64,000 nucleotides of DNA from Roseibium album. GTDB taxonomy: Bacteria > Pseudomonadota > Alphaproteobacteria > Rhizobiales > Stappiaceae. Shown one piece after another: positions 1 through 64,000 of the stretch. The DNA lies in contig NZ_CXWE01000001.1 of assembly GCF_001404515.1 (NCBI RefSeq), forward strand, positions 558,001 to 622,000, in the 5' to 3' direction. Position 1 is the first letter of the stretch; every line of letters starts with the position of its first letter. The notes below the pieces were generated by a model, which was not told the origin of the DNA, did not search any database, and worked only from the letters and a program-made list of their open reading frames with translations. A program made the position numbers and the translations under genes.

Positions 1-2
1 AA

Positions 3-1046
3 AAACCACGGAACCTGCCGGTCTTTGTCCGGACCGACGAAAAGCGTCTGCGCCAGATCCTGGTCAATCTGTTGTCCAACGCAATCAAGTTCACGGACAG
101 TGGCAGCGTCTCGCTCCGTGTCGGTTATCGTTCGCAAGTCGCCAGTTTCGTGGTGTCCGATACCGGCCCGGGCATCGCGCTGGAAGAACAGGCGAAGATT
201 TTCGAACCTTTCGAGCGCAGCAAGGCCGCCAGTGGCCGCAAGGCGCCAGGCCTTGGTCTCGGACTGACGATCACCAAGCTGCTTACAGAATCGATGGGTG
301 GTGCCGTGGCTCTGGCAAGCGAACTGGGGCAGGGCGCTTCTTTCGAGGTCCGGCTCATGCTGGCGGCCGTCGATCGACCTGTGGACGCCGTGCGCCTCGA
401 ACGCCAGGTGAGGGGATACCGGGGCACCCGCAAGACAATTGCAGTCGTGGATGACAACCCGGAACACCGTGCACTGGTGCGCGAGGTTCTGGAGCCGATC
501 GGCTTCACACTGCTCGAGGCGGAAAACGGTTCAATTTGTCTTGCGAATATCAGTGATCTGAAACCCGATCTCTATCTCATAGATATCCTGATGCCGGGAA
601 TGAACGGGTGGGAACTTGCCCGGGCTCTCCGGGACAGAAAAGACGTTGCACCGATCATCATGCTGTCTGCAAATATCGGCGACCAGTCCCTGCGTCCAGA
701 TGGTCCGGCGCTGCACGACGGCTCGCTTGGAAAGCCTTTCGACATCGGCCGTCTTCTCGACCTGTTGCAAAACAGCCTTGGCTTGACCTGGACCGAAACT
801 CCGAATTCCGGTCACGTGGACAGGCCGGCAGTGACCAGATTCCGGTCGCCCGGGCAAAGGCATGTTGCCGATCTGATCTCGCTTGCCGAGATCGGATATG
901 TGGAAGGCATCGAGGCCAAACTCACGGAACTCGCGGGCACACCGGAGCATCGTCCACTGGTTGATGCCCTTCATGGCCATCTCAACCGGTTTGATTTCGA
1001 CGCCTATCGGGACACATTGAGCGAATTGGAAACCAATGACGGATGA
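3..1046 (+). CDS. Hybrid sensor histidine kinase, C-terminal part (5' end outside window)
   Basis: Open from the window edge with no start visible. The first residues are the N-box region of a histidine kinase ATPase domain (NLLSNAIKFT near 66-95), followed by the G1 box DTGPGIA and the G2 box GLGLGLTI (to about nt 360). A receiver domain follows from about nt 436: acidic pair VVDDN, phospho-acceptor Asp in LIDILMPG and Lys in GKPFD. A tail of roughly 95 residues after it is unassigned. The dimerisation/His box and any sensor region lie upstream of the window. The next gene overlaps by 11 bp and is a response regulator, so the two probably form a phosphorelay. Signal unknown. Confidence 0.9.
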   Translation, partial: KPRNLPVFVRTDEKRLRQILVNLLSNAIKFTDSGSVSLRVGYRSQVASFVVSDTGPGIALEEQAKIFEPFERSKAASGRKAPGLGLGLTITKLLTESMGGAVALASELGQGASFEVRLMLAAVDRPVDAVRLERQVRGYRGTRKTIAVVDDNPEHRALVREVLEPIGFTLLEAENGSICLANISDLKPDLYLIDILMPGMNGWELARALRDRKDVAPIIMLSANIGDQSLRPDGPALHDGSLGKPFDIGRLLDLLQNSLGLTWTETPNSGHVDRPAVTRFRSPGQRHVADLISLAEIGYVEGIEAKLTELAGTPEHRPLVDALHGHLNRFDFDAYRDTLSELETNDG

Positions 1047-1950
1047 TCGCCGCGATACGGTGCTGGTGGTTGACGACAGCCCCGAAACCCTCGGGTTTGT
1101 GACCGAAGCCCTGAAGAAGACAGGAATCGCTGTCCTGGTGGCAACCAGCGGCGAGGCGGCGCTGTCGGTCTGCTCGAAAGTGGTTCCCGACACCATATTG
1201 ATGGATGCGGTCATGCCGGGGCTGGACGGGTTCGAGACATGCAAGAAGATCAAGATCAATCCGGTGTTGCAGCATGTTCCGGTCATATTCATGACCGGGC
1301 TGTCGGAAACAGAACACATCGTCAGGGCGCTTGAGGCAGGCGGCGTCGACTTCCTCACCAAGCCGATCGCCGTCGACGAATTGAAGGCAAGGATCAACGT
1401 ACATCTGAAGAATGCCCGTTCGGTACAAAGTGCACATGTTGCCCTGGATGCGGCCGGTCGCCATCTGGTGGCGGTGACCGCTGAAGGCAACATCCTCTGG
1501 TCGACGCCTCAGATCCACTCGCTTTTGAGCCGGACGGGAGACGGCGACACGAGTCTCTTGCACTTGGGCAGGGCGTTGGGGGAATGGCTTGGTGAGGCAG
1601 CGCACTCCGAAGTCCCGCAAAAGAGCTTCGTGCTCGGGTTGTCGGAGACCCTGACAGTACAATTGCATCCGCTTGGTCGGGTTGGTCCGGACGAGAATCT
1701 CTTTCGCCTCACCACCGAAGATGAAGCCGGACAGGTCAAGGCACTCCAGGATCGGTTTGGTCTGACGCGGCGCGAAGCTGAAGTGCTGATCTGGATCGCA
1801 AAGGGCAAGTCCAACAAGGATATCGGCGAAATTCTTGGATTGTCACCGCGCACCGTCAACAAGCATCTGGAGCAGATCTTTGTGAAACAGGGTGTTGAGA
1901 ACCGTGCTTCTGCAGCGGTCCGGGCTGCGGAAATCATCTACGCGTTGTGA
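1036..1950 (+). CDS. Response regulator, receiver plus LuxR-type HTH
   Basis: 304 residues. An N-terminal receiver domain (residues 1-120) has the acidic pair VVDDS, phospho-acceptor Asp in ILMDAVMPG and Lys in LTKPI. A middle region of about 100 residues is unassigned. A C-terminal LuxR/FixJ helix-turn-helix (about 235-300) has LTRREAEVL and SPRTVNKHLEQI. The start overlaps the end of the hybrid kinase gene by 11 bp, so the genes are likely translationally coupled and the kinase is the likely phosphodonor. Acting as a DNA-binding transcription factor follows from the family; its targets are unknown. Confidence 0.93.
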   Translation: MTDDRRDTVLVVDDSPETLGFVTEALKKTGIAVLVATSGEAALSVCSKVVPDTILMDAVMPGLDGFETCKKIKINPVLQHVPVIFMTGLSETEHIVRALEAGGVDFLTKPIAVDELKARINVHLKNARSVQSAHVALDAAGRHLVAVTAEGNILWSTPQIHSLLSRTGDGDTSLLHLGRALGEWLGEAAHSEVPQKSFVLGLSETLTVQLHPLGRVGPDENLFRLTTEDEAGQVKALQDRFGLTRREAEVLIWIAKGKSNKDIGEILGLSPRTVNKHLEQIFVKQGVENRASAAVRAAEIIYAL

Positions 1951-2035
1951 GCAGCTTTAGTTCAAAAGTCCATCTGGTCTGAAGTTTCCACCGGCCGCGG
2001 CCCTTGCCAGCCTCCGCCATTCCAAACTCTTTTAA

Positions 2036-2079
2036 TGCAAATCATTCGCAACAAGCTTGACAGATGCAAATGATTTGCA
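2036..2079. promoter_or_regulatory. Two Mur-like (Mn-responsive) operator boxes upstream of sitA
   Basis: Two near-identical 15-bp palindromes. TGCAAATCATTCGCA is at 2036-2050 (one mismatch between arms). TGCAAATGATTTGCA is at 2065-2079 (arms perfect around a central G). Their starts are 29 bp apart, and they lie 45 and 88 bp before the sitA start. The motif resembles the manganese-response boxes bound by Mur, the Fur-family Mn regulator of alphaproteobacteria, in front of sitABCD. Repression when Mn is plentiful is inferred from that match. Confidence 0.75.
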
Positions 2080-2123
2080 ATATCAGTTGCAAGAGGAACG
2101 AAATTCCCTCTCAGGAGATCAGA

Positions 2124-3026
2124 ATGCTCAAGAAATTAGTGCTGGTTGCGTCCATGACTGCGCTCACGGCGACCATAGCGTCCGGCGCGATTGCCGCGGA
2201 CAAGATGAAGGTTGTGACCACCTTTACCGTGCTTGCAGATATCGCGAGCAACGTAGCTGGAGAGACCGCCGAGGTGGTGTCCATCACCAAACCAGGCGCG
2301 GAGATTCACGGCTATCAGCCGACACCGCAGGATATCGTGCGTGCCTCCGGTGCCGACCTGATCCTTTGGAACGGTATGAACCTGGAACTCTGGTTCGAGC
2401 AGTTCATCTCCAATCTGGGAGATATCCCCTCGGCAACGCTGACTGACGGCATCGATCCGATCTCCATCGGATCCGGCTCCTACAAAGGCAAGCCAAATCC
2501 CCATGCCTGGATGGGGCTCGACAATGCGCTCGTCTACATCGACAACATCGTCAAGGCGTTCTCGGAACAGGATCCGGAAAACGCAGCGACTTACGAGAAG
2601 AATGCCGCTGCCTACAAGGAGCAGCTCCGCGCGACAATCGAACCGCTGCGTGAGGCCGTTGCCGAGATCCCGGAAGAACAGCGTTGGCTTGTCACCTGCG
2701 AGGGCGCTTTCAGCTATCTGGCCCGCGATTTCGGCATGAAGGAACTCTATCTCTGGCCGATGAATGCCGACCAGGTCGGCACCCCGCAACAGGTGCGATC
2801 CGTCATCGACGGTGTGCGCGAGAACGAGATACCTGTCGTCTTCTGCGAAAGCACTGTGAATACCTCGCCGGCAAAACAGGTCGCGCGCGAAACCGGGGCC
2901 AGCTATGGCGGCGAGCTCTATGTCGATTCCCTGAGCGAGCCCGGCGGCAAAGTGCCGACTTACCTGGATCTGCTGAAGGTGACCGCCGGAACGGTTGCGG
3001 ACGGACTGAAATCAGCCGGCAACTGA
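2124..3026 (+). CDS. sitA: Manganese/iron ABC transporter substrate-binding protein (SitA)
   Basis: 300 residues. Start chosen at 2124: a GGAG box lies just upstream and the protein then opens with a clean signal peptide (MLKKLVLVASM, cleavage after IAA). Cluster A-I metal-binding protein of the periplasm. Candidate metal ligands are His in EIHGY, His in NPHAW, Glu in the TCEGAFSY region and Asp in LYVDSLS. The His-rich loop typical of ZnuA is absent, favouring Mn/Fe over Zn. First gene of sitABCD, behind two Mur-like boxes and followed by a hairpin. Confidence 0.9.
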   Translation: MLKKLVLVASMTALTATIASGAIAADKMKVVTTFTVLADIASNVAGETAEVVSITKPGAEIHGYQPTPQDIVRASGADLILWNGMNLELWFEQFISNLGDIPSATLTDGIDPISIGSGSYKGKPNPHAWMGLDNALVYIDNIVKAFSEQDPENAATYEKNAAAYKEQLRATIEPLREAVAEIPEEQRWLVTCEGAFSYLARDFGMKELYLWPMNADQVGTPQQVRSVIDGVRENEIPVVFCESTVNTSPAKQVARETGASYGGELYVDSLSEPGGKVPTYLDLLKVTAGTVADGLKSAGN

Positions 3027-3040
3027 CGAACGGATTGGAG

Positions 3041-3063
3041 CCTCGCAACCACGTGTTGCGAGG
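3041..3063 (+). terminator. Intercistronic hairpin after sitA
   Basis: Perfect 9-bp stem CCTCGCAAC/GTTGCGAGG with a 5-nt loop, 15 bp after the sitA stop. No U-tract follows, so it is more likely an attenuator or mRNA 3'-end stabiliser than a full terminator. That would give more binding protein than transporter core. Confidence 0.6.
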
Positions 3064-3134
3064 TCGTGATTGTTAAGTGTCGAATAAAGCTCTTTAATAG
3101 GTGGCCCGTGCTTCAAATCGTCAAGGACCCGGAA

Positions 3135-4007
3135 ATGGATGCGACCGCGACAGCGGATTCCGGCGGAATTTCTGCTGAAGATGTCACAGTCACCTACCGG
3201 AACGGCCATACCGCGCTCTGGAATGCCAGCTTTGCCATTCCAAAAGGTACGGTGACTGCACTGGTCGGGGTCAACGGCGCAGGAAAGTCGACGCTTTTCA
3301 AGGCCATCATGGGGTTCGTTCCAGCTGCCAGAGGCAGGATCAGAATTTTAGGCCTTCCGGTTCGTGATGCGCTTCGCAAGAACCTTGTCGCCTATGTTCC
3401 GCAGTCCGAGGAAGTTGACTGGTCCTTTCCGGTTCTGGTCGAGGATGTGGTCATGATGGGCCGATACGGCCATATGGGTTTTTTTCGCCGTCCCGGAAAA
3501 TCCGATCATGAAGCCGTCGATCAGGCACTCATGCGCGTCAACATGCAAGATTTCCGGCACCGCCAGATCGGCGAGTTGTCCGGCGGCCAGCGCAAGCGCG
3601 TGTTTCTTGCCCGAGCCCTGGCGCAGGACGGGCAGGTGATATTGCTTGACGAGCCGTTTACCGGCGTTGACGTCAAGACAGAGGAACAGATCGTCGCGTT
3701 GTTGAAGGAATTGCGTGACGAGGGCAGGGTGATGCTCGTCTCGACGCACAATCTGGGCTCGGTGCCCGAATTCTGCGACCGGACCGTGCTGGTGAAGGGA
3801 ACTGTCTTGTCCTACGGCGAAACGCAAACGACTTTCACCCGTGAAAATCTGGAGCAGGCTTTCGGCGGCGTCCTGCGACACTTCACGATTTCCGATCAGA
3901 CGCTCCATACCGACGGCGACCAGCGCAAGGTAACCATCCTGACTGATGACGAGCGTCCCTTTGTTCAGTACGGCGATGAAACCCAGACGACCGAAGGCGG
4001 CAGCTGA
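3135..4007 (+). CDS. sitB: Manganese/iron ABC transporter ATP-binding protein (SitB)
   Basis: 290 residues. ABC ATPase with Walker [10 protein letters not shown] (45-53), signature LSGGQ, Walker B VILLDEP and a switch His in STHNLG. Start placed at ATG 3135; the frame stays open to a GTG at 3066, so a longer N-terminus cannot be excluded, but residues before 3135 show no family similarity. It energises metal import through the SitC/SitD permeases. The stop overlaps the sitC start by 1 bp. Confidence 0.88.
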
Positions 4008-4924
4008 TGGCAGCCCTCCTGGAACCGTTTGCCTATAACTACATGGTCAACGCCATGTGGGTGTCGGCGCTTGTGGGCGGCGTCTGTGCGTTTTTGTCCG
4101 CATACCTGATGCTGAAGGGCTGGTCGCTGATCGGAGACGCTCTGTCTCACTCCGTGGTTCCCGGTGTCGCCGGGGCCTATATCATCGGCCTGCCATTTTC
4201 GCTCGGCGCGTTTATCGCAGGTGGCCTTGCGGCCGGAGCCATGCTGTTTCTTTCCGAACGGTCCGGCTTGAAAGTCGATGTCATCATCGGATTGATCTTC
4301 ACGTCCTTTTTTGGACTGGGGCTTTTCATTGTCTCCGTCAACCCGATGTCGGTCTCCATTCAGACCATCACCATGGGCAATATTCTGGCCATCACACCGG
4401 AAGATACCCTGCAACTTGCCATTATCGGTTTCGTGTCGCTGGCGGTTCTGCTTGCCAAGTGGAAGGACCTGATGGTCACCTTCTTCGATGAGAACCATGC
4501 CCGTTCGATCGGGCTGAAACCGGGATTGCTCAAGGCGGTCTTCTTCGTTCTGCTGTCTGCCTCCGTCGTTGCCGCCATGCAAACGGTCGGCGCGTTTCTG
4601 GTAATCGCAATGGTCGTTACGCCCGGTGCGACGGCCTATCTCCTGTGCGACCGGTTCCCGCGCCTGATCGCGCTCTCTGTTGCTATCGGCGCGCTGACAA
4701 GCTTTGCCGGTGCCTATGTCAGCTATTTCCTCGACGGGGCAACCGGTGGCATCATCGTGACGCTGCAGACACTGATTTTCCTGGTCGCCTTCCTGCTGGC
4801 TCCCAAGCACGGATTGCTGGCGGCCCGCCGGAAGGCGGCGGATGCCCTGCGAAACGGGCCGGCAGATTCAACGATGCCTCCTGAGTGGGTATCCGGCCGA
4901 CAGGAAAAGGGGGAGACGATCTGA
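4007..4924 (+). CDS. sitC: Manganese/iron ABC transporter permease (SitC)
   Basis: 305 residues with about eight hydrophobic segments; ABC-3 permease family (ZnuB/SitC/MntB). The GWSLIGDALSHSVVPG region near residues 37-52 is the typical family signature. ATG overlaps the sitB stop by 1 bp, and the stop overlaps the sitD start by 1 bp, so the operon is tightly coupled. It forms the inner-membrane channel together with SitD, which is clearly paralogous (GWALMGDAVSHAILPG at the same place). Confidence 0.9.
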   Translation: MAALLEPFAYNYMVNAMWVSALVGGVCAFLSAYLMLKGWSLIGDALSHSVVPGVAGAYIIGLPFSLGAFIAGGLAAGAMLFLSERSGLKVDVIIGLIFTSFFGLGLFIVSVNPMSVSIQTITMGNILAITPEDTLQLAIIGFVSLAVLLAKWKDLMVTFFDENHARSIGLKPGLLKAVFFVLLSASVVAAMQTVGAFLVIAMVVTPGATAYLLCDRFPRLIALSVAIGALTSFAGAYVSYFLDGATGGIIVTLQTLIFLVAFLLAPKHGLLAARRKAADALRNGPADSTMPPEWVSGRQEKGETI

Positions 4925-5790
4925 TGGACCTCGACACGCTTCTGCTGCCTTTCAAGTTTCCCTTCATGCAGAACGCCTTCCTGATCTGCATCATCGTTTC
5001 GGTTCCAACGGCCCTGCTTTCGTGTTTCCTGGTCATGAAAGGCTGGGCGCTGATGGGCGATGCGGTCAGCCACGCCATTCTGCCGGGCATCGTGATTGCC
5101 TATATTTTCGGGATTCCGCTTCTGATCGGTGCCTTCGCCGCTGGGATGATCTGTGCGCTCGCAACGGGATATCTCGCCGGAAACAGCCGGGTGAAGCAGG
5201 ATACAGTGATGGGTGTGGTGTTTTCCGGCATGTTCGGGCTCGGCATCGTGCTCTATGTCGCTGTCGAAACCAACGCCCATCTGGACCATATCCTGTTCGG
5301 CAACATGCTCGGTGTCGGTACGCAGGATCTTTTGACGGCCGGTGTTATCGCCGCGCTGGTCGGTGCCGGTCTTGTTCTGAAGTGGAAGGACCTGGTCCTG
5401 CACAGTTTCGATGCGGCCCAGGCGCAAGCCTCGGGACTGCCGGTCAATCTGCTTCACTATGGTCTTCTGGCTGCACTCTCGCTGACAATCGTGGCAACCT
5501 TGTCCGCTGCGGGGCTCATTCTTGCGATCGGTCTTCTGATCGCCCCGGGTGCCATCGCCTTTCTGCTGGTGCGCACATTCGGGACGATGCTCTGGGTTTC
5601 CGTCCTCGTGTGCATGGCGTCGATGCTTGCCGGAACATATGCAAGCTTCTTTCTCGACAGCGCCCCGGCACCGACGATTGTGCTGATCTTGTCAGGCCTT
5701 TTTGTTGTCGCCTTTGTCAGACGCCTGGTGCTGACACACAGGGCGTCGATGCTGCGAGTGGCGTCAGATGGTGACCCCTCAACCCGGTAA
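4924..5790 (+). CDS. sitD: Manganese/iron ABC transporter permease (SitD)
   Basis: 288 residues, ABC-3 family, paralogue of SitC. Start chosen at ATG 4924, which overlaps the sitC stop and aligns with the SitC N-terminus; the frame is open to 4885. The polytopic membrane protein pairs with SitC as the second half of the pore. Last gene of the operon; its TAA stop touches a strong 13-bp stem-loop that also faces the convergent doeD gene. Confidence 0.9.
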   Translation: MDLDTLLLPFKFPFMQNAFLICIIVSVPTALLSCFLVMKGWALMGDAVSHAILPGIVIAYIFGIPLLIGAFAAGMICALATGYLAGNSRVKQDTVMGVVFSGMFGLGIVLYVAVETNAHLDHILFGNMLGVGTQDLLTAGVIAALVGAGLVLKWKDLVLHSFDAAQAQASGLPVNLLHYGLLAALSLTIVATLSAAGLILAIGLLIAPGAIAFLLVRTFGTMLWVSVLVCMASMLAGTYASFFLDSAPAPTIVLILSGLFVVAFVRRLVLTHRASMLRVASDGDPSTR

Positions 5791-5819
5791 CAGGTCTCCG
5801 GGTGTCCCCGGAGACCTGT
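5790..5819. terminator. Bidirectional stem-loop between convergent sitD and doeD
   Basis: Perfect 13-bp stem ACAGGTCTCCGGG/CCCGGAGACCTGT with loop TGTC. It fills most of the 39-bp gap between two convergent genes. There is no strong U-tract on either side, so termination efficiency is uncertain, but position and stability suggest a shared terminator. Confidence 0.7.
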
Positions 5820-5829
5820 GAATGCATTC

Positions 5830-7203
5830 TCAGCGGCCAAGAACCGATTCAACGCTTTTCGTCATGGCATCCACGATCTGCTGTGCTTCGTCGCCCGTGA
5901 GGCACAGCGGAGGGGCGAAGCCTATGATGTCGCCCTGGGGCATTGCCCGTGCAATAACCCCGTTTTTCAGGAGTTCACCTGCAATCGTGGGCCCGATCTT
6001 CTTTGACGGGTCGAAGAAACGGCGAGTTTCCCTGTCTTCGACGAATTCCACTGCCATCAATAATCCTTCACCTCGGATTTCACCGACATTCGGATGATCA
6101 CCCAGGGCGTCACGCATCGCAGACGTAAAGTGTGATCCGACCACGCCGGCATTCTCGACGAGATTGAGTTCGTCGACCAGCTTCAGGTTGGCAATGGCAG
6201 CCGCTGCGCCTATCGGATGGGCGGAATAGGTCCAGCCGTGACCGATCGGACCGGTTTCGTCTGTCCCTTTCATCAGCACATCCCAGACCTTGTTTGACAC
6301 GATCGATCCGGACAGCGGCGCGTAGGCTGACGTCAGGCCTTTCGCAATGGTGATGATGTCGGCCTCGATGCCATAGTGTTCGGATCCGAACATCGAGCCG
6401 AGACGGCCGAAACCTGTGACCACTTCGTCCGCGATCAAAAGAATATCGTGCTTCTTGAGGACCGGCTGGATCGCCTGCCAGTAACCTTTGGGTGGGGGTA
6501 CGAGACCACCGGTGCCCATGGCCGGTTCACCGATGAACGCAGCGATGGTATCTGCACCTTCTCGCTCGATCATGGCTTCCAGTTCGGCGACGCAGTGCGA
6601 TACGAAATCCGCTTCGCTCATGGCCAGGTCCGGCCGGCGGAAATAGTAGGGTGCTTCGGTGTGCAGCACGTTGTCGAACGGCAGGTCGAACTTCTTGTGG
6701 AAGAGCTCAAGTCCTGTCAGCGACCCTGTCATCAGTCCGGACCCATGATAGCCGCGCCAGCGTGAAATGATTTTCTTCTTTTCGGGACGGCCGAGGATGT
6801 TGTTGTAGTACCAGACCAGTTTGATGTTGGTTTCGTTGGCGTCGGACCCGCCGAGCCCGAAATAGACCTTGGACATGTTGTCCGGAGCCCGGTCCAGGAT
6901 CATCTTTGACAAGGTGATCGACGCTTCCGTGCCGTGGCCGACATAGGCATGATAGTAGGCCAGTTTCCTGGCCTGCTCGGCGATCGCCTCGGCGATTTCC
7001 TGACGGCCATAGCCGACATTGACGCAGTAAAGGCCCGCAAAGGCATCCAGAAGCCTGTTGCCGTCCCGGTCCTCTATGTGGACACCTGATCCGGTCTCAA
7101 TGATCCTGGAGTGTGCTTCCCCGCGCGCATGTTGAGCGAGATGGGTCGAAGGGTGAAAGAAATTCTCGCGATCCCACTGATCGAGCTGGTCGTTGCGAAG
7201 CAT
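5830..7203 (-). CDS. doeD: Class III aminotransferase, probable diaminobutyrate transaminase (DoeD)
   Basis: 457 residues, full length. PLP-dependent fold-type I class III transaminase: LLIADEVVTGFGR carries the cofactor-contacting Asp and TIAKGLTSAYAPL the Schiff-base Lys. Alone it could be any omega-aminotransferase. Its place next to an SSADH-like dehydrogenase, an AsnC regulator and the eut/ueh genes marks it as the transaminase that converts L-2,4-diaminobutyrate to aspartate semialdehyde in ectoine breakdown (atf in Ruegeria nomenclature). Transcribed leftward, 24 bp after doeC, so same operon. Confidence 0.88.
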   Translation of the reverse strand: MLRNDQLDQWDRENFFHPSTHLAQHARGEAHSRIIETGSGVHIEDRDGNRLLDAFAGLYCVNVGYGRQEIAEAIAEQARKLAYYHAYVGHGTEASITLSKMILDRAPDNMSKVYFGLGGSDANETNIKLVWYYNNILGRPEKKKIISRWRGYHGSGLMTGSLTGLELFHKKFDLPFDNVLHTEAPYYFRRPDLAMSEADFVSHCVAELEAMIEREGADTIAAFIGEPAMGTGGLVPPPKGYWQAIQPVLKKHDILLIADEVVTGFGRLGSMFGSEHYGIEADIITIAKGLTSAYAPLSGSIVSNKVWDVLMKGTDETGPIGHGWTYSAHPIGAAAAIANLKLVDELNLVENAGVVGSHFTSAMRDALGDHPNVGEIRGEGLLMAVEFVEDRETRRFFDPSKKIGPTIAGELLKNGVIARAMPQGDIIGFAPPLCLTGDEAQQIVDAMTKSVESVLGR

Positions 7204-7227
7204 ATTCTGTCCTTTGTTGTTGTCTGG

Positions 7228-8709
7228 TCACGCCCAATCGCGGCAAACATATTTGACGTCCATGAATTCTGCCATGCCTATCCGGGCGCCTTCCCGTCCA
7301 AGGCCCGACTGCTTCATTCCGCCGAACGGGATCGGAGCCCCGGTGACTTTCGTTCTGTTGACCGCCACCATGCCGAACTGCAAGTGGCGGCTGGCCCGGT
7401 ATATCCGTCGCGGGTCGCTGGTATGCACATAGGCGACCAGACCGAATTCGGTGTCGTTCGCCCGCTGGAGCGCCTCAACCTCGTCATCGAACGGGGCAAT
7501 GGCGGCAACGGGCCCGAATGTTTCTTCGTTCATGATCCTGGCGCTGGCAGGAACGTCGCACAGAACTGTGGGTTCGAAAAACAACGGTCCGGCCTTGTGA
7601 CGCTTGCCACCGCAAAGGAGCTGCGCGCCCGATTGGATTGCATCGGCAACATGACTTTCCTGCTTTTCCACGGCCCCGGCGTTCATCAGCGGACCGACAT
7701 CCGGATCAGTCCAGCCTGCGCCGACGGTGAGTTCACGCGTGCGGGCTGCCAGGCGTTGGCAGAAAATCTCGTAAACCGGGCGTTCTACCAGAAACCGGTT
7801 GGCCCCAAGGCAGTCCTGTCCCGAAGTCGCGAATTTTGCCTTGATCGCTTCGTCCACGGCAAGATCGAGGTCGCAGTCGGCAAAGACGAGAAACGGCGCA
7901 TGGCCGCCAAGTTCCAGAACCATGCGCTTGATCGTGCCCGCGCTCTGGCGGTAAAGCAGCTTGCCGACATCCGTCGACCCGGTGAAGGAAACCGCACGAA
8001 CACGGGCATCTTCCATCCAGGGCGCGACGATTGTCGACGGATCACCCGTGATGACGTTGAAGACGCCTGCGGGTAGTCCCGCACGTTCGGCAAGTTCGGC
8101 AAGGGCCAGGCACGAATATGGTGTTTCCCCGGAGGGATGAACGACCACGGTGCACCCGGCTGCAAGCGCAGCCGCAGCTTTGCGGGTGACCATCGCACTG
8201 GGAAAATTCCACGGCGTGATCAGAGCCGCAACACCCACAGGTTCGAGCCAGACTTCGACTTCGGCATCCGGCAGGTGCGATGTCACGCCCTCGACATTGG
8301 GACGCTTGGCTTCCTCGGCGTAGAATTCGACAAAGGACGCTCCGTAGTCGATCTCGCCCCGGGCCTCGGACAGCGGTTTGCCTTGCTCAAGCGTCATGAT
8401 CTGAGCAAGGTCTTCGCGGTTTTCCAGGATAAGTTCGAACCACTGGCGCAGGATCGTGGCTCGCTGTTGCGGCAGCAGGTTTGCCCAGGCGACAAAACTC
8501 CGGTGCGCGGCATCGACCGCATCGCGACTTTCAGCACCGCTCAGCTTCGCCACTTCTCCGACATGGTCACCCGTTGCAGGATCAAGGACCGGGAATGTCT
8601 CTCCGTCCCTGTTCGCAATCCACTTTCCGTCGACATAGGCAAACGAACGGAAAAGACGTTTGTCCCTCAGATGAAATGTTGTCGTTTCCTGGTGAACAGG
8701 CATTTCCAT
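7228..8709 (-). CDS. doeC: NAD(P)-dependent aldehyde dehydrogenase of ectoine catabolism (DoeC)
   Basis: 493 residues, SSADH/GabD-like aldehyde dehydrogenase. Catalytic Glu lies in LELGGHAPF and nucleophile Cys in SGQDCLGANR; cofactor region FTGSTDVGK. Start at 8709, 8 nt after GGAGG. In ectoine-degrading bacteria this gene (ssd/doeC) oxidises aspartate-beta-semialdehyde to aspartate. The assignment rests on context: in isolation, succinate-semialdehyde dehydrogenase would fit equally well. Cotranscribed with doeD. Confidence 0.88.
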   Translation of the reverse strand: MEMPVHQETTTFHLRDKRLFRSFAYVDGKWIANRDGETFPVLDPATGDHVGEVAKLSGAESRDAVDAAHRSFVAWANLLPQQRATILRQWFELILENREDLAQIMTLEQGKPLSEARGEIDYGASFVEFYAEEAKRPNVEGVTSHLPDAEVEVWLEPVGVAALITPWNFPSAMVTRKAAAALAAGCTVVVHPSGETPYSCLALAELAERAGLPAGVFNVITGDPSTIVAPWMEDARVRAVSFTGSTDVGKLLYRQSAGTIKRMVLELGGHAPFLVFADCDLDLAVDEAIKAKFATSGQDCLGANRFLVERPVYEIFCQRLAARTRELTVGAGWTDPDVGPLMNAGAVEKQESHVADAIQSGAQLLCGGKRHKAGPLFFEPTVLCDVPASARIMNEETFGPVAAIAPFDDEVEALQRANDTEFGLVAYVHTSDPRRIYRASRHLQFGMVAVNRTKVTGAPIPFGGMKQSGLGREGARIGMAEFMDVKYVCRDWA

Positions 8710-8800
8710 TGATCCGGCCTCCGGTTTTCATGGCCGGATCGTACGAGCGTGGATCAGGAGGAAACGACCATAAACATGCGCCGGGGCAGACGATCTTTTC

Positions 8801-9322
8801 TTAACTGCCGTCACTGCCAGCAGCTTCGTCTCCCGGCGAATTGCCGAGCAGAATGCCAAACGGGGGAGCGCCGCGAAGTTTGACCTGTTTGGTCACGACA
8901 TAGGTGTAGTAGCGGGCGAGACCGATCTTGCCGTCCAGCAGTGTGTCGATCAGGCGCTGGTAGCTGTCTATATCCTTCGTGATGACTTGCAGAACATAGT
9001 CGAACCCGCCACCGATGGCCCAGCAGGCCACGATCTCGTCATGATGGTTGATCGTGCGTTCGAATGTCTGGAAGCTCTCCGCCCGGTGGTTTTCAAGCTC
9101 GACAGTCACGAAAACCTCGATATGGGCGGCAACACCCTTCAGGGAAATTTCGGCGCTGTACCCGCGAATGATACCGGCTTTTTCAAGGCGTTTCAGACGT
9201 TCCCAAAGCGGTGTCGGCGACAGGTTGACCCGTTTGGCAAGGTCGGCCTTTGCCAATCTGCCTTCCCGGGACAGGATGGACAGTATTTTCAGGTCGCGAT
9301 CGTCGAGTTTCAGCCCAATCAT
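8801..9322 (-). CDS. asnC: AsnC/Lrp-family regulator of ectoine catabolism
   Basis: 173 residues from ATG 9322; the frame extends to 9721, but that extension runs through the divergent enuR gene and is not plausible. N-terminal winged HTH (LDDRDLKILSILSREGRL, LSPTPLWERLKRLEKAGII), then the Lrp ligand-binding RAM domain. Equivalent to asnC (doeX) of ectoine clusters, where it accompanies the transaminase and dehydrogenase genes. It is divergent from enuR across 63 bp holding a perfect inverted repeat. Effectors in the family are pathway intermediates such as diaminobutyrate derivatives; not shown here. Confidence 0.9.
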   Translation of the reverse strand: MIGLKLDDRDLKILSILSREGRLAKADLAKRVNLSPTPLWERLKRLEKAGIIRGYSAEISLKGVAAHIEVFVTVELENHRAESFQTFERTINHHDEIVACWAIGGGFDYVLQVITKDIDSYQRLIDTLLDGKIGLARYYTYVVTKQVKLRGAPPFGILLGNSPGDEAAGSDGS

Positions 9323-9343
9323 GGCGCGACCATGAACAGGATG

Positions 9344-9359
9344 AATTGACTTGTCAATT
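9344..9359. promoter_or_regulatory. Inverted-repeat operator between asnC and enuR
   Basis: Perfect 7-bp arms AATTGAC and GTCAATT separated by TT, inside the 63-bp divergent gap, 22 bp from the asnC start and 27 bp from the enuR start. A site for AsnC, EnuR or both is likely; which one cannot be decided from sequence. Confidence 0.55.
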
Positions 9360-9385
9360 GTTATGAAAATCGTCAGTATGAAATC

Positions 9386-10774
9386 ATGACAATATGGAAG
9401 AATTTCCCCGAAACAATCCCACGTCCCGCCTACCGCTCGCTCGCCGACCTGATATCCGATGCGATCGACAACGGGGACCTGAGGGTCGGTGAAAGGCTTC
9501 CGACGCATCGTGAATTGGCCTATCAGCTTGATTTGAGTGTCCAGACCATCAGCCGGGCCTACGACGAGCTCATCCGGCGTGGCCTCATAGAAGGGCAGGT
9601 CGGGCGGGGAACGTTTGTCAGCTCGGGACCAGCCAAATCGAACTGGCCTTTCGTCCCGGCAGGTCAGGACGGGCAACTGGTCGATCTTTCGATCCTCAAA
9701 CCCGTGACGGCGCCGGTTCACAGGGAAAGAATGAGTGCGGCTTTTGCCGAGCTTTCAGACACTCTGGCTGATACATCCATCTTCTCGTTCAAGCCGTCCA
9801 ATGCGCTGCAGCCGTTCAAGAGGGCGGCCCTTGCCTGGCTGGCGCGCTGCGGCCTCAGCTGTGCACCTGATTCGATCATCATGACGAACGGTGCGACACC
9901 GGCCATGACGACAGCGCTGATGACGGCGGCGAATGCGGGCGAACTCGTGCTGACGGAGGCCATGTGTCATCACACGCTCATTCCACTCGCCAGATACATG
10001 GATTTGCGTCTGGAGGGCATTCCTCTCGATCATGAAGGCATCGTGCCGGACGAACTCGAAAAAATCTGCAGATCCAAACCGGTGAAGTCGCTCTATGTCA
10101 TGCCGAGCGGCTTGAATCCACTGGCTCGCATGATGGGAAGTGACCGGCGGGAAGCGCTAGCCGCACTTGCGCGCAAATATGACTTCACAATTATCGAGAA
10201 CGACGCATGGGGACCGATCCAGCCGGACCGGCCGCCGCCGATCGCCGCCTTCGCGCCCGAGCGGACGTTCTATTTCACAAGCTTTACAAAGTGCCTGTTT
10301 CCCGGGCTTCGGCACGGATATCTCGTTGTTCCCGAATTGCTGGCGTCAGCCGCCGCCAATCGTCACCTGGTAACAGATTGGGTGGCAACGCCCATTATGG
10401 CGGAAATCGCTTCCCTCTTCATAGAAAACGGAACTGCGGACGAACTATTGTCATGGCAGAAGGCCGCATTGGGGCGGCGAAATGCGATGGTGGCAAAGAT
10501 TCTGGACGGCATCCCGTTTGGGGCGAGTCCCAACGGAATGCACATCTGGTTGCCGCTGCCGGGGTCCTGGACCGAGGAAGCTTTCGTTGCCAATGCCAGG
10601 CAGAAAGGTGTCGCGGTGGCACCGGGTTCTGCATTCGCCATTTCAGATACCACCGCCAACCACAGTGTCCGTATTTGCCTAGGGGGCATACAGGAGGAAG
10701 CGCTGGCACGCGGCGTGCAGCTGATCGCGCGCCTTTACAAAAGTCCTCCGGAGCCTGCCTTGCTGGCATTCTGA
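9386..10774 (+). CDS. enuR: MocR-type regulator of ectoine use (EnuR)
   Basis: 462 residues. GntR winged HTH at the N-terminus (GERLPTHRELAYQLDLSVQTISRAYDEL near 38-65) joined by a linker to a fold-type I aminotransferase-like domain with the PLP Lys in SFTKCLFPG. This is the MocR/GabR architecture. Directly upstream of uehABC-eut it matches EnuR, a repressor that carries PLP and responds to ectoine-derived metabolites such as alpha-ADABA (known for the Ruegeria protein). Divergent from asnC. Confidence 0.92.
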   Translation: MTIWKNFPETIPRPAYRSLADLISDAIDNGDLRVGERLPTHRELAYQLDLSVQTISRAYDELIRRGLIEGQVGRGTFVSSGPAKSNWPFVPAGQDGQLVDLSILKPVTAPVHRERMSAAFAELSDTLADTSIFSFKPSNALQPFKRAALAWLARCGLSCAPDSIIMTNGATPAMTTALMTAANAGELVLTEAMCHHTLIPLARYMDLRLEGIPLDHEGIVPDELEKICRSKPVKSLYVMPSGLNPLARMMGSDRREALAALARKYDFTIIENDAWGPIQPDRPPPIAAFAPERTFYFTSFTKCLFPGLRHGYLVVPELLASAAANRHLVTDWVATPIMAEIASLFIENGTADELLSWQKAALGRRNAMVAKILDGIPFGASPNGMHIWLPLPGSWTEEAFVANARQKGVAVAPGSAFAISDTTANHSVRICLGGIQEEALARGVQLIARLYKSPPEPALLAF

Positions 10775-10792
10775 ATGCGTTTATATGTTAAA

Positions 10793-10831
10793 ATTGTCAT
10801 GATTTAATGTTTTGATTGACTCTTAATTGTC
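10793..10831. promoter_or_regulatory. Phased ATTGTC/ATTGAC repeats upstream of uehA
   Basis: Three hexamers on the same strand: ATTGTC 10793-10798, ATTGAC 10815-10820 and ATTGTC 10826-10831. Starts are 22 and 11 bp apart, on the same helix face. The GTCAATT/AATTGAC core also appears in the asnC-enuR inverted repeat. MocR regulators often bind direct repeats, so this is a candidate EnuR operator in the 230-bp gap before uehA. Confidence 0.5.
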
Positions 10832-11004
10832 CTCATTTCAAGTTGAGGCAATAACAACAACCCGGAAATTCAATTGAACGGCTGTCACGTCTTTTCGTGC
10901 GGACCGGTGCCGATGGGATGCGCCTAGAGTGTCATCTCCGCGGACGCTCTCCGTGTGTCTGAAAAGGCGTGTTGGCCAGGGAACAGCAAAAGCAGGTCAA
11001 ATTC

Positions 11005-12015
11005 ATGAAAACCAAATTCAGAACACTCCTTGCCAGCACGGCAATGCTTCTTGCCGGTGCGACCCTGTCGCACGCCGCTGACTGGAAATACGCCTTTGAG
11101 GAATCCCTGACGGACGTGCAGGGAGTTTACGCCACGAAGTTCAAGGAAGCCGTCGAAGCGAATTCCGATCATACGATAACGTTGTTTCCCTATGGCTCGC
11201 TGGGCGAGTCCGCCGACATCATGGAGCAGACGCAGGCCGGCCTGCTTCAGTTCGTTAACCAGTCTCCCGGTTTCACCGGAGCCCTGATCCCCGAGGCACA
11301 GGTGTTCTTTGTTCCCTACCTGCTTCCGACCGATCAGGATCATCTCGGCCGTTTCTTCAAGAATTCCAAGGCGATCAACGAGGATTTCGTCGGTCTTTAT
11401 GCAAACCAGGGACTGGAACTCCTGTCCATGTATCCGGAAGGCGAGGTGGCGATGACCACCAAGTCGCCCGTGAAGAGCTGTGCGGATCTTGATGAAGTCA
11501 AATTTCGCGTGATGACCAATCCGCTGCTGGTGGAATCCTACAAGGCCTTTGGTGCCACGCCGACACCGTTGCCGTGGGGCGAGGTCTATGGCGGCTTGCA
11601 GACCAACATCATCCAGGGGCAGGAGAACCCGACGTTCTTCCTCTTTTCCACCAAGATCTACGAAGTGACAGACCATATCACCTATGCGGGCCACAACAAC
11701 TTCACCACCGCGCTGATGGCCAACAAGCAGTTCTATGATGGTTTGAGTGCCGAAGAACAGAAGGTCGTCCAGGACGCCGCCGCATCCGCCTTCGACTACA
11801 TTGTCGGATATCAGAAAAGCCTGGCGGACAGCGAACTTGACAAGATCAAGGAAGCAAAACCCGCAATGACCATCACTGTCCTGTCGGACGAAGAGCGGGC
11901 CTGCTTCAAGAATGCGGCCGCCGAAGTGGAGGCGAAGTTCATCGAAATGACCGGAGAGGGCGGCAAGGCCATCCTCGACCAGATGAAAGCGGATCTGGAC
12001 GCAACGCGCGACTGA
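11005..12015 (+). CDS. uehA: TRAP transporter ectoine-binding protein (UehA)
   Basis: 336 residues from ATG 11005, with a signal peptide ([12 protein letters not shown]; cleavage after SHA). DctP-family periplasmic solute-binding protein, full length, with the typical [18 protein letters not shown] region around the conserved Arg that contacts substrate carboxylates. First gene of the ueh-eut operon and behind enuR, so the ligand is very likely ectoine/hydroxyectoine (UehA/TeaA). Followed by a stem-loop before the membrane subunits. Confidence 0.92.
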
Positions 12016-12036
12016 CCGGGTCCTGAACGACCCGGT
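12015..12036 (+). terminator. Intercistronic hairpin after uehA
   Basis: 8-bp stem ACCGGGTC/GACCCGGT with a 6-nt loop, starting at the uehA stop codon. No U-tract. It probably limits read-through or protects the uehA message, as is common after the binding-protein gene of transporter operons. Confidence 0.55.
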
Positions 12037-12100
12037 GCTCTGGTGCGGGAGGCAGCAGTTTGCAAGCCTCCCGCAAGTCACGAACCGGCTGGAGAGAACG

Positions 12101-12679
12101 GTGAAAAGCGACGATCCCAACAGCACTGATCAACATCAGATGAACGGCTTTCTCGGGGTGCTCGATACGGCAGTCAGCCGTGTTGAATCCTTCATGCTGG
12201 CATTCGGCGTTCTTTTGATGGCAGCCAACACGGTCATCAATGTCGTTGGTCGGTTCGTGTTTCAGCACAGCTTGTTTTTTTCAGAAGAACTGAACCGGAT
12301 TCTGATCATCCTGATCACGTTTGCAGGCATCAGTTACGCCGCGCGACAGGGTCGCCACATCCGGATGTCGGCTATTTTCGACATGATGCCTGCGCGCATC
12401 CGCAAGGTCATGATGATCCTGATCGCCTGCGTCACCTCACTGGCCATGTTCGCGCTCTGCATTTTCGCGATCCGATACATCACCAGCGTTGCGGCCTCGG
12501 GCCGGGTTCTTCCCGCATTGGCCATTCCGGTCTTCTGGATTTTTCTATGGGTGCCGGTCGGGTTTTTCATGACCGGCGTCCAGTACGCGCTGACCGCGGT
12601 CAAGAACATTTTCGACAAGGATATCTACCTCTCGACCCAGGTGCTTGAGGGTTACGAAGACGACGAGTTCGAAGTCTAG
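12101..12679 (+). CDS. uehB: TRAP transporter small membrane subunit (UehB)
   Basis: 192 residues from GTG 12101, chosen because GGAGAG sits 5 nt upstream and the predicted first membrane segment then starts at a normal distance; the frame is open to 12035. DctQ family with four hydrophobic segments and the conserved [23 protein letters not shown] region. It links the binding protein to the large UehC permease. Sits 20 bp before uehC. Confidence 0.88.
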
Positions 12680-12699
12680 AGGCTGACGAGGTAGGACCG

Positions 12700-13983
12700 A
12701 TGGCGCTCACAATATTTCTCATCATGGTCGTGCTGCTGCTGCTCGGCTTTCCCATGATGATACCGCTGCTTGCCGCGACGTTTACCGGCTTCATGATGCT
12801 GTTCGGTGATATCGGCAAGACGGACTTCATGGTTCAGCAGATCATGGCGGGCATTCGTCCGGCGTCGCTGATCGCAGTTCCAATGTTCATCCTTGCGGCA
12901 GACATCATGACGCGTGGACAGTCAGCCGGCAGATTGATCGACATGGTCATGAAGTTTGTCGGCCATGTCAAAGGTGGTCTTGCCGTCAGCACGGCAACGG
13001 CCTGTACCCTGTTCGGAGCTGTTTCCGGATCGACCCAGGCGACTGTCGTTGCCGTTGGTTCGCCACTGCGCCCGCGCATGCTCAAGGCCGGATACAAGGA
13101 CTCGTTTGTCCTGGCACTCATCATCAATGCCTCGGACATCGCCTTTCTGATCCCGCCGTCCATCGGCATGATCATCTATGGCGTGATCTCCAGCACGTCG
13201 ATTGCAGAATTGTTCATTGCCGGTATCGGGCCGGGTCTTCTGTTGCTCGTGCTGTTTTCCGCCTACAGCATGATTTACGCGACGGTAAAAGGTGTTCCGA
13301 CCGAGCCGAAGGCCAGTTGGGGAGAGCGGTTGGCCGCGGTCAGGAGAGCGGTCTGGCCACTCGGATTTCCGCTGATCATCGTCGGTGGAATTTACGGTGG
13401 CGTTTTCAGCCCGACGGAAGCTGCGGCCGTATGCGTACTCTATGCCGTATTCCTCGAATTCGTGGTGTTCAGGTCCCTGAAATGGCCGGAAATGTACACC
13501 ATCGCGAAATCCACCGGACTGATCACGGCCGTCGTCTTCATTCTTGTGGGGGCTGGCGCCTCTTTTTCCTGGGTGATTTCGTTCGCGCAGGTGCCACAGC
13601 AGATCCTGGCGAGTATCGGGATTACGGAGATGGGACCGCATGGCGTCCTGGCTGTCATTTCGATTGCATTCTTCATTGGCTGCATGTTCGTCGACCCGAT
13701 CGTGGTGATCCTGATTCTGGTGCCGATCTTTGCGCCGGTCGTGAAGTCGGTGGGACTTGATCCGGTTCTGGTGGGCACGATCATCACGCTGCAGGTTGCC
13801 ATCGGTTCCGCAACACCTCCCTTCGGATGTGACATCTTCACGGCGATTGCCATATTCAAGCGGCCTTACATTGATGTCATTCGCGGTATTTTCCCGTTCA
13901 CGGTCATTCTGCTCTGCGTCTCCGCCGCGCTGATCTTCTTTCCTCAGATTGCGCTGTTCCTGCGTGACCTGGCTTTCCGATGA
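12700..13983 (+). CDS. uehC: TRAP transporter large permease (UehC)
   Basis: 427 residues, DctM family, about 12 hydrophobic segments. Typical motifs include FGAVSGSTQATVVAVG and VGGIYGGVFSPTEAAAV. It carries Na+-driven uptake of ectoine delivered by UehA. The stop codon overlaps the earliest possible start of the following Usp gene. Confidence 0.93.
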   Translation: MALTIFLIMVVLLLLGFPMMIPLLAATFTGFMMLFGDIGKTDFMVQQIMAGIRPASLIAVPMFILAADIMTRGQSAGRLIDMVMKFVGHVKGGLAVSTATACTLFGAVSGSTQATVVAVGSPLRPRMLKAGYKDSFVLALIINASDIAFLIPPSIGMIIYGVISSTSIAELFIAGIGPGLLLLVLFSAYSMIYATVKGVPTEPKASWGERLAAVRRAVWPLGFPLIIVGGIYGGVFSPTEAAAVCVLYAVFLEFVVFRSLKWPEMYTIAKSTGLITAVVFILVGAGASFSWVISFAQVPQQILASIGITEMGPHGVLAVISIAFFIGCMFVDPIVVILILVPIFAPVVKSVGLDPVLVGTIITLQVAIGSATPPFGCDIFTAIAIFKRPYIDVIRGIFPFTVILLCVSAALIFFPQIALFLRDLAFR

Positions 13984-13994
13984 TGGGGGCAATC

Positions 13995-14432
13995 ATGTTC
14001 AAAAACATCCTGGTTGCGGTCGATGGGTCGCAGGGTGCCCAAAAGGCTCTTGGTGTCGCGGTCGGGCTTCAGTCTAGCTGCGGTGCGGACCTGCTGGTCC
14101 TGACGGTCTACAGGCACCACTCCCTGCTTGAAGCATCAATGTCGATGGTGCGACCTGATGATCCCTCGCCACCGGATGAGTCCATGCGTGACCATGCCAG
14201 GGAGATCGCGGAACAGGCGAAGGAGTTTGCGAGCCGGGCAGGGGCTGAAACGGTGCGGGCCTTCGTAAAAATCGGCCAACCGGCCCGGACAATCGTGAAA
14301 TTCGCCGAAGAACACGATGTTGATGTCATCGTTGTCGGCAGTCGTGGTCTTGGCGATGTCGAGGGATTTTTGCTCGGTAGCGTGTCGCACAAGATCACCA
14401 GCCTGGCGGATTGCCCGGTTCTGGTCGTGTAG
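13995..14432 (+). CDS. Universal stress protein linked to the ectoine TRAP transporter (TeaD-like)
   Basis: 145 residues from ATG 13995, preceded by GGGGG; ATG 13980, overlapping the uehC stop, would add five residues. UspA fold with N-terminal NILVAVDGS and the ATP-binding pattern VGSRGLGDVEGFLLGSVS (G-x2-G-x9-G-S). Usp genes of this kind sit beside TRAP permeases for ectoine; TeaD of Halomonas modulates transport and binds ATP. A similar regulatory role is inferred. Confidence 0.88.
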   Translation: MFKNILVAVDGSQGAQKALGVAVGLQSSCGADLLVLTVYRHHSLLEASMSMVRPDDPSPPDESMRDHAREIAEQAKEFASRAGAETVRAFVKIGQPARTIVKFAEEHDVDVIVVGSRGLGDVEGFLLGSVSHKITSLADCPVLVV

Positions 14433-14481
14433 AAGTCTCAATCAGGCGCCGCTTCAAACGGCACCCTCACAGGAAATCAAA

Positions 14482-15276
14482 ATGGCAATAGTTGTGCCTT
14501 CAATATCGTCTGAGGAAGTCCGTTTCGACATTCCGGAAACAGCAAGGTTCGGTCTGGTCGCACTCGCGACGGACCTGACCAGCGAAAGGGATCTTTATCA
14601 GCAGATGCAGGGCAGGGATGTCGCTATCCATGTGTCCCGGCTCGCGTTCGAAAACCCGACAACACCCGACAACCTGCAGCTGATGGCGCCTCGCCTTGTC
14701 AAGGCAGCCGGACTATTGGCACCTGTCTCGCCTCTGAAGGCGGTTTGCTACAGCTGCACGGCAGCCACCGTTGTTATCGGCGATCATGAAGTGCGCAGCT
14801 CAATCCAGAAAGAACTGCCGGGAATTCCCGTCGTGACACCCACCGCGGCGGCGATCAGAGCTTTCGAGGCACTCGACGTCCGCCGAATTGCCGTTCTGAC
14901 ACCTTACACGATTGCCACGAGCCAGCCGATGGCGGATTTCTTCACCAGTCAGGGACTGGATGTTGTCAATTTCGATTGCCTTGGTGTCGAGGACGATCGT
15001 GACATGGCCCGTATCAGCCGTCAGACAATCATCAATGCGGCGGTTGCCGCTGATCGGAAGGATGCCCAGGCCCTGTTCATTTCGTGTACGGCCTTGCCCG
15101 TGCTTGACAGCATCGTAGAAATCGAGGACCGCATCGGGAAACCTGTGGTGACATCAAACCAGGCCGCTGGTTGGCTCTTGACCCGATTGGGCGGTCTTTC
15201 CGATCATCGCCCTGCCGAATTCGGAAAACTCTATTCGTTTGATCTTGCAAGTGAGAAGGTCCGAGACATCGCATGA
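14482..15276 (+). CDS. eutA: EutA, Asp/Glu racemase-like protein of ectoine use
   Basis: 264 residues. Start ATG 14482 after AGGAAA; the frame is open upstream into the Usp gene but without support. Aspartate/glutamate racemase/arylmalonate decarboxylase superfamily, with both Cys motifs present (CYSCTAATVV and FISCTALPV). Its place in eutABCDE identifies it as EutA; the proposed role is stereochemical adjustment of hydroxyectoine-derived intermediates, which is not firmly proven. Overlaps eutB by 4 bp. Confidence 0.85.
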   Translation: MAIVVPSISSEEVRFDIPETARFGLVALATDLTSERDLYQQMQGRDVAIHVSRLAFENPTTPDNLQLMAPRLVKAAGLLAPVSPLKAVCYSCTAATVVIGDHEVRSSIQKELPGIPVVTPTAAAIRAFEALDVRRIAVLTPYTIATSQPMADFFTSQGLDVVNFDCLGVEDDRDMARISRQTIINAAVAADRKDAQALFISCTALPVLDSIVEIEDRIGKPVVTSNQAAGWLLTRLGGLSDHRPAEFGKLYSFDLASEKVRDIA

Positions 15277-16280
15277 ATCCCAACTCTTTCCAGTTTGCTC
15301 CGGAAACCTTCACGCAAGCACGAACGCGGATCGCGGACAGGATCCTGCGCACCCCGATGGTTCATTCCTCGAGCCTGAGCGAGCGAGCCGGCGTGCCGGT
15401 TCACCTGAAGCTTGAACAATTGCAGAAAACGGGAAGCTTCAAGTTGCGCGGCGCTACCAATGCCGTGCTGGCGCTGGATGAAACGGCGCAGGCAAACGGC
15501 GTCGTTGGCGTTTCAACCGGCAATCACGGACGCGGGCTCGCCTATGCCGCAAGGCAGGCAGGCGTCAAGTGCATCATCTGCATGTCCCGCCTCGTGCCGC
15601 AAAACAAGATCGACGGCATCAGGGCCCAAGGTGCCGAAGTGCGAATTGTCGGGTCTTCACAGGACGAGGCCCAGGTTGAAGTCGACAGACTGGTTGATGA
15701 AGAGGGAATGACCCTTCTTCCACCATTTGACCACAAGGATATCATTGCCGGTCAGGGAACATTGGGTCTTGAATTTCTGGAGGACGTTCCGGACGTGGAG
15801 ACTGTTCTCGTGCCACTTTCCGGTGGCGGGCTCATTTCCGGTGTCGCCGAAGCGGTCAAGGCGCGAAAACCGGATGTGAAGATCATCGGTGTTTCCATGG
15901 AACGCGGGGCCGCCATGGCCGCTTCTCAGGCTGCCGGCCATCCGGTTCAGGTTCCCGAATTGCCGACACTGGCGGATTCTCTCGGCGGTGGCATCGGCCT
16001 GGAGAACCGGTATACGTTCAATGTTGTGCGGGACCTTGTCGATAATATCGTTCTTTTGAACGAAGTGGAAATTGCGGCCGGCATACGTCACGCATACTGG
16101 CAGGAGCGGCAGGTTGTTGAAGGTTCGGGAGCTGTTTGCCTGGCTGCCCTTGTCGCCGACAAGGCGAAGCTTGCAGGCCCTTCAGTGGCATTGTTGTCCG
16201 GATGCAATATCGACATGAACATGCATCAGCGCATCATTTCCGGTGAGGATGTCGATGTTGCCGGTGAAGGGGAGATCTGA
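15273..16280 (+). CDS. eutB: EutB, threonine dehydratase-like PLP enzyme
   Basis: 335 residues, fold-type II PLP enzyme. Schiff-base Lys in TGSFKLRGA, Asn loop STGNHGRG and phosphate loop SGGGLISG. Resembles threonine/serine dehydratase and hydroxyectoine-utilisation EutB, proposed to dehydrate hydroxydiaminobutyrate derivatives. The start overlaps the eutA stop in an ATGA arrangement. Confidence 0.87.
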   Translation: MNPNSFQFAPETFTQARTRIADRILRTPMVHSSSLSERAGVPVHLKLEQLQKTGSFKLRGATNAVLALDETAQANGVVGVSTGNHGRGLAYAARQAGVKCIICMSRLVPQNKIDGIRAQGAEVRIVGSSQDEAQVEVDRLVDEEGMTLLPPFDHKDIIAGQGTLGLEFLEDVPDVETVLVPLSGGGLISGVAEAVKARKPDVKIIGVSMERGAAMAASQAAGHPVQVPELPTLADSLGGGIGLENRYTFNVVRDLVDNIVLLNEVEIAAGIRHAYWQERQVVEGSGAVCLAALVADKAKLAGPSVALLSGCNIDMNMHQRIISGEDVDVAGEGEI

Positions 16281-16281
16281 A

Positions 16282-17274
16282 TTGCCCGCTATCAAATTGC
16301 TCACGGAAGCAGAGCTCCGCAAGATCGTCCATCTCGATCTTGCTGCCGTTGACTGTGTGGAACGCGCCTTTGCATCACTGGCTCAGGGCGGTGTCGTCAT
16401 GCCACCGATCCTGTCCATGGCGATACCGGACTATAACGGTGAAGTTGACGTCAAGACCGCTTATGTGCCGGGCGTCGAAAGTTTTGCCATCAAGATGTCT
16501 CCCGGTTTTTTCGACAACCCGAAATTCGGCCTTCCCAGCACATCGGGTTTGATGATCCTCTTTTCCGCACGAACCGGCATGGTCGAGGCTCTGCTCCTGG
16601 ACAATGGCTATCTGACGGATATCAGAACCGCTGCAGCCGGAGCTGTCGCGGCAAAACATCTTGCACCGGAAAATGCCAGAACGGCCTGCATTCTGGGGGC
16701 CGGGATGCAGGCGAAGCTGCAGCTGCAGGCATTGTGCCTTGTCCGACCGATAGAAAAAGTTTCCTATTGGGCGCGAGACATTGCAAAAGCCGAGGCGACC
16801 GCGAGGGAAATGGCACAGCTCCTTGGAATTGAAGCTAATCCGACAGCCAGGCTGGAGGAGGCCGTTGCGGAGGCTGACGTTATCGTTACGACAACACCGA
16901 GTGCAGAACCGTTGATCAAGGGGCGTTGGCTGCGTGCGGGGCAGCACGTGACGGCCATGGGATCAGACCAGCACCACAAGAACGAGCTTGAACCCGCCTG
17001 TCTTGATCTTGCAGATCTATATGTTCCCGACCGGCAATCGCAGACCGAACTCCTTGGCGAGCTCCATCATGCGATTTCAACCGGGTTTGTTTCGGGTGAA
17101 ACCAGGTTCGATGAACTCGGTGACATCGTTGCAGGCAAGGCTGTCGGCCGAAAACGGCCCGAGGATCTTACGATTTGCGATCTGACCGGAACCGGCGTCC
17201 AGGACACGGCGATTGCGACGTTTGCGCGTCAGCAGGCCGAGACTGCCGGCGCCGGAACACATTTTGATACCTGA
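16282..17274 (+). CDS. eutC: EutC, ornithine cyclodeaminase/mu-crystallin family protein
   Basis: 330 residues with TTG start at 16282, preferred because AAGGGGAG lies 6-7 nt upstream and the gene then begins 1 bp after the eutB stop; GTG 16243 or ATG 16255 would overlap eutB. NAD-binding OCD family, with the Rossmann motif ILGAGMQAK and substrate-Lys region SFAIKMSPG. In eut clusters it is thought to act with EutB on hydroxyectoine-derived intermediates. Confidence 0.85.
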   Translation: MPAIKLLTEAELRKIVHLDLAAVDCVERAFASLAQGGVVMPPILSMAIPDYNGEVDVKTAYVPGVESFAIKMSPGFFDNPKFGLPSTSGLMILFSARTGMVEALLLDNGYLTDIRTAAAGAVAAKHLAPENARTACILGAGMQAKLQLQALCLVRPIEKVSYWARDIAKAEATAREMAQLLGIEANPTARLEEAVAEADVIVTTTPSAEPLIKGRWLRAGQHVTAMGSDQHHKNELEPACLDLADLYVPDRQSQTELLGELHHAISTGFVSGETRFDELGDIVAGKAVGRKRPEDLTICDLTGTGVQDTAIATFARQQAETAGAGTHFDT

Positions 17275-17293
17275 CCCTCATTGGAAGAGCTAC

Positions 17294-18481
17294 ATGATCG
17301 AGCCGTCCCTTCATTTCACAAGGCAAGAATACCTGGACCGGATAGACCGGACGCGAACGGCCATGCAGCAGGCCGGTGTCGATGTCATCATCGTTTCCGA
17401 CCCCTCCAACATGGCCTGGTTGACAGGCTATGACGGCTGGTCGTTTTACGTCCACCAGGCAGTACTGCTGGGCCTCGACGGAGATCCCGTCTGGTTCGGC
17501 CGCGGGCAGGACGCGCAAGGAGCCTTCAGGACCTGCTTCATGCACCCGGACAATGTCATCGGTTATCCGGACCACTACGTTCAGTCGACCGAGCGCCATC
17601 CGATGGACTATCTGGCCGCGCGGATTGAGGAGCGGGGCTGGGCATCGTCGAACATCGGCGTTGAAATGGATAATTACTGGTTCACAGCAGCATCCTATGC
17701 GTCGCTGCAAAAACACCTTGCCGATGCAAACTTTCGGGATGTGACGGCGCTGGTGAACTGGCAACGGGCAGTGAAATCCGAACAGGAACTCACCTATATG
17801 CGTACGGCCGGAAAACTGGTCGAAAAGATCCATGCGCGCATTTTGGAAAAGGCAGAGCCCGGTCTTCGCAAATGCGATCTCGTCGCCGACATTTATGATG
17901 CGGGCCTGCGCTATGATGCCGGTCTCGAGGCCGGCGGCGACTATCCGGCAATCGTTCCGCTTCTGCCGTCGGGAAGTGATGCGGCAGCTCCACATCTCAC
18001 CTGGGACGACAAGCCGATGAAATCCGGTGAAGGCACGTTTTTCGAGGTCGCCGGAGCCTATCACCGCTATCAGTGCCCGCTTTCCAGGACGTTGTTTCTC
18101 GGCAAGCCGACACAGACCTTTCTTGATGCGGAAAAAGCCGTGCTTGAAGGCATGGAAGCCGGGCTTGAGGCCGCCAGGGCCGGCAATCTTTGCGAAGACA
18201 TCGCACACTCGTTTTTTGCCGTTCTGAAGAAGTACGGCATCACCAAGGACAACCGCACGGGCTATCCGATCGGTATCTCCTATCCACCCGACTGGGGCGA
18301 GCGCACCATGTCGCTGCGGAGCGGCGACCGCACTGTCTTGCGGGAAAACATGACATTCCACTTCATGACCGGTCTGTGGATGGATGACTGGGGTTTCGAG
18401 ATCACCGAAAGCATTGTCATCCGTGACGGCGCGCCGGAGTGCCTTTCCAATGTTCCCCGCAAGCTTTTTGTGAAGGCCTGA
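17294..18481 (+). CDS. eutD: Ectoine hydrolase (EutD/DoeA)
   Basis: 395 residues from ATG 17294. Creatinase/M24 pita-bread fold: N-terminal domain with VIIVSDPSNMAWLTGYDGWSF, C-terminal catalytic domain from about residue 165. It opens the ectoine ring to N-acetyl-diaminobutyrate isomers. The Asp-Asp pair that binds metal in M24 peptidases is not evident: the matching stretch reads FEVAGAYHRYQCPLSRT. This fits a non-peptidase member of the family. Two bases separate it from eutE, whose product is known to partner with it. Confidence 0.92.
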   Translation: MIEPSLHFTRQEYLDRIDRTRTAMQQAGVDVIIVSDPSNMAWLTGYDGWSFYVHQAVLLGLDGDPVWFGRGQDAQGAFRTCFMHPDNVIGYPDHYVQSTERHPMDYLAARIEERGWASSNIGVEMDNYWFTAASYASLQKHLADANFRDVTALVNWQRAVKSEQELTYMRTAGKLVEKIHARILEKAEPGLRKCDLVADIYDAGLRYDAGLEAGGDYPAIVPLLPSGSDAAAPHLTWDDKPMKSGEGTFFEVAGAYHRYQCPLSRTLFLGKPTQTFLDAEKAVLEGMEAGLEAARAGNLCEDIAHSFFAVLKKYGITKDNRTGYPIGISYPPDWGERTMSLRSGDRTVLRENMTFHFMTGLWMDDWGFEITESIVIRDGAPECLSNVPRKLFVKA

Positions 18482-18483
18482 CG

Positions 18484-19473
18484 ATGTCTGCCAATCCGAT
18501 CACACCGAACATCCCGTTTGACGAGGATGGTGTCCATCACGGGTTTTTGCGTTTGCCTTACAGCCGGGACGATTCTGCCTGGGGATCGGTCATGATCCCG
18601 ATTGCCGTTGTTCAAAACGGCGAGGGGCCGACGGCCTTGCTGACAGGTGGCAACCACGGCGATGAGTATGAGGGGCCGGTCGCGCTTCAAGATCTTGCCC
18701 TGACGCTCTCACCCGGTGAAATCAGTGGACGCGTCATTATCGTACCCGCGTTCAATTACCCGGCCTTTTGCGCCGGATCGCGGACATCTCCGATCGACAA
18801 GGGGAACATGAACAGGTCCTTTCCGGGGCGACCCGACGGAACGGTCACCGAGAAGATCGCGCATTACTTTGACACTGTCCTGATCCCGATGGCGGATATC
18901 GTTCTTGATTTCCATTCCGGTGGAAAGACGCTGGACTTCGTGCCGTTTGCATCCGCGCATGTGCTGGATGACCAGAACCAGCAGGATGCCTGTGTCGCCG
19001 CCGTCCGCGCCTTCAACGCTCCCTACACGGCAATCATGCTCGAAATAGACAATGTCGGCATGTATGACACGGCCGTTGAGCAGCAGGGAAAAGTGTTCGT
19101 CACGACGGAACTCGGTGGTGGAGGAACCGCGACGGCTCGTTCGATTGCGATCGCCAGGAAAGGCGTACGCAATGTCCTGAGGCATGCGGGCATCATGGCT
19201 GGTGACATTACGCTTGAGCCGACGGTTTCGCTCGATATGCCCGACGGAGACTGTTTTGTCTTCAGCGAAGGCGAAGGCATGATCGAACCGGTGATCGACC
19301 TGGGTGAGAAAGTCTCCAAAGGAGATGTTGTCGCAAGGGTATGGGCAACCGGCAAAACGGGTGTTGCACCGGTCGAATACCGCGCCAAACGCTCCGGCAT
19401 CCTGATGGCACGGCATTTCCCGGGTCTGATCAAGTCTGGAGACTGCCTGTCTGTCGTTGCGACCGTGGTTTGA
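18484..19473 (+). CDS. eutE: N-acetyl-L-2,4-diaminobutyrate deacetylase (EutE/DoeB)
   Basis: 329 residues. AstE/AspA-type zinc hydrolase (M14-like). Zinc ligands are His and Glu of GGNHGDEYEG and His of LDFHSGGK. Removes the acetyl group from N-alpha-acetyl-diaminobutyrate made by EutD, yielding diaminobutyrate for DoeD. ATG 18484, 2 bp after the eutD stop. Last gene of the ectoine operon. Confidence 0.92.
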   Translation: MSANPITPNIPFDEDGVHHGFLRLPYSRDDSAWGSVMIPIAVVQNGEGPTALLTGGNHGDEYEGPVALQDLALTLSPGEISGRVIIVPAFNYPAFCAGSRTSPIDKGNMNRSFPGRPDGTVTEKIAHYFDTVLIPMADIVLDFHSGGKTLDFVPFASAHVLDDQNQQDACVAAVRAFNAPYTAIMLEIDNVGMYDTAVEQQGKVFVTTELGGGGTATARSIAIARKGVRNVLRHAGIMAGDITLEPTVSLDMPDGDCFVFSEGEGMIEPVIDLGEKVSKGDVVARVWATGKTGVAPVEYRAKRSGILMARHFPGLIKSGDCLSVVATVV

Positions 19474-20043
19474 AGACATGTGAACGAAGAAAACAACTCT
19501 GACAGCCGGTCGGACTGCTCCGGATGAATTCGGCGGAGATTCGATCGCGTTTTTACAGCACGCCCGACAGCATGTCTGGCTTTCCAAAGGCCGGTTCCCG
19601 GGTGGCTGCCAAGTCAGATCTCCCTAACCACGCATCCAAGATTGGCTGACTATTGTCTGGAACCACAAGGAAAGCGTTCACGAGTGAGGCGTTTTCTGGT
19701 TTTGCGCTGCGAGTTGCATTCGTAATGCAAGTGTTTCGGCAAGTATCCGGAAACCCTTGACGGCAAATCAGGACCGTTAGTGTGTGCATCGTCAATTGTT
19801 CCGACCTGTCGAACGGCTTCACCACGGAGGTTGACGTGGCGGGATTGGTTAATTTTTCCTTTGCAAATACATACCAGTTTGCTGTTTAATTCACTGGAGT
19901 TTGGTTTGAAAATCGTTCTTGCGGCTGTCCAAAACGGGGGGGCGTGACAACGACCGTTATATAGTTTTTATTTTTGACCGACCTGAAATAGCAAGTATTT
20001 TCAACTATTTCTCTTGGTTGGTTTGAGCAACAGACGGCTGATT
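19474..20043. other. 570-bp gap between eutE and the kinase operon
   Basis: No convincing gene; a minus-strand 90-codon frame (19553-19825) has no family features or ribosome site. AT-richer toward the right, where the promoter of the kinase operon should lie. It contains the palindrome TTGCATT-CGT-AATGCAA at 19714-19730. I see no clear U-tract terminator for eutE. Confidence 0.5.
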
Positions 20044-21432
20044 ATGGAAGCTGAAAATTCCGGTCGCGAATTGGCCGCAGGAGATCGTTTTTATTCCCAT
20101 AACAAGCTGCGAACCGGTGTCGTGGGTGATCTTCTGGGGGAAGGAGGGCAGGGGTCCGTTTACAAATCCGAGTTTGGCGGCGGCACCTATGCGCTCAAGT
20201 GGTATCACCCGTATTATGTCGAGATCGACGGAACCTTGATGGAACGATTGCGCCGGGCAATTGCGCGTGGCGCACCCGATGACCGGTTTCTTTGGCCACT
20301 GGAACTGGTAGAGCATCCCGCGCGAACGGACAGTTTCGGCTATGTCATGGGGCTGCGTCCAGACGAGTTCAGATCGATCCGGGAACTTCTCGCTCCGCCC
20401 CCCAACCGCATCGAACTGAGCCTGGAAAAACGACTGTTCGTGTGTCAGCAGATCGCAGACAGCTTCCTGAGCCTGCATGCAAAGGGGTTTTGCTATCAGG
20501 ACATAAATTTCGGCAATTTCTTTGTTCACCCGACATCCGGCCGGGTGCTGATTTGCGACAATGACAATGTCAATGTCGACGGCAGCGAGGCAAGCGTCTA
20601 CGGCACCCGCAAATTCATGGCACCGGAAATAGTAAGGCGGGAGACGACACCGAACGGGCGCACGGACCTTTATTCCATGGCCGTGCTTTTCTTCTACATT
20701 CTCATCGGCTGGCATCCGCTTGACGGAAAAAAGGAAGCCGAGGCCAATCTGCTGACCGAGCAGCTTGAACATGAGCTGTACGGCACGGCACCGCTATTCC
20801 TGTTCGACGAAAACGACACTTCAAACGGGCCGGTTTCTCCGATGCATGACATGCTCGTGTGCCGCTGGCGGTCACTGCCGGAGAAATTGCGCAGCCTGTT
20901 TCTGCGCGCTTTCGGCATTGGTCTGAATAATCCGAACAAACGCGTCATTGAAAAGGAATGGCTGAAGACGATGGACGGCTTTCAGCGTGCAACCTTCGCC
21001 TGTTCGGACTGTCGCTACGAGCACATTTACGATCACGTGCAAGGCCGCTCGGCCGGGGAGTGTGTTTATTGCAGCACTGCGCTGGCGCCTCCTCCGATGC
21101 TGCTCATCGGCACCAAGTATATTGCATTGGGCGAGGGAGCGGTGGTTACCCTGGCAGACTTTGGCCACGCAAACGCCCCTCGCTGGGAAAGCATGGCCAT
21201 TGTTGTGGAACATCCGCAAAAACCAGGCGTATTCGGACTTAAGAACACGACCCAGGAGCCATGGCGCGTGCGTCCGCCGGGCGGGCAGGAAACCATGGTG
21301 TCGCCCGGAAAAACCGTGCTCCTGGCTGACGGGCTCAGGATCGAGGCAGGAGCCAACCAGGCGACCGTTGTTGCTCCCGATGCGATTTCGAGTTTGAAAG
21401 CCGGCAGCGGCAACGAGGCGCGATGTGACTGA
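20044..21432 (+). CDS. Ser/Thr protein kinase with zinc ribbon and C-terminal beta-rich domain
   Basis: 462 residues from ATG 20044 (no strong ribosome site; TTG 20014 is possible). Kinase domain about 28-290: Gly loop GEGGQGSVYK (32-41), ATP Lys in YALKW (52), catalytic loop CYQDINFGNFF, then CDNDNVN in place of DFG, and an APE motif (MAPEIV). A zinc ribbon follows (CSDC ... CVYC, near 325-345). The last ~95 residues (350-443) are shared with the PrsW-like protein two genes on, including GLKNT and the W...PG...LADGLRIEAG pattern, perhaps FHA-like. It overlaps the PP2C gene by 8 bp. Kinase, PP2C and TerY-type vWA recall the TerY-P triad; targets unknown. Confidence 0.85.
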   Translation: MEAENSGRELAAGDRFYSHNKLRTGVVGDLLGEGGQGSVYKSEFGGGTYALKWYHPYYVEIDGTLMERLRRAIARGAPDDRFLWPLELVEHPARTDSFGYVMGLRPDEFRSIRELLAPPPNRIELSLEKRLFVCQQIADSFLSLHAKGFCYQDINFGNFFVHPTSGRVLICDNDNVNVDGSEASVYGTRKFMAPEIVRRETTPNGRTDLYSMAVLFFYILIGWHPLDGKKEAEANLLTEQLEHELYGTAPLFLFDENDTSNGPVSPMHDMLVCRWRSLPEKLRSLFLRAFGIGLNNPNKRVIEKEWLKTMDGFQRATFACSDCRYEHIYDHVQGRSAGECVYCSTALAPPPMLLIGTKYIALGEGAVVTLADFGHANAPRWESMAIVVEHPQKPGVFGLKNTTQEPWRVRPPGGQETMVSPGKTVLLADGLRIEAGANQATVVAPDAISSLKAGSGNEARCD

Positions 21433-22234
21433 AGGCTGGATGATTGGCGCAAGTTCGGTCATTGGCCCTGCGCATATACGACGAGGCCTGCCGAACCAGG
21501 ATGCTGCGGCGGTGCGCCCGAGTGGCGACAAGCCGACACCGGTAATTTTTGGCGCTTTGTCGGACGGGCATGGAGCTTCTCCGCATTTTCGCTCTGACCG
21601 GGGGTCGAGAATTGCAGTTGAGTCCGCTATCGAACTGCTGCAATGGACCGCGGAATCCTCGGAGGACATTGACATAGACAGTCTTGCGCAAACGGTCGTT
21701 GAAAGCTGGCGAAAACGCGTCGATGACGATGTGGCGCAGGATCCCTACGAGCAAGGTGTTGCGGAGCACTATTCGCCCTATGGCGCAACGATGCTTGGTC
21801 TCATGGCCGACGATCGGCAGGTTTGCCTGATGCAACTCGGGGACGGTGACATATTGCTGGGGTTCCCTGATGGACGGATCGAACGCCCCATCGCTCCTGA
21901 CACCGGCTTGTGGGGTGAACAGACCTATTCGCTTTGTCTGCCCAATGCCGAGAACCACCTGCACGGCTGGGTCGCGCACCGGGACTGGGACGACGAGTTG
22001 CCGGATTTCATTCTTGCCGGCAGCGATGGCGTATCGAAAAGCCTTGTTTCTGAAGACGCATTTCATGACGTCGCTGCGCAGTACCGAGAACGCTGCCGTT
22101 CGGGCGCCGAGGTGTTTTCCCAAACAATGTCCGCTCTCCCGCAATGGCTGGAGAACCTTGCAGCCAACGGGTCAGGCGATGATGCCAGTATGATCCTGGC
22201 CGTTAAACTGAAGCCGAATGGAACCATGCGATGA
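21425..22234 (+). CDS. PP2C-type protein phosphatase
   Basis: 269 residues from GTG 21425. PP2C family with the metal-binding motifs in order: LSDGHG (45-50), QLGDGD, AGSDGVSK and SGDDASM. Cytoplasmic, no signal peptide. Overlaps the kinase gene by 8 bp and the PrsW-like gene by 4 bp, so the genes are made together. It is the expected antagonist of the neighbouring kinase; the N-terminal ANQD-like stretch (PNQDAAAV) is also typical of PP2C. Confidence 0.9.
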   Translation: MTEGWMIGASSVIGPAHIRRGLPNQDAAAVRPSGDKPTPVIFGALSDGHGASPHFRSDRGSRIAVESAIELLQWTAESSEDIDIDSLAQTVVESWRKRVDDDVAQDPYEQGVAEHYSPYGATMLGLMADDRQVCLMQLGDGDILLGFPDGRIERPIAPDTGLWGEQTYSLCLPNAENHLHGWVAHRDWDDELPDFILAGSDGVSKSLVSEDAFHDVAAQYRERCRSGAEVFSQTMSALPQWLENLAANGSGDDASMILAVKLKPNGTMR

Positions 22235-23622
22235 GTAATTCGGAACCACCAAAACAATCGCCTACGCCCCGTGACTACAAGGAACCGACGGTCAGCGAAC
22301 TGGTGCCATTTCGGTCAAAGAAGATAAATCTTCTGAAAAGCCCGTTGCTTTGGGTTATTGGCGGAACCGGTATCATCATCGTTTTGATGTATTCGTCCTT
22401 TTCCTCATTTTTGAAATCGCCGACGATAAACGAATTCATGTTCTTCGGCCTGATCCTGATTGGCTGGATCATCCTGTCGATACTGATAACGATTTACCTC
22501 TATTCACGTACAGACCGGCCGGTCTGGCATTTCCTCATCCCCGCGGCATTCGTCTATGCTTGTCTGACGACACCGCTGGGCCAGCCATATTTCATTGTTT
22601 TCAGAGGGTTTCTTGACCCCAACTGGATGGGGAACCCGTCCTTCGCGCTGCACTTTGTCTATATGTTCTTTGCCGCCGGGCTGATGGAAGAACTGATGAA
22701 GGTTACGACGGTTATTGTCGGTGCGATCCTGGCGGTGAACTACACCCAAATTAGAAATTCAAACCCGAAGCTCTTCGAGATACTTGTCATAAGAGGGCCG
22801 CTGGACGGGCTGTTGATGGGCACTGTCGGCGGCGCAATGTTCATATTTGTCGAGACCGGCTTTCAGTATTTTCCGCAGCAATTTGCCAAGCAGGCAACCG
22901 CGGAAACATTGCTGAGCGGGCTCATGCTTTTGCTCCCCCGCACGATTTCCGGAATGGTTGGCCACATGGGATGGGCCGGAATTACCGGATATTTCATCGG
23001 TCTCTGGGTAATCCGTCCGGGCAGCTGGAAATTCGTGGTCTACGCCTGGATTGTCGTCTCGGCCCTTCATGCAGCCTGGAACAGTCAGAGCCATATGGCC
23101 CTGCTGGCGCCGCTTTCCGTTGCCGCAACGGCCGTTCTTTACGTTTCCTGTCTGTTGAAAGCTCGACAGATCGAGTCACGATTTGGCACGACTCGTGAAG
23201 ACTATGGTTCGATCGTCGTGCAGCCGGGTGATCGCCCGTCTCCGGCACAGCCCGCTGCGGCGCCGCCCGGGCCTGCACATAGCCCGGTAGGAGAAACCCC
23301 GGTTCAGCCGCGTAAGGCACCCGGCGAAGGGGTCTTCCTGGTGGTCGGCAATACAAGGCTGCCGGTCGTTGCGGGACAGGATGTCGATTTCAGTCCCCTG
23401 GCAGCAATGGGCACGGAGGGGCTGGCGGCGACAGTCAGTGTTCACCCGACCCGCGCCGACGTTATCGGATTGAAAAACACGGGGACCCGTCATTGGAAAG
23501 CAACGCTGCGTGATGGCAAACACACCGAGCTGGAGCCCGGCCGGAATGTGCGTCTTGCCAAGGGGGTCACCATCGAATTCGGTCCTGATCTGGTTGCGAG
23601 TGTGGAGGAACCTGACCAATGA
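22231..23622 (+). CDS. PrsW-like intramembrane protease with C-terminal domain shared with the kinase
   Basis: 463 residues. About eight membrane segments between residues 35 and 310. PrsW/CPBP-type signature: GLMEELMK (EExxK), FVETGF, then His in GHMGWAG and His in LHAAWNS, all in membrane context, the catalytic set of PrsW glutamic proteases. A Pro-rich linker (about 335-360) leads to a cytoplasmic-looking C-terminal domain (365-463) that aligns with the kinase C-terminus (VIGLKNT ... W ... PGRNVRLAKGVTIEFG). Sits between phosphatase and vWA genes with 4-bp overlaps on both sides. Regulated proteolysis linked to phosphorylation is inferred. Confidence 0.8.
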   Translation: MSNSEPPKQSPTPRDYKEPTVSELVPFRSKKINLLKSPLLWVIGGTGIIIVLMYSSFSSFLKSPTINEFMFFGLILIGWIILSILITIYLYSRTDRPVWHFLIPAAFVYACLTTPLGQPYFIVFRGFLDPNWMGNPSFALHFVYMFFAAGLMEELMKVTTVIVGAILAVNYTQIRNSNPKLFEILVIRGPLDGLLMGTVGGAMFIFVETGFQYFPQQFAKQATAETLLSGLMLLLPRTISGMVGHMGWAGITGYFIGLWVIRPGSWKFVVYAWIVVSALHAAWNSQSHMALLAPLSVAATAVLYVSCLLKARQIESRFGTTREDYGSIVVQPGDRPSPAQPAAAPPGPAHSPVGETPVQPRKAPGEGVFLVVGNTRLPVVAGQDVDFSPLAAMGTEGLAATVSVHPTRADVIGLKNTGTRHWKATLRDGKHTELEPGRNVRLAKGVTIEFGPDLVASVEEPDQ

Positions 23623-24332
23623 CGGACTCCGGCACACCTCCGATGCCCACAATGCCCACCGCCGTCGTGAGCCGGCGGCAGTTGCAGCTTGTTCTGCTGC
23701 TCGATTGCTCGGGATCAATGGCGGGTGAAAAAATTGCCTCGCTCAACTATGCAATCCGCTCCGCGCTTTCGGAGTTGCGGGCGGCTGCGGAAGAAAACCC
23801 CGAAATCGATGTCAGGCTGAGCGCGCTCAAATTCTCAACCGGGGCCGAGTGGCACATCGATACGCCGACGCCAATCGATGACCTGCAGTGGGTGGACCTT
23901 GCCGCAGGCGGGGAGACGGCGATGGGGCAGGCGCTTGACATGACCGTTGATTTTTTCAACAGCGGCAAGTTTTCCGGCCGCCAGCTTCCCCCGATCGTTC
24001 TGCTTGTCACGGATGGGTACGCGACCGACGATTTCGACGCTTCCTTTGCAAGTTTCATGCAACACGAGGCCGCAAAATGCGCGATGCGGATCGCCATTGC
24101 GATTGGCGACTCGGCCGATGAAGACGCGCTTCGAACCTTCGTCGACACCGAAAAGACAGGCATTGCTCCCTTGTGCGCAAGAAGTGCGCCCGACCTTGTG
24201 AAACATATCAAGTGGGCAACAACAGCACCTGTCAAGGCGACGTCCTCGCCAACGAACGCACCCTCAAGTGTTGAGGGCCTTGCACAGGATACAAACCGTC
24301 TGCTTGCAGATGACAGTGAAATTGTATGGTAA
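23619..24332 (+). CDS. TerY-like von Willebrand factor A domain protein
   Basis: 237 residues. vWA domain about 20-200 with a complete MIDAS: DCSGSM (29-34), Thr in GGETAMG and Asp in LVTDGYATDD. This form (short cytosolic vWA, strand start QLQLVLLLDCSGSM) is that of TerY proteins in tellurite/stress clusters, which occur with kinase and PP2C genes. A low-complexity C-terminal tail (about 200-237) follows. No TerD/TerC genes are in the window. The start overlaps the PrsW-like gene by 4 bp. Confidence 0.85.
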   Translation: MTDSGTPPMPTMPTAVVSRRQLQLVLLLDCSGSMAGEKIASLNYAIRSALSELRAAAEENPEIDVRLSALKFSTGAEWHIDTPTPIDDLQWVDLAAGGETAMGQALDMTVDFFNSGKFSGRQLPPIVLLVTDGYATDDFDASFASFMQHEAAKCAMRIAIAIGDSADEDALRTFVDTEKTGIAPLCARSAPDLVKHIKWATTAPVKATSSPTNAPSSVEGLAQDTNRLLADDSEIVW

Positions 24333-24354
24333 CCCAACCAAGGTTTCAGGTGAC

Positions 24355-25542
24355 ATGGCTGACAACCAATATGATGACGTAGCCTCGCTCCTCAAGGAAG
24401 CTCAACGGCGATATGGCGAAGACACCTTCAGCAATACAAAGCGCTTGAAGGGGCTTCTGGCTGACCATTTGTTCGACAAGATCAACGAGATCAATATCGT
24501 TATTTCAGCGATTGATGACGGGATACCGGCTGAATTGATGCGCGCCGATCCGCAGGATCGCTCCATCGTGATTACCCGCATGTCTGAACGTCTTGAACAA
24601 AGCCGCGGTGTACGCAGTGACATCGCGCGCAGCGCGGTCATGGCGATCGCCTTCAGCATGGAAATGTCTGAACTGCCGTCTTCCCAGGTTCGCACTATCA
24701 GCAAGAATACCGCGTCGGGCTCGGACACGGTTCCCCCGATGCCTGAGGTTCCACCCAGCCCCGCGGGAGCGTCAGATGACGATTGGCTGGGTATCTCCGA
24801 AGCCGCGACCACACCTGCTGATCAGCAGGCACAGACCGCCAATACAGGATCGCGTCCGGATGCTCCGCCCACAGCAAAAAGCGGCGACGATTTCTTCTCG
24901 AAACTCATGAAGCCACCACAGCTCTACGCGGTCATCGGCGTCGTGGTGGTTGGACTGTTCTTTGCGTTTTCAGGCGGTGGATTTCAGCAAGGTGGCGGAG
25001 GCCAGCAAGGCGGCGGCGGTCAACAAGGCGGCGGTGGTCAACAAGGCGGTGGCGGTCAACAAGGCGGTGGCGGTCAGCAAGGCGGCGGCGGTCAGCAAGG
25101 CGGCGGCGGCCAGCAAGGCGGTGGCGGTCAGCAAGGCGGCGGTGGCCAGCAAGGCGGTGGCGGCCAGCAAGGCGGTGGCGGTCAGCAAGGCGGCGGTGGC
25201 CAGCAAGGCGGCGGTGGCCAGCAAGGCGGCGGTGGCCAGCAACAGCAGTCTTTCTATTTTTCCGACGACAACGGCCTGGTGTGGCAAATGTCGGCTTCAG
25301 AAAGCAATTCCAACAACGGGCAAGTGGTCCTCTACGCGCAGTCTCAAAACGGCATGATGATGATGCAGGCGCAAATGAACACCCAGGCCGGGGGATTCGA
25401 CTATCTGATTTTTTCGAATGGACAGCAGATCGCAAAGGGCAGGGCGACGGTGCGTGATCAGACACATTTCAACTACGTGACGCAGGATACCTCTGGAAAC
25501 AGCTATTCAGGTCTCTTGCACGTCAATCACATGCCAAACTGA
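24355..25542 (+). CDS. Membrane protein with (QQGGGG)14 repeat, last gene of kinase operon
   Basis: 395 residues from ATG 24355; GTG 24316 is possible. Order: helical N-terminal domain (1-110; RYGEDTFSNTKRLKGLL then INEINIVISAIDDGIPAELM), a Pro/Ser/Asp-rich linker, one membrane segment (about 190-206, YAVIGVVVVGLFFAF), 14 perfect QQGGGG units (211-294), QQQQ, and a C-terminal domain of about 95 residues rich in Asn, Gln and Met. With no N-terminal signal peptide, the N-domain is likely cytosolic and the repeat plus C-domain periplasmic. I recognise no family for the ends. It lies 22 bp after the vWA gene and probably acts with it. Confidence 0.75.
   Translation: MADNQYDDVASLLKEAQRRYGEDTFSNTKRLKGLLADHLFDKINEINIVISAIDDGIPAELMRADPQDRSIVITRMSERLEQSRGVRSDIARSAVMAIAFSMEMSELPSSQVRTISKNTASGSDTVPPMPEVPPSPAGASDDDWLGISEAATTPADQQAQTANTGSRPDAPPTAKSGDDFFSKLMKPPQLYAVIGVVVVGLFFAFSGGGFQQGGGGQQGGGGQQGGGGQQGGGGQQGGGGQQGGGGQQGGGGQQGGGGQQGGGGQQGGGGQQGGGGQQGGGGQQGGGGQQGGGGQQQQSFYFSDDNGLVWQMSASESNSNNGQVVLYAQSQNGMMMMQAQMNTQAGGFDYLIFSNGQQIAKGRATVRDQTHFNYVTQDTSGNSYSGLLHVNHMPN
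24985..25236 (+). repeat. 14 tandem 18-bp units encoding QQGGGG
   Basis: Fourteen in-frame units of the form CARCAAGGYGGYGGNGGY without a single amino-acid change, differing only at synonymous third positions. The unit is a multiple of 3, so slippage would change repeat number without breaking the frame. Synonymous divergence shows selection on the protein repeat. Confidence 0.97.
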
Positions 25543-25749
25543 AACACCTACCGGGCGTTTGGACCAGCATGTCAGGCTGTGAAAACTGATTTGAAGCAGC
25601 CGGCATGATCAGTGCTGTTAAACTCGGATTGTTGATGCGTCAGCCCGATTGGAAGAGAGTGACCACTCGGGTGCGACCCGCGAAGGTCAGCGCAAGGCAC
25701 TGATGAGAGACAAAACCCGAAGCTCCCCGGTAGCAAGGTGACCAGACCG

Positions 25750-26523
25750 ATGTCAAAATTCTCAAATCCTCTTCTGCGGTGCTGGAACGAGGGTCGCTCG
25801 GCCATCAATGGCTGGCTGGCCGTGCCGTCCGTCATTGGCGCGGAGGCCATGGCGGTCGCCGGCTGGGATGCCCTGACGGTCGACATGCAGCATGGCACAG
25901 CGGACTACGCCGATCTGCTGGCGCTCCTTCCCGTTATTGAAAAATCCGGAGCCGCCGCATTGGTCAGAGTGCCCTGGGTGGATGAGGCGGCCATCATGAG
26001 AGCTCTTGACGCGGGAGCGCTTGGCATCATTGCACCGATGATCGAAACCGTTGCTGACGCGGAAAGGTTTGTGTCCGCGTGCAGGTATCCTCCCGAAGGC
26101 GGCAGGAGCTTCGGTCCCATCCGTGCGCGACTGGCCTGGGGATCAGACTATGCCGAGCGCGCCAACCGGGAGATCGTCACCCTGGCGATGATCGAGACGA
26201 AATCCGCCGTGGAGTCCCTGGAAGATATTCTGAAAGTGCCTGGTCTGACGGGGGTCTATATCGGCCCGTCGGATCTTGGCTCCGCATTCGGGTTTGGTCC
26301 CGGTTTCGACCGGCAGGAACCTGAACTGGTCGACCTGATTGAGCATATCCGTCAAACGGCCGCCACGGCAGGGCTGGTATGTTGCCTCCATTGCGGTACT
26401 GCCCCCTATGCAAGGAAAGCGCGGGAGCGCGGCATGAACATGGTCACGGTCAGCTCTGACGCAAGGTTCATCGAGATGGGCGCGGCTATCGCCGTTGCAA
26501 CTGTCAGAAATGAAGAAGACTGA
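25750..26523 (+). CDS. HpcH/HpaI-type aldolase
   Basis: 257 residues from ATG 25750 (AAGGTGA upstream; GTG 25738 would add four residues). Class II pyruvate-aldolase fold: catalytic His in VDMQHG, metal ligands Glu in MIETKSAVE and Asp in IGPSDLG, and GGRSFGP near residue 118. Cleaves or forms 2-keto-3-deoxy/4-hydroxy-2-oxo acids with pyruvate; the exact substrate is open. It is preceded by a 207-bp gap and followed by a 355-bp gap, so it may be its own unit, though direction and neighbours suggest the same catabolic programme. Confidence 0.85.
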   Translation: MSKFSNPLLRCWNEGRSAINGWLAVPSVIGAEAMAVAGWDALTVDMQHGTADYADLLALLPVIEKSGAAALVRVPWVDEAAIMRALDAGALGIIAPMIETVADAERFVSACRYPPEGGRSFGPIRARLAWGSDYAERANREIVTLAMIETKSAVESLEDILKVPGLTGVYIGPSDLGSAFGFGPGFDRQEPELVDLIEHIRQTAATAGLVCCLHCGTAPYARKARERGMNMVTVSSDARFIEMGAAIAVATVRNEED

Positions 26524-26878
26524 CAGGCACCGCGACCCGTTTCTGCACATGGAGGCAGCCTGACTGACTCTGCGCTCCAGGACGTTTCGATCGACACCCG
26601 GTGATTGGACGGTGTGATCGCATGCGAAATGCCGCCAGAAAAACGGCAGCGGGAGATCCCGAAACCTGCGACAAGTGCGACAGTTGAACCTCTTCCGGCT
26701 GATATGGACCGCAAAAACAGACTGAGCGTTATATGACACGCACTCTCCGAGATAGGTCCGAATTCCACCTTGGCGCATGCTGACGGTGTTGCCGTAGACG
26801 CAAAGAAAGCGAACAAAACTGCAAAATGTTTTGCTCCGCCTGCGTCCAGAAGCGGCTGGAATTCGTTGGGAGGAACGG
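26524..26878. promoter_or_regulatory. 355-bp gap, probable promoter of the binding-protein gene, with palindrome
   Basis: No gene seen. It contains the perfect palindrome GCAAAATGTTTTGC-type site (GCAAAA-TG-TTTTGC) at 26821-26834, 45 bp before the start of the Liv-type binding protein, a suitable position for a regulator. A strong ribosome site GGGAGGAA precedes ATG 26879. Confidence 0.5.
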
Positions 26879-28132
26879 ATGAAGAAGCAACTCCTGGCCG
26901 CAGTATCAGCGGCTGCATTTCTATCGACAGGTGCCGCATATGCGGCTGACCCACTGAAAGTCGGTGTTCTGGCCACGTTGGAGGGAACATATACGGTTTT
27001 GGGTGAAGATGGTGTCCGCGGGCTAAGAACCGCGCTGGCCGTCAAGGGTGAAAAAGCCGGTGGCCGTGACCTCGAGCTGATCATTCAGTCTACCGATGCC
27101 TCGCCGGACAGCGCCGTGCGCGGCGCGCGTAAACTGGTTGAACAGGACAAGGTGGACATCGTCATCGGTCCGCTCTCGGGCTCTGAAGGTATCGCGATCC
27201 GCGATTATTCCAAGACCCAGCCCCAGGTCACATTCCTGAATGGCATTTCCGGTGCGCAGGAAACAACCTATGTGACGCCGTCCGATAACTTCTTCAGGTT
27301 CAACACGGATGGTGCCCAATGGTCTGCTGGACTTGGCGATTACGTCTTCAATGACAAGGGTTGGAAATCCGTTGCCACCATCGGCGAGGATTATTCCTTC
27401 ATCTATACGCAGGTCTTCGGATTTGCGCTGGAATATTGCCAGGCGGGTGGTGAAATCACCGACCGGTTCTGGGTTCCGCTCGGAACAAAGGACTTCGGCT
27501 CGATCATCGCTTCACTTCCGGATGATGTTGACGCGATCTATCTTGGCCTGGGTGGCGGTGATGCCGTCAACTTCCTGAACCAGTATCAGCAGGCAGGTGG
27601 CGATGCCAACCTGATTGGCGGATCCATTATGGTTGATGGCACCGTCCTGAACTCCAAAGGCGACGCGAAAAAGGCTCTGATTGGAACGCCGTCTTCCGGA
27701 CCACAGGCTGACACCTGGGACGACGAAGGCTGGCAGGCATATGTAAAAGCCTACCAGGATGCATTCCCGCCCGATCAACGCTTCCCGAGCCCGTCACTTC
27801 TGGCAACCGGTTATTACAACGCCACGACCGCTGCAATGACCTGCCTTGATGAAGTTGGCGGTGATCTTTCCGACGGACATGCGGGTTTCCGTGCTTGCCT
27901 GAGCAATCTTGAGCTGGATGCTCCGAATGGCAAGATCACTCTCGATGGCAACCGTCAGGCAATTGGTGCCAACTTCGTCTCCGAAGTTGTCGAACTGGAC
28001 GACGGTTCGCTTGTGACCAAGCTGGTGAAGATCAAGGACAATGTACCGCAGACACTCGGCATTGATCCCGATGTTTTTGCAAAGATCGGCCTCCCAAGCC
28101 GCGATGTGCCTGAGTGTAAGACCTCTTACTGA
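26879..28132 (+). CDS. Branched-chain-amino-acid-type ABC transporter substrate-binding protein
   Basis: 417 residues with signal peptide (MKKQLLAAVSAAAF; cleavage after AYA). Type I periplasmic binding fold, LivJ/LivK family: LKVGVLATLEGTYTVLGEDG at the mature N-terminus, GPLSGSEG and AYQDAFPPDQRFPS further on. Such proteins often bind aromatic acids, amides or nucleobase-like compounds rather than amino acids. The matching permeases and ATPases lie at 31988-37042, separated by two dehydrogenase-like genes and a regulator. Followed by a strong stem-loop. Confidence 0.9.
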   Translation: MKKQLLAAVSAAAFLSTGAAYAADPLKVGVLATLEGTYTVLGEDGVRGLRTALAVKGEKAGGRDLELIIQSTDASPDSAVRGARKLVEQDKVDIVIGPLSGSEGIAIRDYSKTQPQVTFLNGISGAQETTYVTPSDNFFRFNTDGAQWSAGLGDYVFNDKGWKSVATIGEDYSFIYTQVFGFALEYCQAGGEITDRFWVPLGTKDFGSIIASLPDDVDAIYLGLGGGDAVNFLNQYQQAGGDANLIGGSIMVDGTVLNSKGDAKKALIGTPSSGPQADTWDDEGWQAYVKAYQDAFPPDQRFPSPSLLATGYYNATTAAMTCLDEVGGDLSDGHAGFRACLSNLELDAPNGKITLDGNRQAIGANFVSEVVELDDGSLVTKLVKIKDNVPQTLGIDPDVFAKIGLPSRDVPECKTSY

Positions 28133-28140
28133 TGGCCACT

Positions 28141-28168
28141 GCACCGGGCAGAGCACTCTGCCCGGTGC
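28141..28168 (+). terminator. Strong hairpin after the Liv-type binding protein
   Basis: Perfect 13-bp stem GCACCGGGCAGAG/CTCTGCCCGGTGC with loop CA, 8 bp after the stop codon. Only a short T-run (TTTT at 28175-28178) follows at a distance. It acts as a partial terminator or 3' stabiliser, probably lowering expression of the downstream enzymes relative to the binding protein. Confidence 0.7.
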
Positions 28169-28214
28169 CGACATGTTTTCACGCTCGATTACCGTGTTTT
28201 CTCGAGATCAGGCC

Positions 28215-29366
28215 ATGACGCTCATCACATACGTCACGCGAGTTCATTTCGCCGACGGCGTTTTGGAAGAAGCGCTTTGGTCCGAGATCGAAGTCAATCG
28301 CAAGAAACGTCCCCTGATCATCACCGATGATCATCATCTGAACAGTGAACTTTTTGAGCGATTGCTGGCCGGATTGCCCGTACGAACGTCCGTCGAGATT
28401 TTCAGCGATATCCCCGACATCCCGAACGAAACCGCCGCCAAGGATATTGCGACTGCGTTTCGGCGTTCAGATCGGGACCTTCTTATCGCCTTCGGGCGAA
28501 ACACGGCGATCGACCTTGCCAAGATTTCAAGAATCACGATTGCCCATTCCGAACCCCTGGAAACCTTTTCCTATGCCAGTGGCGGATCGAGACGCATAGG
28601 GACGACCTTGCCCGATCTTTATGCAATCCCGAGCATTCAGGGTTTTGGAGCAGCCGTGAGTGCCCATGCGCCTGTCATTCTGACGAGTGGCGAGCGCACC
28701 CGGCTCATGTGCAAGAAACTGGTGCCGACGGTGACAATCTGCGATCCGACGCTGACACTCGGCGCGGGCCGGATTGAAAGTGCCAGTGCCGGGGCGGATG
28801 CCATGGGCCGGTGTATTGAGGCCTATCTCTCGCCGGGGTTCAATCCACCGGCAGACGGGATAGCACTGGATGGGCTCGGACGCGTCATCGGCAACTTGCA
28901 CAAGGTGCTCACCGAAGACACTGTACAGGGCCGGCGGGAGCTTATGGCTGCCAGTTTGAACGGTGCATTGGCCTTGCAAAAAGGTCTTGGCGCGATTCAC
29001 GCGATAGGCTGCGCACTTGAAACAGTCGCCGGCAGGCGGCTTGATCCCGGCGCTCTCAGCAGATTGCTTCTGCCGGCGATCCTGCAATTCAATGCCGATG
29101 CCGCCCGGGACAAATACACAACGCTGAATCAGGTTCTCAAATCCGGAGAGAACAGAACGCCCGCCCGCAGCGTGGCTGATTTTCTTTATACCTTGCCGCT
29201 TCCTGAAAGCCTCGCCGAGATGGGCATAGACGAGGAAGAGATCCGGATCGCCGCCGATCTCGCTGCATCTGATCTTGCCGCGGTTCAAAGCCCGAGAGCC
29301 TTGAGCAGCCCGAGCCTGTTTGCGATCATGAAATCGGCTCTCTCGCGCGAATCCCGGGTGAATTGA
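28215..29366 (+). CDS. Iron-containing alcohol dehydrogenase-like protein, metal site degenerate
   Basis: 383 residues from ATG 28215 (ATG 28173 also in frame but within 5 bp of the hairpin). Overall fold of Fe-ADH/glycerol dehydrogenase type: NAD-domain region IAFGRNTAIDLAK, then GADAMGRCIEAY and IHAIGCALE. Of the four usual metal ligands (Asp, His, His, His) only Asp and one His survive: the His four after the Asp is Arg, and the HG-x-ANAILLP His is Pro. GGGS is FGRN and the PTTxGTGSE loop is not conserved. It may be a reductase with another mechanism or a non-catalytic relative. Overlaps the next gene by 1 bp. Confidence 0.75.
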   Translation: MTLITYVTRVHFADGVLEEALWSEIEVNRKKRPLIITDDHHLNSELFERLLAGLPVRTSVEIFSDIPDIPNETAAKDIATAFRRSDRDLLIAFGRNTAIDLAKISRITIAHSEPLETFSYASGGSRRIGTTLPDLYAIPSIQGFGAAVSAHAPVILTSGERTRLMCKKLVPTVTICDPTLTLGAGRIESASAGADAMGRCIEAYLSPGFNPPADGIALDGLGRVIGNLHKVLTEDTVQGRRELMAASLNGALALQKGLGAIHAIGCALETVAGRRLDPGALSRLLLPAILQFNADAARDKYTTLNQVLKSGENRTPARSVADFLYTLPLPESLAEMGIDEEEIRIAADLAASDLAAVQSPRALSSPSLFAIMKSALSRESRVN

Positions 29367-30796
29367 TGAAGCCACTTTTGATCGATGGTGCGTGGATCAC
29401 GACTTCACATGCCGAGGAAAACCGAAATCCTTCCAACACTGACGAGGTCATCGGTCTTTATGCCCATGCCGGCAGAGCGGAAACGCAGGCCGCAATAGAA
29501 GCTGCAAGACTGTCTTTCCCGGCCTGGGCGGCAAGCACACCGCAATTCAGGTTCGAAATCCTGAATAAGGTGGCAGACGAACTGACCTTGCGCAAATCCG
29601 AAATAGCGTCGCTTCTGTCCCGCGAGGAGGGAAAAACGCTTCGTGAAGGACTTCAGGAAACCGAGCGCGCGGCCAACATTTTCAGGTTCTTTGCAGGAGA
29701 GTGCCTTCGCCCTGCCGGAGATCTCATCCCCTCCGTCCGCCCAGACGTAAGCGTGGAAGTTACGCGTGAACCGCTCGGTGTCGTCGGGATCGTCACGCCC
29801 TGGAACTTCCCGCTGGCAATACCGAGCTGGAAGATTGCACCTGCTCTTTGTTACGGTAATACGGTCGTTTTCAAGCCCGCCGAACTCGTGCCGGGATGCG
29901 CCTGGGTCCTTGCGGAAATTCTTCACGGTACCGGTATTCCGAAGGGGGTCTTCAATCTGGTCACCGGCAAGGGCTCGGTTGTCGGGAATACGATGCTTTC
30001 AGCAAGAGACGTTGAGGCCGTTACTTTCACCGGTTCACAGGCGGTCGGGTCCCTTGTTGCTCAGGCCAGCATCAAGCACATGCGCAAGCTGCAGCTCGAA
30101 ATGGGCGGCAAGAACCCGCTTGTCGTGCTCGACGACGCGGACCTGGATCTTGCGGTCGACTGTGCGGTTGACGGAGCGTTTTATTCCACGGGCCAAAGAT
30201 GTACAGCGTCGTCACGCCTGATTGTAACCGAGGGGATCTACGGCAGGTTCATTGAGAAACTGACCGAAAAATGCAGGGGGTTGACGGTTGGCGATGCATT
30301 GGATCCCGCAACTGACATAGGTCCGGTCGCCAGTGCGTCACAACTGGCAACGGATATCGATTATATTGAGATTGCGCGTGCACAGGGTGGAAACCTGCGT
30401 TGCGGTGGCGACATCGTCAAGGGTCACAACCATGGCTATTTCCTGCAACCCGCCCTGTTCACCGACACCGACAACAACATGCGCATCAATCGCGAGGAAG
30501 TCTTCGGACCTGTTGCATCGGTCATTCGTGTTCGCGACTATGAAGAGGCTCTGGCAACGTCAAACGATACCGACTTCGGACTTTGCTCGGGCATCATGAC
30601 AACAAGTCTCAAGCACGCCGCACATTTTCGCAGGGAATCCCGTGCAGGCATGGTCATGGTGAACCTGCCAACGGCCGGGGTGGACTATCATGTACCTTTT
30701 GGTGGCCGAAAGGCATCAAGCTATGGTCCCCGGGAACAGGGGCGCTACGCAGCCGAGTTTTTCAGCACAGTAAAAACAAGTTATATTCGGCCCTGA
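29366..30796 (+). CDS. Aldehyde dehydrogenase (semialdehyde dehydrogenase type)
   Basis: 476 residues from ATG 29366. ALDH family: TPWNFPLAIPSWK, FTGSQAVGS, catalytic Glu in LEMGGKNP, nucleophile Cys in GQRCTASSR and EVFGPVAS. Closest in motif style to alpha-ketoglutarate-semialdehyde or succinate-semialdehyde dehydrogenases (IGPVAS, VNLPTAGVDYHVPFGG). Coupled to the Fe-ADH-like gene by a 1-bp overlap. Likely the oxidising step after the aldolase or other carbon-cleaving enzyme of this region; substrate not decided. Confidence 0.88.
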   Translation: MKPLLIDGAWITTSHAEENRNPSNTDEVIGLYAHAGRAETQAAIEAARLSFPAWAASTPQFRFEILNKVADELTLRKSEIASLLSREEGKTLREGLQETERAANIFRFFAGECLRPAGDLIPSVRPDVSVEVTREPLGVVGIVTPWNFPLAIPSWKIAPALCYGNTVVFKPAELVPGCAWVLAEILHGTGIPKGVFNLVTGKGSVVGNTMLSARDVEAVTFTGSQAVGSLVAQASIKHMRKLQLEMGGKNPLVVLDDADLDLAVDCAVDGAFYSTGQRCTASSRLIVTEGIYGRFIEKLTEKCRGLTVGDALDPATDIGPVASASQLATDIDYIEIARAQGGNLRCGGDIVKGHNHGYFLQPALFTDTDNNMRINREEVFGPVASVIRVRDYEEALATSNDTDFGLCSGIMTTSLKHAAHFRRESRAGMVMVNLPTAGVDYHVPFGGRKASSYGPREQGRYAAEFFSTVKTSYIRP

Positions 30797-30904
30797 TCGC
30801 TGCATTGCAGCATTTTCAAAAGTCTTTTTCCGTAACTCTAAGTCTCTTTGTGAGCCATACTGTCTTGCCAATATCGATTTTTACAGAGGATACTTAAAAG
30901 AAAA

Positions 30905-30922
30905 CGTTTACATCGATAAACG
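30905..30922. promoter_or_regulatory. Inverted repeat upstream of the AraC-type regulator
   Basis: CGTTTA-CATCGA-TAAACG, 6-bp arms with a 6-bp spacer, 25 bp before ATG 30947. The surrounding 150 bp is AT-rich. A candidate autoregulatory or LacI-like site; weak evidence by itself. Confidence 0.35.
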
Positions 30923-30946
30923 CGCAAATCATCGGGAGGAATGGTG

Positions 30947-31780
30947 ATGAGCGAAGCGATATCCGTCCACCACGGTGAATTCGGACGCGCGGCTCTTTAT
31001 AGGCTGGACAAACCGATCGTGACACACGCGCATCGGGAAGGTCATTTGATCTTCTATCTGAGCGGTGCGGAAGCCAGGGTCAGCGTATCCGACAAGTGGG
31101 TGCCTGCCGACCAGAATACCGGTGTGGCCGTCAGCCCGTGGGAACAGCACAGCTTTCATCCGAAAACTGAAGCCAATGCGGAGGCATGTCTGTGCCTCGT
31201 GCTCTATATCAAACCGATCTGGTTTCTTGAAAACAGCCAATCTGCGGAATTTGCCCTGAATTTCGGTAGCTCGCACATCGCGATGACACCCGACGTCATG
31301 AATTGGGTCAAACGCTTGACCTCGCTGCTTCTGGACGGCGGCAATGATCACCTTTTCGACGGGTATCTCTATCGCACAACAATGCAGTGCTTCGAACAAT
31401 CCTGGCGCAATGCGGATCGCAATTCGGTGCTGGAAGACAGCAAGCGCCGCTTTACCGATTATCGTGTGCGTCGGTCTTTGCGCCTGATGCAGGAGAATTA
31501 CACCGAAGAAGTCGAGGTGGAATGGCTGGCCCGTGAAGTCGGGCTGTCTCGGCCCCATTTTTTCAAGCTTTTCAAGAAGCAGATGGGTATCACTCCCAAT
31601 CTCTACTTGAATACGCTGCGCGCCGAACAGGCGATTTCGGACCTGATGACGACCGACAAATCGGTCACGGAAATCAGCTACGATTTGGGGTTCTCGTCAC
31701 AGGCAAGCTTTACACGCTTCTTCTCTTCCAACGTTGGAATTCCGCCAAGCGACTACCGCCGTGTCGCCCACGTCGAGTAG
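30947..31780 (+). CDS. AraC-family transcriptional regulator
   Basis: 277 residues. Start ATG 30947 gives a 6-nt gap after GGGAGGA; ATG 30941 is too close to it. N-terminal cupin-like sensing domain (VTHAHREGHLIFYLSG), C-terminal double HTH (about 175-272: VEWLAREVGLSRPHFFKLFKKQ and VTEISYDLGFSSQASFTRFF). It stands between the binding-protein/dehydrogenase genes and the long transporter-hydroxylase operon, so it is the likely pathway regulator. Inducer unknown. Confidence 0.9.
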   Translation: MSEAISVHHGEFGRAALYRLDKPIVTHAHREGHLIFYLSGAEARVSVSDKWVPADQNTGVAVSPWEQHSFHPKTEANAEACLCLVLYIKPIWFLENSQSAEFALNFGSSHIAMTPDVMNWVKRLTSLLLDGGNDHLFDGYLYRTTMQCFEQSWRNADRNSVLEDSKRRFTDYRVRRSLRLMQENYTEEVEVEWLAREVGLSRPHFFKLFKKQMGITPNLYLNTLRAEQAISDLMTTDKSVTEISYDLGFSSQASFTRFFSSNVGIPPSDYRRVAHVE

Positions 31781-31987
31781 CGCCCGCTTACCAGGTCGCG
31801 TCTGCATTCAATAATGCCGATGATGGGCCATCCGAGAAGACTATCGGGTACGCCGATTTCCGAACTTAAGCCGTAGCCTTTTCCCGAGAGCGAAAGACTT
31901 TGTCGTCAACAGCGCTTTGGGAGGATGTCGCGCTATGCGGCAATTTGAAGACAACACCGGGGATGGTCGGATCTGCGAGGACCGCAC

Positions 31988-33001
31988 ATGAGGAACTTTG
32001 CGTCCCGACATCCTGGCTGGTCGATCGTCATTCTGCTGGTAGCTGCCGCGCTGATCTGGTCGATTTTCGCAATCTGGCCGAAAGGTCTGGTCGATGTGAT
32101 CGGCCGCAAGAAAGTGTTTCTCAACGCCCTGTTCAACGGCATCACGCTCGGTGGCCTCTACTTTCTTGTCGCCAGTGGTTTCACGCTCATCTTCGGTCTC
32201 ATGCGCAATGTCAATCTTGCGCACGGCTCCCTTTACCTGCTTGGTGGGTACATCGGTTATTTCGTTGCCTCGTCAACGGGTTATTGGCTCCTTGCCTTTC
32301 CCGTTGCGTTTGTCCTCGTAGCTGCCGTCGGCATCCTGATGCAGATATTCATCTTCCGCCGGATGGAGGGGCAGGACCTCAGGCAAACGCTTGTAACGAT
32401 CGGAATCTCCATCGTGATGGCGGACTTGATGCTTTGGGGCTTCGGCGGAGATTTCTACAACATCACGCCGCCCAGCTGGTTGAGCGGCCCGATGGAAACA
32501 CTCCTGGTGACCGGCGTGAAGCGATCGTCGGGTGACCTCATCTACCTGAAGTATCCGGTTGTTCGGGTCGTTATTTTTCTTGCCTCGGTGGTCATAGGAA
32601 TAGCCATGTGGCTGATCTTGAACCGCACGCAGATTGGCATGATGATCCGGGCTGGGGTCGATGACAGGGACATGTTGTCGGCAACAGGCGCCCGCATCCA
32701 GCTCGTCTTTGTCGGAGTGTTCGCATTCGGGGCAGGCCTCGCGGGTATCGCAGGTGTCGTGGGAGGGACTTTCCAGTCCGTGGCGCCTGGCGAAGACATA
32801 AGGTTTCTGCTGGCATCGCTTGTCGTTGTGATCGTCGGTGGCATGGGGTCGATCACGGGAGCCGCGCTGGGAGCGCTGCTGATCGGTCTCGCCGAACAGT
32901 TCGGATCGGTCTATTTCCCGACTTATGCGGTCGTTCTGACCTTCCTGATCATGGTGCTCGTTCTTGCGTTCCGGCCCCAGGGCCTCATGGGGAGATCCTG
33001 A
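31988..33001 (+). CDS. Branched-chain-type ABC transporter permease (LivH family)
   Basis: 337 residues, about eight membrane segments, LivH family (NALFNGITLGGLYFLVASGFTLIFGLMRNVNLAHG, GGMGSITGA). ATG 31988 follows GAGGA. First gene of a tightly packed operon running to 52402. With the neighbouring LivM, LivG and LivF-fusion it completes an importer for the ligand of the binding protein encoded at 26879. Confidence 0.9.
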   Translation: MRNFASRHPGWSIVILLVAAALIWSIFAIWPKGLVDVIGRKKVFLNALFNGITLGGLYFLVASGFTLIFGLMRNVNLAHGSLYLLGGYIGYFVASSTGYWLLAFPVAFVLVAAVGILMQIFIFRRMEGQDLRQTLVTIGISIVMADLMLWGFGGDFYNITPPSWLSGPMETLLVTGVKRSSGDLIYLKYPVVRVVIFLASVVIGIAMWLILNRTQIGMMIRAGVDDRDMLSATGARIQLVFVGVFAFGAGLAGIAGVVGGTFQSVAPGEDIRFLLASLVVVIVGGMGSITGAALGALLIGLAEQFGSVYFPTYAVVLTFLIMVLVLAFRPQGLMGRS

Positions 33002-33004
33002 CCC

Positions 33005-34072
33005 ATGGCGATAACGGAATCCAATACGCTCCCACGAACAAATAGCGGCCAGCGCAAGGTCTGGTTCGAACGCATACCTGCGAGCTATTGGGTGGTTGGC
33101 ATTGCCCTGTTGATAATGCCCGCATTCGCAAGTGATTTTGCACTCTATCAGGTGTTTGGCTGGACGTTCATTCTCGGCATGATTTCGCTCAGCCTGATGT
33201 TCCTTGGCGGCTATGGCGGCATGGTAAGCCTTGTTCAGATGTCGATTGCAGGCCTGGCCGGATACATGGTCGCAATATTCGGTGACAGTGCGATCACCGA
33301 CATCAGCATGGGCTGGCCATGGTATATCGCAATTCCGCTTGCGCTGATTGTGGCGATGCTCTTCGGTACGATTGTCGGATCCCTCGCCGTGCGGACCGAA
33401 GGCATCTACACAATCATGATCACGCTTGCCGTTGCAGCGGCATTCTTCTACTTCACCCGCCAGAACTATATCATATTCAACGGATTTTCCGGATTTAACG
33501 GTGTGCTTCCACCAGAGCTATTCGGGGTCGACTGGCGGCAAAGCAAGCCCTTTTATTACCTCACTCTGTTTTGGGCGGCAGTCGCCTATTTTTCAGTGCT
33601 CTATGTATCGCGGGCACCATTCGGGCTTGCACTGCAAGGTGTCAGGGATAACCCCCGCCGCATGGCTGCGCTGGGATACAGCGTCAATGCGCACAGAATT
33701 GCTGCCTACGCATTCGCCGCACTCATCGCGGGCACTGGTGGCATTTTGCTGACATGGCAATCCGCACAGATTTCACCGGGCACGGCCGGGATCGGGCCAG
33801 CGATCGACATTCTTGTGATTGCAGTCATTGGTGGCATGAGACGCCCGGCCGGTCCGTTCATCGGCGCCTTCATATATGTTTTGTTGAAGACCTTTGCCAT
33901 CGACGTCCTGCTTTCCGTCGGGTTGAGCGGAGAGCGATTTCAGTTGCTGATTGGCCTGGGTTTTCTGGCGATCGTCTTCTTCTCGCCTGATGGACTGCTC
34001 GGTCTCTGGGATCGCTGGCAGGAGTTCCGCAAACGCGACCCGCTTCTCGATCGCGGGGAGGGTCCGCTTTGA
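33005..34072 (+). CDS. Branched-chain-type ABC transporter permease (LivM family)
   Basis: 355 residues, polytopic, LivM family: LSLMFLGGYGGMVSLVQMSIAGLAGY near residues 62-85, and VIGGMRRPAGPFIGAF near the C-terminus. ATG is 3 bp after the livH-type stop. It forms the second half of the membrane channel. Confidence 0.9.
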   Translation: MAITESNTLPRTNSGQRKVWFERIPASYWVVGIALLIMPAFASDFALYQVFGWTFILGMISLSLMFLGGYGGMVSLVQMSIAGLAGYMVAIFGDSAITDISMGWPWYIAIPLALIVAMLFGTIVGSLAVRTEGIYTIMITLAVAAAFFYFTRQNYIIFNGFSGFNGVLPPELFGVDWRQSKPFYYLTLFWAAVAYFSVLYVSRAPFGLALQGVRDNPRRMAALGYSVNAHRIAAYAFAALIAGTGGILLTWQSAQISPGTAGIGPAIDILVIAVIGGMRRPAGPFIGAFIYVLLKTFAIDVLLSVGLSGERFQLLIGLGFLAIVFFSPDGLLGLWDRWQEFRKRDPLLDRGEGPL

Positions 34073-34884
34073 CACTGCTTGATCGTGCGACATCATCAGT
34101 TTCAGACCGCCTGAGTGCCACGGGCACGGCCAACGCGCTCGAGCTTCGCCAAGTCAGCAAGATGTTCGGCGCGCTGGTTGCGCTTGCCGACATCGACATG
34201 ATCGTCAAACCGGGAGAGCGGCGTGCCGTTCTCGGGTCCAATGGCGCAGGCAAAACGACACTTTTCAACTGCATAACCGGTGACTTTGCACCGACGACCG
34301 GATCGATCCGGTTTTTTGGCGAGGAAGTTGCCGCCTTTCCTGCCCAGGAGCGTATCAGGCGCGGTTTGCGCCGGACCTATCAGATCTCGTTGCTGTTTGC
34401 AGGATTGAGTGTCCTCGACAATGTCTATCTGGCTTGTTGTGGCGTTTCGCGCGGCCGGTTTTCATTCATTCGACCTGGACGCGATGATGCGTTGATGGCG
34501 AGTGCTGAAAGCCTTGTCCAGGTGGTGCATCTGGACGATGTGCGTGAAACGAAGGTCGAGGACCTTTCCTATGGGCAGCAACGCCAGCTCGAGATTGCCA
34601 TGGCACTGTCCGGGGCTCCGCGCTTCATTCTGTTCGACGAACCTGCAGCCGGCCTGTCCCCGACCGAGCGCCGCGAACTGATTGACATTCTCACCGGCCT
34701 GCCGAGCCACATGGGTTTTATCATCATCGAACACGATATGGATGTTGCCCTGAGGGTCGCTGAATCCGTAACGATGATGCACAACGGCCGGATCTTCAAG
34801 GAAGGCAAACCTGCCGAAATTGAAGACGATGAAGAGGTCCAGGCGCTTTACCTTGGTGGCGAAGAGGGGCTTGGGCATGGTTGA
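34069..34884 (+). CDS. Branched-chain-type ABC transporter ATP-binding protein (LivG family)
   Basis: 271 residues with TTG start at 34069, supported by GGGGAGGG 7 nt upstream and a stop-start overlap. ABC ATPase: Walker [10 protein letters not shown], signature variant LSYGQQRQ, Walker B FILFDEP, switch His in IIEHDM. The LivG-type C-terminus ends at ALYLGG. Overlaps the LivF fusion by 8 bp. Confidence 0.9.
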
Positions 34885-37042
34885 TCGCACCGCACCTGCG
34901 CTCGAAATCAGGGACCTGAATGTCTATTACGGTCATTCGCACGCGCTTCAGGGTGTCGACCTGACGCTGGACCATGGGGTTTTGTCCGTTGTTGGACGAA
35001 ATGGCATGGGCAAGACGACCACCTGCAAGGCCATTATGGGCCTCGTGCCGGTTGCGTCCGGCACAATCAGCTTGTCCGGCCGCAGTCTTGCGGGCCTTGG
35101 ACCGGCAGAAATCGCCCGGCTCGGCGTTGGCTATGTTCCGCAAGGCCGCCGTTTGTGGCAATCCCTGACCGTTGATGAGCACCTCAAACTGGTGGCACGC
35201 CGCGGAGGTGACTGGACGCCTGAACGTGTCTATTCGGTCTTTCCCAGACTGGCTGAGCGCCGATCGAACGGAGGGGCACAGCTCTCCGGTGGTGAACAGC
35301 AGATGCTGGCGATCGGTCGTGCGCTTCTTCTCAATCCCAGACTTCTCGTCATGGATGAGCCTACCGAAGGACTGGCGCCCGTCATCGTCAATCAGGTGGC
35401 CGAAATGCTGGTGCGTCTCGGGCAGGAAGGCGACATTGATGTGCTCGTGATCGAGCAGAACATCGGTGTTGCCTGCGCGGTCGCCGATCAGGTGGCGATC
35501 ATGGTCAACGGCAAGATCAACCGGATCATGTCGTCGACACAACTTGCTGCTGACAGGGATCTCCAGCAGGCGCTTCTCGGTGTCGGACGTCACGCTCATG
35601 ACGAGACGCCGGCGCCCTCAAGAACCCAGGAAGCTGAAACGGACCTTGCCAGGCCCTCATCCGTGCGTCGGATCTATCTGTCCAACCCGAAGGTCCCGAC
35701 ACGCTGGTCAAAACCGGTTCCGGTCAGGGTGCTCGAAAGTTCTGCTCGTACGAGCACGGCATCTGATGCGCTGTCCGCGAATGTGATGCCTTTGTCCGCT
35801 CAGCGTTCCAGAGCGGGGGCAAAGGTCTATGTCGCTGGAACGCTAGATACGAAGGGTGCTGAACTCCGCTATATGCGTGACATCCTGAAAGCGGAAAACC
35901 TGACGGTGCAGCTGATCGATCTTTCGACGAGCGGCAAACCCTCCGGTGCCGAAGTTCCGCCTCACGCCATTGCAGCATTTCATCCGCGTGGAGCGAGCGG
36001 CGTCTTTACCGGTGATCGTGGCACTGCCGTCGCGGCCATGACCCTGGCATTTGAGCGATGGATGAAGGTGCAGTCAGACGTTGCCGGGATTATTTCCGCC
36101 GGAGGATCCGGTGGGACGGCCCTGGTTACTCCGGCCATGAGGATGTTGCCGGTCGGTGTGCCGAAAATCATGATCTCGACGGTCGCGAGTGGCAATGTCG
36201 AACAGTATGTTGGCCCCTCGGACATCATGATGCTGCATTCGGTGGCCGATGTTCAGGGCCTCAATTCCATAACCCGGGAAGTGCTTGGAAACGGTGCGGG
36301 TGCGCTTGCCGGAGCAGTGAAGGCGCGTTCGAAGCGCAAACCGATCCTGGATGCGAAGCCCGCAGTCGGGCTCACGATGTTCGGGGTCACGACACCATGC
36401 GTACAAACGGTTACGGCGGCACTCGAGGACGATTTTGATTGTCTGGTCTTTCATGCCACCGGCGTGGGCGGCCGGTCGATGGAAAAACTCATGGACAGCG
36501 GCATGCTGACTGCTGTGATCGACCTCACGACGACCGAAGTCTGCGACATGATCGCCGGTGGTGTGTTCGCCGCCAACGAGGACCGCTTCGGCGCTTCTAT
36601 CCGTGCCGGTGTGCCTTACATCGGCGCCTGCGGTGCGCTCGACATGGTCAATTTCAATGCGCCTGACACCGTGCCGGAGAAATATCGCGGGCGGACGTTC
36701 TACGAGCACAATCCGCAGATCACGCTGATGCGGACCACTGTCGAGGAAAACGTCGAAATGGGACGCTGGATCGGCCAGCGTCTCAATGAAATGACCGCAC
36801 CCGTCCGCTTCTTCCTGCCGGAAGGCGGCGTGTCACTTCTCGATGCCCCGGGAATGGCTTTCCATGATCCGGCCGCCGACGAAGCGCTTTTCAGATCCCT
36901 TGAAGACACCGTGCGCCGGACAAGCGAGCGCAGGCTGATCAGGGTGCCACACAATATCAACGACCCTGAATTCGCAGACCTGATCGTCTCGACGTTCCGG
37001 GGATTTCATTCAAGCCGGCGCAGCCGAGCAGCAGGAGATTGA
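34877..37042 (+). CDS. LivF-type ABC ATPase fused to a Tm-1-like (UPF0261) domain
   Basis: 721 residues, about three times a normal LivF. Residues 1-240 are a complete ABC ATPase: Walker [10 protein letters not shown] (40-48), LSGGE (136-140), Walker B LLVMDEP, IEQN. A linker of about 75 residues follows. Residues ~315-710 are a Tm-1-like/UPF0261 domain starting [16 protein letters not shown], with [19 protein letters not shown] and [14 protein letters not shown]. Reading is continuous with no stop at the junction, so the fusion is real here. In plant Tm-1 the UPF0261 part is joined to a TIM barrel like the next gene product. Function in the transporter unknown. Confidence 0.88.
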
Positions 37043-37044
37043 GC

Positions 37045-37872
37045 ATGTTTGATCGCAGGGAACTTGTTGCCAGGTACCGCGACATGATCGCCCGGGGCGA
37101 GCCGATCATTGGCGGTGGCGCCGGTACGGGTCTGTCCGCGAAGGGAGAGGAAGCCGGGGGAATTGACCTGATCGTCATTTACAATTCAGGACGATACAGG
37201 ATGGCCGGACGCGGCAGTCTTGCCGGCCTCATGCCGTATGGCGACGCCAACTCGGTCGTGATGGATATGGCCGGTGAAGTGTTGCCTGTTGTTCGCAAGA
37301 CGCCGGTTCTGGCAGGTGTCTGCGCATCTGATCCCTTCAGGCTTATGGACAGGTTCCTGGAAGAGGTGAAAGCAGCTGGGTTTTCAGGCGTCCAGAACTT
37401 TCCAACGGTCGGTCTGATCGATGGAAACTTCAGGGCAAATCTGGAAGAGACCGGCATGTCCTATCAGCTCGAAGTCGACATGATCGCGATGGCCCACGAC
37501 AAGGACATGCTGACGACGCCGTATGTCTTTTCGCCAGCCGACGCCACGGCGATGGCGAAAGCGGGGGCCGACATCATTGTCTGCCATCTTGGCCTGACGA
37601 CAGGCGGCAGCATAGGCGCCGAGACATCGTTGAAACTCGCCGACTGCCCGGCCATCGTTGATGAATGGTCGGAAGCGGCCCTTGCTTTCAACCCGGACGC
37701 CATTGTGTTGGTGCATGGCGGGCCGGTCGCGATGCCCGACGATGCCGAATTCGTTTTGAAAAACACGCGCAACTGTCACGGCTTTTACGGTGCTTCCTCG
37801 ATGGAACGTCTGCCGACCGAAATCGCGCTCGTCGAACAAACTAGAAAATTCAAGGAAATCCGCGGCTCTTGA
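37045..37872 (+). CDS. Phosphoenolpyruvate hydrolase-like TIM-barrel protein
   Basis: 275 residues from ATG 37045 (AGGAG 7 nt upstream; TTG 37039 is possible). TIM-barrel family found at the C-terminus of plant Tm-1 and next to UPF0261 genes in bacteria: [13 protein letters not shown] near the start, [21 protein letters not shown] and [12 protein letters not shown]. It corresponds to the missing half of a Tm-1 protein whose other half is fused to the upstream ATPase. The PEP hydrolase label is by family; activity unproven. Confidence 0.85.
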
Positions 37873-37893
37873 GCCGGGGAGGGAGGACTGAAC

Positions 37894-40800
37894 ATGGCTG
37901 GTCAGCTCATCGGGCAATTGGTGCTGTGGCTTATTCTCGCGGTCATTGTCGTCTTCATCCTCTATTGGGTGATGCATTGGCTATACCGGCGATCGACCAA
38001 GGAAGTCGCTTTCGTGCGAACGGGGTTCCTGGGCGAGAAGGTGGTGATCGACGGCGGTGCATTCGTCTGGCCCATCATTCACGACATAACTCCCGTGAAC
38101 ATGAACTCGCTGCAAATGGCGCTGACACGTGAGAAGGAAGATGCCCTGATCACCAAGGACCGGCTGCGTGTCGATGTGGACGCGGAGTTTTATGTCCGCG
38201 TCGGGCAGACCAAAACGGGTGTCAGCCTGGCCGCTTCCACGCTCGGGCGGCGTACACTGGAACCGGAACGTATCCATTCGCTCCTGTCAGGGAAATTCAT
38301 ATCGGCACTTCGTACCGTTGCGTCCGAGATGACCATGGAGGAACTTCATGAAAGCCGGCACGTATATGTCGACCGTGTGCTTGAAGCCGCTCAGGTCGGG
38401 CTCGACAAGAACGGGCTGGAACTCGAAAGCGTCGCCATCACGGATATAGATCAGACCGGGATCGAATATTTCAATCCTTCCAACCGGTTCGATGCCGAAG
38501 GCCTGACGACTGTCATCCGTGAAATCGAGGACAGAAGAAAGATGCGCAACGATATCGAACAGGATTCGATGATCCGCATTCGTTCGCGCAACCTGGAAGC
38601 GGAAAAACAGGTGCTCGACATTGAACGCGAAAGCGAAAATGCGCGCCTGGAGCAGGAACGCGAAATAGAATTCAAACGGGCGCAGCAGCACACCGATCTG
38701 GTCCGCGAAAGGTCCGAACGCGAAAAGGAAGCAGAGCACGCCTCGCTTTTGAGCCGGGAAGCCATCGAGACGGCCCGGATCGAGAACGAACGGCACATTT
38801 CAGAGGCCCGGATCGCATCGGAACGGGAGGTTCGGCAAAAGGAGATCGAACGCCAGCGTGTCATTGATGAAGCGGAAATAGTCACCCGTGAGGCGGTGGA
38901 AAAAGCCAGGATCGGTCAGGAAAAGACCCTGACGGAAGAACGCATTCGCACTCAGCAGATGACGGAGGCGGCCGACATTGCCGCGAAGGAAGCGGTCGAG
39001 AAGGCACGCATTGCTCAGGAACGGTCTCTCAACGAGGCCCGGATCGCGAAAGATCGCGAAACCGAAGCGCTCGAGATCGAGCGTCGCAAAACGATCGAGG
39101 AAACCGATATTGCCGCGCGCGAATTGGTCGAAAAGGCAAAGATCGCGCAGGAAGAAGCGGTAACCGAAGCGCGAATTTCGTTTGAGCGCGTCACCCGCGA
39201 AAAGGAAATCGCCAGAAATCTGGCAATCGAGCAGGCAGAAATTGCATCGCGGGAAGCTGCCGAGAAACTGCGAGTTGCCCAGGAGCAGACCGTCAACGCC
39301 TCTCGTATCGAGGCGGATCGTGAAACTCGCCGGCTCGAGATTGAACGACAGAAAGCGCTCGAAGAAGCCGAGATCGCCAGTCAGAAAGCCACCGAAGCTG
39401 CGCGCATTGCGCGGGAGAAATCCCTTTCGGCAGATCGGATCGCCTCGGAGCAAGCCACGCGTGCGCTCCAGATCGAACAGCAGCGCGAGACCGAGATAGC
39501 GCAGATTGCCGCCCGTGAGGAAACCAACAAGACACGGATTGCCCAGGAAGAGCGGATCCGTAATCTCGAGATTTCCTCCAACAAGGCAATCGACGAGGCG
39601 GAGATTACTGCCCGCGAAGCTGTTGAAAAGGCGCGAATTGCCCAGGACAAGCAGCTCGCGTTCGAGCGGATCGCAGCTCAGGAAGAGACGGATGGGCGTG
39701 ACGTCGCACGCCAGGCGGCCCTGGATGCAGCCAATATTGCGGCCAAGGAGGCAACCGAAGCCAAGCGCATCGCTCAGGAAAAAGTGATTGTCGCAGAGCG
39801 GATAGGTTTTGAGCGGGAATCGAGGGCACTCGAGATTGCCCGCAACCAGGTTGTTGAAGAGGCCGAGATTGCCGCCCGTGAGGCAATTGATGCCGCGCGT
39901 ATCGCCCAGGAAGCGAAAACCGCGTTGCAGCGAATCGAAAGCGACGAGGCAACCAGGGAGCGCGATGTTGCCCGGTCCAGGGCCCTGGAGGCGGCGGAAA
40001 TTGCCAAGGCGGAAGCCACAGAGGCGGCCCGCATTGCCAAGGAGAAAAAGGTCGCTGCCGAGCGAATTGCTTACGAACAGGATCTCCGGGAGCGTGAGAT
40101 CGCCCGCAACAGAGCGGTGGATGTCGCCAACATTTCCGCGCAGGAACTGGTCGAAGCAGCGCGCATTGCGCAGGAAAACAAGGTGCGCGCAGCAGAGATC
40201 TCCAAAGAGACTGACGTCAGAAAACGTGAGATCGAGCGCGCGGAAGCAATTGAAACGGCAGAAGTCGCTTCGCGCCGGTCTGTCGAACAGCTTCGGATCG
40301 AGAAGGAGCAGGAGACGACTGCCGAAAAGATCGCGCGGGACGAGAAGATCCGTGCGCTGGAAATCGCCCGCAACAAGGCGATCGACGAGGCGCAGGTTGC
40401 CGCCGATCAGGCAATCGAGGCAGCAAAAGTTGCCAAGGAGAAATCCGTCGATGCGGAGAAGATACTTGCGGAGCAGGAGCTGGACGCGAGGAAGCTGGAA
40501 CGCAAGAAGGTACTCGAACAGCTCGAAATCTCACGTGTTCAGGCACTGCGCGAAGCCGAAATTTCAAGTCAGGAAGAGATCGAGCGAGCTCAGATCGCAT
40601 CTGAGCGTGGTCTGGACGATGCCCGCATTGGCCATCAGACCGAGCGGCGACGTCTGGAGATTGCACGCGAAAAGGCTGTCGAAACCGCACAGATGGACAA
40701 GGCCATCGAGCTTTACAAGAAATCGCTTGATGAAAGCGCTGCCGCTGTAGAAGCGGATGCAGCGAAGGCGCGGGCAACCGCGGCGGCCGAGAAGGTCAAG

Positions 40801-41373
40801 ACGGCACAGGAAACCGAAGCTGCGACCCGACGCAAATCGGTTGACGTGGTTCTGGCCGAAAAGGAAGCCGAAGAAAAACGAATTGCCGCAGACGCCGAAA
40901 AGGTCCGCAAAGCGGTGGAAGCCGAGGCACAAAAGCTTATCAACGAAGCCGAGAATGTGCTGACCGATGCAGCGCGCCATTCACTCTTCAAACGCAAGAT
41001 GCTGGAACATGTCGAAGGAATCGTCTCGGCATCGGTCAAGCCGCTTGAAAAAATCAACGATATCAAAATCATGCAGCTAGGCGGCAGCGGGACGTCAGGT
41101 CTCGGTTGGGCGGACGGGAACGGCACCGGCACCGGAGGTAGTGGTGGCGGCGGCAGCCCGACTGACGAGGTCATCAATTCGGCACTTCGATACCGGGTGC
41201 AGGCACCAATGGTGGACAGCCTGCTGAGTGATATCGGGATCGACGGGTCAAATCTCGCCAAATCGGATGTCATGCGGACGGCCAACGACATGACCCGTGC
41301 CGCCAATGAAATGAAACGGTTGAAGGCAGACGAAAAGCCGAAAGGGCCAGGCGCGTCCAAGGAGGGCAAATAA
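37894..41373 (+). CDS. Giant flotillin-like SPFH protein with 44-residue repeats
   Basis: 1159 residues, roughly twice a usual flotillin. One N-terminal membrane segment (about 8-30, LVLWLILAVIVVFILYWVM), SPFH/band-7 domain (about 35-220, with MNSLQMALTREKEDALITKDRLRVDVDAEFYVRV), then a very long Glu/Arg/Ala-rich coiled coil. From residue 294 to 887 this is a regular array of twelve 44-residue and two 33-residue units (consensus ARIAQEK...AERIA.E...R.LEIER..AIEEAEIAAREAVEK). The C-terminal domain (from ~935) includes a Gly/Ser/Thr-rich loop. Ribosome site GGGAGG. A membrane scaffold is inferred; placement in a transporter-hydroxylase operon is unusual. Confidence 0.88.
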   Translation: MAGQLIGQLVLWLILAVIVVFILYWVMHWLYRRSTKEVAFVRTGFLGEKVVIDGGAFVWPIIHDITPVNMNSLQMALTREKEDALITKDRLRVDVDAEFYVRVGQTKTGVSLAASTLGRRTLEPERIHSLLSGKFISALRTVASEMTMEELHESRHVYVDRVLEAAQVGLDKNGLELESVAITDIDQTGIEYFNPSNRFDAEGLTTVIREIEDRRKMRNDIEQDSMIRIRSRNLEAEKQVLDIERESENARLEQEREIEFKRAQQHTDLVRERSEREKEAEHASLLSREAIETARIENERHISEARIASEREVRQKEIERQRVIDEAEIVTREAVEKARIGQEKTLTEERIRTQQMTEAADIAAKEAVEKARIAQERSLNEARIAKDRETEALEIERRKTIEETDIAARELVEKAKIAQEEAVTEARISFERVTREKEIARNLAIEQAEIASREAAEKLRVAQEQTVNASRIEADRETRRLEIERQKALEEAEIASQKATEAARIAREKSLSADRIASEQATRALQIEQQRETEIAQIAAREETNKTRIAQEERIRNLEISSNKAIDEAEITAREAVEKARIAQDKQLAFERIAAQEETDGRDVARQAALDAANIAAKEATEAKRIAQEKVIVAERIGFERESRALEIARNQVVEEAEIAAREAIDAARIAQEAKTALQRIESDEATRERDVARSRALEAAEIAKAEATEAARIAKEKKVAAERIAYEQDLREREIARNRAVDVANISAQELVEAARIAQENKVRAAEISKETDVRKREIERAEAIETAEVASRRSVEQLRIEKEQETTAEKIARDEKIRALEIARNKAIDEAQVAADQAIEAAKVAKEKSVDAEKILAEQELDARKLERKKVLEQLEISRVQALREAEISSQEEIERAQIASERGLDDARIGHQTERRRLEIAREKAVETAQMDKAIELYKKSLDESAAAVEADAAKARATAAAEKVKTAQETEAATRRKSVDVVLAEKEAEEKRIAADAEKVRKAVEAEAQKLINEAENVLTDAARHSLFKRKMLEHVEGIVSASVKPLEKINDIKIMQLGGSGTSGLGWADGNGTGTGGSGGGGSPTDEVINSALRYRVQAPMVDSLLSDIGIDGSNLAKSDVMRTANDMTRAANEMKRLKADEKPKGPGASKEGK
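38773..40554 (+). repeat. Coding repeat array of 132- and 99-bp units in the flotillin gene
   Basis: Fourteen tandem units: twelve of 132 bp (44 residues) and two of 99 bp (33 residues). All are multiples of 11 residues, so the array is 54 hendecads with no phase break. Units are diverged in DNA but keep the ARIAQE and EAEIAAREA positions. Hendecads pack as straight or right-handed coiled coils, giving a long rigid rod. Confidence 0.85.
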
Positions 41374-41811
41374 ATGGCGCGGGTTTACACCTCATCGGTG
41401 ATTGATGCCCCTTCGGCCAGGGTCTGGGAACGTATCAGGGACTTCAACGGCTTGCCCAAATGGCATCCCCGGATACGCGAAAGCCGTATCGAGGAGGCCT
41501 TGCCTTCCGACAAGATTGGATGCATCAGAAACTTCAGTCTTCAGAACGGCGACAACATTCGCGAGCAACTGCTCGGGCTGTCTGACTACGATCTTTTCTA
41601 CAGCTATTCGATGCTCGAAGGCCCAATGCCGCTGAGCGACTACATCGCGACAATGCGTCTGACGCCTGTCACGGAAGGTGACCGCACATTCATTGAATGG
41701 TCTGCGGAGTTTTCCTGTGAACAGGAAAAGGAAGACGAGTTGGTTACCGGTATCGGAACAAACGTTTTTCAGGGCGGCTTTGATGCCCTGAAGAGGCATT
41801 TCGGCGGGTAG
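41374..41811 (+). CDS. SRPBCC (CoxG/MxaD-like) protein, first copy
   Basis: 145 residues starting directly after the flotillin stop. START/SRPBCC fold: N-terminal strand VIDAPSARVWERIRDFNGLPKWHP, then an IREQLLGLSD strand. No signal peptide. About 40% of positions match the second SRPBCC gene at 42320. CoxG proteins of this fold accompany CO-dehydrogenase-type Mo hydroxylases and help membrane anchoring, so the role is probably support for the hydroxylase encoded downstream. A ligand-binding role is also possible. Confidence 0.85.
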   Translation: MARVYTSSVIDAPSARVWERIRDFNGLPKWHPRIRESRIEEALPSDKIGCIRNFSLQNGDNIREQLLGLSDYDLFYSYSMLEGPMPLSDYIATMRLTPVTEGDRTFIEWSAEFSCEQEKEDELVTGIGTNVFQGGFDALKRHFGG

Positions 41812-41843
41812 GGGAAATCTTTTTCAAAAGAGGAGGAATGACG

Positions 41844-42302
41844 ATGGCATGTCGGAAGTTTGCAATCGCGATGGGCATGGTTCTGTACGCGACGGGTGCG
41901 ATGGCACAGGATTTGCCGCCGCTCGCTATTCAACCGAACGCTGAACGCGTGACATTCGAGCATATCGACGCGCTGAACGCCTGTGACTGGAACAGGCTCA
42001 TGGCTCAATATCCCGAAGAAGTGCTTTTCATATTGCCGAACGGAGTGTGGATCGAAGGCCGGAAAAACATAGGTGACGTTTTTGCCGGCTTCTGCAAGCC
42101 AAGAGAAGAGGGTGGCTTCAAGGGCGCAACGTTCATTGCGGAAAAGGTCAAAACGGTTGGTGACACCGTAAATGTGTCCTGGCGGGTGGAGGCGGACTAT
42201 CTCGCTGAGCCCTACAAGGGAGCAGATGCATACGTCACCCGCGACGGATTGATGTACGCGCAGGTGACCACATTCGATCCCAACGACATGAAGTTCAAAT
42301 AG
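41844..42302 (+). CDS. Exported NTF2/SnoaL-like protein
   Basis: 152 residues. Start ATG 41844 lies 7 nt after AGGAGG; ATG 41838 is only 1 nt after it. Signal peptide MACRKFAIAMGMVLYATG, cleavage after AMA. The rest resembles the NTF2-like cone fold: EHIDALNACDWNRLMAQYPEEVLFILPNG, with a WRVEADYL strand. Such domains bind small ligands or act as isomerases/dehydratases. The only exported enzyme-like protein inside the operon apart from the binding protein. Confidence 0.75.
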   Translation: MACRKFAIAMGMVLYATGAMAQDLPPLAIQPNAERVTFEHIDALNACDWNRLMAQYPEEVLFILPNGVWIEGRKNIGDVFAGFCKPREEGGFKGATFIAEKVKTVGDTVNVSWRVEADYLAEPYKGADAYVTRDGLMYAQVTTFDPNDMKFK

Positions 42303-42319
42303 GCGGAGTTGGAAAGGTC

Positions 42320-42763
42320 GTGGTCAAGGTCGTCCGCAGCACAATAGTCAACGCACCGATTGAAGCCGTGTGGGAGGTTCTGCGCGACTTCAACGGTCAC
42401 GACCGCTGGCACCCGGCAGTTACAACAAGCCAGATCGAACGCGGCGGCAGCGCTGACAGGGTCGGCGCAGTCCGTCGCTTCAGACTGAAAGATGGGTCCG
42501 AGCTCAGGGAACAGCTCCTGACACTTTCAGATCTGGAACAGACCTACTCGTATTGCCTTCTGGATACGCCAATACCGCTCTTCAATTATGTCGCACATGT
42601 CCGCCTGTCCCCGGTGACCGATGACGACACGACGTTGTGGGAATGGCAAAGCCGCTTCGATGTCCCGGCAGGCCGCGACAGGGAACTCGCAGCGCTGGTC
42701 GGTGACGACATTTATGTGGCCGGGTTCAAGGCCGTTTCGGATTTCATGGGACTGGAGGCGTAA
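42320..42763 (+). CDS. SRPBCC (CoxG/MxaD-like) protein, second copy
   Basis: 147 residues from GTG 42320 with GGAAAGG upstream. Same fold and motif order as the protein at 41374: STIVNAPIEAVWEVLRDFNGHDRWHP and LREQLLTLSD. It is a paralogue rather than a recent duplicate. Lies 3 bp before the FAD subunit gene, supporting a link to the hydroxylase. Confidence 0.85.
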   Translation: MVKVVRSTIVNAPIEAVWEVLRDFNGHDRWHPAVTTSQIERGGSADRVGAVRRFRLKDGSELREQLLTLSDLEQTYSYCLLDTPIPLFNYVAHVRLSPVTDDDTTLWEWQSRFDVPAGRDRELAALVGDDIYVAGFKAVSDFMGLEA

Positions 42764-42766
42764 CCA

Positions 42767-43570
42767 ATGGTGACGATTACTACGGTCGATACACTGCAGG
42801 AGGCCGCCGCAAGCAGTGGTCAGGGGTCGTCACTCCTGGGCGGGGGAACCCTGCTCATGCGCGGTGTCAATTATGGCGACCAGGACGTGTCACGCATCGT
42901 TCGCCTCAGGCAACCTACACCTCTTGCAGGAATTTCATCGGAAGGCGAGCGCATCCGGCTGGGGGCCTTCGCAACCATGGCGACGATCATGAAATCCGGC
43001 GATACGGCGTTTCTGCATCCCGTCGCACGTGCCGTCGGAGGTCCGGCAATCCGAAACATGGCAACGGTCGGCGGCAACATTTTCGCTCCCCATCCATATG
43101 GAGATTTTGCAGTCGCCTTGTTGGTGCTGGATGCAAGGCTTCGCATGTCTGATGGCAGCGAGATGGATCTGGATCGCCTGCTCCCGGTTCGTGACACGGA
43201 AACCCGCCTTGTTGAATCCGTTTCCGCCTTGCGACCTGCCGGAGATGATTTCCGGTTTTTGAAAGTCACCCGGGTCAAGCCGAGAGGTGCGTCTGTTCTA
43301 AGCATTGCTGCCTGGTTGCCCAGGCGTGCAGGACGCGTCTCCGGTGCTCGCGTGGCTTTCGGCGCGATGGCACCCACACCGGTTAGGGTTCCGGAGGTGG
43401 AGGCAGCTCTGGAAGGCGTCAATCTCGATCAAAATGGCATTGAACGCGCGCTGCAGAGCGTCGCAAACAACCTGAACCCTCCCGACGACAGCCTGGCCTC
43501 CGGTTGGTATCGGAAGGCAGTTGCACCCGTGCATCTGGGACGCCTGCTTCTGGGGCAAGGAACACGATGA
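42767..43570 (+). CDS. Molybdenum hydroxylase FAD-binding subunit (CoxM-like)
   Basis: 267 residues. Medium subunit of the xanthine dehydrogenase/CO dehydrogenase family. FAD motifs: SLLGGGTLLMRG in place of the usual AGGTDL segment and IRNMATVGGNIFAPHPYGD, close to the family TIGGN motif. It passes electrons from the iron-sulfur subunit to an acceptor. Slightly shorter than the common 280-290 residues. Overlaps the coxS-like gene by 4 bp. Confidence 0.9.
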   Translation: MVTITTVDTLQEAAASSGQGSSLLGGGTLLMRGVNYGDQDVSRIVRLRQPTPLAGISSEGERIRLGAFATMATIMKSGDTAFLHPVARAVGGPAIRNMATVGGNIFAPHPYGDFAVALLVLDARLRMSDGSEMDLDRLLPVRDTETRLVESVSALRPAGDDFRFLKVTRVKPRGASVLSIAAWLPRRAGRVSGARVAFGAMAPTPVRVPEVEAALEGVNLDQNGIERALQSVANNLNPPDDSLASGWYRKAVAPVHLGRLLLGQGTR

Positions 43571-44052
43571 TGGCCAAGACACCTGTTCAATTCTCACTCA
43601 ATGGATCGTCTGCGGCAGTGTTCGTCGACGATGCCCAAAACCTGCTCGACGTTCTCAGGCGCGGTGTTGGAGATCTGACACCAAAATACGGCTGCGGTCA
43701 GGGTACCTGCGGATCCTGCACTGTGCTGATCGACGGTGAACCGCATTTGAGCTGTCTGACCCTGGCTGAAACCGTTGAAGGACGGTCCGTTGAAACGACG
43801 AACGGACTGGCCGCCGGGCCAAACCTTCATGCGCTTCAGGAAGCATTCATGGAAAACTTTGCTGCCCAGTGCGGATATTGCACACCCGGGATGCTGATGG
43901 CCGCCAAAGCCCTGCTTGACCGCACTCCCAGACCAAGCCGGGAGGAAGTCATCGAAGCGATTTCCGGCAACATCTGCAGATGCACGGGCTACGACCCCAT
44001 AATCGACGCGATCATGGCTGCGAGCGGTCAAGCGACACGGAGGACGGGCTGA
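43567..44052 (+). CDS. Molybdenum hydroxylase [2Fe-2S] subunit (CoxS-like)
   Basis: 161 residues. Two [2Fe-2S] clusters: plant-ferredoxin type at YGCGQGTCGSCTVL ... LSCL and the helical type at QCGYCTPGM ... NICRCTGY. All eight Cys are present. ATG 43567 overlaps the FAD subunit stop; ATG 43570 is an alternative. Carries electrons from the Mo centre to FAD. Confidence 0.93.
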   Translation: MMAKTPVQFSLNGSSAAVFVDDAQNLLDVLRRGVGDLTPKYGCGQGTCGSCTVLIDGEPHLSCLTLAETVEGRSVETTNGLAAGPNLHALQEAFMENFAAQCGYCTPGMLMAAKALLDRTPRPSREEVIEAISGNICRCTGYDPIIDAIMAASGQATRRTG

Positions 44053-45959
44053 TGTCTTCCGTGGAATTCCGCAAAGATCTCTTCAGGGAAGAGCGTGACG
44101 ACAATCTCCAGGAAATCGGCAAGCCCACGCGCCGGCAGGATATTCTTGGCCACGTAACGGGCCGTTCGCCCTACTATGACGATCATCTCTTTGACGGTTT
44201 GCTGCACATGCGCTGTGTACGCTCACCACACCACCATGCCCGGATCAGATCGATCGATACCGGTGCTGCCGAACGCATGCCAGGCGTCATCCGGGTGATC
44301 CTTGCGCGGGATGTTCCCAACAATCTCAACACGTTGCTGTCGTTGATCAATTTCGGCAAGGATGAAGAGAAGCTTATTCAGGATACCAAGGTCGCCTATG
44401 TCGGCGAACCTGTTGCAGCCATCATCGCCGAAACCGACCGGCAGGCGCGTGACGCATGCGCTGCGGTGAAAGTGGACTATGAGGTTCTGCCACATGTCCT
44501 GGACCCGGAAGAGGCCCTTTCGCCTCAGGCACCGGTCGTCAATGAAGTCTATCCGAACAACACGTTCGACTATCATGATCTCTACGATCATCAAAAGCTT
44601 CGGTTTGGCGACGTCGACAAGGGCTTTGCCGAAGCAGATCATATTGTCGAGGGCGAATACCAGATGTCGCCGATCGAACAGGCACCGATTGAAACCTGTG
44701 GTGCAATCGCAGCACCCGAAACCAATGACCGCTACGTCTGTTATACCTCGACACAAGCACTTTTCTTCTCTCTGGGCACCACGGCCAAGTTGCTGGATAT
44801 GCCGTCTTCACGGCTTCATTTCATAGGCGGAACAGTCGGCGGCGGCTTCGGCGGCAAGGTCGATAGCATTGTGGAGCCGCTCTCGGTTCTCGGCGCGGTC
44901 CTTGCCGGGCGCCCGGTGAAATTCATGTGGGATCGTACAGAGGAAATGCAGGTCGGAGCGCCACGCGGTGCCGAACGCTGGCGCATAAAGGACGGCGTTG
45001 CGCGCGATGGACGCATTCTGGCACGGGCCTTTACCGGTTTTTTTGACGCTGGTGCCTATACCCGGTTGTCTTCCTACGCGATCATCAAGTGTTCGGCCCA
45101 TCTGCCTGGCCCCTACACAATCCCCAACGTCGCCGCGAATGTCTTTTGCGTTTTCACCAATCGCACGCCGGCAACCGCAATGCGTGGTTTCGGCATCACG
45201 GGCGTCGATTTTGCCATTGAGTGTCACATGGACAAGGTCGCAGAAGCCGTTGGACTGAACCCGATCGAACTGCGGATCCTGAATGCCTATCGGGACGGGG
45301 ATATGAAGCCGCACCGACGCTTGGCAAAAAATACCGCGCTGATTGAATGTTGCCAGGTCGCCGCGCAAAAATCCGGTTGGAGCATTGGCGCCGAGGCAGC
45401 GCGTCAATCCTCTCTTCTGGGAGGCGGTGGCCCAAGGGCTGAAATTCCCGAAACGGTCACGGACATGGCCGGGCAGATAGGGGAGCGGAGGCGCTCGGTA
45501 ATCCCGACTGCGCCAGGTGAAGGCGCGTCTGCCAGGGGGAACGTGCCGGCCGGAACACAGGGTATTCCAATCGTTGCCGCGGCCCCCCAGGACGAAGACA
45601 TGATCATGGATCCGTCCCGCACCGGCTACAGAGGGCCTTCGTCCACGCCCACCAGGATACCTGAAGCCGCGATTGCGACCGATACGCGTCCTCAAGCAGC
45701 CGCGCCTGCTTCGCCACCACCTCCGGCAGCCCGCCCAGGTCCTGTCGCGCCATCCGGCAGCTCGCAAGTCCTGCAACCCGCCCTGCAACCCGCACTGTCG
45801 CCACCGGCACCGCAGGCGTCGCCCGAGCCGCCAGCCACGGCGCCGCAGCCGCCAGCTCCAGATGCTGCATCTCAGCCGTACAAACCCGAAAAACCCTTTT
45901 CCCGAGGTGTCAATCGGCCTGGCGTGTCCAGGTTCTTGTCCGGTTCAAGGAGGCGTTGA
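44052..45959 (+). CDS. Molybdenum hydroxylase large subunit, N-terminal half, with Pro-rich tail
   Basis: 635 residues from ATG 44052 (GGAGG upstream, overlaps coxS-like stop). Residues 1-440 match the first half of CoxL/XdhB-type subunits: VTGRSPYYDD, AYVGEPVAAIIAETD, GGTVGGGFGGK and TPATAMRGFG. The CO-dehydrogenase active-site loop AYRCSFR is absent. From about residue 445 to the stop the chain is Pro/Ala/Ser-rich low complexity with no family similarity, and the second half of the enzyme is encoded by the next gene. So the subunit is split at about its middle. The tail may tether the halves or another partner. Confidence 0.88.
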   Translation: MSSVEFRKDLFREERDDNLQEIGKPTRRQDILGHVTGRSPYYDDHLFDGLLHMRCVRSPHHHARIRSIDTGAAERMPGVIRVILARDVPNNLNTLLSLINFGKDEEKLIQDTKVAYVGEPVAAIIAETDRQARDACAAVKVDYEVLPHVLDPEEALSPQAPVVNEVYPNNTFDYHDLYDHQKLRFGDVDKGFAEADHIVEGEYQMSPIEQAPIETCGAIAAPETNDRYVCYTSTQALFFSLGTTAKLLDMPSSRLHFIGGTVGGGFGGKVDSIVEPLSVLGAVLAGRPVKFMWDRTEEMQVGAPRGAERWRIKDGVARDGRILARAFTGFFDAGAYTRLSSYAIIKCSAHLPGPYTIPNVAANVFCVFTNRTPATAMRGFGITGVDFAIECHMDKVAEAVGLNPIELRILNAYRDGDMKPHRRLAKNTALIECCQVAAQKSGWSIGAEAARQSSLLGGGGPRAEIPETVTDMAGQIGERRRSVIPTAPGEGASARGNVPAGTQGIPIVAAAPQDEDMIMDPSRTGYRGPSSTPTRIPEAAIATDTRPQAAAPASPPPPAARPGPVAPSGSSQVLQPALQPALSPPAPQASPEPPATAPQPPAPDAASQPYKPEKPFSRGVNRPGVSRFLSGSRRR

Positions 45960-45961
45960 TC

Positions 45962-46984
45962 ATGACTGTCCACAAGGGGCGCGGCTTTGCCTGCATCAAC
46001 TACCCGATAGGCATGAACCTTGGTGGTGACCCGAGTCAGGCGCTGGTTCATTCAACGCCGGATGGAAAGTTCATGGTGTCCTTGTCGTCCATTGATCTGG
46101 GGCAGGGCATGAAGTCGGTAACCCGCCAGATCGCGGCAGAAACGCTCGGGGTTCCAGTTGCCGACGTCTACGTCGATACCGCAGACAGCGATACTGGTCC
46201 GCATTGCATGGGATCGTTCGCATCCCGTGGAACACACAGGGTTGGAAACGCGGTCATTCGCGCGGCGACAGAAGCACGAAAGGCGTTGCTCGAGGCTGCG
46301 GCGGAAGAGCTCGAAGTCAATGCAGCAGACCTGGAAACAGACGGTCAGGGGAACATTCACGTAAAGGGTGCGCCAACACGGACAATCACAGTCGCCGACA
46401 CGGCAATCGCGGCGCAGTTCAAGCAGGGCAGGACACTGTCGGGCAGAGGGATTTTCCTGATCCCGCCGTCGGACGTCGATCCGGATACCGGCGAGATGAC
46501 GCCGGTTTCCTGCTTCGCCCATGCGGCTCTAGTCGTGGATCTGGAAGTGGATGACGAGACTGGCGAGGTCACCGTCAATGAAATCAATTCTGCGTATGAA
46601 GTTGGTCGAGCGCTAAACCCGCGCCTTGTCGAACAGCAGCTGATTGGTGGTGCCTGGATGGGGGTTTCGCATGCGCTCTATGAAACGACGGAGCCCTACT
46701 ATCCCGACCGGAACCATGGGCCGGAAGACTTCAATGCCTATCTGATGCCCGGTCCCGGTGAGGTTGTTGATCACAACATCGCCGTGCTCGAACGGCCTGC
46801 CGAAGACGCGCCCTTTGGCGGCAAGGGTCCCGGCGAAATGTGCGCCAATCCTGTTCTTCCCGCAATAGCGAATGCGGTCTACAACGCTGTTGGCGTTCGC
46901 TGCGACACGCTGCCGATCACGCCGGAAAGAGTTCTGCGCGGATTGCTCGCGAATGGTGGCGCCAGGCCACAGGGAGTGCGCTGA
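45962..46984 (+). CDS. Molybdenum hydroxylase large subunit, C-terminal half
   Basis: 340 residues from ATG 45962, 2 bp after the previous stop, with GGAGG upstream. Starts at the GRGFACINYPIG segment and contains the Mo-cofactor motifs SIDLGQGMKSV and GSFASRGTH and the catalytic Glu motif FGGKGPGEM near the C-terminus. Together with the preceding gene this covers the whole catalytic subunit of about 780 residues. Intact key residues in both halves argue for a working split enzyme, not a decayed gene. Confidence 0.88.
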   Translation: MTVHKGRGFACINYPIGMNLGGDPSQALVHSTPDGKFMVSLSSIDLGQGMKSVTRQIAAETLGVPVADVYVDTADSDTGPHCMGSFASRGTHRVGNAVIRAATEARKALLEAAAEELEVNAADLETDGQGNIHVKGAPTRTITVADTAIAAQFKQGRTLSGRGIFLIPPSDVDPDTGEMTPVSCFAHAALVVDLEVDDETGEVTVNEINSAYEVGRALNPRLVEQQLIGGAWMGVSHALYETTEPYYPDRNHGPEDFNAYLMPGPGEVVDHNIAVLERPAEDAPFGGKGPGEMCANPVLPAIANAVYNAVGVRCDTLPITPERVLRGLLANGGARPQGVR

Positions 46985-46987
46985 TCC

Positions 46988-47869
46988 ATGCCGGTGAAGC
47001 CTTCCATCGTTGGAATTGATCGCCCTGATCGCTTGAGGGATGCGCTGATCGCTGCCCAGTATATTGCAGGCGATGAACTTTCGACCGCAGCGTATCTGGC
47101 GTTGGCGCTCGGCAAACCCCTGTTGCTCGAAGGCGCACCCGGCGTCGGCAAGACGGAGGCCGCCAAGGCCATTGCGTCAGTGCTTGGCCGTCGCCTTGTA
47201 CGGCTGCAGTGCTTTGAAGGCATTGACGCCGCATCAGCACTTTATGAATGGAACTACACACGTCAAATGCTTGCCATTCGACAAGCCGGTGATGACTACA
47301 TCAACATCTACGACGACCAGTTTCTGCTGCAAAGGCCCATGCTGGAAGCGCTTCGCTCTCCCGATGACTGCGTCCTGCTGATTGACGAGATTGATCGGTC
47401 CGACCAGGAATTCGAAGCGTTTCTGCTGGAGTTTCTTTCGGATTTCGCCATCTCCATTCCCGAAACGGGAACAGTGCGAGCCGTGCGGCCGCCTGTCGTG
47501 GTTCTGACTTCGAACCGGACACGAGATCTTCACGAAGCGCTGCGACGGCGCTGTGTCTATCATTGGATCGACTATCCGGACATCCATCTGGAATCGCGGA
47601 TCGTGATGGCGCGGGCCAGCACCGTGGCGCAAGCCACTGCCGCCGCTGTTGCCGGGGCCGTTGCGAAACTCAGGACCGAGCCGCTTGCCAAACCGCCGGG
47701 TGTCGCCGAAACTGTGGAATGGGCCGAGGCCGCAACGTTGCTCCACGATCAGGGGGCGACCTGGCCGGAAGCGTTCCGACGTGCCATCGGTGTTGCGCTC
47801 AAGGACCATGACGATCTGGATTTTCTGGAAGGCCGTCTCGACAGTTTCATGCCGCAGGAGGCCGCATGA
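46988..47869 (+). CDS. MoxR/CoxD-type AAA+ ATPase
   Basis: 293 residues. AAA+ ATPase: Walker A EGAPGVGKTE (about 49-58), Walker B VLLIDEIDRSD, sensor 1 VLTSNRTRD, Arg finger region RRRCVYHW. CoxD relatives act with CoxE to mature Mo hydroxylases by sulfuration or assembly of the active site. Overlaps the CoxE-like gene by 4 bp, the usual CoxD-CoxE pairing. Confidence 0.9.
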   Translation: MPVKPSIVGIDRPDRLRDALIAAQYIAGDELSTAAYLALALGKPLLLEGAPGVGKTEAAKAIASVLGRRLVRLQCFEGIDAASALYEWNYTRQMLAIRQAGDDYINIYDDQFLLQRPMLEALRSPDDCVLLIDEIDRSDQEFEAFLLEFLSDFAISIPETGTVRAVRPPVVVLTSNRTRDLHEALRRRCVYHWIDYPDIHLESRIVMARASTVAQATAAAVAGAVAKLRTEPLAKPPGVAETVEWAEAATLLHDQGATWPEAFRRAIGVALKDHDDLDFLEGRLDSFMPQEAA

Positions 47870-48969
47870 CGCTTCCTGCCGCGATACGACCCTTTGTCGA
47901 GTTTCCCGCAATTCTTCGGGCACACGGTTTTCCCGTCGCTCCGGATCAGACAATGGGGTTTGTGGAAGCCGTCGGGCTGCTGGGGCCAAGGGACATGCGC
48001 GATATCCGAAGCGCTGCGATTGCCATGCTGTCGGTGCCGAGGGACCGGCAAACGGAATTCGATGCGCTTTTCAAGGCTTATTTCCTGGGTCAGGGACTTG
48101 CGGCGTCAATTGAAGACGATGACGAAGATGATGATGTCCAGGCTTACGAGCCGACAGGGGCCCAGGTGGATGTTGAAGAGGGGATGGAGGAAGACGAAAC
48201 CGGCGACCTTGCGACCTCTGCTGAAATTCTGAGGCGACGGCAATTTGTACCCGCTGACGAAAGTGGTGCCCTCAGGCACCTCGCGCGCCGGGCGGAAAAG
48301 GACCTGCCGCGACGCCTGTCATACCGGCGCGCTTTTTCGCAACGCGGAAACCGGATTGATCTGCGGAAAGCTCTTAAACAGGCATTGCGACAGGATGGGG
48401 AAGTATTCGACTTGCCGGTTACCCGCAGAAAAACGAGACAGCGACGGATCCTGCTGCTGGTCGATGTATCCGGATCGATGACAGACCAGAGCGTCGCAAC
48501 AATGCGGTTTGCACACAAGCTCACGCAAGCGGCCGAACGCGTGGAAACGTTCACTTTCGGAACGCGGTTGACGCGGGTCTCCCACTCCCTTCGGATCAAG
48601 AACACCGATCAGGCCCTGGAGAGTGTCGGGGCCACGGTCGCGGATTTTGACGGTGGAACGCGCATAGGTGATGCCCTTCAGGCCTTTCTTGCGGTTCCGC
48701 GTTTCGCCGGCCAGGCCCGAGGCGCTGCTGTCCTGATCCTGTCCGACGGTCTGGAACGCGGTGAGCCGGCGACGCTTGTCGAGGCCATCCGGAAACTGGC
48801 CCGTCTGTGCTGGCGACTGGACTGGCTCACCCCCCTTGCAGCCGATCCGGGATATGAGCCGCGAACCGAAGCGTTGTCGGCTTGCCTTCCGTTTCTCGAC
48901 AGTCTCGTGCCGGGAGACAGGATCGAGGCTCTCTGCACACATGTTCTCAGTCTTTCGAGGCCCTCATGA
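47866..48969 (+). CDS. CoxE-like von Willebrand factor A domain protein
   Basis: 367 residues. N-terminal helical part with an acidic stretch (about 84-115, EDDDEDDD), then vWA domain about 195-360 with MIDAS DVSGSM, the Thr of DGGTRIGD, and LSDGLERGE. Works with the CoxD-like ATPase in maturing the hydroxylase. ATGA overlaps at both ends. Confidence 0.9.
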   Translation: MTLPAAIRPFVEFPAILRAHGFPVAPDQTMGFVEAVGLLGPRDMRDIRSAAIAMLSVPRDRQTEFDALFKAYFLGQGLAASIEDDDEDDDVQAYEPTGAQVDVEEGMEEDETGDLATSAEILRRRQFVPADESGALRHLARRAEKDLPRRLSYRRAFSQRGNRIDLRKALKQALRQDGEVFDLPVTRRKTRQRRILLLVDVSGSMTDQSVATMRFAHKLTQAAERVETFTFGTRLTRVSHSLRIKNTDQALESVGATVADFDGGTRIGDALQAFLAVPRFAGQARGAAVLILSDGLERGEPATLVEAIRKLARLCWRLDWLTPLAADPGYEPRTEALSACLPFLDSLVPGDRIEALCTHVLSLSRPS

Positions 48970-49841
48970 TCGACGCGCATCATCATATCTGGCGGCAAAA
49001 GGATCTTCCGTGGCTTCTCGGGCCCGAGCAGCCACGGATTTTCGGTCCTTATGCCTCAATAAAACGTGATTACCTCATTGATGAGTTTCGAGAGGATCTC
49101 GGGGAAACCGGGATCATCAAGTCCGTTTATGTGCAGGCAAACTGGGCTCCGAACTGGTTCGAAGATGAAGTTGCGTGGGTGCAATCGGTTGCTGACACGT
49201 CGGGTTGGCCTCATGGCATTGTCGGCTTTGCCGATTTCACCAGCGAAGATGTCAGGCCGCAGCTCGACAGGCTGAAACGCTACCCGCTCATGCGTGGGCT
49301 GCGTCAGCAGTTTCACTGGCACGAAAACCCGCTTTACAGATTTGCAGCCAGACCTGACCTGCCTGCCGATCCGCTTGTTCGCAAGAATATCGCTTACCTG
49401 GCCGAGTATGGCTGGAGTTTTGATTTGCAGGTGTTTCCTTCACAAATGGAATATGCCGCGGAGCTGGCTCGAAGCTGTCCGGACGTGCAATTTGTGCTTA
49501 TGCATGCCGGCATGCTGGAAGACACCAGTGCCGACGGCGTCAAACTTTGGCGCAAGGGCATGCGCCGTTTGGCTGAATGCAACAACGTTGCGACCAAGCT
49601 GTCTGCTTTCGGAACCTTCATTCATAGGAATGATCCCGAGTTTGTCGCCTTCATGATCAAGCAGACCGTCAGCCTTTTCGGTGCAGACAGGTGCATGTTC
49701 GGTTCCAATTTCCCGATCGAAAAACTCTGGACGACCTACGCTGAACTCTTTGGCGCCTTTCAGGAGGGGGCAAAGGGTCTGACCAAGGTGAAAAGGCAGT
49801 CAATTTTCAACGATACGGCTGAGCGGATCTATCGGCTATAG
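48966..49841 (+). CDS. Amidohydrolase-family TIM-barrel hydrolase (COG3618 type)
   Basis: 291 residues from ATG 48966; the longer frame to 48882 lies inside the CoxE-like gene. Starts MIDAHHHIW (HxH metal motif), followed by VYVQANW, LRGLRQQFHW, LMHAGM and CMFGSNFP. Family members hydrolyse lactones such as 2-pyrone-4,6-dicarboxylate, or small cyclic amides. It probably opens a ring made after hydroxylation. Overlaps coxE-like by 4 bp. Confidence 0.88.
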   Translation: MIDAHHHIWRQKDLPWLLGPEQPRIFGPYASIKRDYLIDEFREDLGETGIIKSVYVQANWAPNWFEDEVAWVQSVADTSGWPHGIVGFADFTSEDVRPQLDRLKRYPLMRGLRQQFHWHENPLYRFAARPDLPADPLVRKNIAYLAEYGWSFDLQVFPSQMEYAAELARSCPDVQFVLMHAGMLEDTSADGVKLWRKGMRRLAECNNVATKLSAFGTFIHRNDPEFVAFMIKQTVSLFGADRCMFGSNFPIEKLWTTYAELFGAFQEGAKGLTKVKRQSIFNDTAERIYRL

Positions 49842-49885
49842 CCGATGCTCTGTCGCAGCTCATTCTTTCCATGGGAGTAAAACAA

Positions 49886-50734
49886 ATGGCCCTTACCATA
49901 CACGTTCTGGACTATGGCGACATTGAACTTGAGACATCTTTTCTTGTGCTCGGTCATGAATGCGGCCGGATCCGCCGCGTACCCGTCTACGGGTTCCTGA
50001 TCCTCGGTGGCACGCATCCCGTTCTCGTCGATACTGGGTACCGGGACAACGCGATCATGGAAAGTCTCGGGATGCGGGGACTGCAGTTCCACGACAACAT
50101 GATCGAGAACCAGCTTGCCAAACATGGTCTGAAGCTCGGCGATATTCGTTACATCCTGCACACGCATCTTCACATCGATCACGCAGGCAAGGACGACAAG
50201 TTCCCGATGAATACGACCGTGGTCCTGAACCGCAGGGAGATGGAGTTTTCCGTGTCCGGGATCATGTACCCGCAATATCCGAAACCCGACATCATGCATC
50301 TGGTGGAGCGGATCTATGAACCCGAAGCCATGCGTTTCCTGGATCTTGAGATTACCGGCGCGGAAGAAATCATTCCGGGCGTGTGGTGTGAAGCGGCCGG
50401 CGCACATACTGAAGGGTCGATGAATGTGATCGTGGAAACGGCGGAGGGCCTTGCCTGCATCTGCGGTGACGTCATTTACGATTTCAACGATCAGATCGTG
50501 AACCACGTCCACACCAACAATTGGATGGAACCGCGCGTGACGGGGAACCATTCCGGCTCGAAACGGGAAGAAAAGGGCGCGATCAAGAAGCTTTTGAACA
50601 ATTACACGTTCCTGCTTCCTGTTCATGACCGGCCGGCAAAAATCCAGAACCAGCAAGTGGTTGGCAGGCTTGCCATGACCGTTCCCGGTCCGATGTCCGA
50701 AACGGTGCCCGAGCGGCAGTGGTTCCCGATGTAA
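49886..50734 (+). CDS. Metallo-beta-lactamase-fold hydrolase (lactonase-like)
   Basis: 282 residues from ATG 49886 (GGGAG 8 nt upstream; ATG 49871 would sit on the ribosome site). Metal ligands complete: HTHLHIDHAG, His in AGAHTEGS, Asp in ICGDVIYD, His in LLPVHDRPA. Layout resembles N-acyl-homoserine-lactone lactonases (AiiA/AttM type), which also occur in gamma-butyrolactone catabolism. Quorum quenching is possible, but the operon context favours lactone opening in the pathway. Confidence 0.85.
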   Translation: MALTIHVLDYGDIELETSFLVLGHECGRIRRVPVYGFLILGGTHPVLVDTGYRDNAIMESLGMRGLQFHDNMIENQLAKHGLKLGDIRYILHTHLHIDHAGKDDKFPMNTTVVLNRREMEFSVSGIMYPQYPKPDIMHLVERIYEPEAMRFLDLEITGAEEIIPGVWCEAAGAHTEGSMNVIVETAEGLACICGDVIYDFNDQIVNHVHTNNWMEPRVTGNHSGSKREEKGAIKKLLNNYTFLLPVHDRPAKIQNQQVVGRLAMTVPGPMSETVPERQWFPM

Positions 50735-50791
50735 CTTGATGTATTCCGGGAAGTTTTTGCTTCCCGCTTGACGAAAGACTGGGAGGGATCC

Positions 50792-52402
50792 GTGGGCCAT
50801 ACAGTTGTTGACCCGAAATTTACAGACCTGGTGGACGAGCATGCTGCCGTTGAGCGTATCGGCACCGGTTTCGTCTTCACTGAAGGTCCGATCTGGCATC
50901 CGGTAGACCAGTATCTGCTGTTCTCCGATATGCCCGGCGATGTTCGGCGCAAATGGACCCGGCAATCCGGCGTAACGGAACAGCTTCGCCCGTCGAACAA
51001 AGGCAACGGCATGACTTATGACGCGGAGCTCAATCTCCTCGTCTGTGAACATGCAACGAGTTCGGTCGCCCGCTTTCGCCCGGACGGATCGCGGGAACTT
51101 CTTGCATCCCACTTCGAGGGGCAGGAACTCAATTCGCCGAACGACATTGTCGTCAAATCCGACGGGGCGATCTATTTCACGGATCCGACCTACGGGCGTT
51201 TGGAACACTTTGGTGTGCCTCGCCCGCTTCAACTGGGGTTCCAGGGTGTCTACATGCTTCCGCCGGACCACAAACCCGGCGATGAAGCCGTGCTTGTCTC
51301 CGACCGCTACATGTTCACACAGCCCAATGGACTGTGTTTTTCACCGTGTGAACGCTGGATGTGGGTCAATGATACCGAGCAGGCGAACATTCGCATGTTC
51401 GATGTTGGTGGAGACGGCAGACTGAAAAACAGCCGGATGTTTGCCTCAGGCATCAAGGACAGCGTCAAGGCGGGCGTGCCGGACGGCATGAAGGCCGATG
51501 CCAACGGCAACGTCTGGGTCACCGCACCCGGTGGCGTTTGGGTCTATTCCTTCGAGGGGATGCTGATTGGCAAGATCGAAGTACCCGAGATGGTGGCCAA
51601 CCTTCACTGGGGTGGTGAAGACTGGCAAACCCTCTTCATGTGCGCATGCACCTCTGTCTACACGATAAAGACCAAAATCCGGCCGCGGTCCGAACCCTTC
51701 ATGTCGCCGAAAACGGTCCAAAGTTCTTCACTCGAACAGGCGGCAAACGTCGGTTCTTCCGTGAATGCGTCCTCCAAGGGGCTGCAGATTGCCGCTTGCC
51801 CCGTTCTTGACCCGAAGAAAACGGCACTGCTCATTCAGGATCTTCAGAACGATGTCATGATGGACGGTGGTGCGTTTGCCGAAACCGGGTCGCCGCAGCA
51901 CGCTCGTGACCAGAATGTGGTGTCCAACGCCATTGCGCTTGCGGAAGCCGCGCGCCGAAACGGCATGCCCGTCATCCATATATGGATGGTCTGTGAACCG
52001 GGGCATCCGCTGCTCTCCCAGCATGCTCCTCTCTTTCAGGGATTGAAAGGGGAGAATGCCCTTGTCCGGGGTACGTGGGGTGTTGCCCCTGTGCCGGGGC
52101 TTGAGCCGCGGCCGGAAGATCTCGTGTGTGAAAAGATGTCGATGAGCGGTTGGGAGACGTCGCGCCTTGAAAGCTACCTCAACCACGCAGGCATCGACAC
52201 GATCATCAACACTGGTTCCTGGACCAACATGAGCGTTGAACACACGGCCCGCACGGCTGCGGACAAAGGGTTCCAGGTCATCGTTCCGGAAGATGCCTGT
52301 TCAACCATGAATGCGGACTGGCACCGGGCTTCGATTAATTTTGGCATGCAGAACGTCGCAAATGTCACCGATACGGCATCCGTCATTGCAGCCTTGCGCT
52401 AG
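50792..52402 (+). CDS. SMP-30/gluconolactonase fused to an isochorismatase-like domain
   Basis: 536 residues from GTG 50792 (GGGAGGG 5 nt upstream). Residues 1-300: six-bladed SMP-30 lactonase with metal ligands Glu in TEGPIWHP, Asn in NSPNDIVV and Asp in VPDGMKAD. A linker of about 35 residues follows. Residues ~340-536: isochorismatase/cysteine-hydrolase fold with Asp in LIQDLQND, but the nucleophile position reads GSWTNMSVEHTA, Ser where the family has Cys. So one polypeptide combines a likely active lactonase with an altered amidase-type domain. Last gene of the operon. Confidence 0.87.
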   Translation: MGHTVVDPKFTDLVDEHAAVERIGTGFVFTEGPIWHPVDQYLLFSDMPGDVRRKWTRQSGVTEQLRPSNKGNGMTYDAELNLLVCEHATSSVARFRPDGSRELLASHFEGQELNSPNDIVVKSDGAIYFTDPTYGRLEHFGVPRPLQLGFQGVYMLPPDHKPGDEAVLVSDRYMFTQPNGLCFSPCERWMWVNDTEQANIRMFDVGGDGRLKNSRMFASGIKDSVKAGVPDGMKADANGNVWVTAPGGVWVYSFEGMLIGKIEVPEMVANLHWGGEDWQTLFMCACTSVYTIKTKIRPRSEPFMSPKTVQSSSLEQAANVGSSVNASSKGLQIAACPVLDPKKTALLIQDLQNDVMMDGGAFAETGSPQHARDQNVVSNAIALAEAARRNGMPVIHIWMVCEPGHPLLSQHAPLFQGLKGENALVRGTWGVAPVPGLEPRPEDLVCEKMSMSGWETSRLESYLNHAGIDTIINTGSWTNMSVEHTARTAADKGFQVIVPEDACSTMNADWHRASINFGMQNVANVTDTASVIAALR

Positions 52403-52569
52403 ACCGGGAGGCAACGCACCACGATATCGCGGCAGCCACCGGGTTCTTTGTGACTGAGGATTTCAGCCAGATTGAATTTGCACGAGCGCAGATCGATCTG
52501 AAGCGCCGAAACTCCTGACCGGTTCAATTGTACCAGGTTCGCCTGGGGCCCCAAATTGACGATGCCGAC

Positions 52570-52920
52570 CTAAAGATGGGACAGGACGTTGAGAAGCTTT
52601 CCGGCAGGGTCGTTCACGTAGAAACGCCGGACACCCCAAGGTTCGTTTGTCAATTCGTACTCGATTTTGTGACCAAGTTCTTTCGCACGGCGATAGACCT
52701 CGTCAACGTCATCGACTTCGATGGACGCGTCGGGAACAGGCGTCCCTGAGCCACCCTCGGAAGCAATACTGACTTGAACCCTGGCGGTCGCATCTGAAGC
52801 CATGGTAGCAATCCAGCCCTGATCCATGATCGTTTCAAGATCAAAAAGTTCGGCATAGAATTCTCGAACTTCATCGACTGAACTTGTCGCGATGTCGAAC
52901 ACGATGCGCTTGACGGTCAT
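52570..52920 (-). CDS. Glyoxalase/bleomycin-resistance fold (VOC) protein
   Basis: 116 residues from ATG 52920, with GGAGG 7-8 nt upstream on the minus strand; the frame is open to 52953. Vicinal-oxygen-chelate repeat halves: KRIVFDIATSSVDEVREFYAELFDLE and GVRRFYVNDPAGKLLNVLSHL. Too small for a specific call; may be an isomerase, dioxygenase-like or antibiotic-binding protein. Convergent with the preceding operon. Confidence 0.82.
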   Translation of the reverse strand: MTVKRIVFDIATSSVDEVREFYAELFDLETIMDQGWIATMASDATARVQVSIASEGGSGTPVPDASIEVDDVDEVYRRAKELGHKIEYELTNEPWGVRRFYVNDPAGKLLNVLSHL

Positions 52921-53545
52921 GCAATATCCTCCGCTGCGAAAGCAGGATATCAACAGAACCGCTCAATGTCAGTTTCGACTGCATCCCGGACGGCTGTGTG
53001 CCGCGTAACAAATGCCCCGTTCCGGAAGCTGCTCGGAACGGTTGCACAGCCGTGTTTTGAGCGGAAACTGCAAGGCGTTCACCGAGCTCATCAAATGCAC
53101 AAGGGGCGAGCGGAAGGGATCATCAAGTCAGGGCGGTTTTTGAAAACCCGAATCCGGTTGTTCTCGCGTGAAGAAGTCCGGAACAAGCCCAACGGGAACG
53201 GGAGACTTGGAGAACGTCTTCTTCCGGGCATGGAGCGCATGTGCGCTCACGCTCGCGCTCGTCTTGACCTTCCTGCACCAAGATTTGGGAAGAAGGCGTC
53301 TACAAATATTGGGGGGCATTCAAATACTTCACCGACATGGCTCCCTCCACCGCTGGTCTCATGCCCCTCGCCAGTTCGCAGCATGTTTTCAACCAGGAAA
53401 GTACAGCAGTGGGTGCTGTTGGACACCGAGAGGAAAAGGAAAGCAGATTTGCCCTGTTCTGTGTATAAATATCTGACTTATTGGATCTTTTAACTTCTGA
53501 ATGCCTGTCTGTTCGTTGGGAGTTCAGTTGACCTTCCGCTAGACG
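52921..53545. other. Gap of ~625 bp with a structured element, no confident gene
   Basis: A plus-strand 175-codon frame (52966-53493) lacks a ribosome site, a coherent hydrophobic or domain pattern and normal composition, so I do not call it. The notable feature is a nested inverted repeat: outer 9-bp stem ACGGCTGTG 52990-52998 / CACAGCCGT 53045-53053, inner 8-bp stem CCGTTCCG 53017-53024 / CGGAACGG 53034-53041, followed by GTTTTGA. Confidence 0.45.
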
Positions 53546-53549
53546 GTAC

Positions 53550-53574
53550 AAAAAAGCCTGCCATCACGGCAGGC
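53550..53574 (-). terminator. Rho-independent terminator of the first VPLPA-CTERM gene
   Basis: Stem GCCTGCC 53556-53562 / GGCAGGC 53568-53574, loop of 5. On the minus strand it is followed by an uninterrupted T-run (complement of 53550-53555). About 20 bp after the stop. Homologous to the terminator at 54769-54794. Confidence 0.9.
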
Positions 53575-53593
53575 CAGGTTTGTTGATCCGTTT

Positions 53594-54238
53594 TCAAAGT
53601 TCAGGCTTGTCCTGCATCGCGCCTCGTTTGCGGCGAGTTCTGACAATACCGAGTAAACCCAGACCCCCCACAAGCATTGGCAAAGCGGCAGGCAATGGTA
53701 CAGCGACGGGTGGGTCAATAATCGGACCACCATTCAAAGCGGCCGCTGCAAAAGTGAATGCTTCAACATCGCCAAGTCTGGTCAAAAAGAAGGAACTCAC
53801 GGAACCGCCATCAGCAATACCGTAGTCAGACAGGTCATACAGGAACGCTATCATGCCACCGCCGGTCGAAATGCCGTTCCGGCCTTGAAATGGTGTGGGT
53901 CCACCTGTCGGTCCCGGAAACTCGGTCGCAACGCCAAGGTTAAACACGAAACTTGGCACAAACAGAGCCAGGTCGTCGCCAGAGCCGTTCACCAGTGTAT
54001 TGTCGGTAAAGCTCAGTTCCGCTACACGTGGGATGCTTCCCGGAGGCTCTTGCAAGTTAATGCCTGTCGCAAAATTACCACCGATAACACCGGTCGGATC
54101 AAAAGTTCCCTGAACCGCATTTGACACATCGACAAAAGCGGTATCGTCGAATGTGAGACCTGCGAATGTGACTGGCGCAGCTTGAGCACTGGTAATCCAC
54201 CCGAGAGCAGCGCACGCGCCGATAAGAAATTTTTTCAT
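53594..54238 (-). CDS. Exported protein with VPLPA-CTERM sorting signal
   Basis: 214 residues from ATG 54238 (GGAGG 7 nt upstream; the frame continues to 54304 through a remnant of another gene). Signal peptide MKKFLIGACAALGWI, cleavage after AQA. The body is beta-rich without a named domain (TFAGLTFDDTAFVDVS, PGSIPRVAELSFTDN). The C-terminus is VPLPAALPMLVGGLGLL followed by a basic tail RTRRKRG, the tripartite VPLPA/PEP-CTERM signal read by rhodobacterial-type exosortases. Likely a surface protein. No exosortase gene in the window. Confidence 0.85.
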   Translation of the reverse strand: MKKFLIGACAALGWITSAQAAPVTFAGLTFDDTAFVDVSNAVQGTFDPTGVIGGNFATGINLQEPPGSIPRVAELSFTDNTLVNGSGDDLALFVPSFVFNLGVATEFPGPTGGPTPFQGRNGISTGGGMIAFLYDLSDYGIADGGSVSSFFLTRLGDVEAFTFAAAALNGGPIIDPPVAVPLPAALPMLVGGLGLLGIVRTRRKRGAMQDKPEL

Positions 54239-54244
54239 TTCAAA

Positions 54245-54304
54245 CCTCCAAACCACAAACCCAGACGACCATTGGAATGGTGCAGCTGCTGCCGAGGAAA
54301 CCAT
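54245..54304 (-). pseudogene. Remnant of a signal-peptide region like that of the lectin gene
   Basis: On the minus strand this reads MVSSAAAAPFQWSSG, matching MISSAAAAPFQWSAG at the signal peptidase site of the lectin-like protein (54821-55444). DNA identity is high across 54267-54304. It sits directly before the start of a different VPLPA gene, so that gene appears to have replaced the body of an older lectin copy. Confidence 0.6.
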
Positions 54305-54533
54305 CGCACCTGGTCCGAATATGTAGTTCTTGATTCTCTAGATCTCTCTCCCTGTTAGTTGGCAGAAAGAATTGACATGGTTGCTCCTCAGCAAAGCGAG
54401 ATCGAACAACCGGCAATCAACTACGGAATTTTTGCCGGAGGGGAGTGGTTTTCAACTTTCTTAGAAACTGTTGCCGCTTTTGTTATGAACGCGGCAAACA
54501 ATACCGATCAACCACTCAGTATCGCTTGTCGTA

Positions 54534-54730
54534 AGACTAACAGTTAATTTTTTGGTAAAACCGACAATAAGACCTCATTTTCCGCCAAATCATGCCCGGT
54601 TGTTGTTATTGGCGAATTTCAGGACGCCGAATTGCTGGATATTACGGGTTCAATGCAAGTTTTCACCGATGCGAAAACTTGTGGAGGTGAAGATTACGAC
54701 ATCGCATTTGCGCTTGCGACGGGCGGGGTT
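54534..54730 (+). pseudogene. 5' remnant of a GlxA-type regulator gene with its leader
   Basis: About 197 bp that align without gaps to 55493-55689, the leader and first ~55 codons of the intact regulator. The start codon is lost (AAG where the intact copy has ATG at 55528), yet the frame stays open: ELLDITGSMQVFTDAK against KLLDITGPMQVFADAK, then CGGEDYDI. Similarity stops near 54730, where the terminator region of the next gene begins. Not expressed as a regulator. Confidence 0.85.
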
Positions 54731-54768
54731 ACCCGACTTCGAAGGACGCGTGGTCTGCACACCAGCAC

Positions 54769-54794
54769 AAAAAAAGCCCGCCAAAACGGCGGGC
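54769..54794 (-). terminator. Rho-independent terminator of the lectin-like gene
   Basis: Stem GCCCGCC 54776-54782 / GGCGGGC 54788-54794, loop AAAAC, followed on the minus strand by seven T. The flanking bases match the terminator at 53550-53574 (GGCCAAGTTTGCTAATCCGT against GGCCAGGTTTGTTGATCCGT), showing common origin. Confidence 0.92.
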
Positions 54795-54820
54795 CAAGTT
54801 TGCTAATCCGTGTTTACAGA

Positions 54821-55444
54821 TCAGGCTTCTGTTGAACTGCGTTTGCGGCGCGCGGCATACCCCAGCAACCCAAGCCCGCCAATCAGAAGCGGAAGGGCAG
54901 CCGGTACGGGAACCGGCGTGACGCTATACTCAACGAGATAGGCACGAACATTCGCGTTGTTTGGTATGTCGTTCCAGCGACCAGTGGCGCTGTCTTCCCA
55001 CCAGGCCACAACATAGTCCTCACCACCTGAGTTGTTCGGTTCGCCCGGCTTCCAGTTGGTATACGCCAAAGGATTTCCACCTTCAGGCCCGTCCAGCCAT
55101 TCGAACGAACCTTCTGTGTTGCGGTCCGTCGCGCCAATCAGGAAGAAGCTGTAGTCCAGGAACTGGCCCGTCACGCTGCCTGCACCAGGCCAGTGCGAAT
55201 TGAGAAATGTCTGTTCGGCTGCAGACGTTATCGTCGCAAGATAGCCACCCAGCCCCATGAAGGAAGATGACCCGGCAAGCGCTTCTGCCTGTGTTGCCAT
55301 CAATGACGGGTCTCCGGACCCGAGCACAACAAATTCATACCAGTGATCGTTGCCTCCGGATCCGGCAGACCATTGGAATGGTGCAGCTGCAGCCGAGGAA
55401 ATCATTGCAAGGCTTGCAGCTGCAGTTAGTAGTATTCTTTTCAT
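54821..55444 (-). CDS. Exported C-type-lectin-domain protein with VPLPA-CTERM signal
   Basis: 207 residues from ATG 55444 (GAGGAAA upstream). Signal peptide MKRILLTAAASLAMI, cleavage after AAA. C-type lectin fold: HWYEFVV, GGYLATITSAAEQTFL, FFLIGATD, EWLDGPEGG, YTNWKPGEPNNSGGEDYV and RWNDIP, with the EPN and WND motifs that bind Ca2+/sugar. The C-terminus is VPVPAALPLLIGGLGLL plus the basic RRKR. Likely exported, then anchored or processed by an exosortase. Divergent from the GlxA-type regulator 83 bp away. Confidence 0.9.
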   Translation of the reverse strand: MKRILLTAAASLAMISSAAAAPFQWSAGSGGNDHWYEFVVLGSGDPSLMATQAEALAGSSSFMGLGGYLATITSAAEQTFLNSHWPGAGSVTGQFLDYSFFLIGATDRNTEGSFEWLDGPEGGNPLAYTNWKPGEPNNSGGEDYVVAWWEDSATGRWNDIPNNANVRAYLVEYSVTPVPVPAALPLLIGGLGLLGYAARRKRSSTEA

Positions 55445-55527
55445 GAGATTTCCTCAATACTATACTTAAAAAAACTTCAATACTTCAGAAATAGACTAAC
55501 AGTTAATTTTTTGGCATAACCGACAAT

Positions 55528-56514
55528 ATGCCCTCATTTTCCGCCAAATCGCGCCCGGTTGTTGTAATTGTCGTCTTTCCAGACGCCAAACTGCTGGATA
55601 TCACCGGTCCAATGCAGGTTTTCGCCGATGCAAAAGTATGTGGAGGTGAAGACTACGAGATCGTGCTTGTGTCTGCGGAAGGCGGAGTTCAGCTGATGGA
55701 CACGGGGGTTGAAATCAGCACGGAACCCATGGAGCGATGGCGCGACAGAAAGCTCCATACTCTCCTGATTTCGGGCGGCTGGGGTGCGAGAGCGGCAGCG
55801 CAAGATCCGAAACTTCTGGAAGATACGGTTCTTCTGGCCGATCAATCCGAGCGCATAGGCTCTGTTTGCACAGGCGCGTTCGTTCTCGCGGCAAGTGGTC
55901 TGCTGGATGGCCATCGCGCGGTAACACATTGGTATTCCTGCGACGATCTTGCCTGTCAGCATCCGAAGGTGAAGGTAGAGCCGGACCGCATGTTCGTGAA
56001 AGATGGAAATGTATGGACTTCGGCAGGAGTGACCGCGGGCATCGATATGGCTCTTGCCATGGTGGCAGAAGACTCGGGGAGAAAAGTTGCCGTTCGTCTC
56101 GCACAAACACTGGTCGTGTATATGATCCGCCCCGGTGGCCAGACTCAGTTCAGCTCCGCTCTTCTCGGTCAAATCAATGATGCCAGCGGTCGGTTCGATG
56201 CGCTTCACACCTGGATCGGGGAAAATTTGAAAGGAGATTTGCGCGTAGACCGGTTGGCTGAGCAAGCAGGAATGAGTGAACGCAATTTCACCAGGGTCTA
56301 TCGGGCAACCACCGGTCGAACGCCTGCCAAAACCATCGAACTGTTTCGCGTTGCAGCAGCGCGCGACCTGCTCGAAGACACCGCTCTTCCTGTCGCGACG
56401 ATTGCGCAACGAACCGGTTTCGAGGACGACGAACGCTTGCGACGTGCCATGCAACGTGTCCTCGGAATCTCGCCGAAAGAATACAGAAACCGTTTTGGAT
56501 TTGGCAAAAGTTGA
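55528..56514 (+). CDS. GlxA-family regulator: DJ-1/PfpI domain plus AraC HTH
   Basis: 328 residues. N-terminal DJ-1/PfpI-like domain (about 8-190: VVVIVVFPDAKLLDITGPMQVF and nucleophile-elbow Cys in SVCTGAFVLA), C-terminal AraC double HTH (about 220-320: VDRLAEQAGMSERNFTRVYR, VATIAQRTGFEDDERLRRAMQR). Divergent from the lectin-like gene, which it may control. An earlier duplicate of its 5' end lies at 54534-54730. Confidence 0.92.
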   Translation: MPSFSAKSRPVVVIVVFPDAKLLDITGPMQVFADAKVCGGEDYEIVLVSAEGGVQLMDTGVEISTEPMERWRDRKLHTLLISGGWGARAAAQDPKLLEDTVLLADQSERIGSVCTGAFVLAASGLLDGHRAVTHWYSCDDLACQHPKVKVEPDRMFVKDGNVWTSAGVTAGIDMALAMVAEDSGRKVAVRLAQTLVVYMIRPGGQTQFSSALLGQINDASGRFDALHTWIGENLKGDLRVDRLAEQAGMSERNFTRVYRATTGRTPAKTIELFRVAAARDLLEDTALPVATIAQRTGFEDDERLRRAMQRVLGISPKEYRNRFGFGKS

Positions 56515-56771
56515 ATTTTTGTTGTCTCTTAGGTACGGCAAATTTGCGCGCCGTTACACTACCTGCAATAGTCTTACATGAAGACGGCAGGCATCACCTG
56601 AAACTGAACAATATGGCAGTTTATGGCGGTCTTGCAGGGCAGACTTGCAGAAAATGGTGCTTGGAATGGTGTATTGACCTTCCGAATTACTGTCGCGAAA
56701 GGGGTGTTGGACACCAAATATTCATTACCATTCAATGTCTTAGGGGGTAACTTGACGCAGTGCCTGCAAAA

Positions 56772-56846
<75 letters not shown>

Positions 56847-57285
56847 ATATGAAGGCGCCTTGAAGAGCCCCGCGTTGCCGGAAATGGCAAAAAGCCCGGG
56901 CATTGAGACGCGAATGCTGTTCCCGACCAGCGGTGCCGCCCGGAATGAGGGGGCTTGTGCCATAAGAGCCTGCTGGAGGCAAGCCGTCATTTGGATTTTT
57001 TTTGGCAAGGGTCGCCTGGGAAATTGTGGCGCGAATCTCAAATGCAATTTCGTTCTGAATCCCGGCTGAAAAACAGTGTAAAACCTGCTTGTGGATATAG
57101 TCTGTAAAGAGGCGTTTTCGGGGTGTATTCAACAGGCTGTCGCATCTTGTTTGCAACCGGGAAGAAGCGCAAGCGGGACGATATTGAACCGGCGTGCTGC
57201 TTCATGCCGCAAGTTCAGGCCGACTTTCCCCGGCGCCTGCCTGTTGATAGAAGACGAGGGACCAGAAAGGACGTTCACAACGCCC
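56847..57285. other. 439-bp gap between tRNA-Thr and the small ORF
   Basis: No gene I can support. The right-hand part holds the leader of the small Arg-rich ORF; the left-hand part should hold the promoter of the tRNA on the minus strand. A T8 run at 56997-57004 follows no convincing stem. No integrase or attachment-site repeat of the tRNA 3' end is seen nearby. Confidence 0.5.
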
Positions 57286-57465
57286 ATGAGTGAAAAAGAT
57301 CAAAAAGGCCAATCGGTTGACGATAGCGGCGCAAACTCCTCGCAAGACAGTGATGTCTCCAAGGCAAAGCCTGGCTCACCTTCACGGGACGATCGACTTG
57401 CCGAGGCCCTGAGAGCAAATCTGCGCCGCCGCAAAAGTGCAGCCAGGGCCCGCAAGCAGGACTGA
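57286..57465 (+). CDS. Small Arg-rich protein upstream of murA
   Basis: 59 residues from ATG 57286. The N-terminal half is acidic and Ser-rich; the C-terminal half is basic: DDRLAEALRANLRRRKSAARARKQD region. To my knowledge a short protein with this LRANLRRRK ending is found before murA in many alphaproteobacteria, supporting a real gene. Function unknown; a nucleic-acid or ribosome contact would suit the charge. Confidence 0.6.
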   Translation: MSEKDQKGQSVDDSGANSSQDSDVSKAKPGSPSRDDRLAEALRANLRRRKSAARARKQD

Positions 57466-57631
57466 AGTGCTGGAGATCGGGATCGGGAGCTTGTGAGCTG
57501 TCACGAAAACGCCCGATGTCCGGCCAATCGCCGCCTTGCATGGGTCACAACTTGTGTGTAGACCGCAGGTTTGGTGAGAGATTGTTCTAAGGGAAGGCCG
57601 CTTGGGGAAAGCGGCCGGGTTCGGGGTTCAT

Positions 57632-58921
57632 ATGGATAGCATCAAGGTCGTCGGCGGCGCGGAGCTGAACGGTATCATCCCGATTTCCGGGGCAAAGAAT
57701 GCGGCATTGCCGCTCATGATCGCTTCGCTTCTGACAGACGAAACCCTGACGCTTTCAAATGTACCGCGATTGCGCGATGTCGCGCAGTTGATGCAGATTC
57801 TTTCCAACCACGGCGTCGACTATTCTGTCAACGGCAAGCGCAGCGGTCAGGACGACCTGGCAGGCCAGACGCTTAACCTGACCGCCCGTGAAATTGTCGA
57901 CACGACGGCCCCTTACGAACTGGTCTCCAAGATGCGGGCCAGCTTCTGGGTTATCGGCCCGCTGGTTGCGCGCATGCACGAGGCGCGTGTTTCGCTTCCC
58001 GGTGGTTGTGCAATCGGAACGCGCCCGGTCGATTTCTTTATCGACGGACTGGCGGCGCTCGGTGCCGAGATCGAGATCGAGGGTGGTTATGTTGTGGTCA
58101 GGGCACCAGGTGGCCTGAAGGGAGCGCGTGTCGAGTTTCCCAAGGTTTCCGTGGGTGCAACGCACACCGTCATGATGGCGGCGACCCTCGCACACGGTGA
58201 GACGGAAATCGTCAATGCCGCGCGCGAACCGGAAGTTGTCGATCTGGCCCGTTGCCTGAAGGCCATGGGCGCCAGGATTGAGGGGGAGGGGACATCGACC
58301 ATCCGGATCCAGGGGGTTCCGCGTCTTCACGGTGCTCACCATGCCGTTGTTCCTGACCGGATCGAGACGGGAACCTACGCCATGGCGGTGGCCATGACAG
58401 GCGGTGATGTGCTTCTTCAGGGCGCTCGCACGGATTTGTTGGAGGCAGCTTTGGACACGCTGCGCCAGACCGGAGCCGACATCACCCAGACACCGGATGG
58501 CATCAAGGTCCATCGCAATGGCAACGGTATTCAGCCGGTCGATGTCACCACGGAACCTTTCCCGGGCTTCCCGACCGATCTGCAAGCCCAGTTCATGGCG
58601 CTGATGACCAAGGCAGGCGGCACCAGCCAGATCACCGAAACCATTTTTGAAAACCGTTTCATGCATGTCCAGGAACTTGCCCGTCTCGGCGCCCAGATCC
58701 AGGTCGACGGCCGCACTGCGACGGTCGACGGCGTGTCAACATTGCGCGGCGCACCCGTCATGGCAACCGATCTCAGGGCTTCCGTTTCGCTCGTGATTGC
58801 AGGACTGGCAGCCGAGGGCGAAACAACCGTCAACAGGGTCTACCATCTCGATCGTGGTTTTGAGCGCCTGGAAGACAAGCTCACCCGCTGTGGCGCGCAG
58901 ATCGAGCGGATTTCCGGTTAA
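57632..58921 (+). CDS. murA: UDP-N-acetylglucosamine 1-carboxyvinyltransferase (MurA)
   Basis: 429 residues, full length. First committed step of peptidoglycan synthesis: transfers enolpyruvate from PEP to UDP-GlcNAc in the cytoplasm. Family motifs: [10 protein letters not shown] near residue 20 (with catalytic Lys), [12 protein letters not shown] with the PEP-binding Cys, and DRIETGTYA. Start ATG 57632, as judged by the conserved N-terminus MDSIKVVGG; the frame is open upstream to 57602. Confidence 0.97.
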
Positions 58922-58989
58922 GACAGATACCGGGCTGCGATCCTGAACTTGATCCGTCGGCGGCTACACTTGAGGGGCAGGCGAACCGG

Positions 58990-59466
58990 TTATTCCGCCT
59001 GCTGACGTGCGATTACACGGCCCCTTGAGGTAAAGGAGGGACCGGGACCGCCGCTGCCGCTTGTCATGATCGCCTCGGCAATCGGGCCGAGAGTGGGTTT
59101 GCCGGCCGTCCAGACCACTATGAAATTTGCCCCGACGCCACCGCTGGTGTCGTTGATCGGAATAAGCACGGTCTTTGACTGCAGCGGCGCAAGTTCGAAC
59201 GGAGCTTCAAGCAGGCTGCGCAGCAACTTTCCGTCTTCGCCGTGGTAATCGACCCTGGTCAGTGTCAGGGTCGTGTCCGGATCGACATTATGCACCGCAA
59301 GCGTAGTTGCGAGCAGGTCCGAGCGGTTCGGATAGGAGAAGATCCTGGAATAGGCAGGCACATAGATCGTTTCGCCAAGAACCTTTTCGGTGACGTCCTG
59401 TGCTGACGCGGCAGCTGTCCACAAAACAGCAAGACTGAAAAAGAGGCCGGACAGCGATTTGAACAT
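58990..59466 (-). CDS. DUF3124-family exported protein
   Basis: 158 residues from ATG 59466; the longer frame to 59757 overlaps the divergent small ORF and has no signal. Signal peptide MFKSLSGLFFSLAVLW, cleavage after ASA. The body matches DUF3124: ETIYVPAYSRIFSYPNRSDLLATTLAVHNVD, GGVGANFIVVW. Periplasmic, beta-rich; function not known. Convergent with murA. Confidence 0.82.
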   Translation of the reverse strand: MFKSLSGLFFSLAVLWTAAASAQDVTEKVLGETIYVPAYSRIFSYPNRSDLLATTLAVHNVDPDTTLTLTRVDYHGEDGKLLRSLLEAPFELAPLQSKTVLIPINDTSGGVGANFIVVWTAGKPTLGPIAEAIMTSGSGGPGPSFTSRGRVIARQQAE

Positions 59467-59602
59467 GGCATTCCTGACAGCGAAGGGTATTTTGACCTGA
59501 ACGCACTGTCCTAGATGCTTGCAGCGATTGCAAGCCAGCGCGGCCAGCGATATTGGCGCGGTCATCATCGGGCAGTCAATCTGGCGAAGAGCGAGGGAAT
59601 AG

Positions 59603-59815
59603 ATGGGTGCACAGACAATCAGGTTCCTGATCCAGGTTTGTTTTGCCCTGGCTGGATTGCTGGCGGTTGTGTTTGTCGCTTCGCCCTTCGGACCGACACT
59701 TGGTTTTTTTCTTCTGGTGTTCGGTCTCTGGCTTGGACGCAGGGTGTTCAAGCGCATCGCAACACTCGATGAAATCAGGCAGGATCTGCGTCAGCGCGTG
59801 GATGACGGCCCCTGA
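59603..59815 (+). CDS. Small membrane protein
   Basis: 70 residues. Two close hydrophobic segments (about 5-27 and 29-45, FALAGLLAVVFVASPFG and GFFLLVFGLWLG), then a charged tail KRIATLDEIRQDLRQR. A GCGAGGGA box 5 nt before ATG 59603 supports translation. No family recognised. Divergent from the DUF3124 gene. Confidence 0.55.
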   Translation: MGAQTIRFLIQVCFALAGLLAVVFVASPFGPTLGFFLLVFGLWLGRRVFKRIATLDEIRQDLRQRVDDGP

Positions 59816-59949
59816 CGCGCCCTGTCGAAGTTATTCGGCGTTGCAAAACGCTGATTTCCGCTTTAGGTCATCTCCCTTGGGATAATGCCAGACACGCCCT
59901 ATATGCGGTCTGCCGAAAACAAGACTAACCGGATCAGAATCAGACCGCT

Positions 59950-60387
59950 ATGGATCAGCTGAAACTTGCCGCCCTCGACCAGGAAGACCTGCAGGTTCTT
60001 TCCACCCACTTGCAGGACGCCGTAATGACGGTGGCGGACATCCGCTTTCTGCCGAAGGAGAAAAAGGCGGTCTTCATCGTGAACCGCTTCGTTTGGGACA
60101 AGGAGGCGGACAAGCGTACGAGGGAACACGAGCGTCGCAGATCCGCCCTTGCTGTCGGGCAGGTGACAGGTATGAAGGTGCAGAACATCCGGCAGGAAGC
60201 CAAGGGCGTGGTGCTGGAATTGCTGGCTGTCACGTTTGAGGCAGCAGATGAGCCTTCAGGCAAAATCCAGCTCGCTTTTGCCGGTGGTGCCAGCATTGCG
60301 CTGGACGTGGAGTGCATAGAGGCGCAGCTTTCCGACCTCGGTGCCGCCTGGTCGACCCCCAACCTGCCGCAACACGACCTCAGCTGA
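59950..60387 (+). CDS. DUF2948-family protein
   Basis: 145 residues, no signal peptide or membrane segment. Conserved alphaproteobacterial family that sits between murA and hisD: LKLAALDQEDLQVLSTHLQDAVMTVADIRFLPKEKKAVFIVNRFVW. Function unknown. Short gap of 40 bp to hisD in the same direction. Confidence 0.88.
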   Translation: MDQLKLAALDQEDLQVLSTHLQDAVMTVADIRFLPKEKKAVFIVNRFVWDKEADKRTREHERRRSALAVGQVTGMKVQNIRQEAKGVVLELLAVTFEAADEPSGKIQLAFAGGASIALDVECIEAQLSDLGAAWSTPNLPQHDLS

Positions 60388-60427
60388 CCGATGATCGGGA
60401 CTAATTCGGTGCCTGGCACCGTTTGTG

Positions 60428-61747
60428 ATGGAGATGCGCGTGGTTCTACGCCTAAACAGCACCGAAACGGGATTTGAGGAACGGTTCCAGGACCTTTTGG
60501 CGGGCAAGAGGGAAGTCTCGGAAAATGTCGACCAGGTGGTTCGCGACATAATCGAAGATGTTCGCGCGAACGGCGACAGGGCCGTACTGGACTATACCGC
60601 AAAATTTGACCGGCTCGATGCAGCCGGCATGGCGGAGCTCACAGTCTCCGGGCAGGAAATTGAGAAAGCAGTGAAGGAAGTGCCGGCGGAAACGCTGGAG
60701 GCCCTGCAATTCGCTCATGACCGGATTCATGCGCATCATTCTCGCCAGGTGCCCAGGGACGAACGTTATACCGATGACATCGGTGTGGAACTGGGGACGC
60801 TCTGGACAGCGATTGAGGCTGTTGGCGTCTACGTGCCCGGCGGTCTGGCAAACTATCCGAGTTCGGTGCTGATGAACGTCGTTCCGGCGCGTGTTGCCGG
60901 TGTTGATCGCATCGTGATGGTGGTGCCAAGCCCGGACGGTGTTCTGAACCCGCTCGTTCTGGCGGCCGCCAGTGTTGCCGGCGTCACCGAGATTTACCGT
61001 ATTGGCGGTGCCCAGGCCGTTGCCGCTCTTGCCTTCGGTACTGAAACCATTTCTCCGGTTGCCAAGATCGTCGGTCCCGGCAATGCCTTTGTTGCAGCTG
61101 CAAAGCGCCGGGTGTTCGGTACCGTCGGCATCGACATGATTGCCGGGCCTTCCGAAGTCCTGATCGTTGCGGATGGCGACAACAATCCCGACTGGATTGC
61201 CGCCGATCTGCTGGCTCAGGCCGAGCACGATACGGCCGCCCAGTCCATTCTGATGACAGATAGCGAAGATCTGGCCGTTCAGGTGGAAAGAGCAGTGGAA
61301 GCGCAGCTGAAGACGTTGCCGCGCGAGCAGGTGGCAAGGGCCAGCTGGCAGGATTTCGGTGCGATCATTCTGGTGGAGAACCTTGAGGCCGCAATGCCGC
61401 TGGCCAACCGGATCGCACCCGAACACCTGGAGCTGGCTGTTGCCGATCCGGAAGATCTCTTGAAAAAAGTGCGCAATGCGGGGGCAGTTTTTCTCGGGCA
61501 CTATACGCCGGAAGCGATTGGTGATTATGTCGGTGGCTCCAATCACGTGTTGCCCACGGCGCGGTCTGCGCGGTTTTCCTCAGGTCTCTCCGTTCTGGAA
61601 TTCGTCAAGCGCACCTCGATCCTGAAGTGCAATGCGGATAATCTGCGGGCTCTTGGCCCGGCGGCAATCACATTGGGTGAATCTGAGGGGTTGTCGGCGC
61701 ACGCGCGCTCTGTTTCCATCAGGTTGAACATGCAACGGAGATTCTAG
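60428..61747 (+). CDS. hisD: Histidinol dehydrogenase (HisD)
   Basis: 439 residues from ATG 60428; GTG 60425 and ATG 60434 are close alternatives and no clear ribosome site decides. Last two steps of histidine synthesis, L-histidinol to histidine with NAD and Zn. Motifs: [43 protein letters not shown], the zinc/catalytic region [13 protein letters not shown] and IAPEHLEL, then [13 protein letters not shown]. Confidence 0.96.
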
Positions 61748-61761
61748 AAGGCTTCTCGCAC

Positions 61762-62265
61762 ATGAGCGATACGCAACCGGAAACCAATTCGCAATCCGCC
61801 GGCAGTCGGCTGGTGGATATCGTTTTGGACGAAGCCTCCATTGCGCGTTCCACCCCGGAAGTCGAGCATGACCGGGCAGTCGCGATCTACGATCTGATCG
61901 AGGAAAACAGTTTCCAGCCAGTGGGGCACCCACCCGCGAAATATGTTCTCGACCTTGCGGTTGTCGAAAAGAAACTGGTGTTTCGCATAAGAACAGATGA
62001 CGAGCGTGAGGTCGTCACTCATGTCCTGTCACTGTCGCCGCTTCGCAAGATCGTCAAGGATTATGACCTGATCTGCGAAAGCTATTATGAAGCCATCCGC
62101 CATGCGACGCCAAGCCAGATCGAGGCGATCGATATGGGGCGGCGCGGAGTTCACAATGAAGGATCGGTTATCTTGATGGAACGGCTGGAAGGAAAGATCG
62201 CGGTTGACATGCAGACAGCGAGACGTTTGTTCACGCTGGTCTACGCCTTGCACTGGAAAGGCTGA
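61762..62265 (+). CDS. UPF0262-family protein
   Basis: 167 residues, soluble. Conserved alphaproteobacterial family located between hisD and the LMW phosphatase gene: [30 protein letters not shown] near the N-terminus, [19 protein letters not shown] near the C-terminus. Function unknown. 14 bp after hisD. Confidence 0.9.
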
Positions 62266-62270
62266 GACAA

Positions 62271-62723
62271 GTGACCGGGCCGGGCCTGCGTCCGACTGCG
62301 GTTCTGTTCGCCTGCGGGATGAATTCCGTTCGCTCCCCGATGGCCGAAGGTCTGATGCAGAAACTGTTCCCCGGCCGGATCTACGTGCGCTCTGCCGGTG
62401 TCCGGCAAGGCAAGGTCGACCCCTTCGTGGATGCGGTAATGGCCGAGATCGGTGTCGATATGGGCAAACATCGGCCCAAGACCTTCGAAGACCTGGACGA
62501 ATCTGGATTCGACCTGATTGTCACCCTGGCGCCCGAGGCCCACCACAAGGCTCTCGAGATGACCAGGACGGATGCGATGGACGTGGAATACTGGCCAACC
62601 ATGGATCCGACACTTGCAACGGGGAGTCGCGAACAGATCCTGAACGAATACCGGACCGTGCGTGACCAGCTGATGATGCGAATCAAGAAACGCTTCGACT
62701 GGTCGCCCTCGGCGGCCGACTGA
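62271..62723 (+). CDS. Low-molecular-weight protein-tyrosine-phosphatase family protein
   Basis: 150 residues from GTG 62271, 5 bp after UPF0262. LMW-PTP/arsenate-reductase fold with P-loop CGMNSVRS (C-x5-R) in VLFACGMNSVRSPMAEG. The second motif near WPTMDPT stands where DP(Y/x) supplies the general acid. Substrate unknown; constant neighbour of UPF0262 and infA. Confidence 0.88.
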   Translation: MTGPGLRPTAVLFACGMNSVRSPMAEGLMQKLFPGRIYVRSAGVRQGKVDPFVDAVMAEIGVDMGKHRPKTFEDLDESGFDLIVTLAPEAHHKALEMTRTDAMDVEYWPTMDPTLATGSREQILNEYRTVRDQLMMRIKKRFDWSPSAAD

Positions 62724-62827
62724 GTTTTCTTTTTTGTAAGGATCAGAAAGAACTGTTCACATTCTGACAGTAATCCGTTAGTTTCCCCGGCACCCGCGGG
62801 CAGGACCCGCTTTATTCAGGATATCAA

Positions 62828-63046
62828 ATGGCTAAAGAAGAAGCTCTGGAGTTTCCGGGCGTCGTAACAGAACTCTTGCCGAATGCGACGTTCCGCGTAA
62901 AACTGGAAAACGATCACGAAATTATCGCTCACACGGCAGGGCGCATGCGCAAGAACCGAATCCGCGTTCTGGCGGGCGACAAGGTTCTTGTCGAAATGAC
63001 CCCCTACGATCTCACCAAGGGGCGGATCACCTACCGCTTCAAGTAG
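62828..63046 (+). CDS. infA: Translation initiation factor IF-1
   Basis: 72 residues, the usual length. OB-fold S1 domain: [22 protein letters not shown] at the N-terminus, [15 protein letters not shown] and [13 protein letters not shown] at the end. Binds the A site of the 30S subunit during initiation. ATG 62828. Confidence 0.98.
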
Positions 63047-63088
63047 CGGTCTTTTCAAGGTGGTTCCGGCTGCAAGGCTCTTTCTCCC

Positions 63089-63715
63089 ATGACCGATGAT
63101 TCTCCGCTCATTCTGGCATCAGCTTCGCCGCGCCGCCTCGCGCTGCTGCAGCAGATCGGGCTCGATCCCGATCACCTCATGCCCGCCGACATTGACGAGA
63201 CGCCCAGGAAGCATGAAACGCCCCGCAGTCTTGCACTGAGGCTTGCCCGCACCAAGGCCGAGGCCGTTCGCCAGTCGGCGGATGCCTCACCGGAGCTCAA
63301 AGGGGGTATCGTGCTTGCGGCTGACACGGTCGTCGCTGTCGGCCGTCGTGCGCTGCCGAAGGCGGAACTGACCGAGCAGGCACTGATGTGCCTGTCGCTT
63401 CTTTCCGGCAGGGGGCATCGGGTCTTCACCGGTGTCGCCGTTGCAGAAGCCAACGGCAAGGTTCGCTCCAAGCTGGTTGAAACACGTGTCCGGTTCAAGC
63501 GCCTGTCCCGCATGGATGTCGACGACTATATTGCGTCAGGAGAATGGCGAGGCAAGGCGGGTGGCTATGCGATCCAGGGCCTTGCCGGCAGTTTCGTCGT
63601 CAAATTGGTGGGATCTTATCCCTCTGTTGTCGGACTGCCTCTGGTCGAGACGGCGAACCTTCTGAGTGCGGCCGGCTATCCGGTTCATCAGGGCTGGGCG
63701 ACAGCTGCCGCCTGA
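63089..63715 (+). CDS. maf: Maf-family nucleotide pyrophosphatase
   Basis: 208 residues. Maf/HAM1 fold: [18 protein letters not shown] at the start, [24 protein letters not shown] and the [27 protein letters not shown] region. House-cleaning enzyme that hydrolyses non-canonical or TTP/UTP-type nucleotides. 42 bp after infA, as in many alphaproteobacteria. Confidence 0.95.
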
Positions 63716-63755
63716 CGGCAGACAGGGGCAACCCGGCCAAACACTGCGAGGCATG

Positions 63756-63956
63756 ATGACCGTAAATGACAACGAGACATCGGTTCGGCGCATGCGTCCT
63801 TGTCCGATCTGTTCGAAACTGTCGACAAGGGAAGACTACCCCTTTTGCTCGGACCGCTGCGCCAAGGTGGATCTGAACCGCTGGTTTTCAGAGGGTTATA
63901 CGATCCCTGTGGTCGAAACCGACGACATCGACGAGAGCAATATTCCCGAAGACTGA
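63756..63956 (+). CDS. yacG: DNA gyrase inhibitor YacG
   Basis: 66 residues from ATG 63756 (ATG 63753 is 1 nt from GAGG, so less likely). Zinc finger with CPIC and CSDRC, followed by LNRWFSEGY, the YacG signature. Zinc protein that binds GyrB. Last gene of the block. Confidence 0.93.
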   Translation: MTVNDNETSVRRMRPCPICSKLSTREDYPFCSDRCAKVDLNRWFSEGYTIPVVETDDIDESNIPED

Positions 63957-63959
63957 CTT

Positions 63960-63985
63960 TCCGGACACAAGCCGGACTGTCCGGA
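63960..63985 (+). terminator. Stem-loop after yacG
   Basis: TCCGGACA 63960-63967 / TGTCCGGA 63978-63985, 10-nt loop, 3 bp after the yacG stop. No U-tract follows before the window ends, so the terminator call is tentative. Confidence 0.45.
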
Positions 63986-64000
63986 TCTCCGCATCGGGCG

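What the first reader, a model, noticed from the sequence alone, without database searches (positions are those of the whole stretch)
25750..52920. Uncharacterised catabolic island: Liv importer, flotillin, split Mo hydroxylase, lactone and amide hydrolases
Seventeen genes from 31988 to 52402 run in one direction with very short gaps or overlaps, and the binding protein, aldolase and two dehydrogenase-like genes stand upstream with an AraC regulator between. Established family roles give a workable order: import, Mo-dependent hydroxylation, opening by lactonase/amidohydrolase, amide cleavage, aldehyde oxidation, aldolase. The substrate is unknown; N-heterocycles, furans and cyclic amides are candidates. 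Combining Tm-1 halves and a giant flotillin with a Mo hydroxylase is not a pathway I can name.
Basis: partly seen in the sequence, partly recalled or inferred. Interest (0 to 1): 0.78.

Follow-up and report, generated by a model that had tools for sequence, protein, structure and literature searches.

The report
Flotillin-docked split molybdenum hydroxylase operon
A block of 18 genes, kept in nearly the same order in many marine and soil bacteria, encodes a molybdenum enzyme in two pieces; one piece ends in a long Pro/Ala-rich tail with a conserved end-peptide that accompanies a gene for an unusually long flotillin and is missing from relatives without that neighbour, so the enzyme is likely tethered to a flotillin-built membrane scaffold where it would oxidise an imported, probably sugar-like compound.

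Summary
The gene block is real: 18 (not 17) same-strand genes, 31988-52402, in a Roseibium/Labrenzia-type genome. It is not a private island: flotillin stands beside the Mo genes in 68 of 69 related loci whose contig reaches that far (the miss is a scaffold gap). The HpcH/HpaI aldolase is not part of the set. Two features were not noticed before. (1) The N-terminal half of the split Mo subunit carries a 91-199-residue Pro/Ala-rich tail with a conserved C-terminal peptide (about RF-x-S-G-x-RRR). All 70 loci with a visible flotillin have it; 13 flotillin-less relatives (11-17-residue ends) do not. Part of RRR encodes the next gene's Shine-Dalgarno, but seven loci without that core keep it and the last Arg uses five codons. 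(2) The flotillin rod is an 11-residue repeat of 422-810 residues in Mo clusters (785 here, without proline; 186 in human flotillin); 78 rods of 32 lengths fall in two classes modulo 11. Best reading: a flotillin-scaffolded uptake and oxidation assembly with the Mo enzyme docked by its tail. The tree shows one change, so the linkage is a single retained event. Docking, cage size and substrate are inferred; lactonase-type hydrolases and sugar importers beside some flotillin-less relatives favour a sugar-like substrate.

The parts
26879..28132 (+). Liv-type periplasmic binding protein (Peripla_BP_6), ATG with Shine-Dalgarno at 26879; part of the conserved set, place varies
   Evidence: Pfam; start; relatives
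28173..29366 (+). iron-containing alcohol dehydrogenase (likely start 28173 or 28215); only 26-40% identical outside the genus
29366..30796 (+). aldehyde dehydrogenase (best NCBIfam: alpha-ketoglutaric semialdehyde dehydrogenase, below cut-off); accessory
30941..31780 (+). AraC-type regulator
31988..33001 (+). Liv permease 1
33005..34072 (+). Liv permease 2
34069..34884 (+). LivG ATPase
34877..37042 (+). LivF ATPase fused to UPF0261 (Tm-1 N-terminal half), one 721-aa ORF
37039..37872 (+). PEP_hydrolase-like TIM barrel (Tm-1 C-terminal half)
37894..41373 (+). giant flotillin, 1159 aa: N-terminal helix, SPFH/Band_7, long rod, Flot C-terminal domain
38494..40848 (+). flotillin rod, residues 201-985 (785 aa): no proline, 11-residue period with 44/88-residue super-repeat
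41374..41811 (+). SRPBCC protein 1
41838..42302 (+). SnoaL-like protein, optional (8 of 71)
42320..42763 (+). SRPBCC protein 2 (fused to a zinc-type dehydrogenase/reductase domain in chassis clusters without Mo)
42767..43570 (+). Mo hydroxylase FAD subunit
43570..44052 (+). Mo hydroxylase [2Fe-2S] subunit (start 43567 or 43570)
44052..45959 (+). Mo hydroxylase N-terminal Mo subunit (hammerhead + MoCoBD_1), plus tail and end-peptide
45390..45923 (+). Pro/Ala-rich linker (tail without its last 11 residues)
45924..45956 (+). conserved C-terminal peptide (ends SRFLSGSRRR)
45948..45953 (+). AGGAGG, encodes Arg-Arg and is the likely Shine-Dalgarno of the next gene
45962..46984 (+). Mo hydroxylase C-terminal Mo subunit (MoCoBD_2) with the Glu of GKGPGE
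46988..47869 (+). MoxR-type AAA ATPase
47866..48969 (+). CoxE-type VWA protein
48966..49841 (+). Amidohydro_2 hydrolase, nearest family L-fucono-1,5-lactonase (below cut-off)
49871..50734 (+). metallo-beta-lactamase-fold hydrolase, nearest to AHL lactonase and 4-pyridoxolactonase (below cut-offs)
50768..52402 (+). SMP-30/gluconolactonase-like domain fused to isochorismatase-like amidase domain

Best explanation
This 18-gene operon likely imports a small, probably sugar-like compound and oxidises it with a split molybdenum hydroxylase that is predicted to be tethered, through a flexible tail and a conserved C-terminal peptide, to a scaffold built by an unusually long flotillin. Shown: the gene set and order; the split Mo subunit with the conserved Glu; the tail and end-peptide in flotillin-type loci and their absence from flotillin-less relatives; the 11-residue-quantised rod. 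Inferred: flotillin subunits line up as a wall or dome on the cytoplasmic membrane around the Liv importer, and the end-peptide docks the Mo enzyme on it or on the membrane patch it defines. MoxR and CoxE would mature the Mo site. The lactonase-type hydrolases would open the product and the isochorismatase-like domain would cleave an amide. LivF-UPF0261 and the PEP_hydrolase-like protein would couple uptake to a first, unknown step.
For: Tail and peptide: of 82 loci with an N-terminal-subunit hit (L050-L136), 77 end in R-R/K-R; the other five are the three flotillin-less L052-L054, the frameshifted L116 and the distant, cut L136. All 70 loci with a flotillin hit are among the 77; in the other seven the contig or a gap hides the place. 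Tail 91-199 residues, median 152; counted from the end, pairwise identity is 0.90 for G(-5) and 0.80 for S(-6), against mostly 0.12-0.25 (two positions near 0.5) further in; the values for the last three residues are set by the selection of rows. Ten more loci agree; at least two repeat earlier contigs. Thirteen flotillin-less relatives end 11-17 residues after the core. Protein-level selection: 7 of 77 lack GGAG/AGGA in the last 12 bases (two still hold GAGG) and keep the basic end; the last Arg is CGC 41, CGT 18, CGA 9, AGA 5, CGG 4. In the own genome the end pattern of this subtype occurs twice, here and antisense to a sigma-54 regulator gene. Rod: identity peaks at lags 44 (33%), 88 (32%) and other multiples of 11; 78 flotillins, 32 lengths, all 4 (45) or 7 (33) modulo 11. 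Human flotillin: right-handed helical barrel, 186-residue wall, 22 nm high (PMC11260169, passages). Substrate: Amidohydro_2 nearest L-fuconolactonase family, SGL nearest gluconolactonase; monosaccharide-type importers in 4 of 13 flotillin-less relatives; Yoonia adds a 2,4-didehydro-3-deoxy-L-rhamnonate-hydrolase-like protein and two SDRs.
Against: Tail and flotillin differ on one branch of the Mo-subunit tree (1 change, 100/100), so the association is one event; the LivF-UPF0261 fusion, PEP_hydrolase-like gene, metallo-beta-lactamase and SGL-isochorismatase were likewise not found in the flotillin-less loci, and any of them could be the partner. RRR is partly fixed by the Shine-Dalgarno of the next gene in 70 of 77. 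A long rod is not exclusive to Mo clusters: G377 has a 590-residue rod and no Mo genes of this kind in the 36 kb read. G114 and G181, whose Mo clusters lack flotillin, have a flotillin elsewhere. The AlphaFold2 flotillin model is poor (mean pLDDT 58.8, breaks in the rod) and neither supports nor refutes one continuous helix. The importer is Liv-type, and the nearest solved Mo enzymes are nicotinate dehydrogenase and 4-hydroxybenzoyl-CoA reductase, which speaks against a sugar.
Confidence: 0.5

Rival explanations
1. The end-peptide (hydrophobic residues plus three Arg) is a lipid anchor, or binds another protein of the set such as LivF-UPF0261, and the flotillin only organises the membrane patch.
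For: The peptide mixes F, I, L with RRR-COOH; LivF-UPF0261 is as constant as flotillin (67 of 68 against 68 of 69) and has the same split on the tree.
Against: No direct test either way. In the Mo-less chassis stretches of G076, G114, G181 and G377 a scan for basic, Pro/Ala/Gly-rich ends gave one ORF, in G076, which ends SGSRRR but lies antisense to the SRPBCC2 fusion; so the chassis alone seems not to carry the tail. The other Mo-less chassis loci (G003, G018, G024, L135) were not scanned this way.
Confidence: 0.3
2. An ordinary N-heterocycle, aromatic or cyclic-amide catabolic operon; the flotillin is a general microdomain protein with no specific link to the Mo enzyme.
For: Nearest solved Mo enzymes are nicotinate dehydrogenase (split in the same way) and 4-hydroxybenzoyl-CoA reductase; isochorismatase-like amidase domain; a hydantoinase/oxoprolinase stands near the Mo-less chassis in G024.
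Against: Does not explain the tail, its end-peptide or the rod length; three of the hydrolase domains are nearest to lactonases; sugar importers beside some relatives.
Confidence: 0.25
3. The conserved end is only a by-product of translational coupling (Shine-Dalgarno of the C-terminal Mo subunit) on a neutral low-complexity tail.
For: AGGAGG codes Arg-Arg at the right distance from the next ATG; 70 of 77 loci have GGAG or AGGA in the last 12 bases.
Against: Seven loci without it keep the basic end (two of them hold the weaker GAGG); the last Arg is encoded by five codons; S-G upstream is conserved too; relatives with the same order of the two Mo subunits and no tail show that coupling does not need it.
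Confidence: 0.06
4. The SRPBCC proteins are CoxG-like quinone carriers that move electrons from the Mo enzyme to the membrane.
For: SRPBCC2 stands directly before the Mo genes, and in Mo-less clusters it is fused to a zinc-type dehydrogenase domain that I read as quinone-oxidoreductase-like (L135, G076; G024: sequence). The CoxG role is recalled; papers were seen only as a listing.
Against: Pfam gives Polyketide_cyc2, not CoxG; the profile's 60 PDB matches shown of 70 include no chain named CoxG.
Confidence: 0.15

Closest known systems
Nicotinate dehydrogenase NdhFSLM (3hrd)
   Same: XDH-family Mo hydroxylase with the Mo subunit split between MoCoBD_1 and MoCoBD_2; best sequence match of the N-terminal half, second best of the C-terminal half
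   Different: Its 425-residue large chain is matched up to residue 423, so it has no such tail; no nicotinate-pathway family is named above cut-off in the cluster
Flotillin cage (human FLOT1/2, PMC11260169)
   Same: SPFH plus helical wall plus C-terminal cap; a right-handed barrel fits an 11-residue repeat
   Different: Wall 422-810 residues instead of 186; encoded in a catabolic operon; assembly not shown here
Tm-1-like proteins (UPF0261 + TIM barrel; PMC5028733)
   Same: Both halves present and adjacent
   Different: UPF0261 is fused to an ABC ATPase, the TIM barrel is separate
Encapsulin or microcompartment cargo peptides (recalled)
   Same: Short conserved terminal peptide behind a variable linker
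   Different: No shell protein; the candidate scaffold is a flotillin
L-fucose/L-rhamnose oxidative pathways (recalled)
   Same: Amidohydro_2 lactonase family; FAH-type hydrolase and SDRs added in Yoonia
   Different: No aldonate dehydratase family among the Pfam matches of the cluster; a Mo enzyme would replace the usual sugar dehydrogenase

Membership tests
Molybdenum hydroxylase (xanthine dehydrogenase family) | FAD, two-[2Fe-2S] and Mo-cofactor domains above Pfam cut-offs | tested here: met
Molybdenum hydroxylase (xanthine dehydrogenase family) | Catalytic Glu in the C-terminal Mo domain and GGGFGGK loop | tested here: met
   E292 of the C-terminal subunit aligned to the GVGE of 3hrd_B and invariant in 7 of 7 rows; GGGFGGKVD. 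That this Glu is the catalytic one is recalled
Aerobic Mo-Cu CO dehydrogenase | Active-site loop AYxCSFR (recalled) | tested here: not met
   The loop reads AMRGFG
Nicotinate dehydrogenase | Split Mo subunit at the same domain boundary | tested here: met
Nicotinate dehydrogenase | Acts on nicotinate | not testable with these tools
   Needs enzyme assay
Flotillin | SPFH/Band_7 domain and Flot C-terminal domain | tested here: met
   PF01145 and PF15975 above cut-off; the NCBIfam FloT equivalog is not reached (39.5 of 700 bits)
Flotillin | Oligomeric cage or microdomain at the membrane | not testable with these tools
   AlphaFold2 monomer model poor
Tm-1-like (UPF0261 + PEP_hydrolase) | Both domain families above cut-off | tested here: met
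   PF06792, PF23189, PF09370; 3wry and 2p10
L-fucono-1,5-lactonase | NCBIfam NF052480 score at cut-off (400 bits) | tested here: not met
   97.1 bits here, 106.3 in L151: same superfamily, not this equivalog
Cargo-peptide compartment (encapsulin type) | Short conserved terminal peptide behind a variable linker on the enzyme | tested here: met
Cargo-peptide compartment (encapsulin type) | Known shell protein in the cluster | tested here: not met
   None among the Pfam matches of the cluster
Cargo-peptide compartment (encapsulin type) | Peptide binds the scaffold | not testable with these tools
   No complex prediction or binding assay available

The most novel reading that the evidence does not exclude
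A flotillin cage enlarged by an 11-residue ruler to roughly 90-120 nm forms a catabolic membrane organelle over a Liv importer, and the split Mo hydroxylase is loaded into it by a dedicated C-terminal cargo peptide: an SPFH-walled compartment with its own cargo signal.
Probability: 0.25. Interest if true: 0.93.

Novelty: new variant of a known kind. Interest (0 to 1): 0.76.

Why it matters
As far as I recall, bacterial flotillins have few defined clients. Here one sits in a conserved operon with an enzyme that appears to carry an address peptide, which makes the question of what flotillin scaffolds do directly testable: one peptide, one enzyme, one scaffold. The rod gives a natural series of lengths in steps of 11 residues. 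The cluster also places the Tm-1 protein halves, whose own role is open, on an importer ATPase.

Tried and rejected
Island idea: dropped, the cluster is widely conserved. Aldolase as member: dropped. CO dehydrogenase: dropped, loop AMRGFG. Xanthine dehydrogenase proper: not favoured; the position after GGGFGGK is V, where I recall Glu in bovine XDH. CoxG-type quinone carrier: kept only as a low-probability rival. 'Long rod only with Mo': weakened by G377. Tail length against rod length: Spearman 0.42, n = 74, but confounded by descent (the two peptide subtypes follow the two rod classes in 71 of 74), so not used. Shine-Dalgarno origin of RRR: tested and only partial. 'Flotillin missing in L055': scaffold gap. 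Flotillin structure: model too poor for a fold search, none was run. Promoter/terminator scan 41300-53600: no excess over shuffles. Literature, open-access library only: UPF0261 5 papers, one relevant (passages read); the two NCBI product names 0; flotillin + molybdenum hydroxylase 0; three or more of six pathway terms 0; Shinella Teo12 2, listing only, no lead; CoxG + quinone + CO dehydrogenase 6, listing only; flotillin cage cryo-EM 15, passages of one read; hendecad + flotillin 0; flotillin + molybdopterin + gene cluster 3, unrelated by listing; fuconolactonase + molybdopterin 0.
Full report
Observation. The block 31988-52402 holds 18 same-strand genes with overlaps or short gaps. Upstream lie a Liv-type binding protein, an iron-type alcohol dehydrogenase, an aldehyde dehydrogenase and an AraC regulator. 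The host assembly is 6.9 Mb in 32 contigs; the closest named relatives of its C-terminal Mo subunit are Labrenzia/Roseibium (99-95% identity).

Conservation. The LivF-UPF0261 protein was searched in the own genome and 60 relatives. I read 18 genomes around strong hits. Nine carry the set: G030, G005, G010, G023, G032, G013 of the same genus and G049, G057, G055 of other families; G030 is pieced by scaffold gaps. In the other nine the stretches held only parts. The aldolase was found only in G030. They span many alphaproteobacterial families and some gammaproteobacteria. Presence corrected for contig reach is in the observation check. In evenly drawn genomes, own included, the subunit family was found in 49 of 297 of the order and 16 of 398 of the phylum. 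Among plasmids there is a sharp step from 60-85% identity (5 records) to at most about 35% in the other rows listed (40 rows of 1013 records), so this looks like a distinct subfamily; it reaches Nonomuraea (64%) and the haloarchaeon Salinigranum (60%).

Two states of the enzyme. Thirteen relatives (L052, L053, L054, L146-L151, L155-L158) carry FAD, FeS and two Mo subunits, 11 of them followed by MoxR, CoxE and Amidohydro_2, but no flotillin in the stretch held, which is about 9 to 18 kb on the upstream side. Their N-terminal Mo subunit stops 11-17 residues after the core. In L050-L136, 82 loci have an N-terminal-subunit hit and 77 end in R-R/K-R; the other five are L052-L054, the frameshifted L116, whose second piece also ends RRR, and the distant L136, cut by the stretch end. 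All 70 loci with a flotillin hit are among the 77; in the remaining seven (L055, L068, L086, L094, L103, L109, L128) the contig or a gap hides the place. Ten further loci end the same way (L152-L154, L159-L165), nine with flotillin in view and L153 cut; L160 and L163 repeat L107 and L093. G114 and G181, whose Mo clusters lack flotillin, have a 729-734-residue flotillin in a separate Mo-less cluster.

Is the peptide selected as protein? AGGAGG codes two of the three Arg and is the likely Shine-Dalgarno of the next gene. But 7 of 77 loci have neither GGAG nor AGGA in the last 12 bases (two of them, L087 and L098, still have GAGG) and keep the basic end; the last Arg uses five codons; S(-6) and G(-5) are conserved at 0.80 and 0.90 pairwise identity while most linker positions are at 0.12-0.25, with two near 0.5. 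Six of 77 depart from even the looser forms of the two subtypes upstream of the basic end. In the own genome the only other match to this subtype's end pattern is antisense to a sigma-54 response-regulator gene.

The flotillin. The rod between the SPFH anchor and the C-terminal domain is 785 residues here. It has no proline and an 11-residue period with a 44/88 super-repeat. In 78 flotillins (74 from Mo clusters, 4 from Mo-less ones) there are 32 distinct lengths and only two residue classes modulo 11. A few rows repeat a genome; without the G loci it is 68 rows, 28 lengths, the same two classes. So length changes come in whole 11-residue units within each class. Rods are 422-810 in Mo clusters (74). 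In Mo-less chassis clusters they are 180 (G003), 213 (L135), 370 (G018, G024, G114, G181) and 334 (G076), with the exception G377, 590. Four flotillins outside such clusters, including the second copy of the own genome, are 184-235, and two of these four fall outside the two classes. The cryo-EM flotillin has a 186-residue wall and is 22 nm high; SPFH wall helices are given as 44-189 residues (PMC11260169, passages). Scaling linearly would give about 93 nm, a straight helix about 118 nm; both are inference. The AlphaFold2 model is mostly helical from 203 to 974 but of low confidence and broken in three places.

One event. On a tree of 103 C-terminal Mo subunits the flotillin-less set is separated by one change (100/100); with the midpoint root this is one gain, but the root is not tested. 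The association therefore rests on one event, kept in every locus where both can be read; it does not by itself name the partner of the peptide.

A modular chassis. Liv importer, LivF-UPF0261, PEP_hydrolase-like protein (not found in every case), flotillin and SRPBCC proteins also occur without Mo genes in the stretch read: G003, G018, G024, G076, G114, G181, Variovorax L135. In L135 and G076 SRPBCC2 is fused to a zinc-type dehydrogenase domain, and so, as I read it, in G024; in G024 a hydantoinase/oxoprolinase gene follows. G377 has the upstream genes, a long-rod flotillin, metallo-beta-lactamase and aldehyde dehydrogenase, with only a weak UPF0261 match behind LivF. The Tm-1 halves also stand behind sugar-type ABC importers in Terrarubrum, Bosea and Sinorhizobium. 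So the Tm-1 pair belongs with import, and the enzyme set is exchangeable.

Chemistry. The Mo enzyme has the conserved Glu and the GGGFGGK loop, and is nearest to nicotinate dehydrogenase and 4-hydroxybenzoyl-CoA reductase among solved structures. The hydrolases are nearest to L-fuconolactonase, AHL lactonase, gluconolactonase and isochorismatase-group amidases, all below the NCBIfam cut-offs of the families listed. Of 13 flotillin-less relatives, four stand beside monosaccharide-type importers, below equivalog cut-offs: xylose-type in L150, ribose/arabinose-type in L155-L157, the latter three of one genus. L150 also has an L-glyceraldehyde-3-phosphate-reductase-like enzyme above its cut-off, and L149 a 65% identical one. 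Yoonia adds a hydrolase near 2,4-didehydro-3-deoxy-L-rhamnonate hydrolase (412 bits, cut-off 500) and two SDRs. I favour a sugar-like aldehyde or lactol oxidised to a lactone or acid, at about 45%; N-heterocycles or aromatics remain at about 30%.

Verdict. The gene block is confirmed and is not an island. The new content is the address-like tail on the Mo enzyme, linked by one retained event to a giant flotillin with a quantised rod. How the parts bind, how large the assembly is and what is oxidised are untested.

Noticed in passing
window 22231-25542: PrsW-type intramembrane protease gene followed by a VWA-domain gene and a 424-aa ORF without Pfam match, directly upstream of the aldolase.
   Followed up: no
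window 55528-56514: AraC regulator with a DJ-1/PfpI domain downstream of the operon.
   Followed up: no
G000:C1:775461-776645 and G000:C1:906925-907611 (outside the window): The own genome has a second UPF0261 gene (35% identical) and a second, ordinary-sized flotillin (624 aa, rod 235).
   Followed up: partly
L032 5951-7642 (G003); L139; L140: PEP_hydrolase-like domain joined to a Fis-type HTH in a 563-aa protein beside the chassis; in Sinorhizobium and Mesorhizobium a gene annotated sigma-54-dependent Fis-family regulator stands beside the Tm-1 pair. This suggests a sensor use of the TIM barrel.
   Followed up: partly
L136 (Thermomicrobium roseum), L142 (Bradyrhizobium): Tm-1 pair near genes annotated PEP/pyruvate-binding and PEP-utilising enzymes, or pyruvate kinase: a possible hint to its chemistry.
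   Followed up: no
PDB 9mpy: A UPF0261 protein other than Tm-1 has a solved structure; the five papers listed for UPF0261 did not mention it in what I saw.
   Followed up: no
L151 about 15900-17932: Minus-strand ORFs repeat SLLTRERGSK, which looks to me like a translated CRISPR repeat array.
   Followed up: no
L181 (G209): A flotillin stands about 3 kb from a distant Mo hydroxylase (26-39% identical subunits) on the opposite strand; possibly chance.
   Followed up: no
L094: MAG copy of the cluster with genes spread apart as if by insertions.
   Followed up: no
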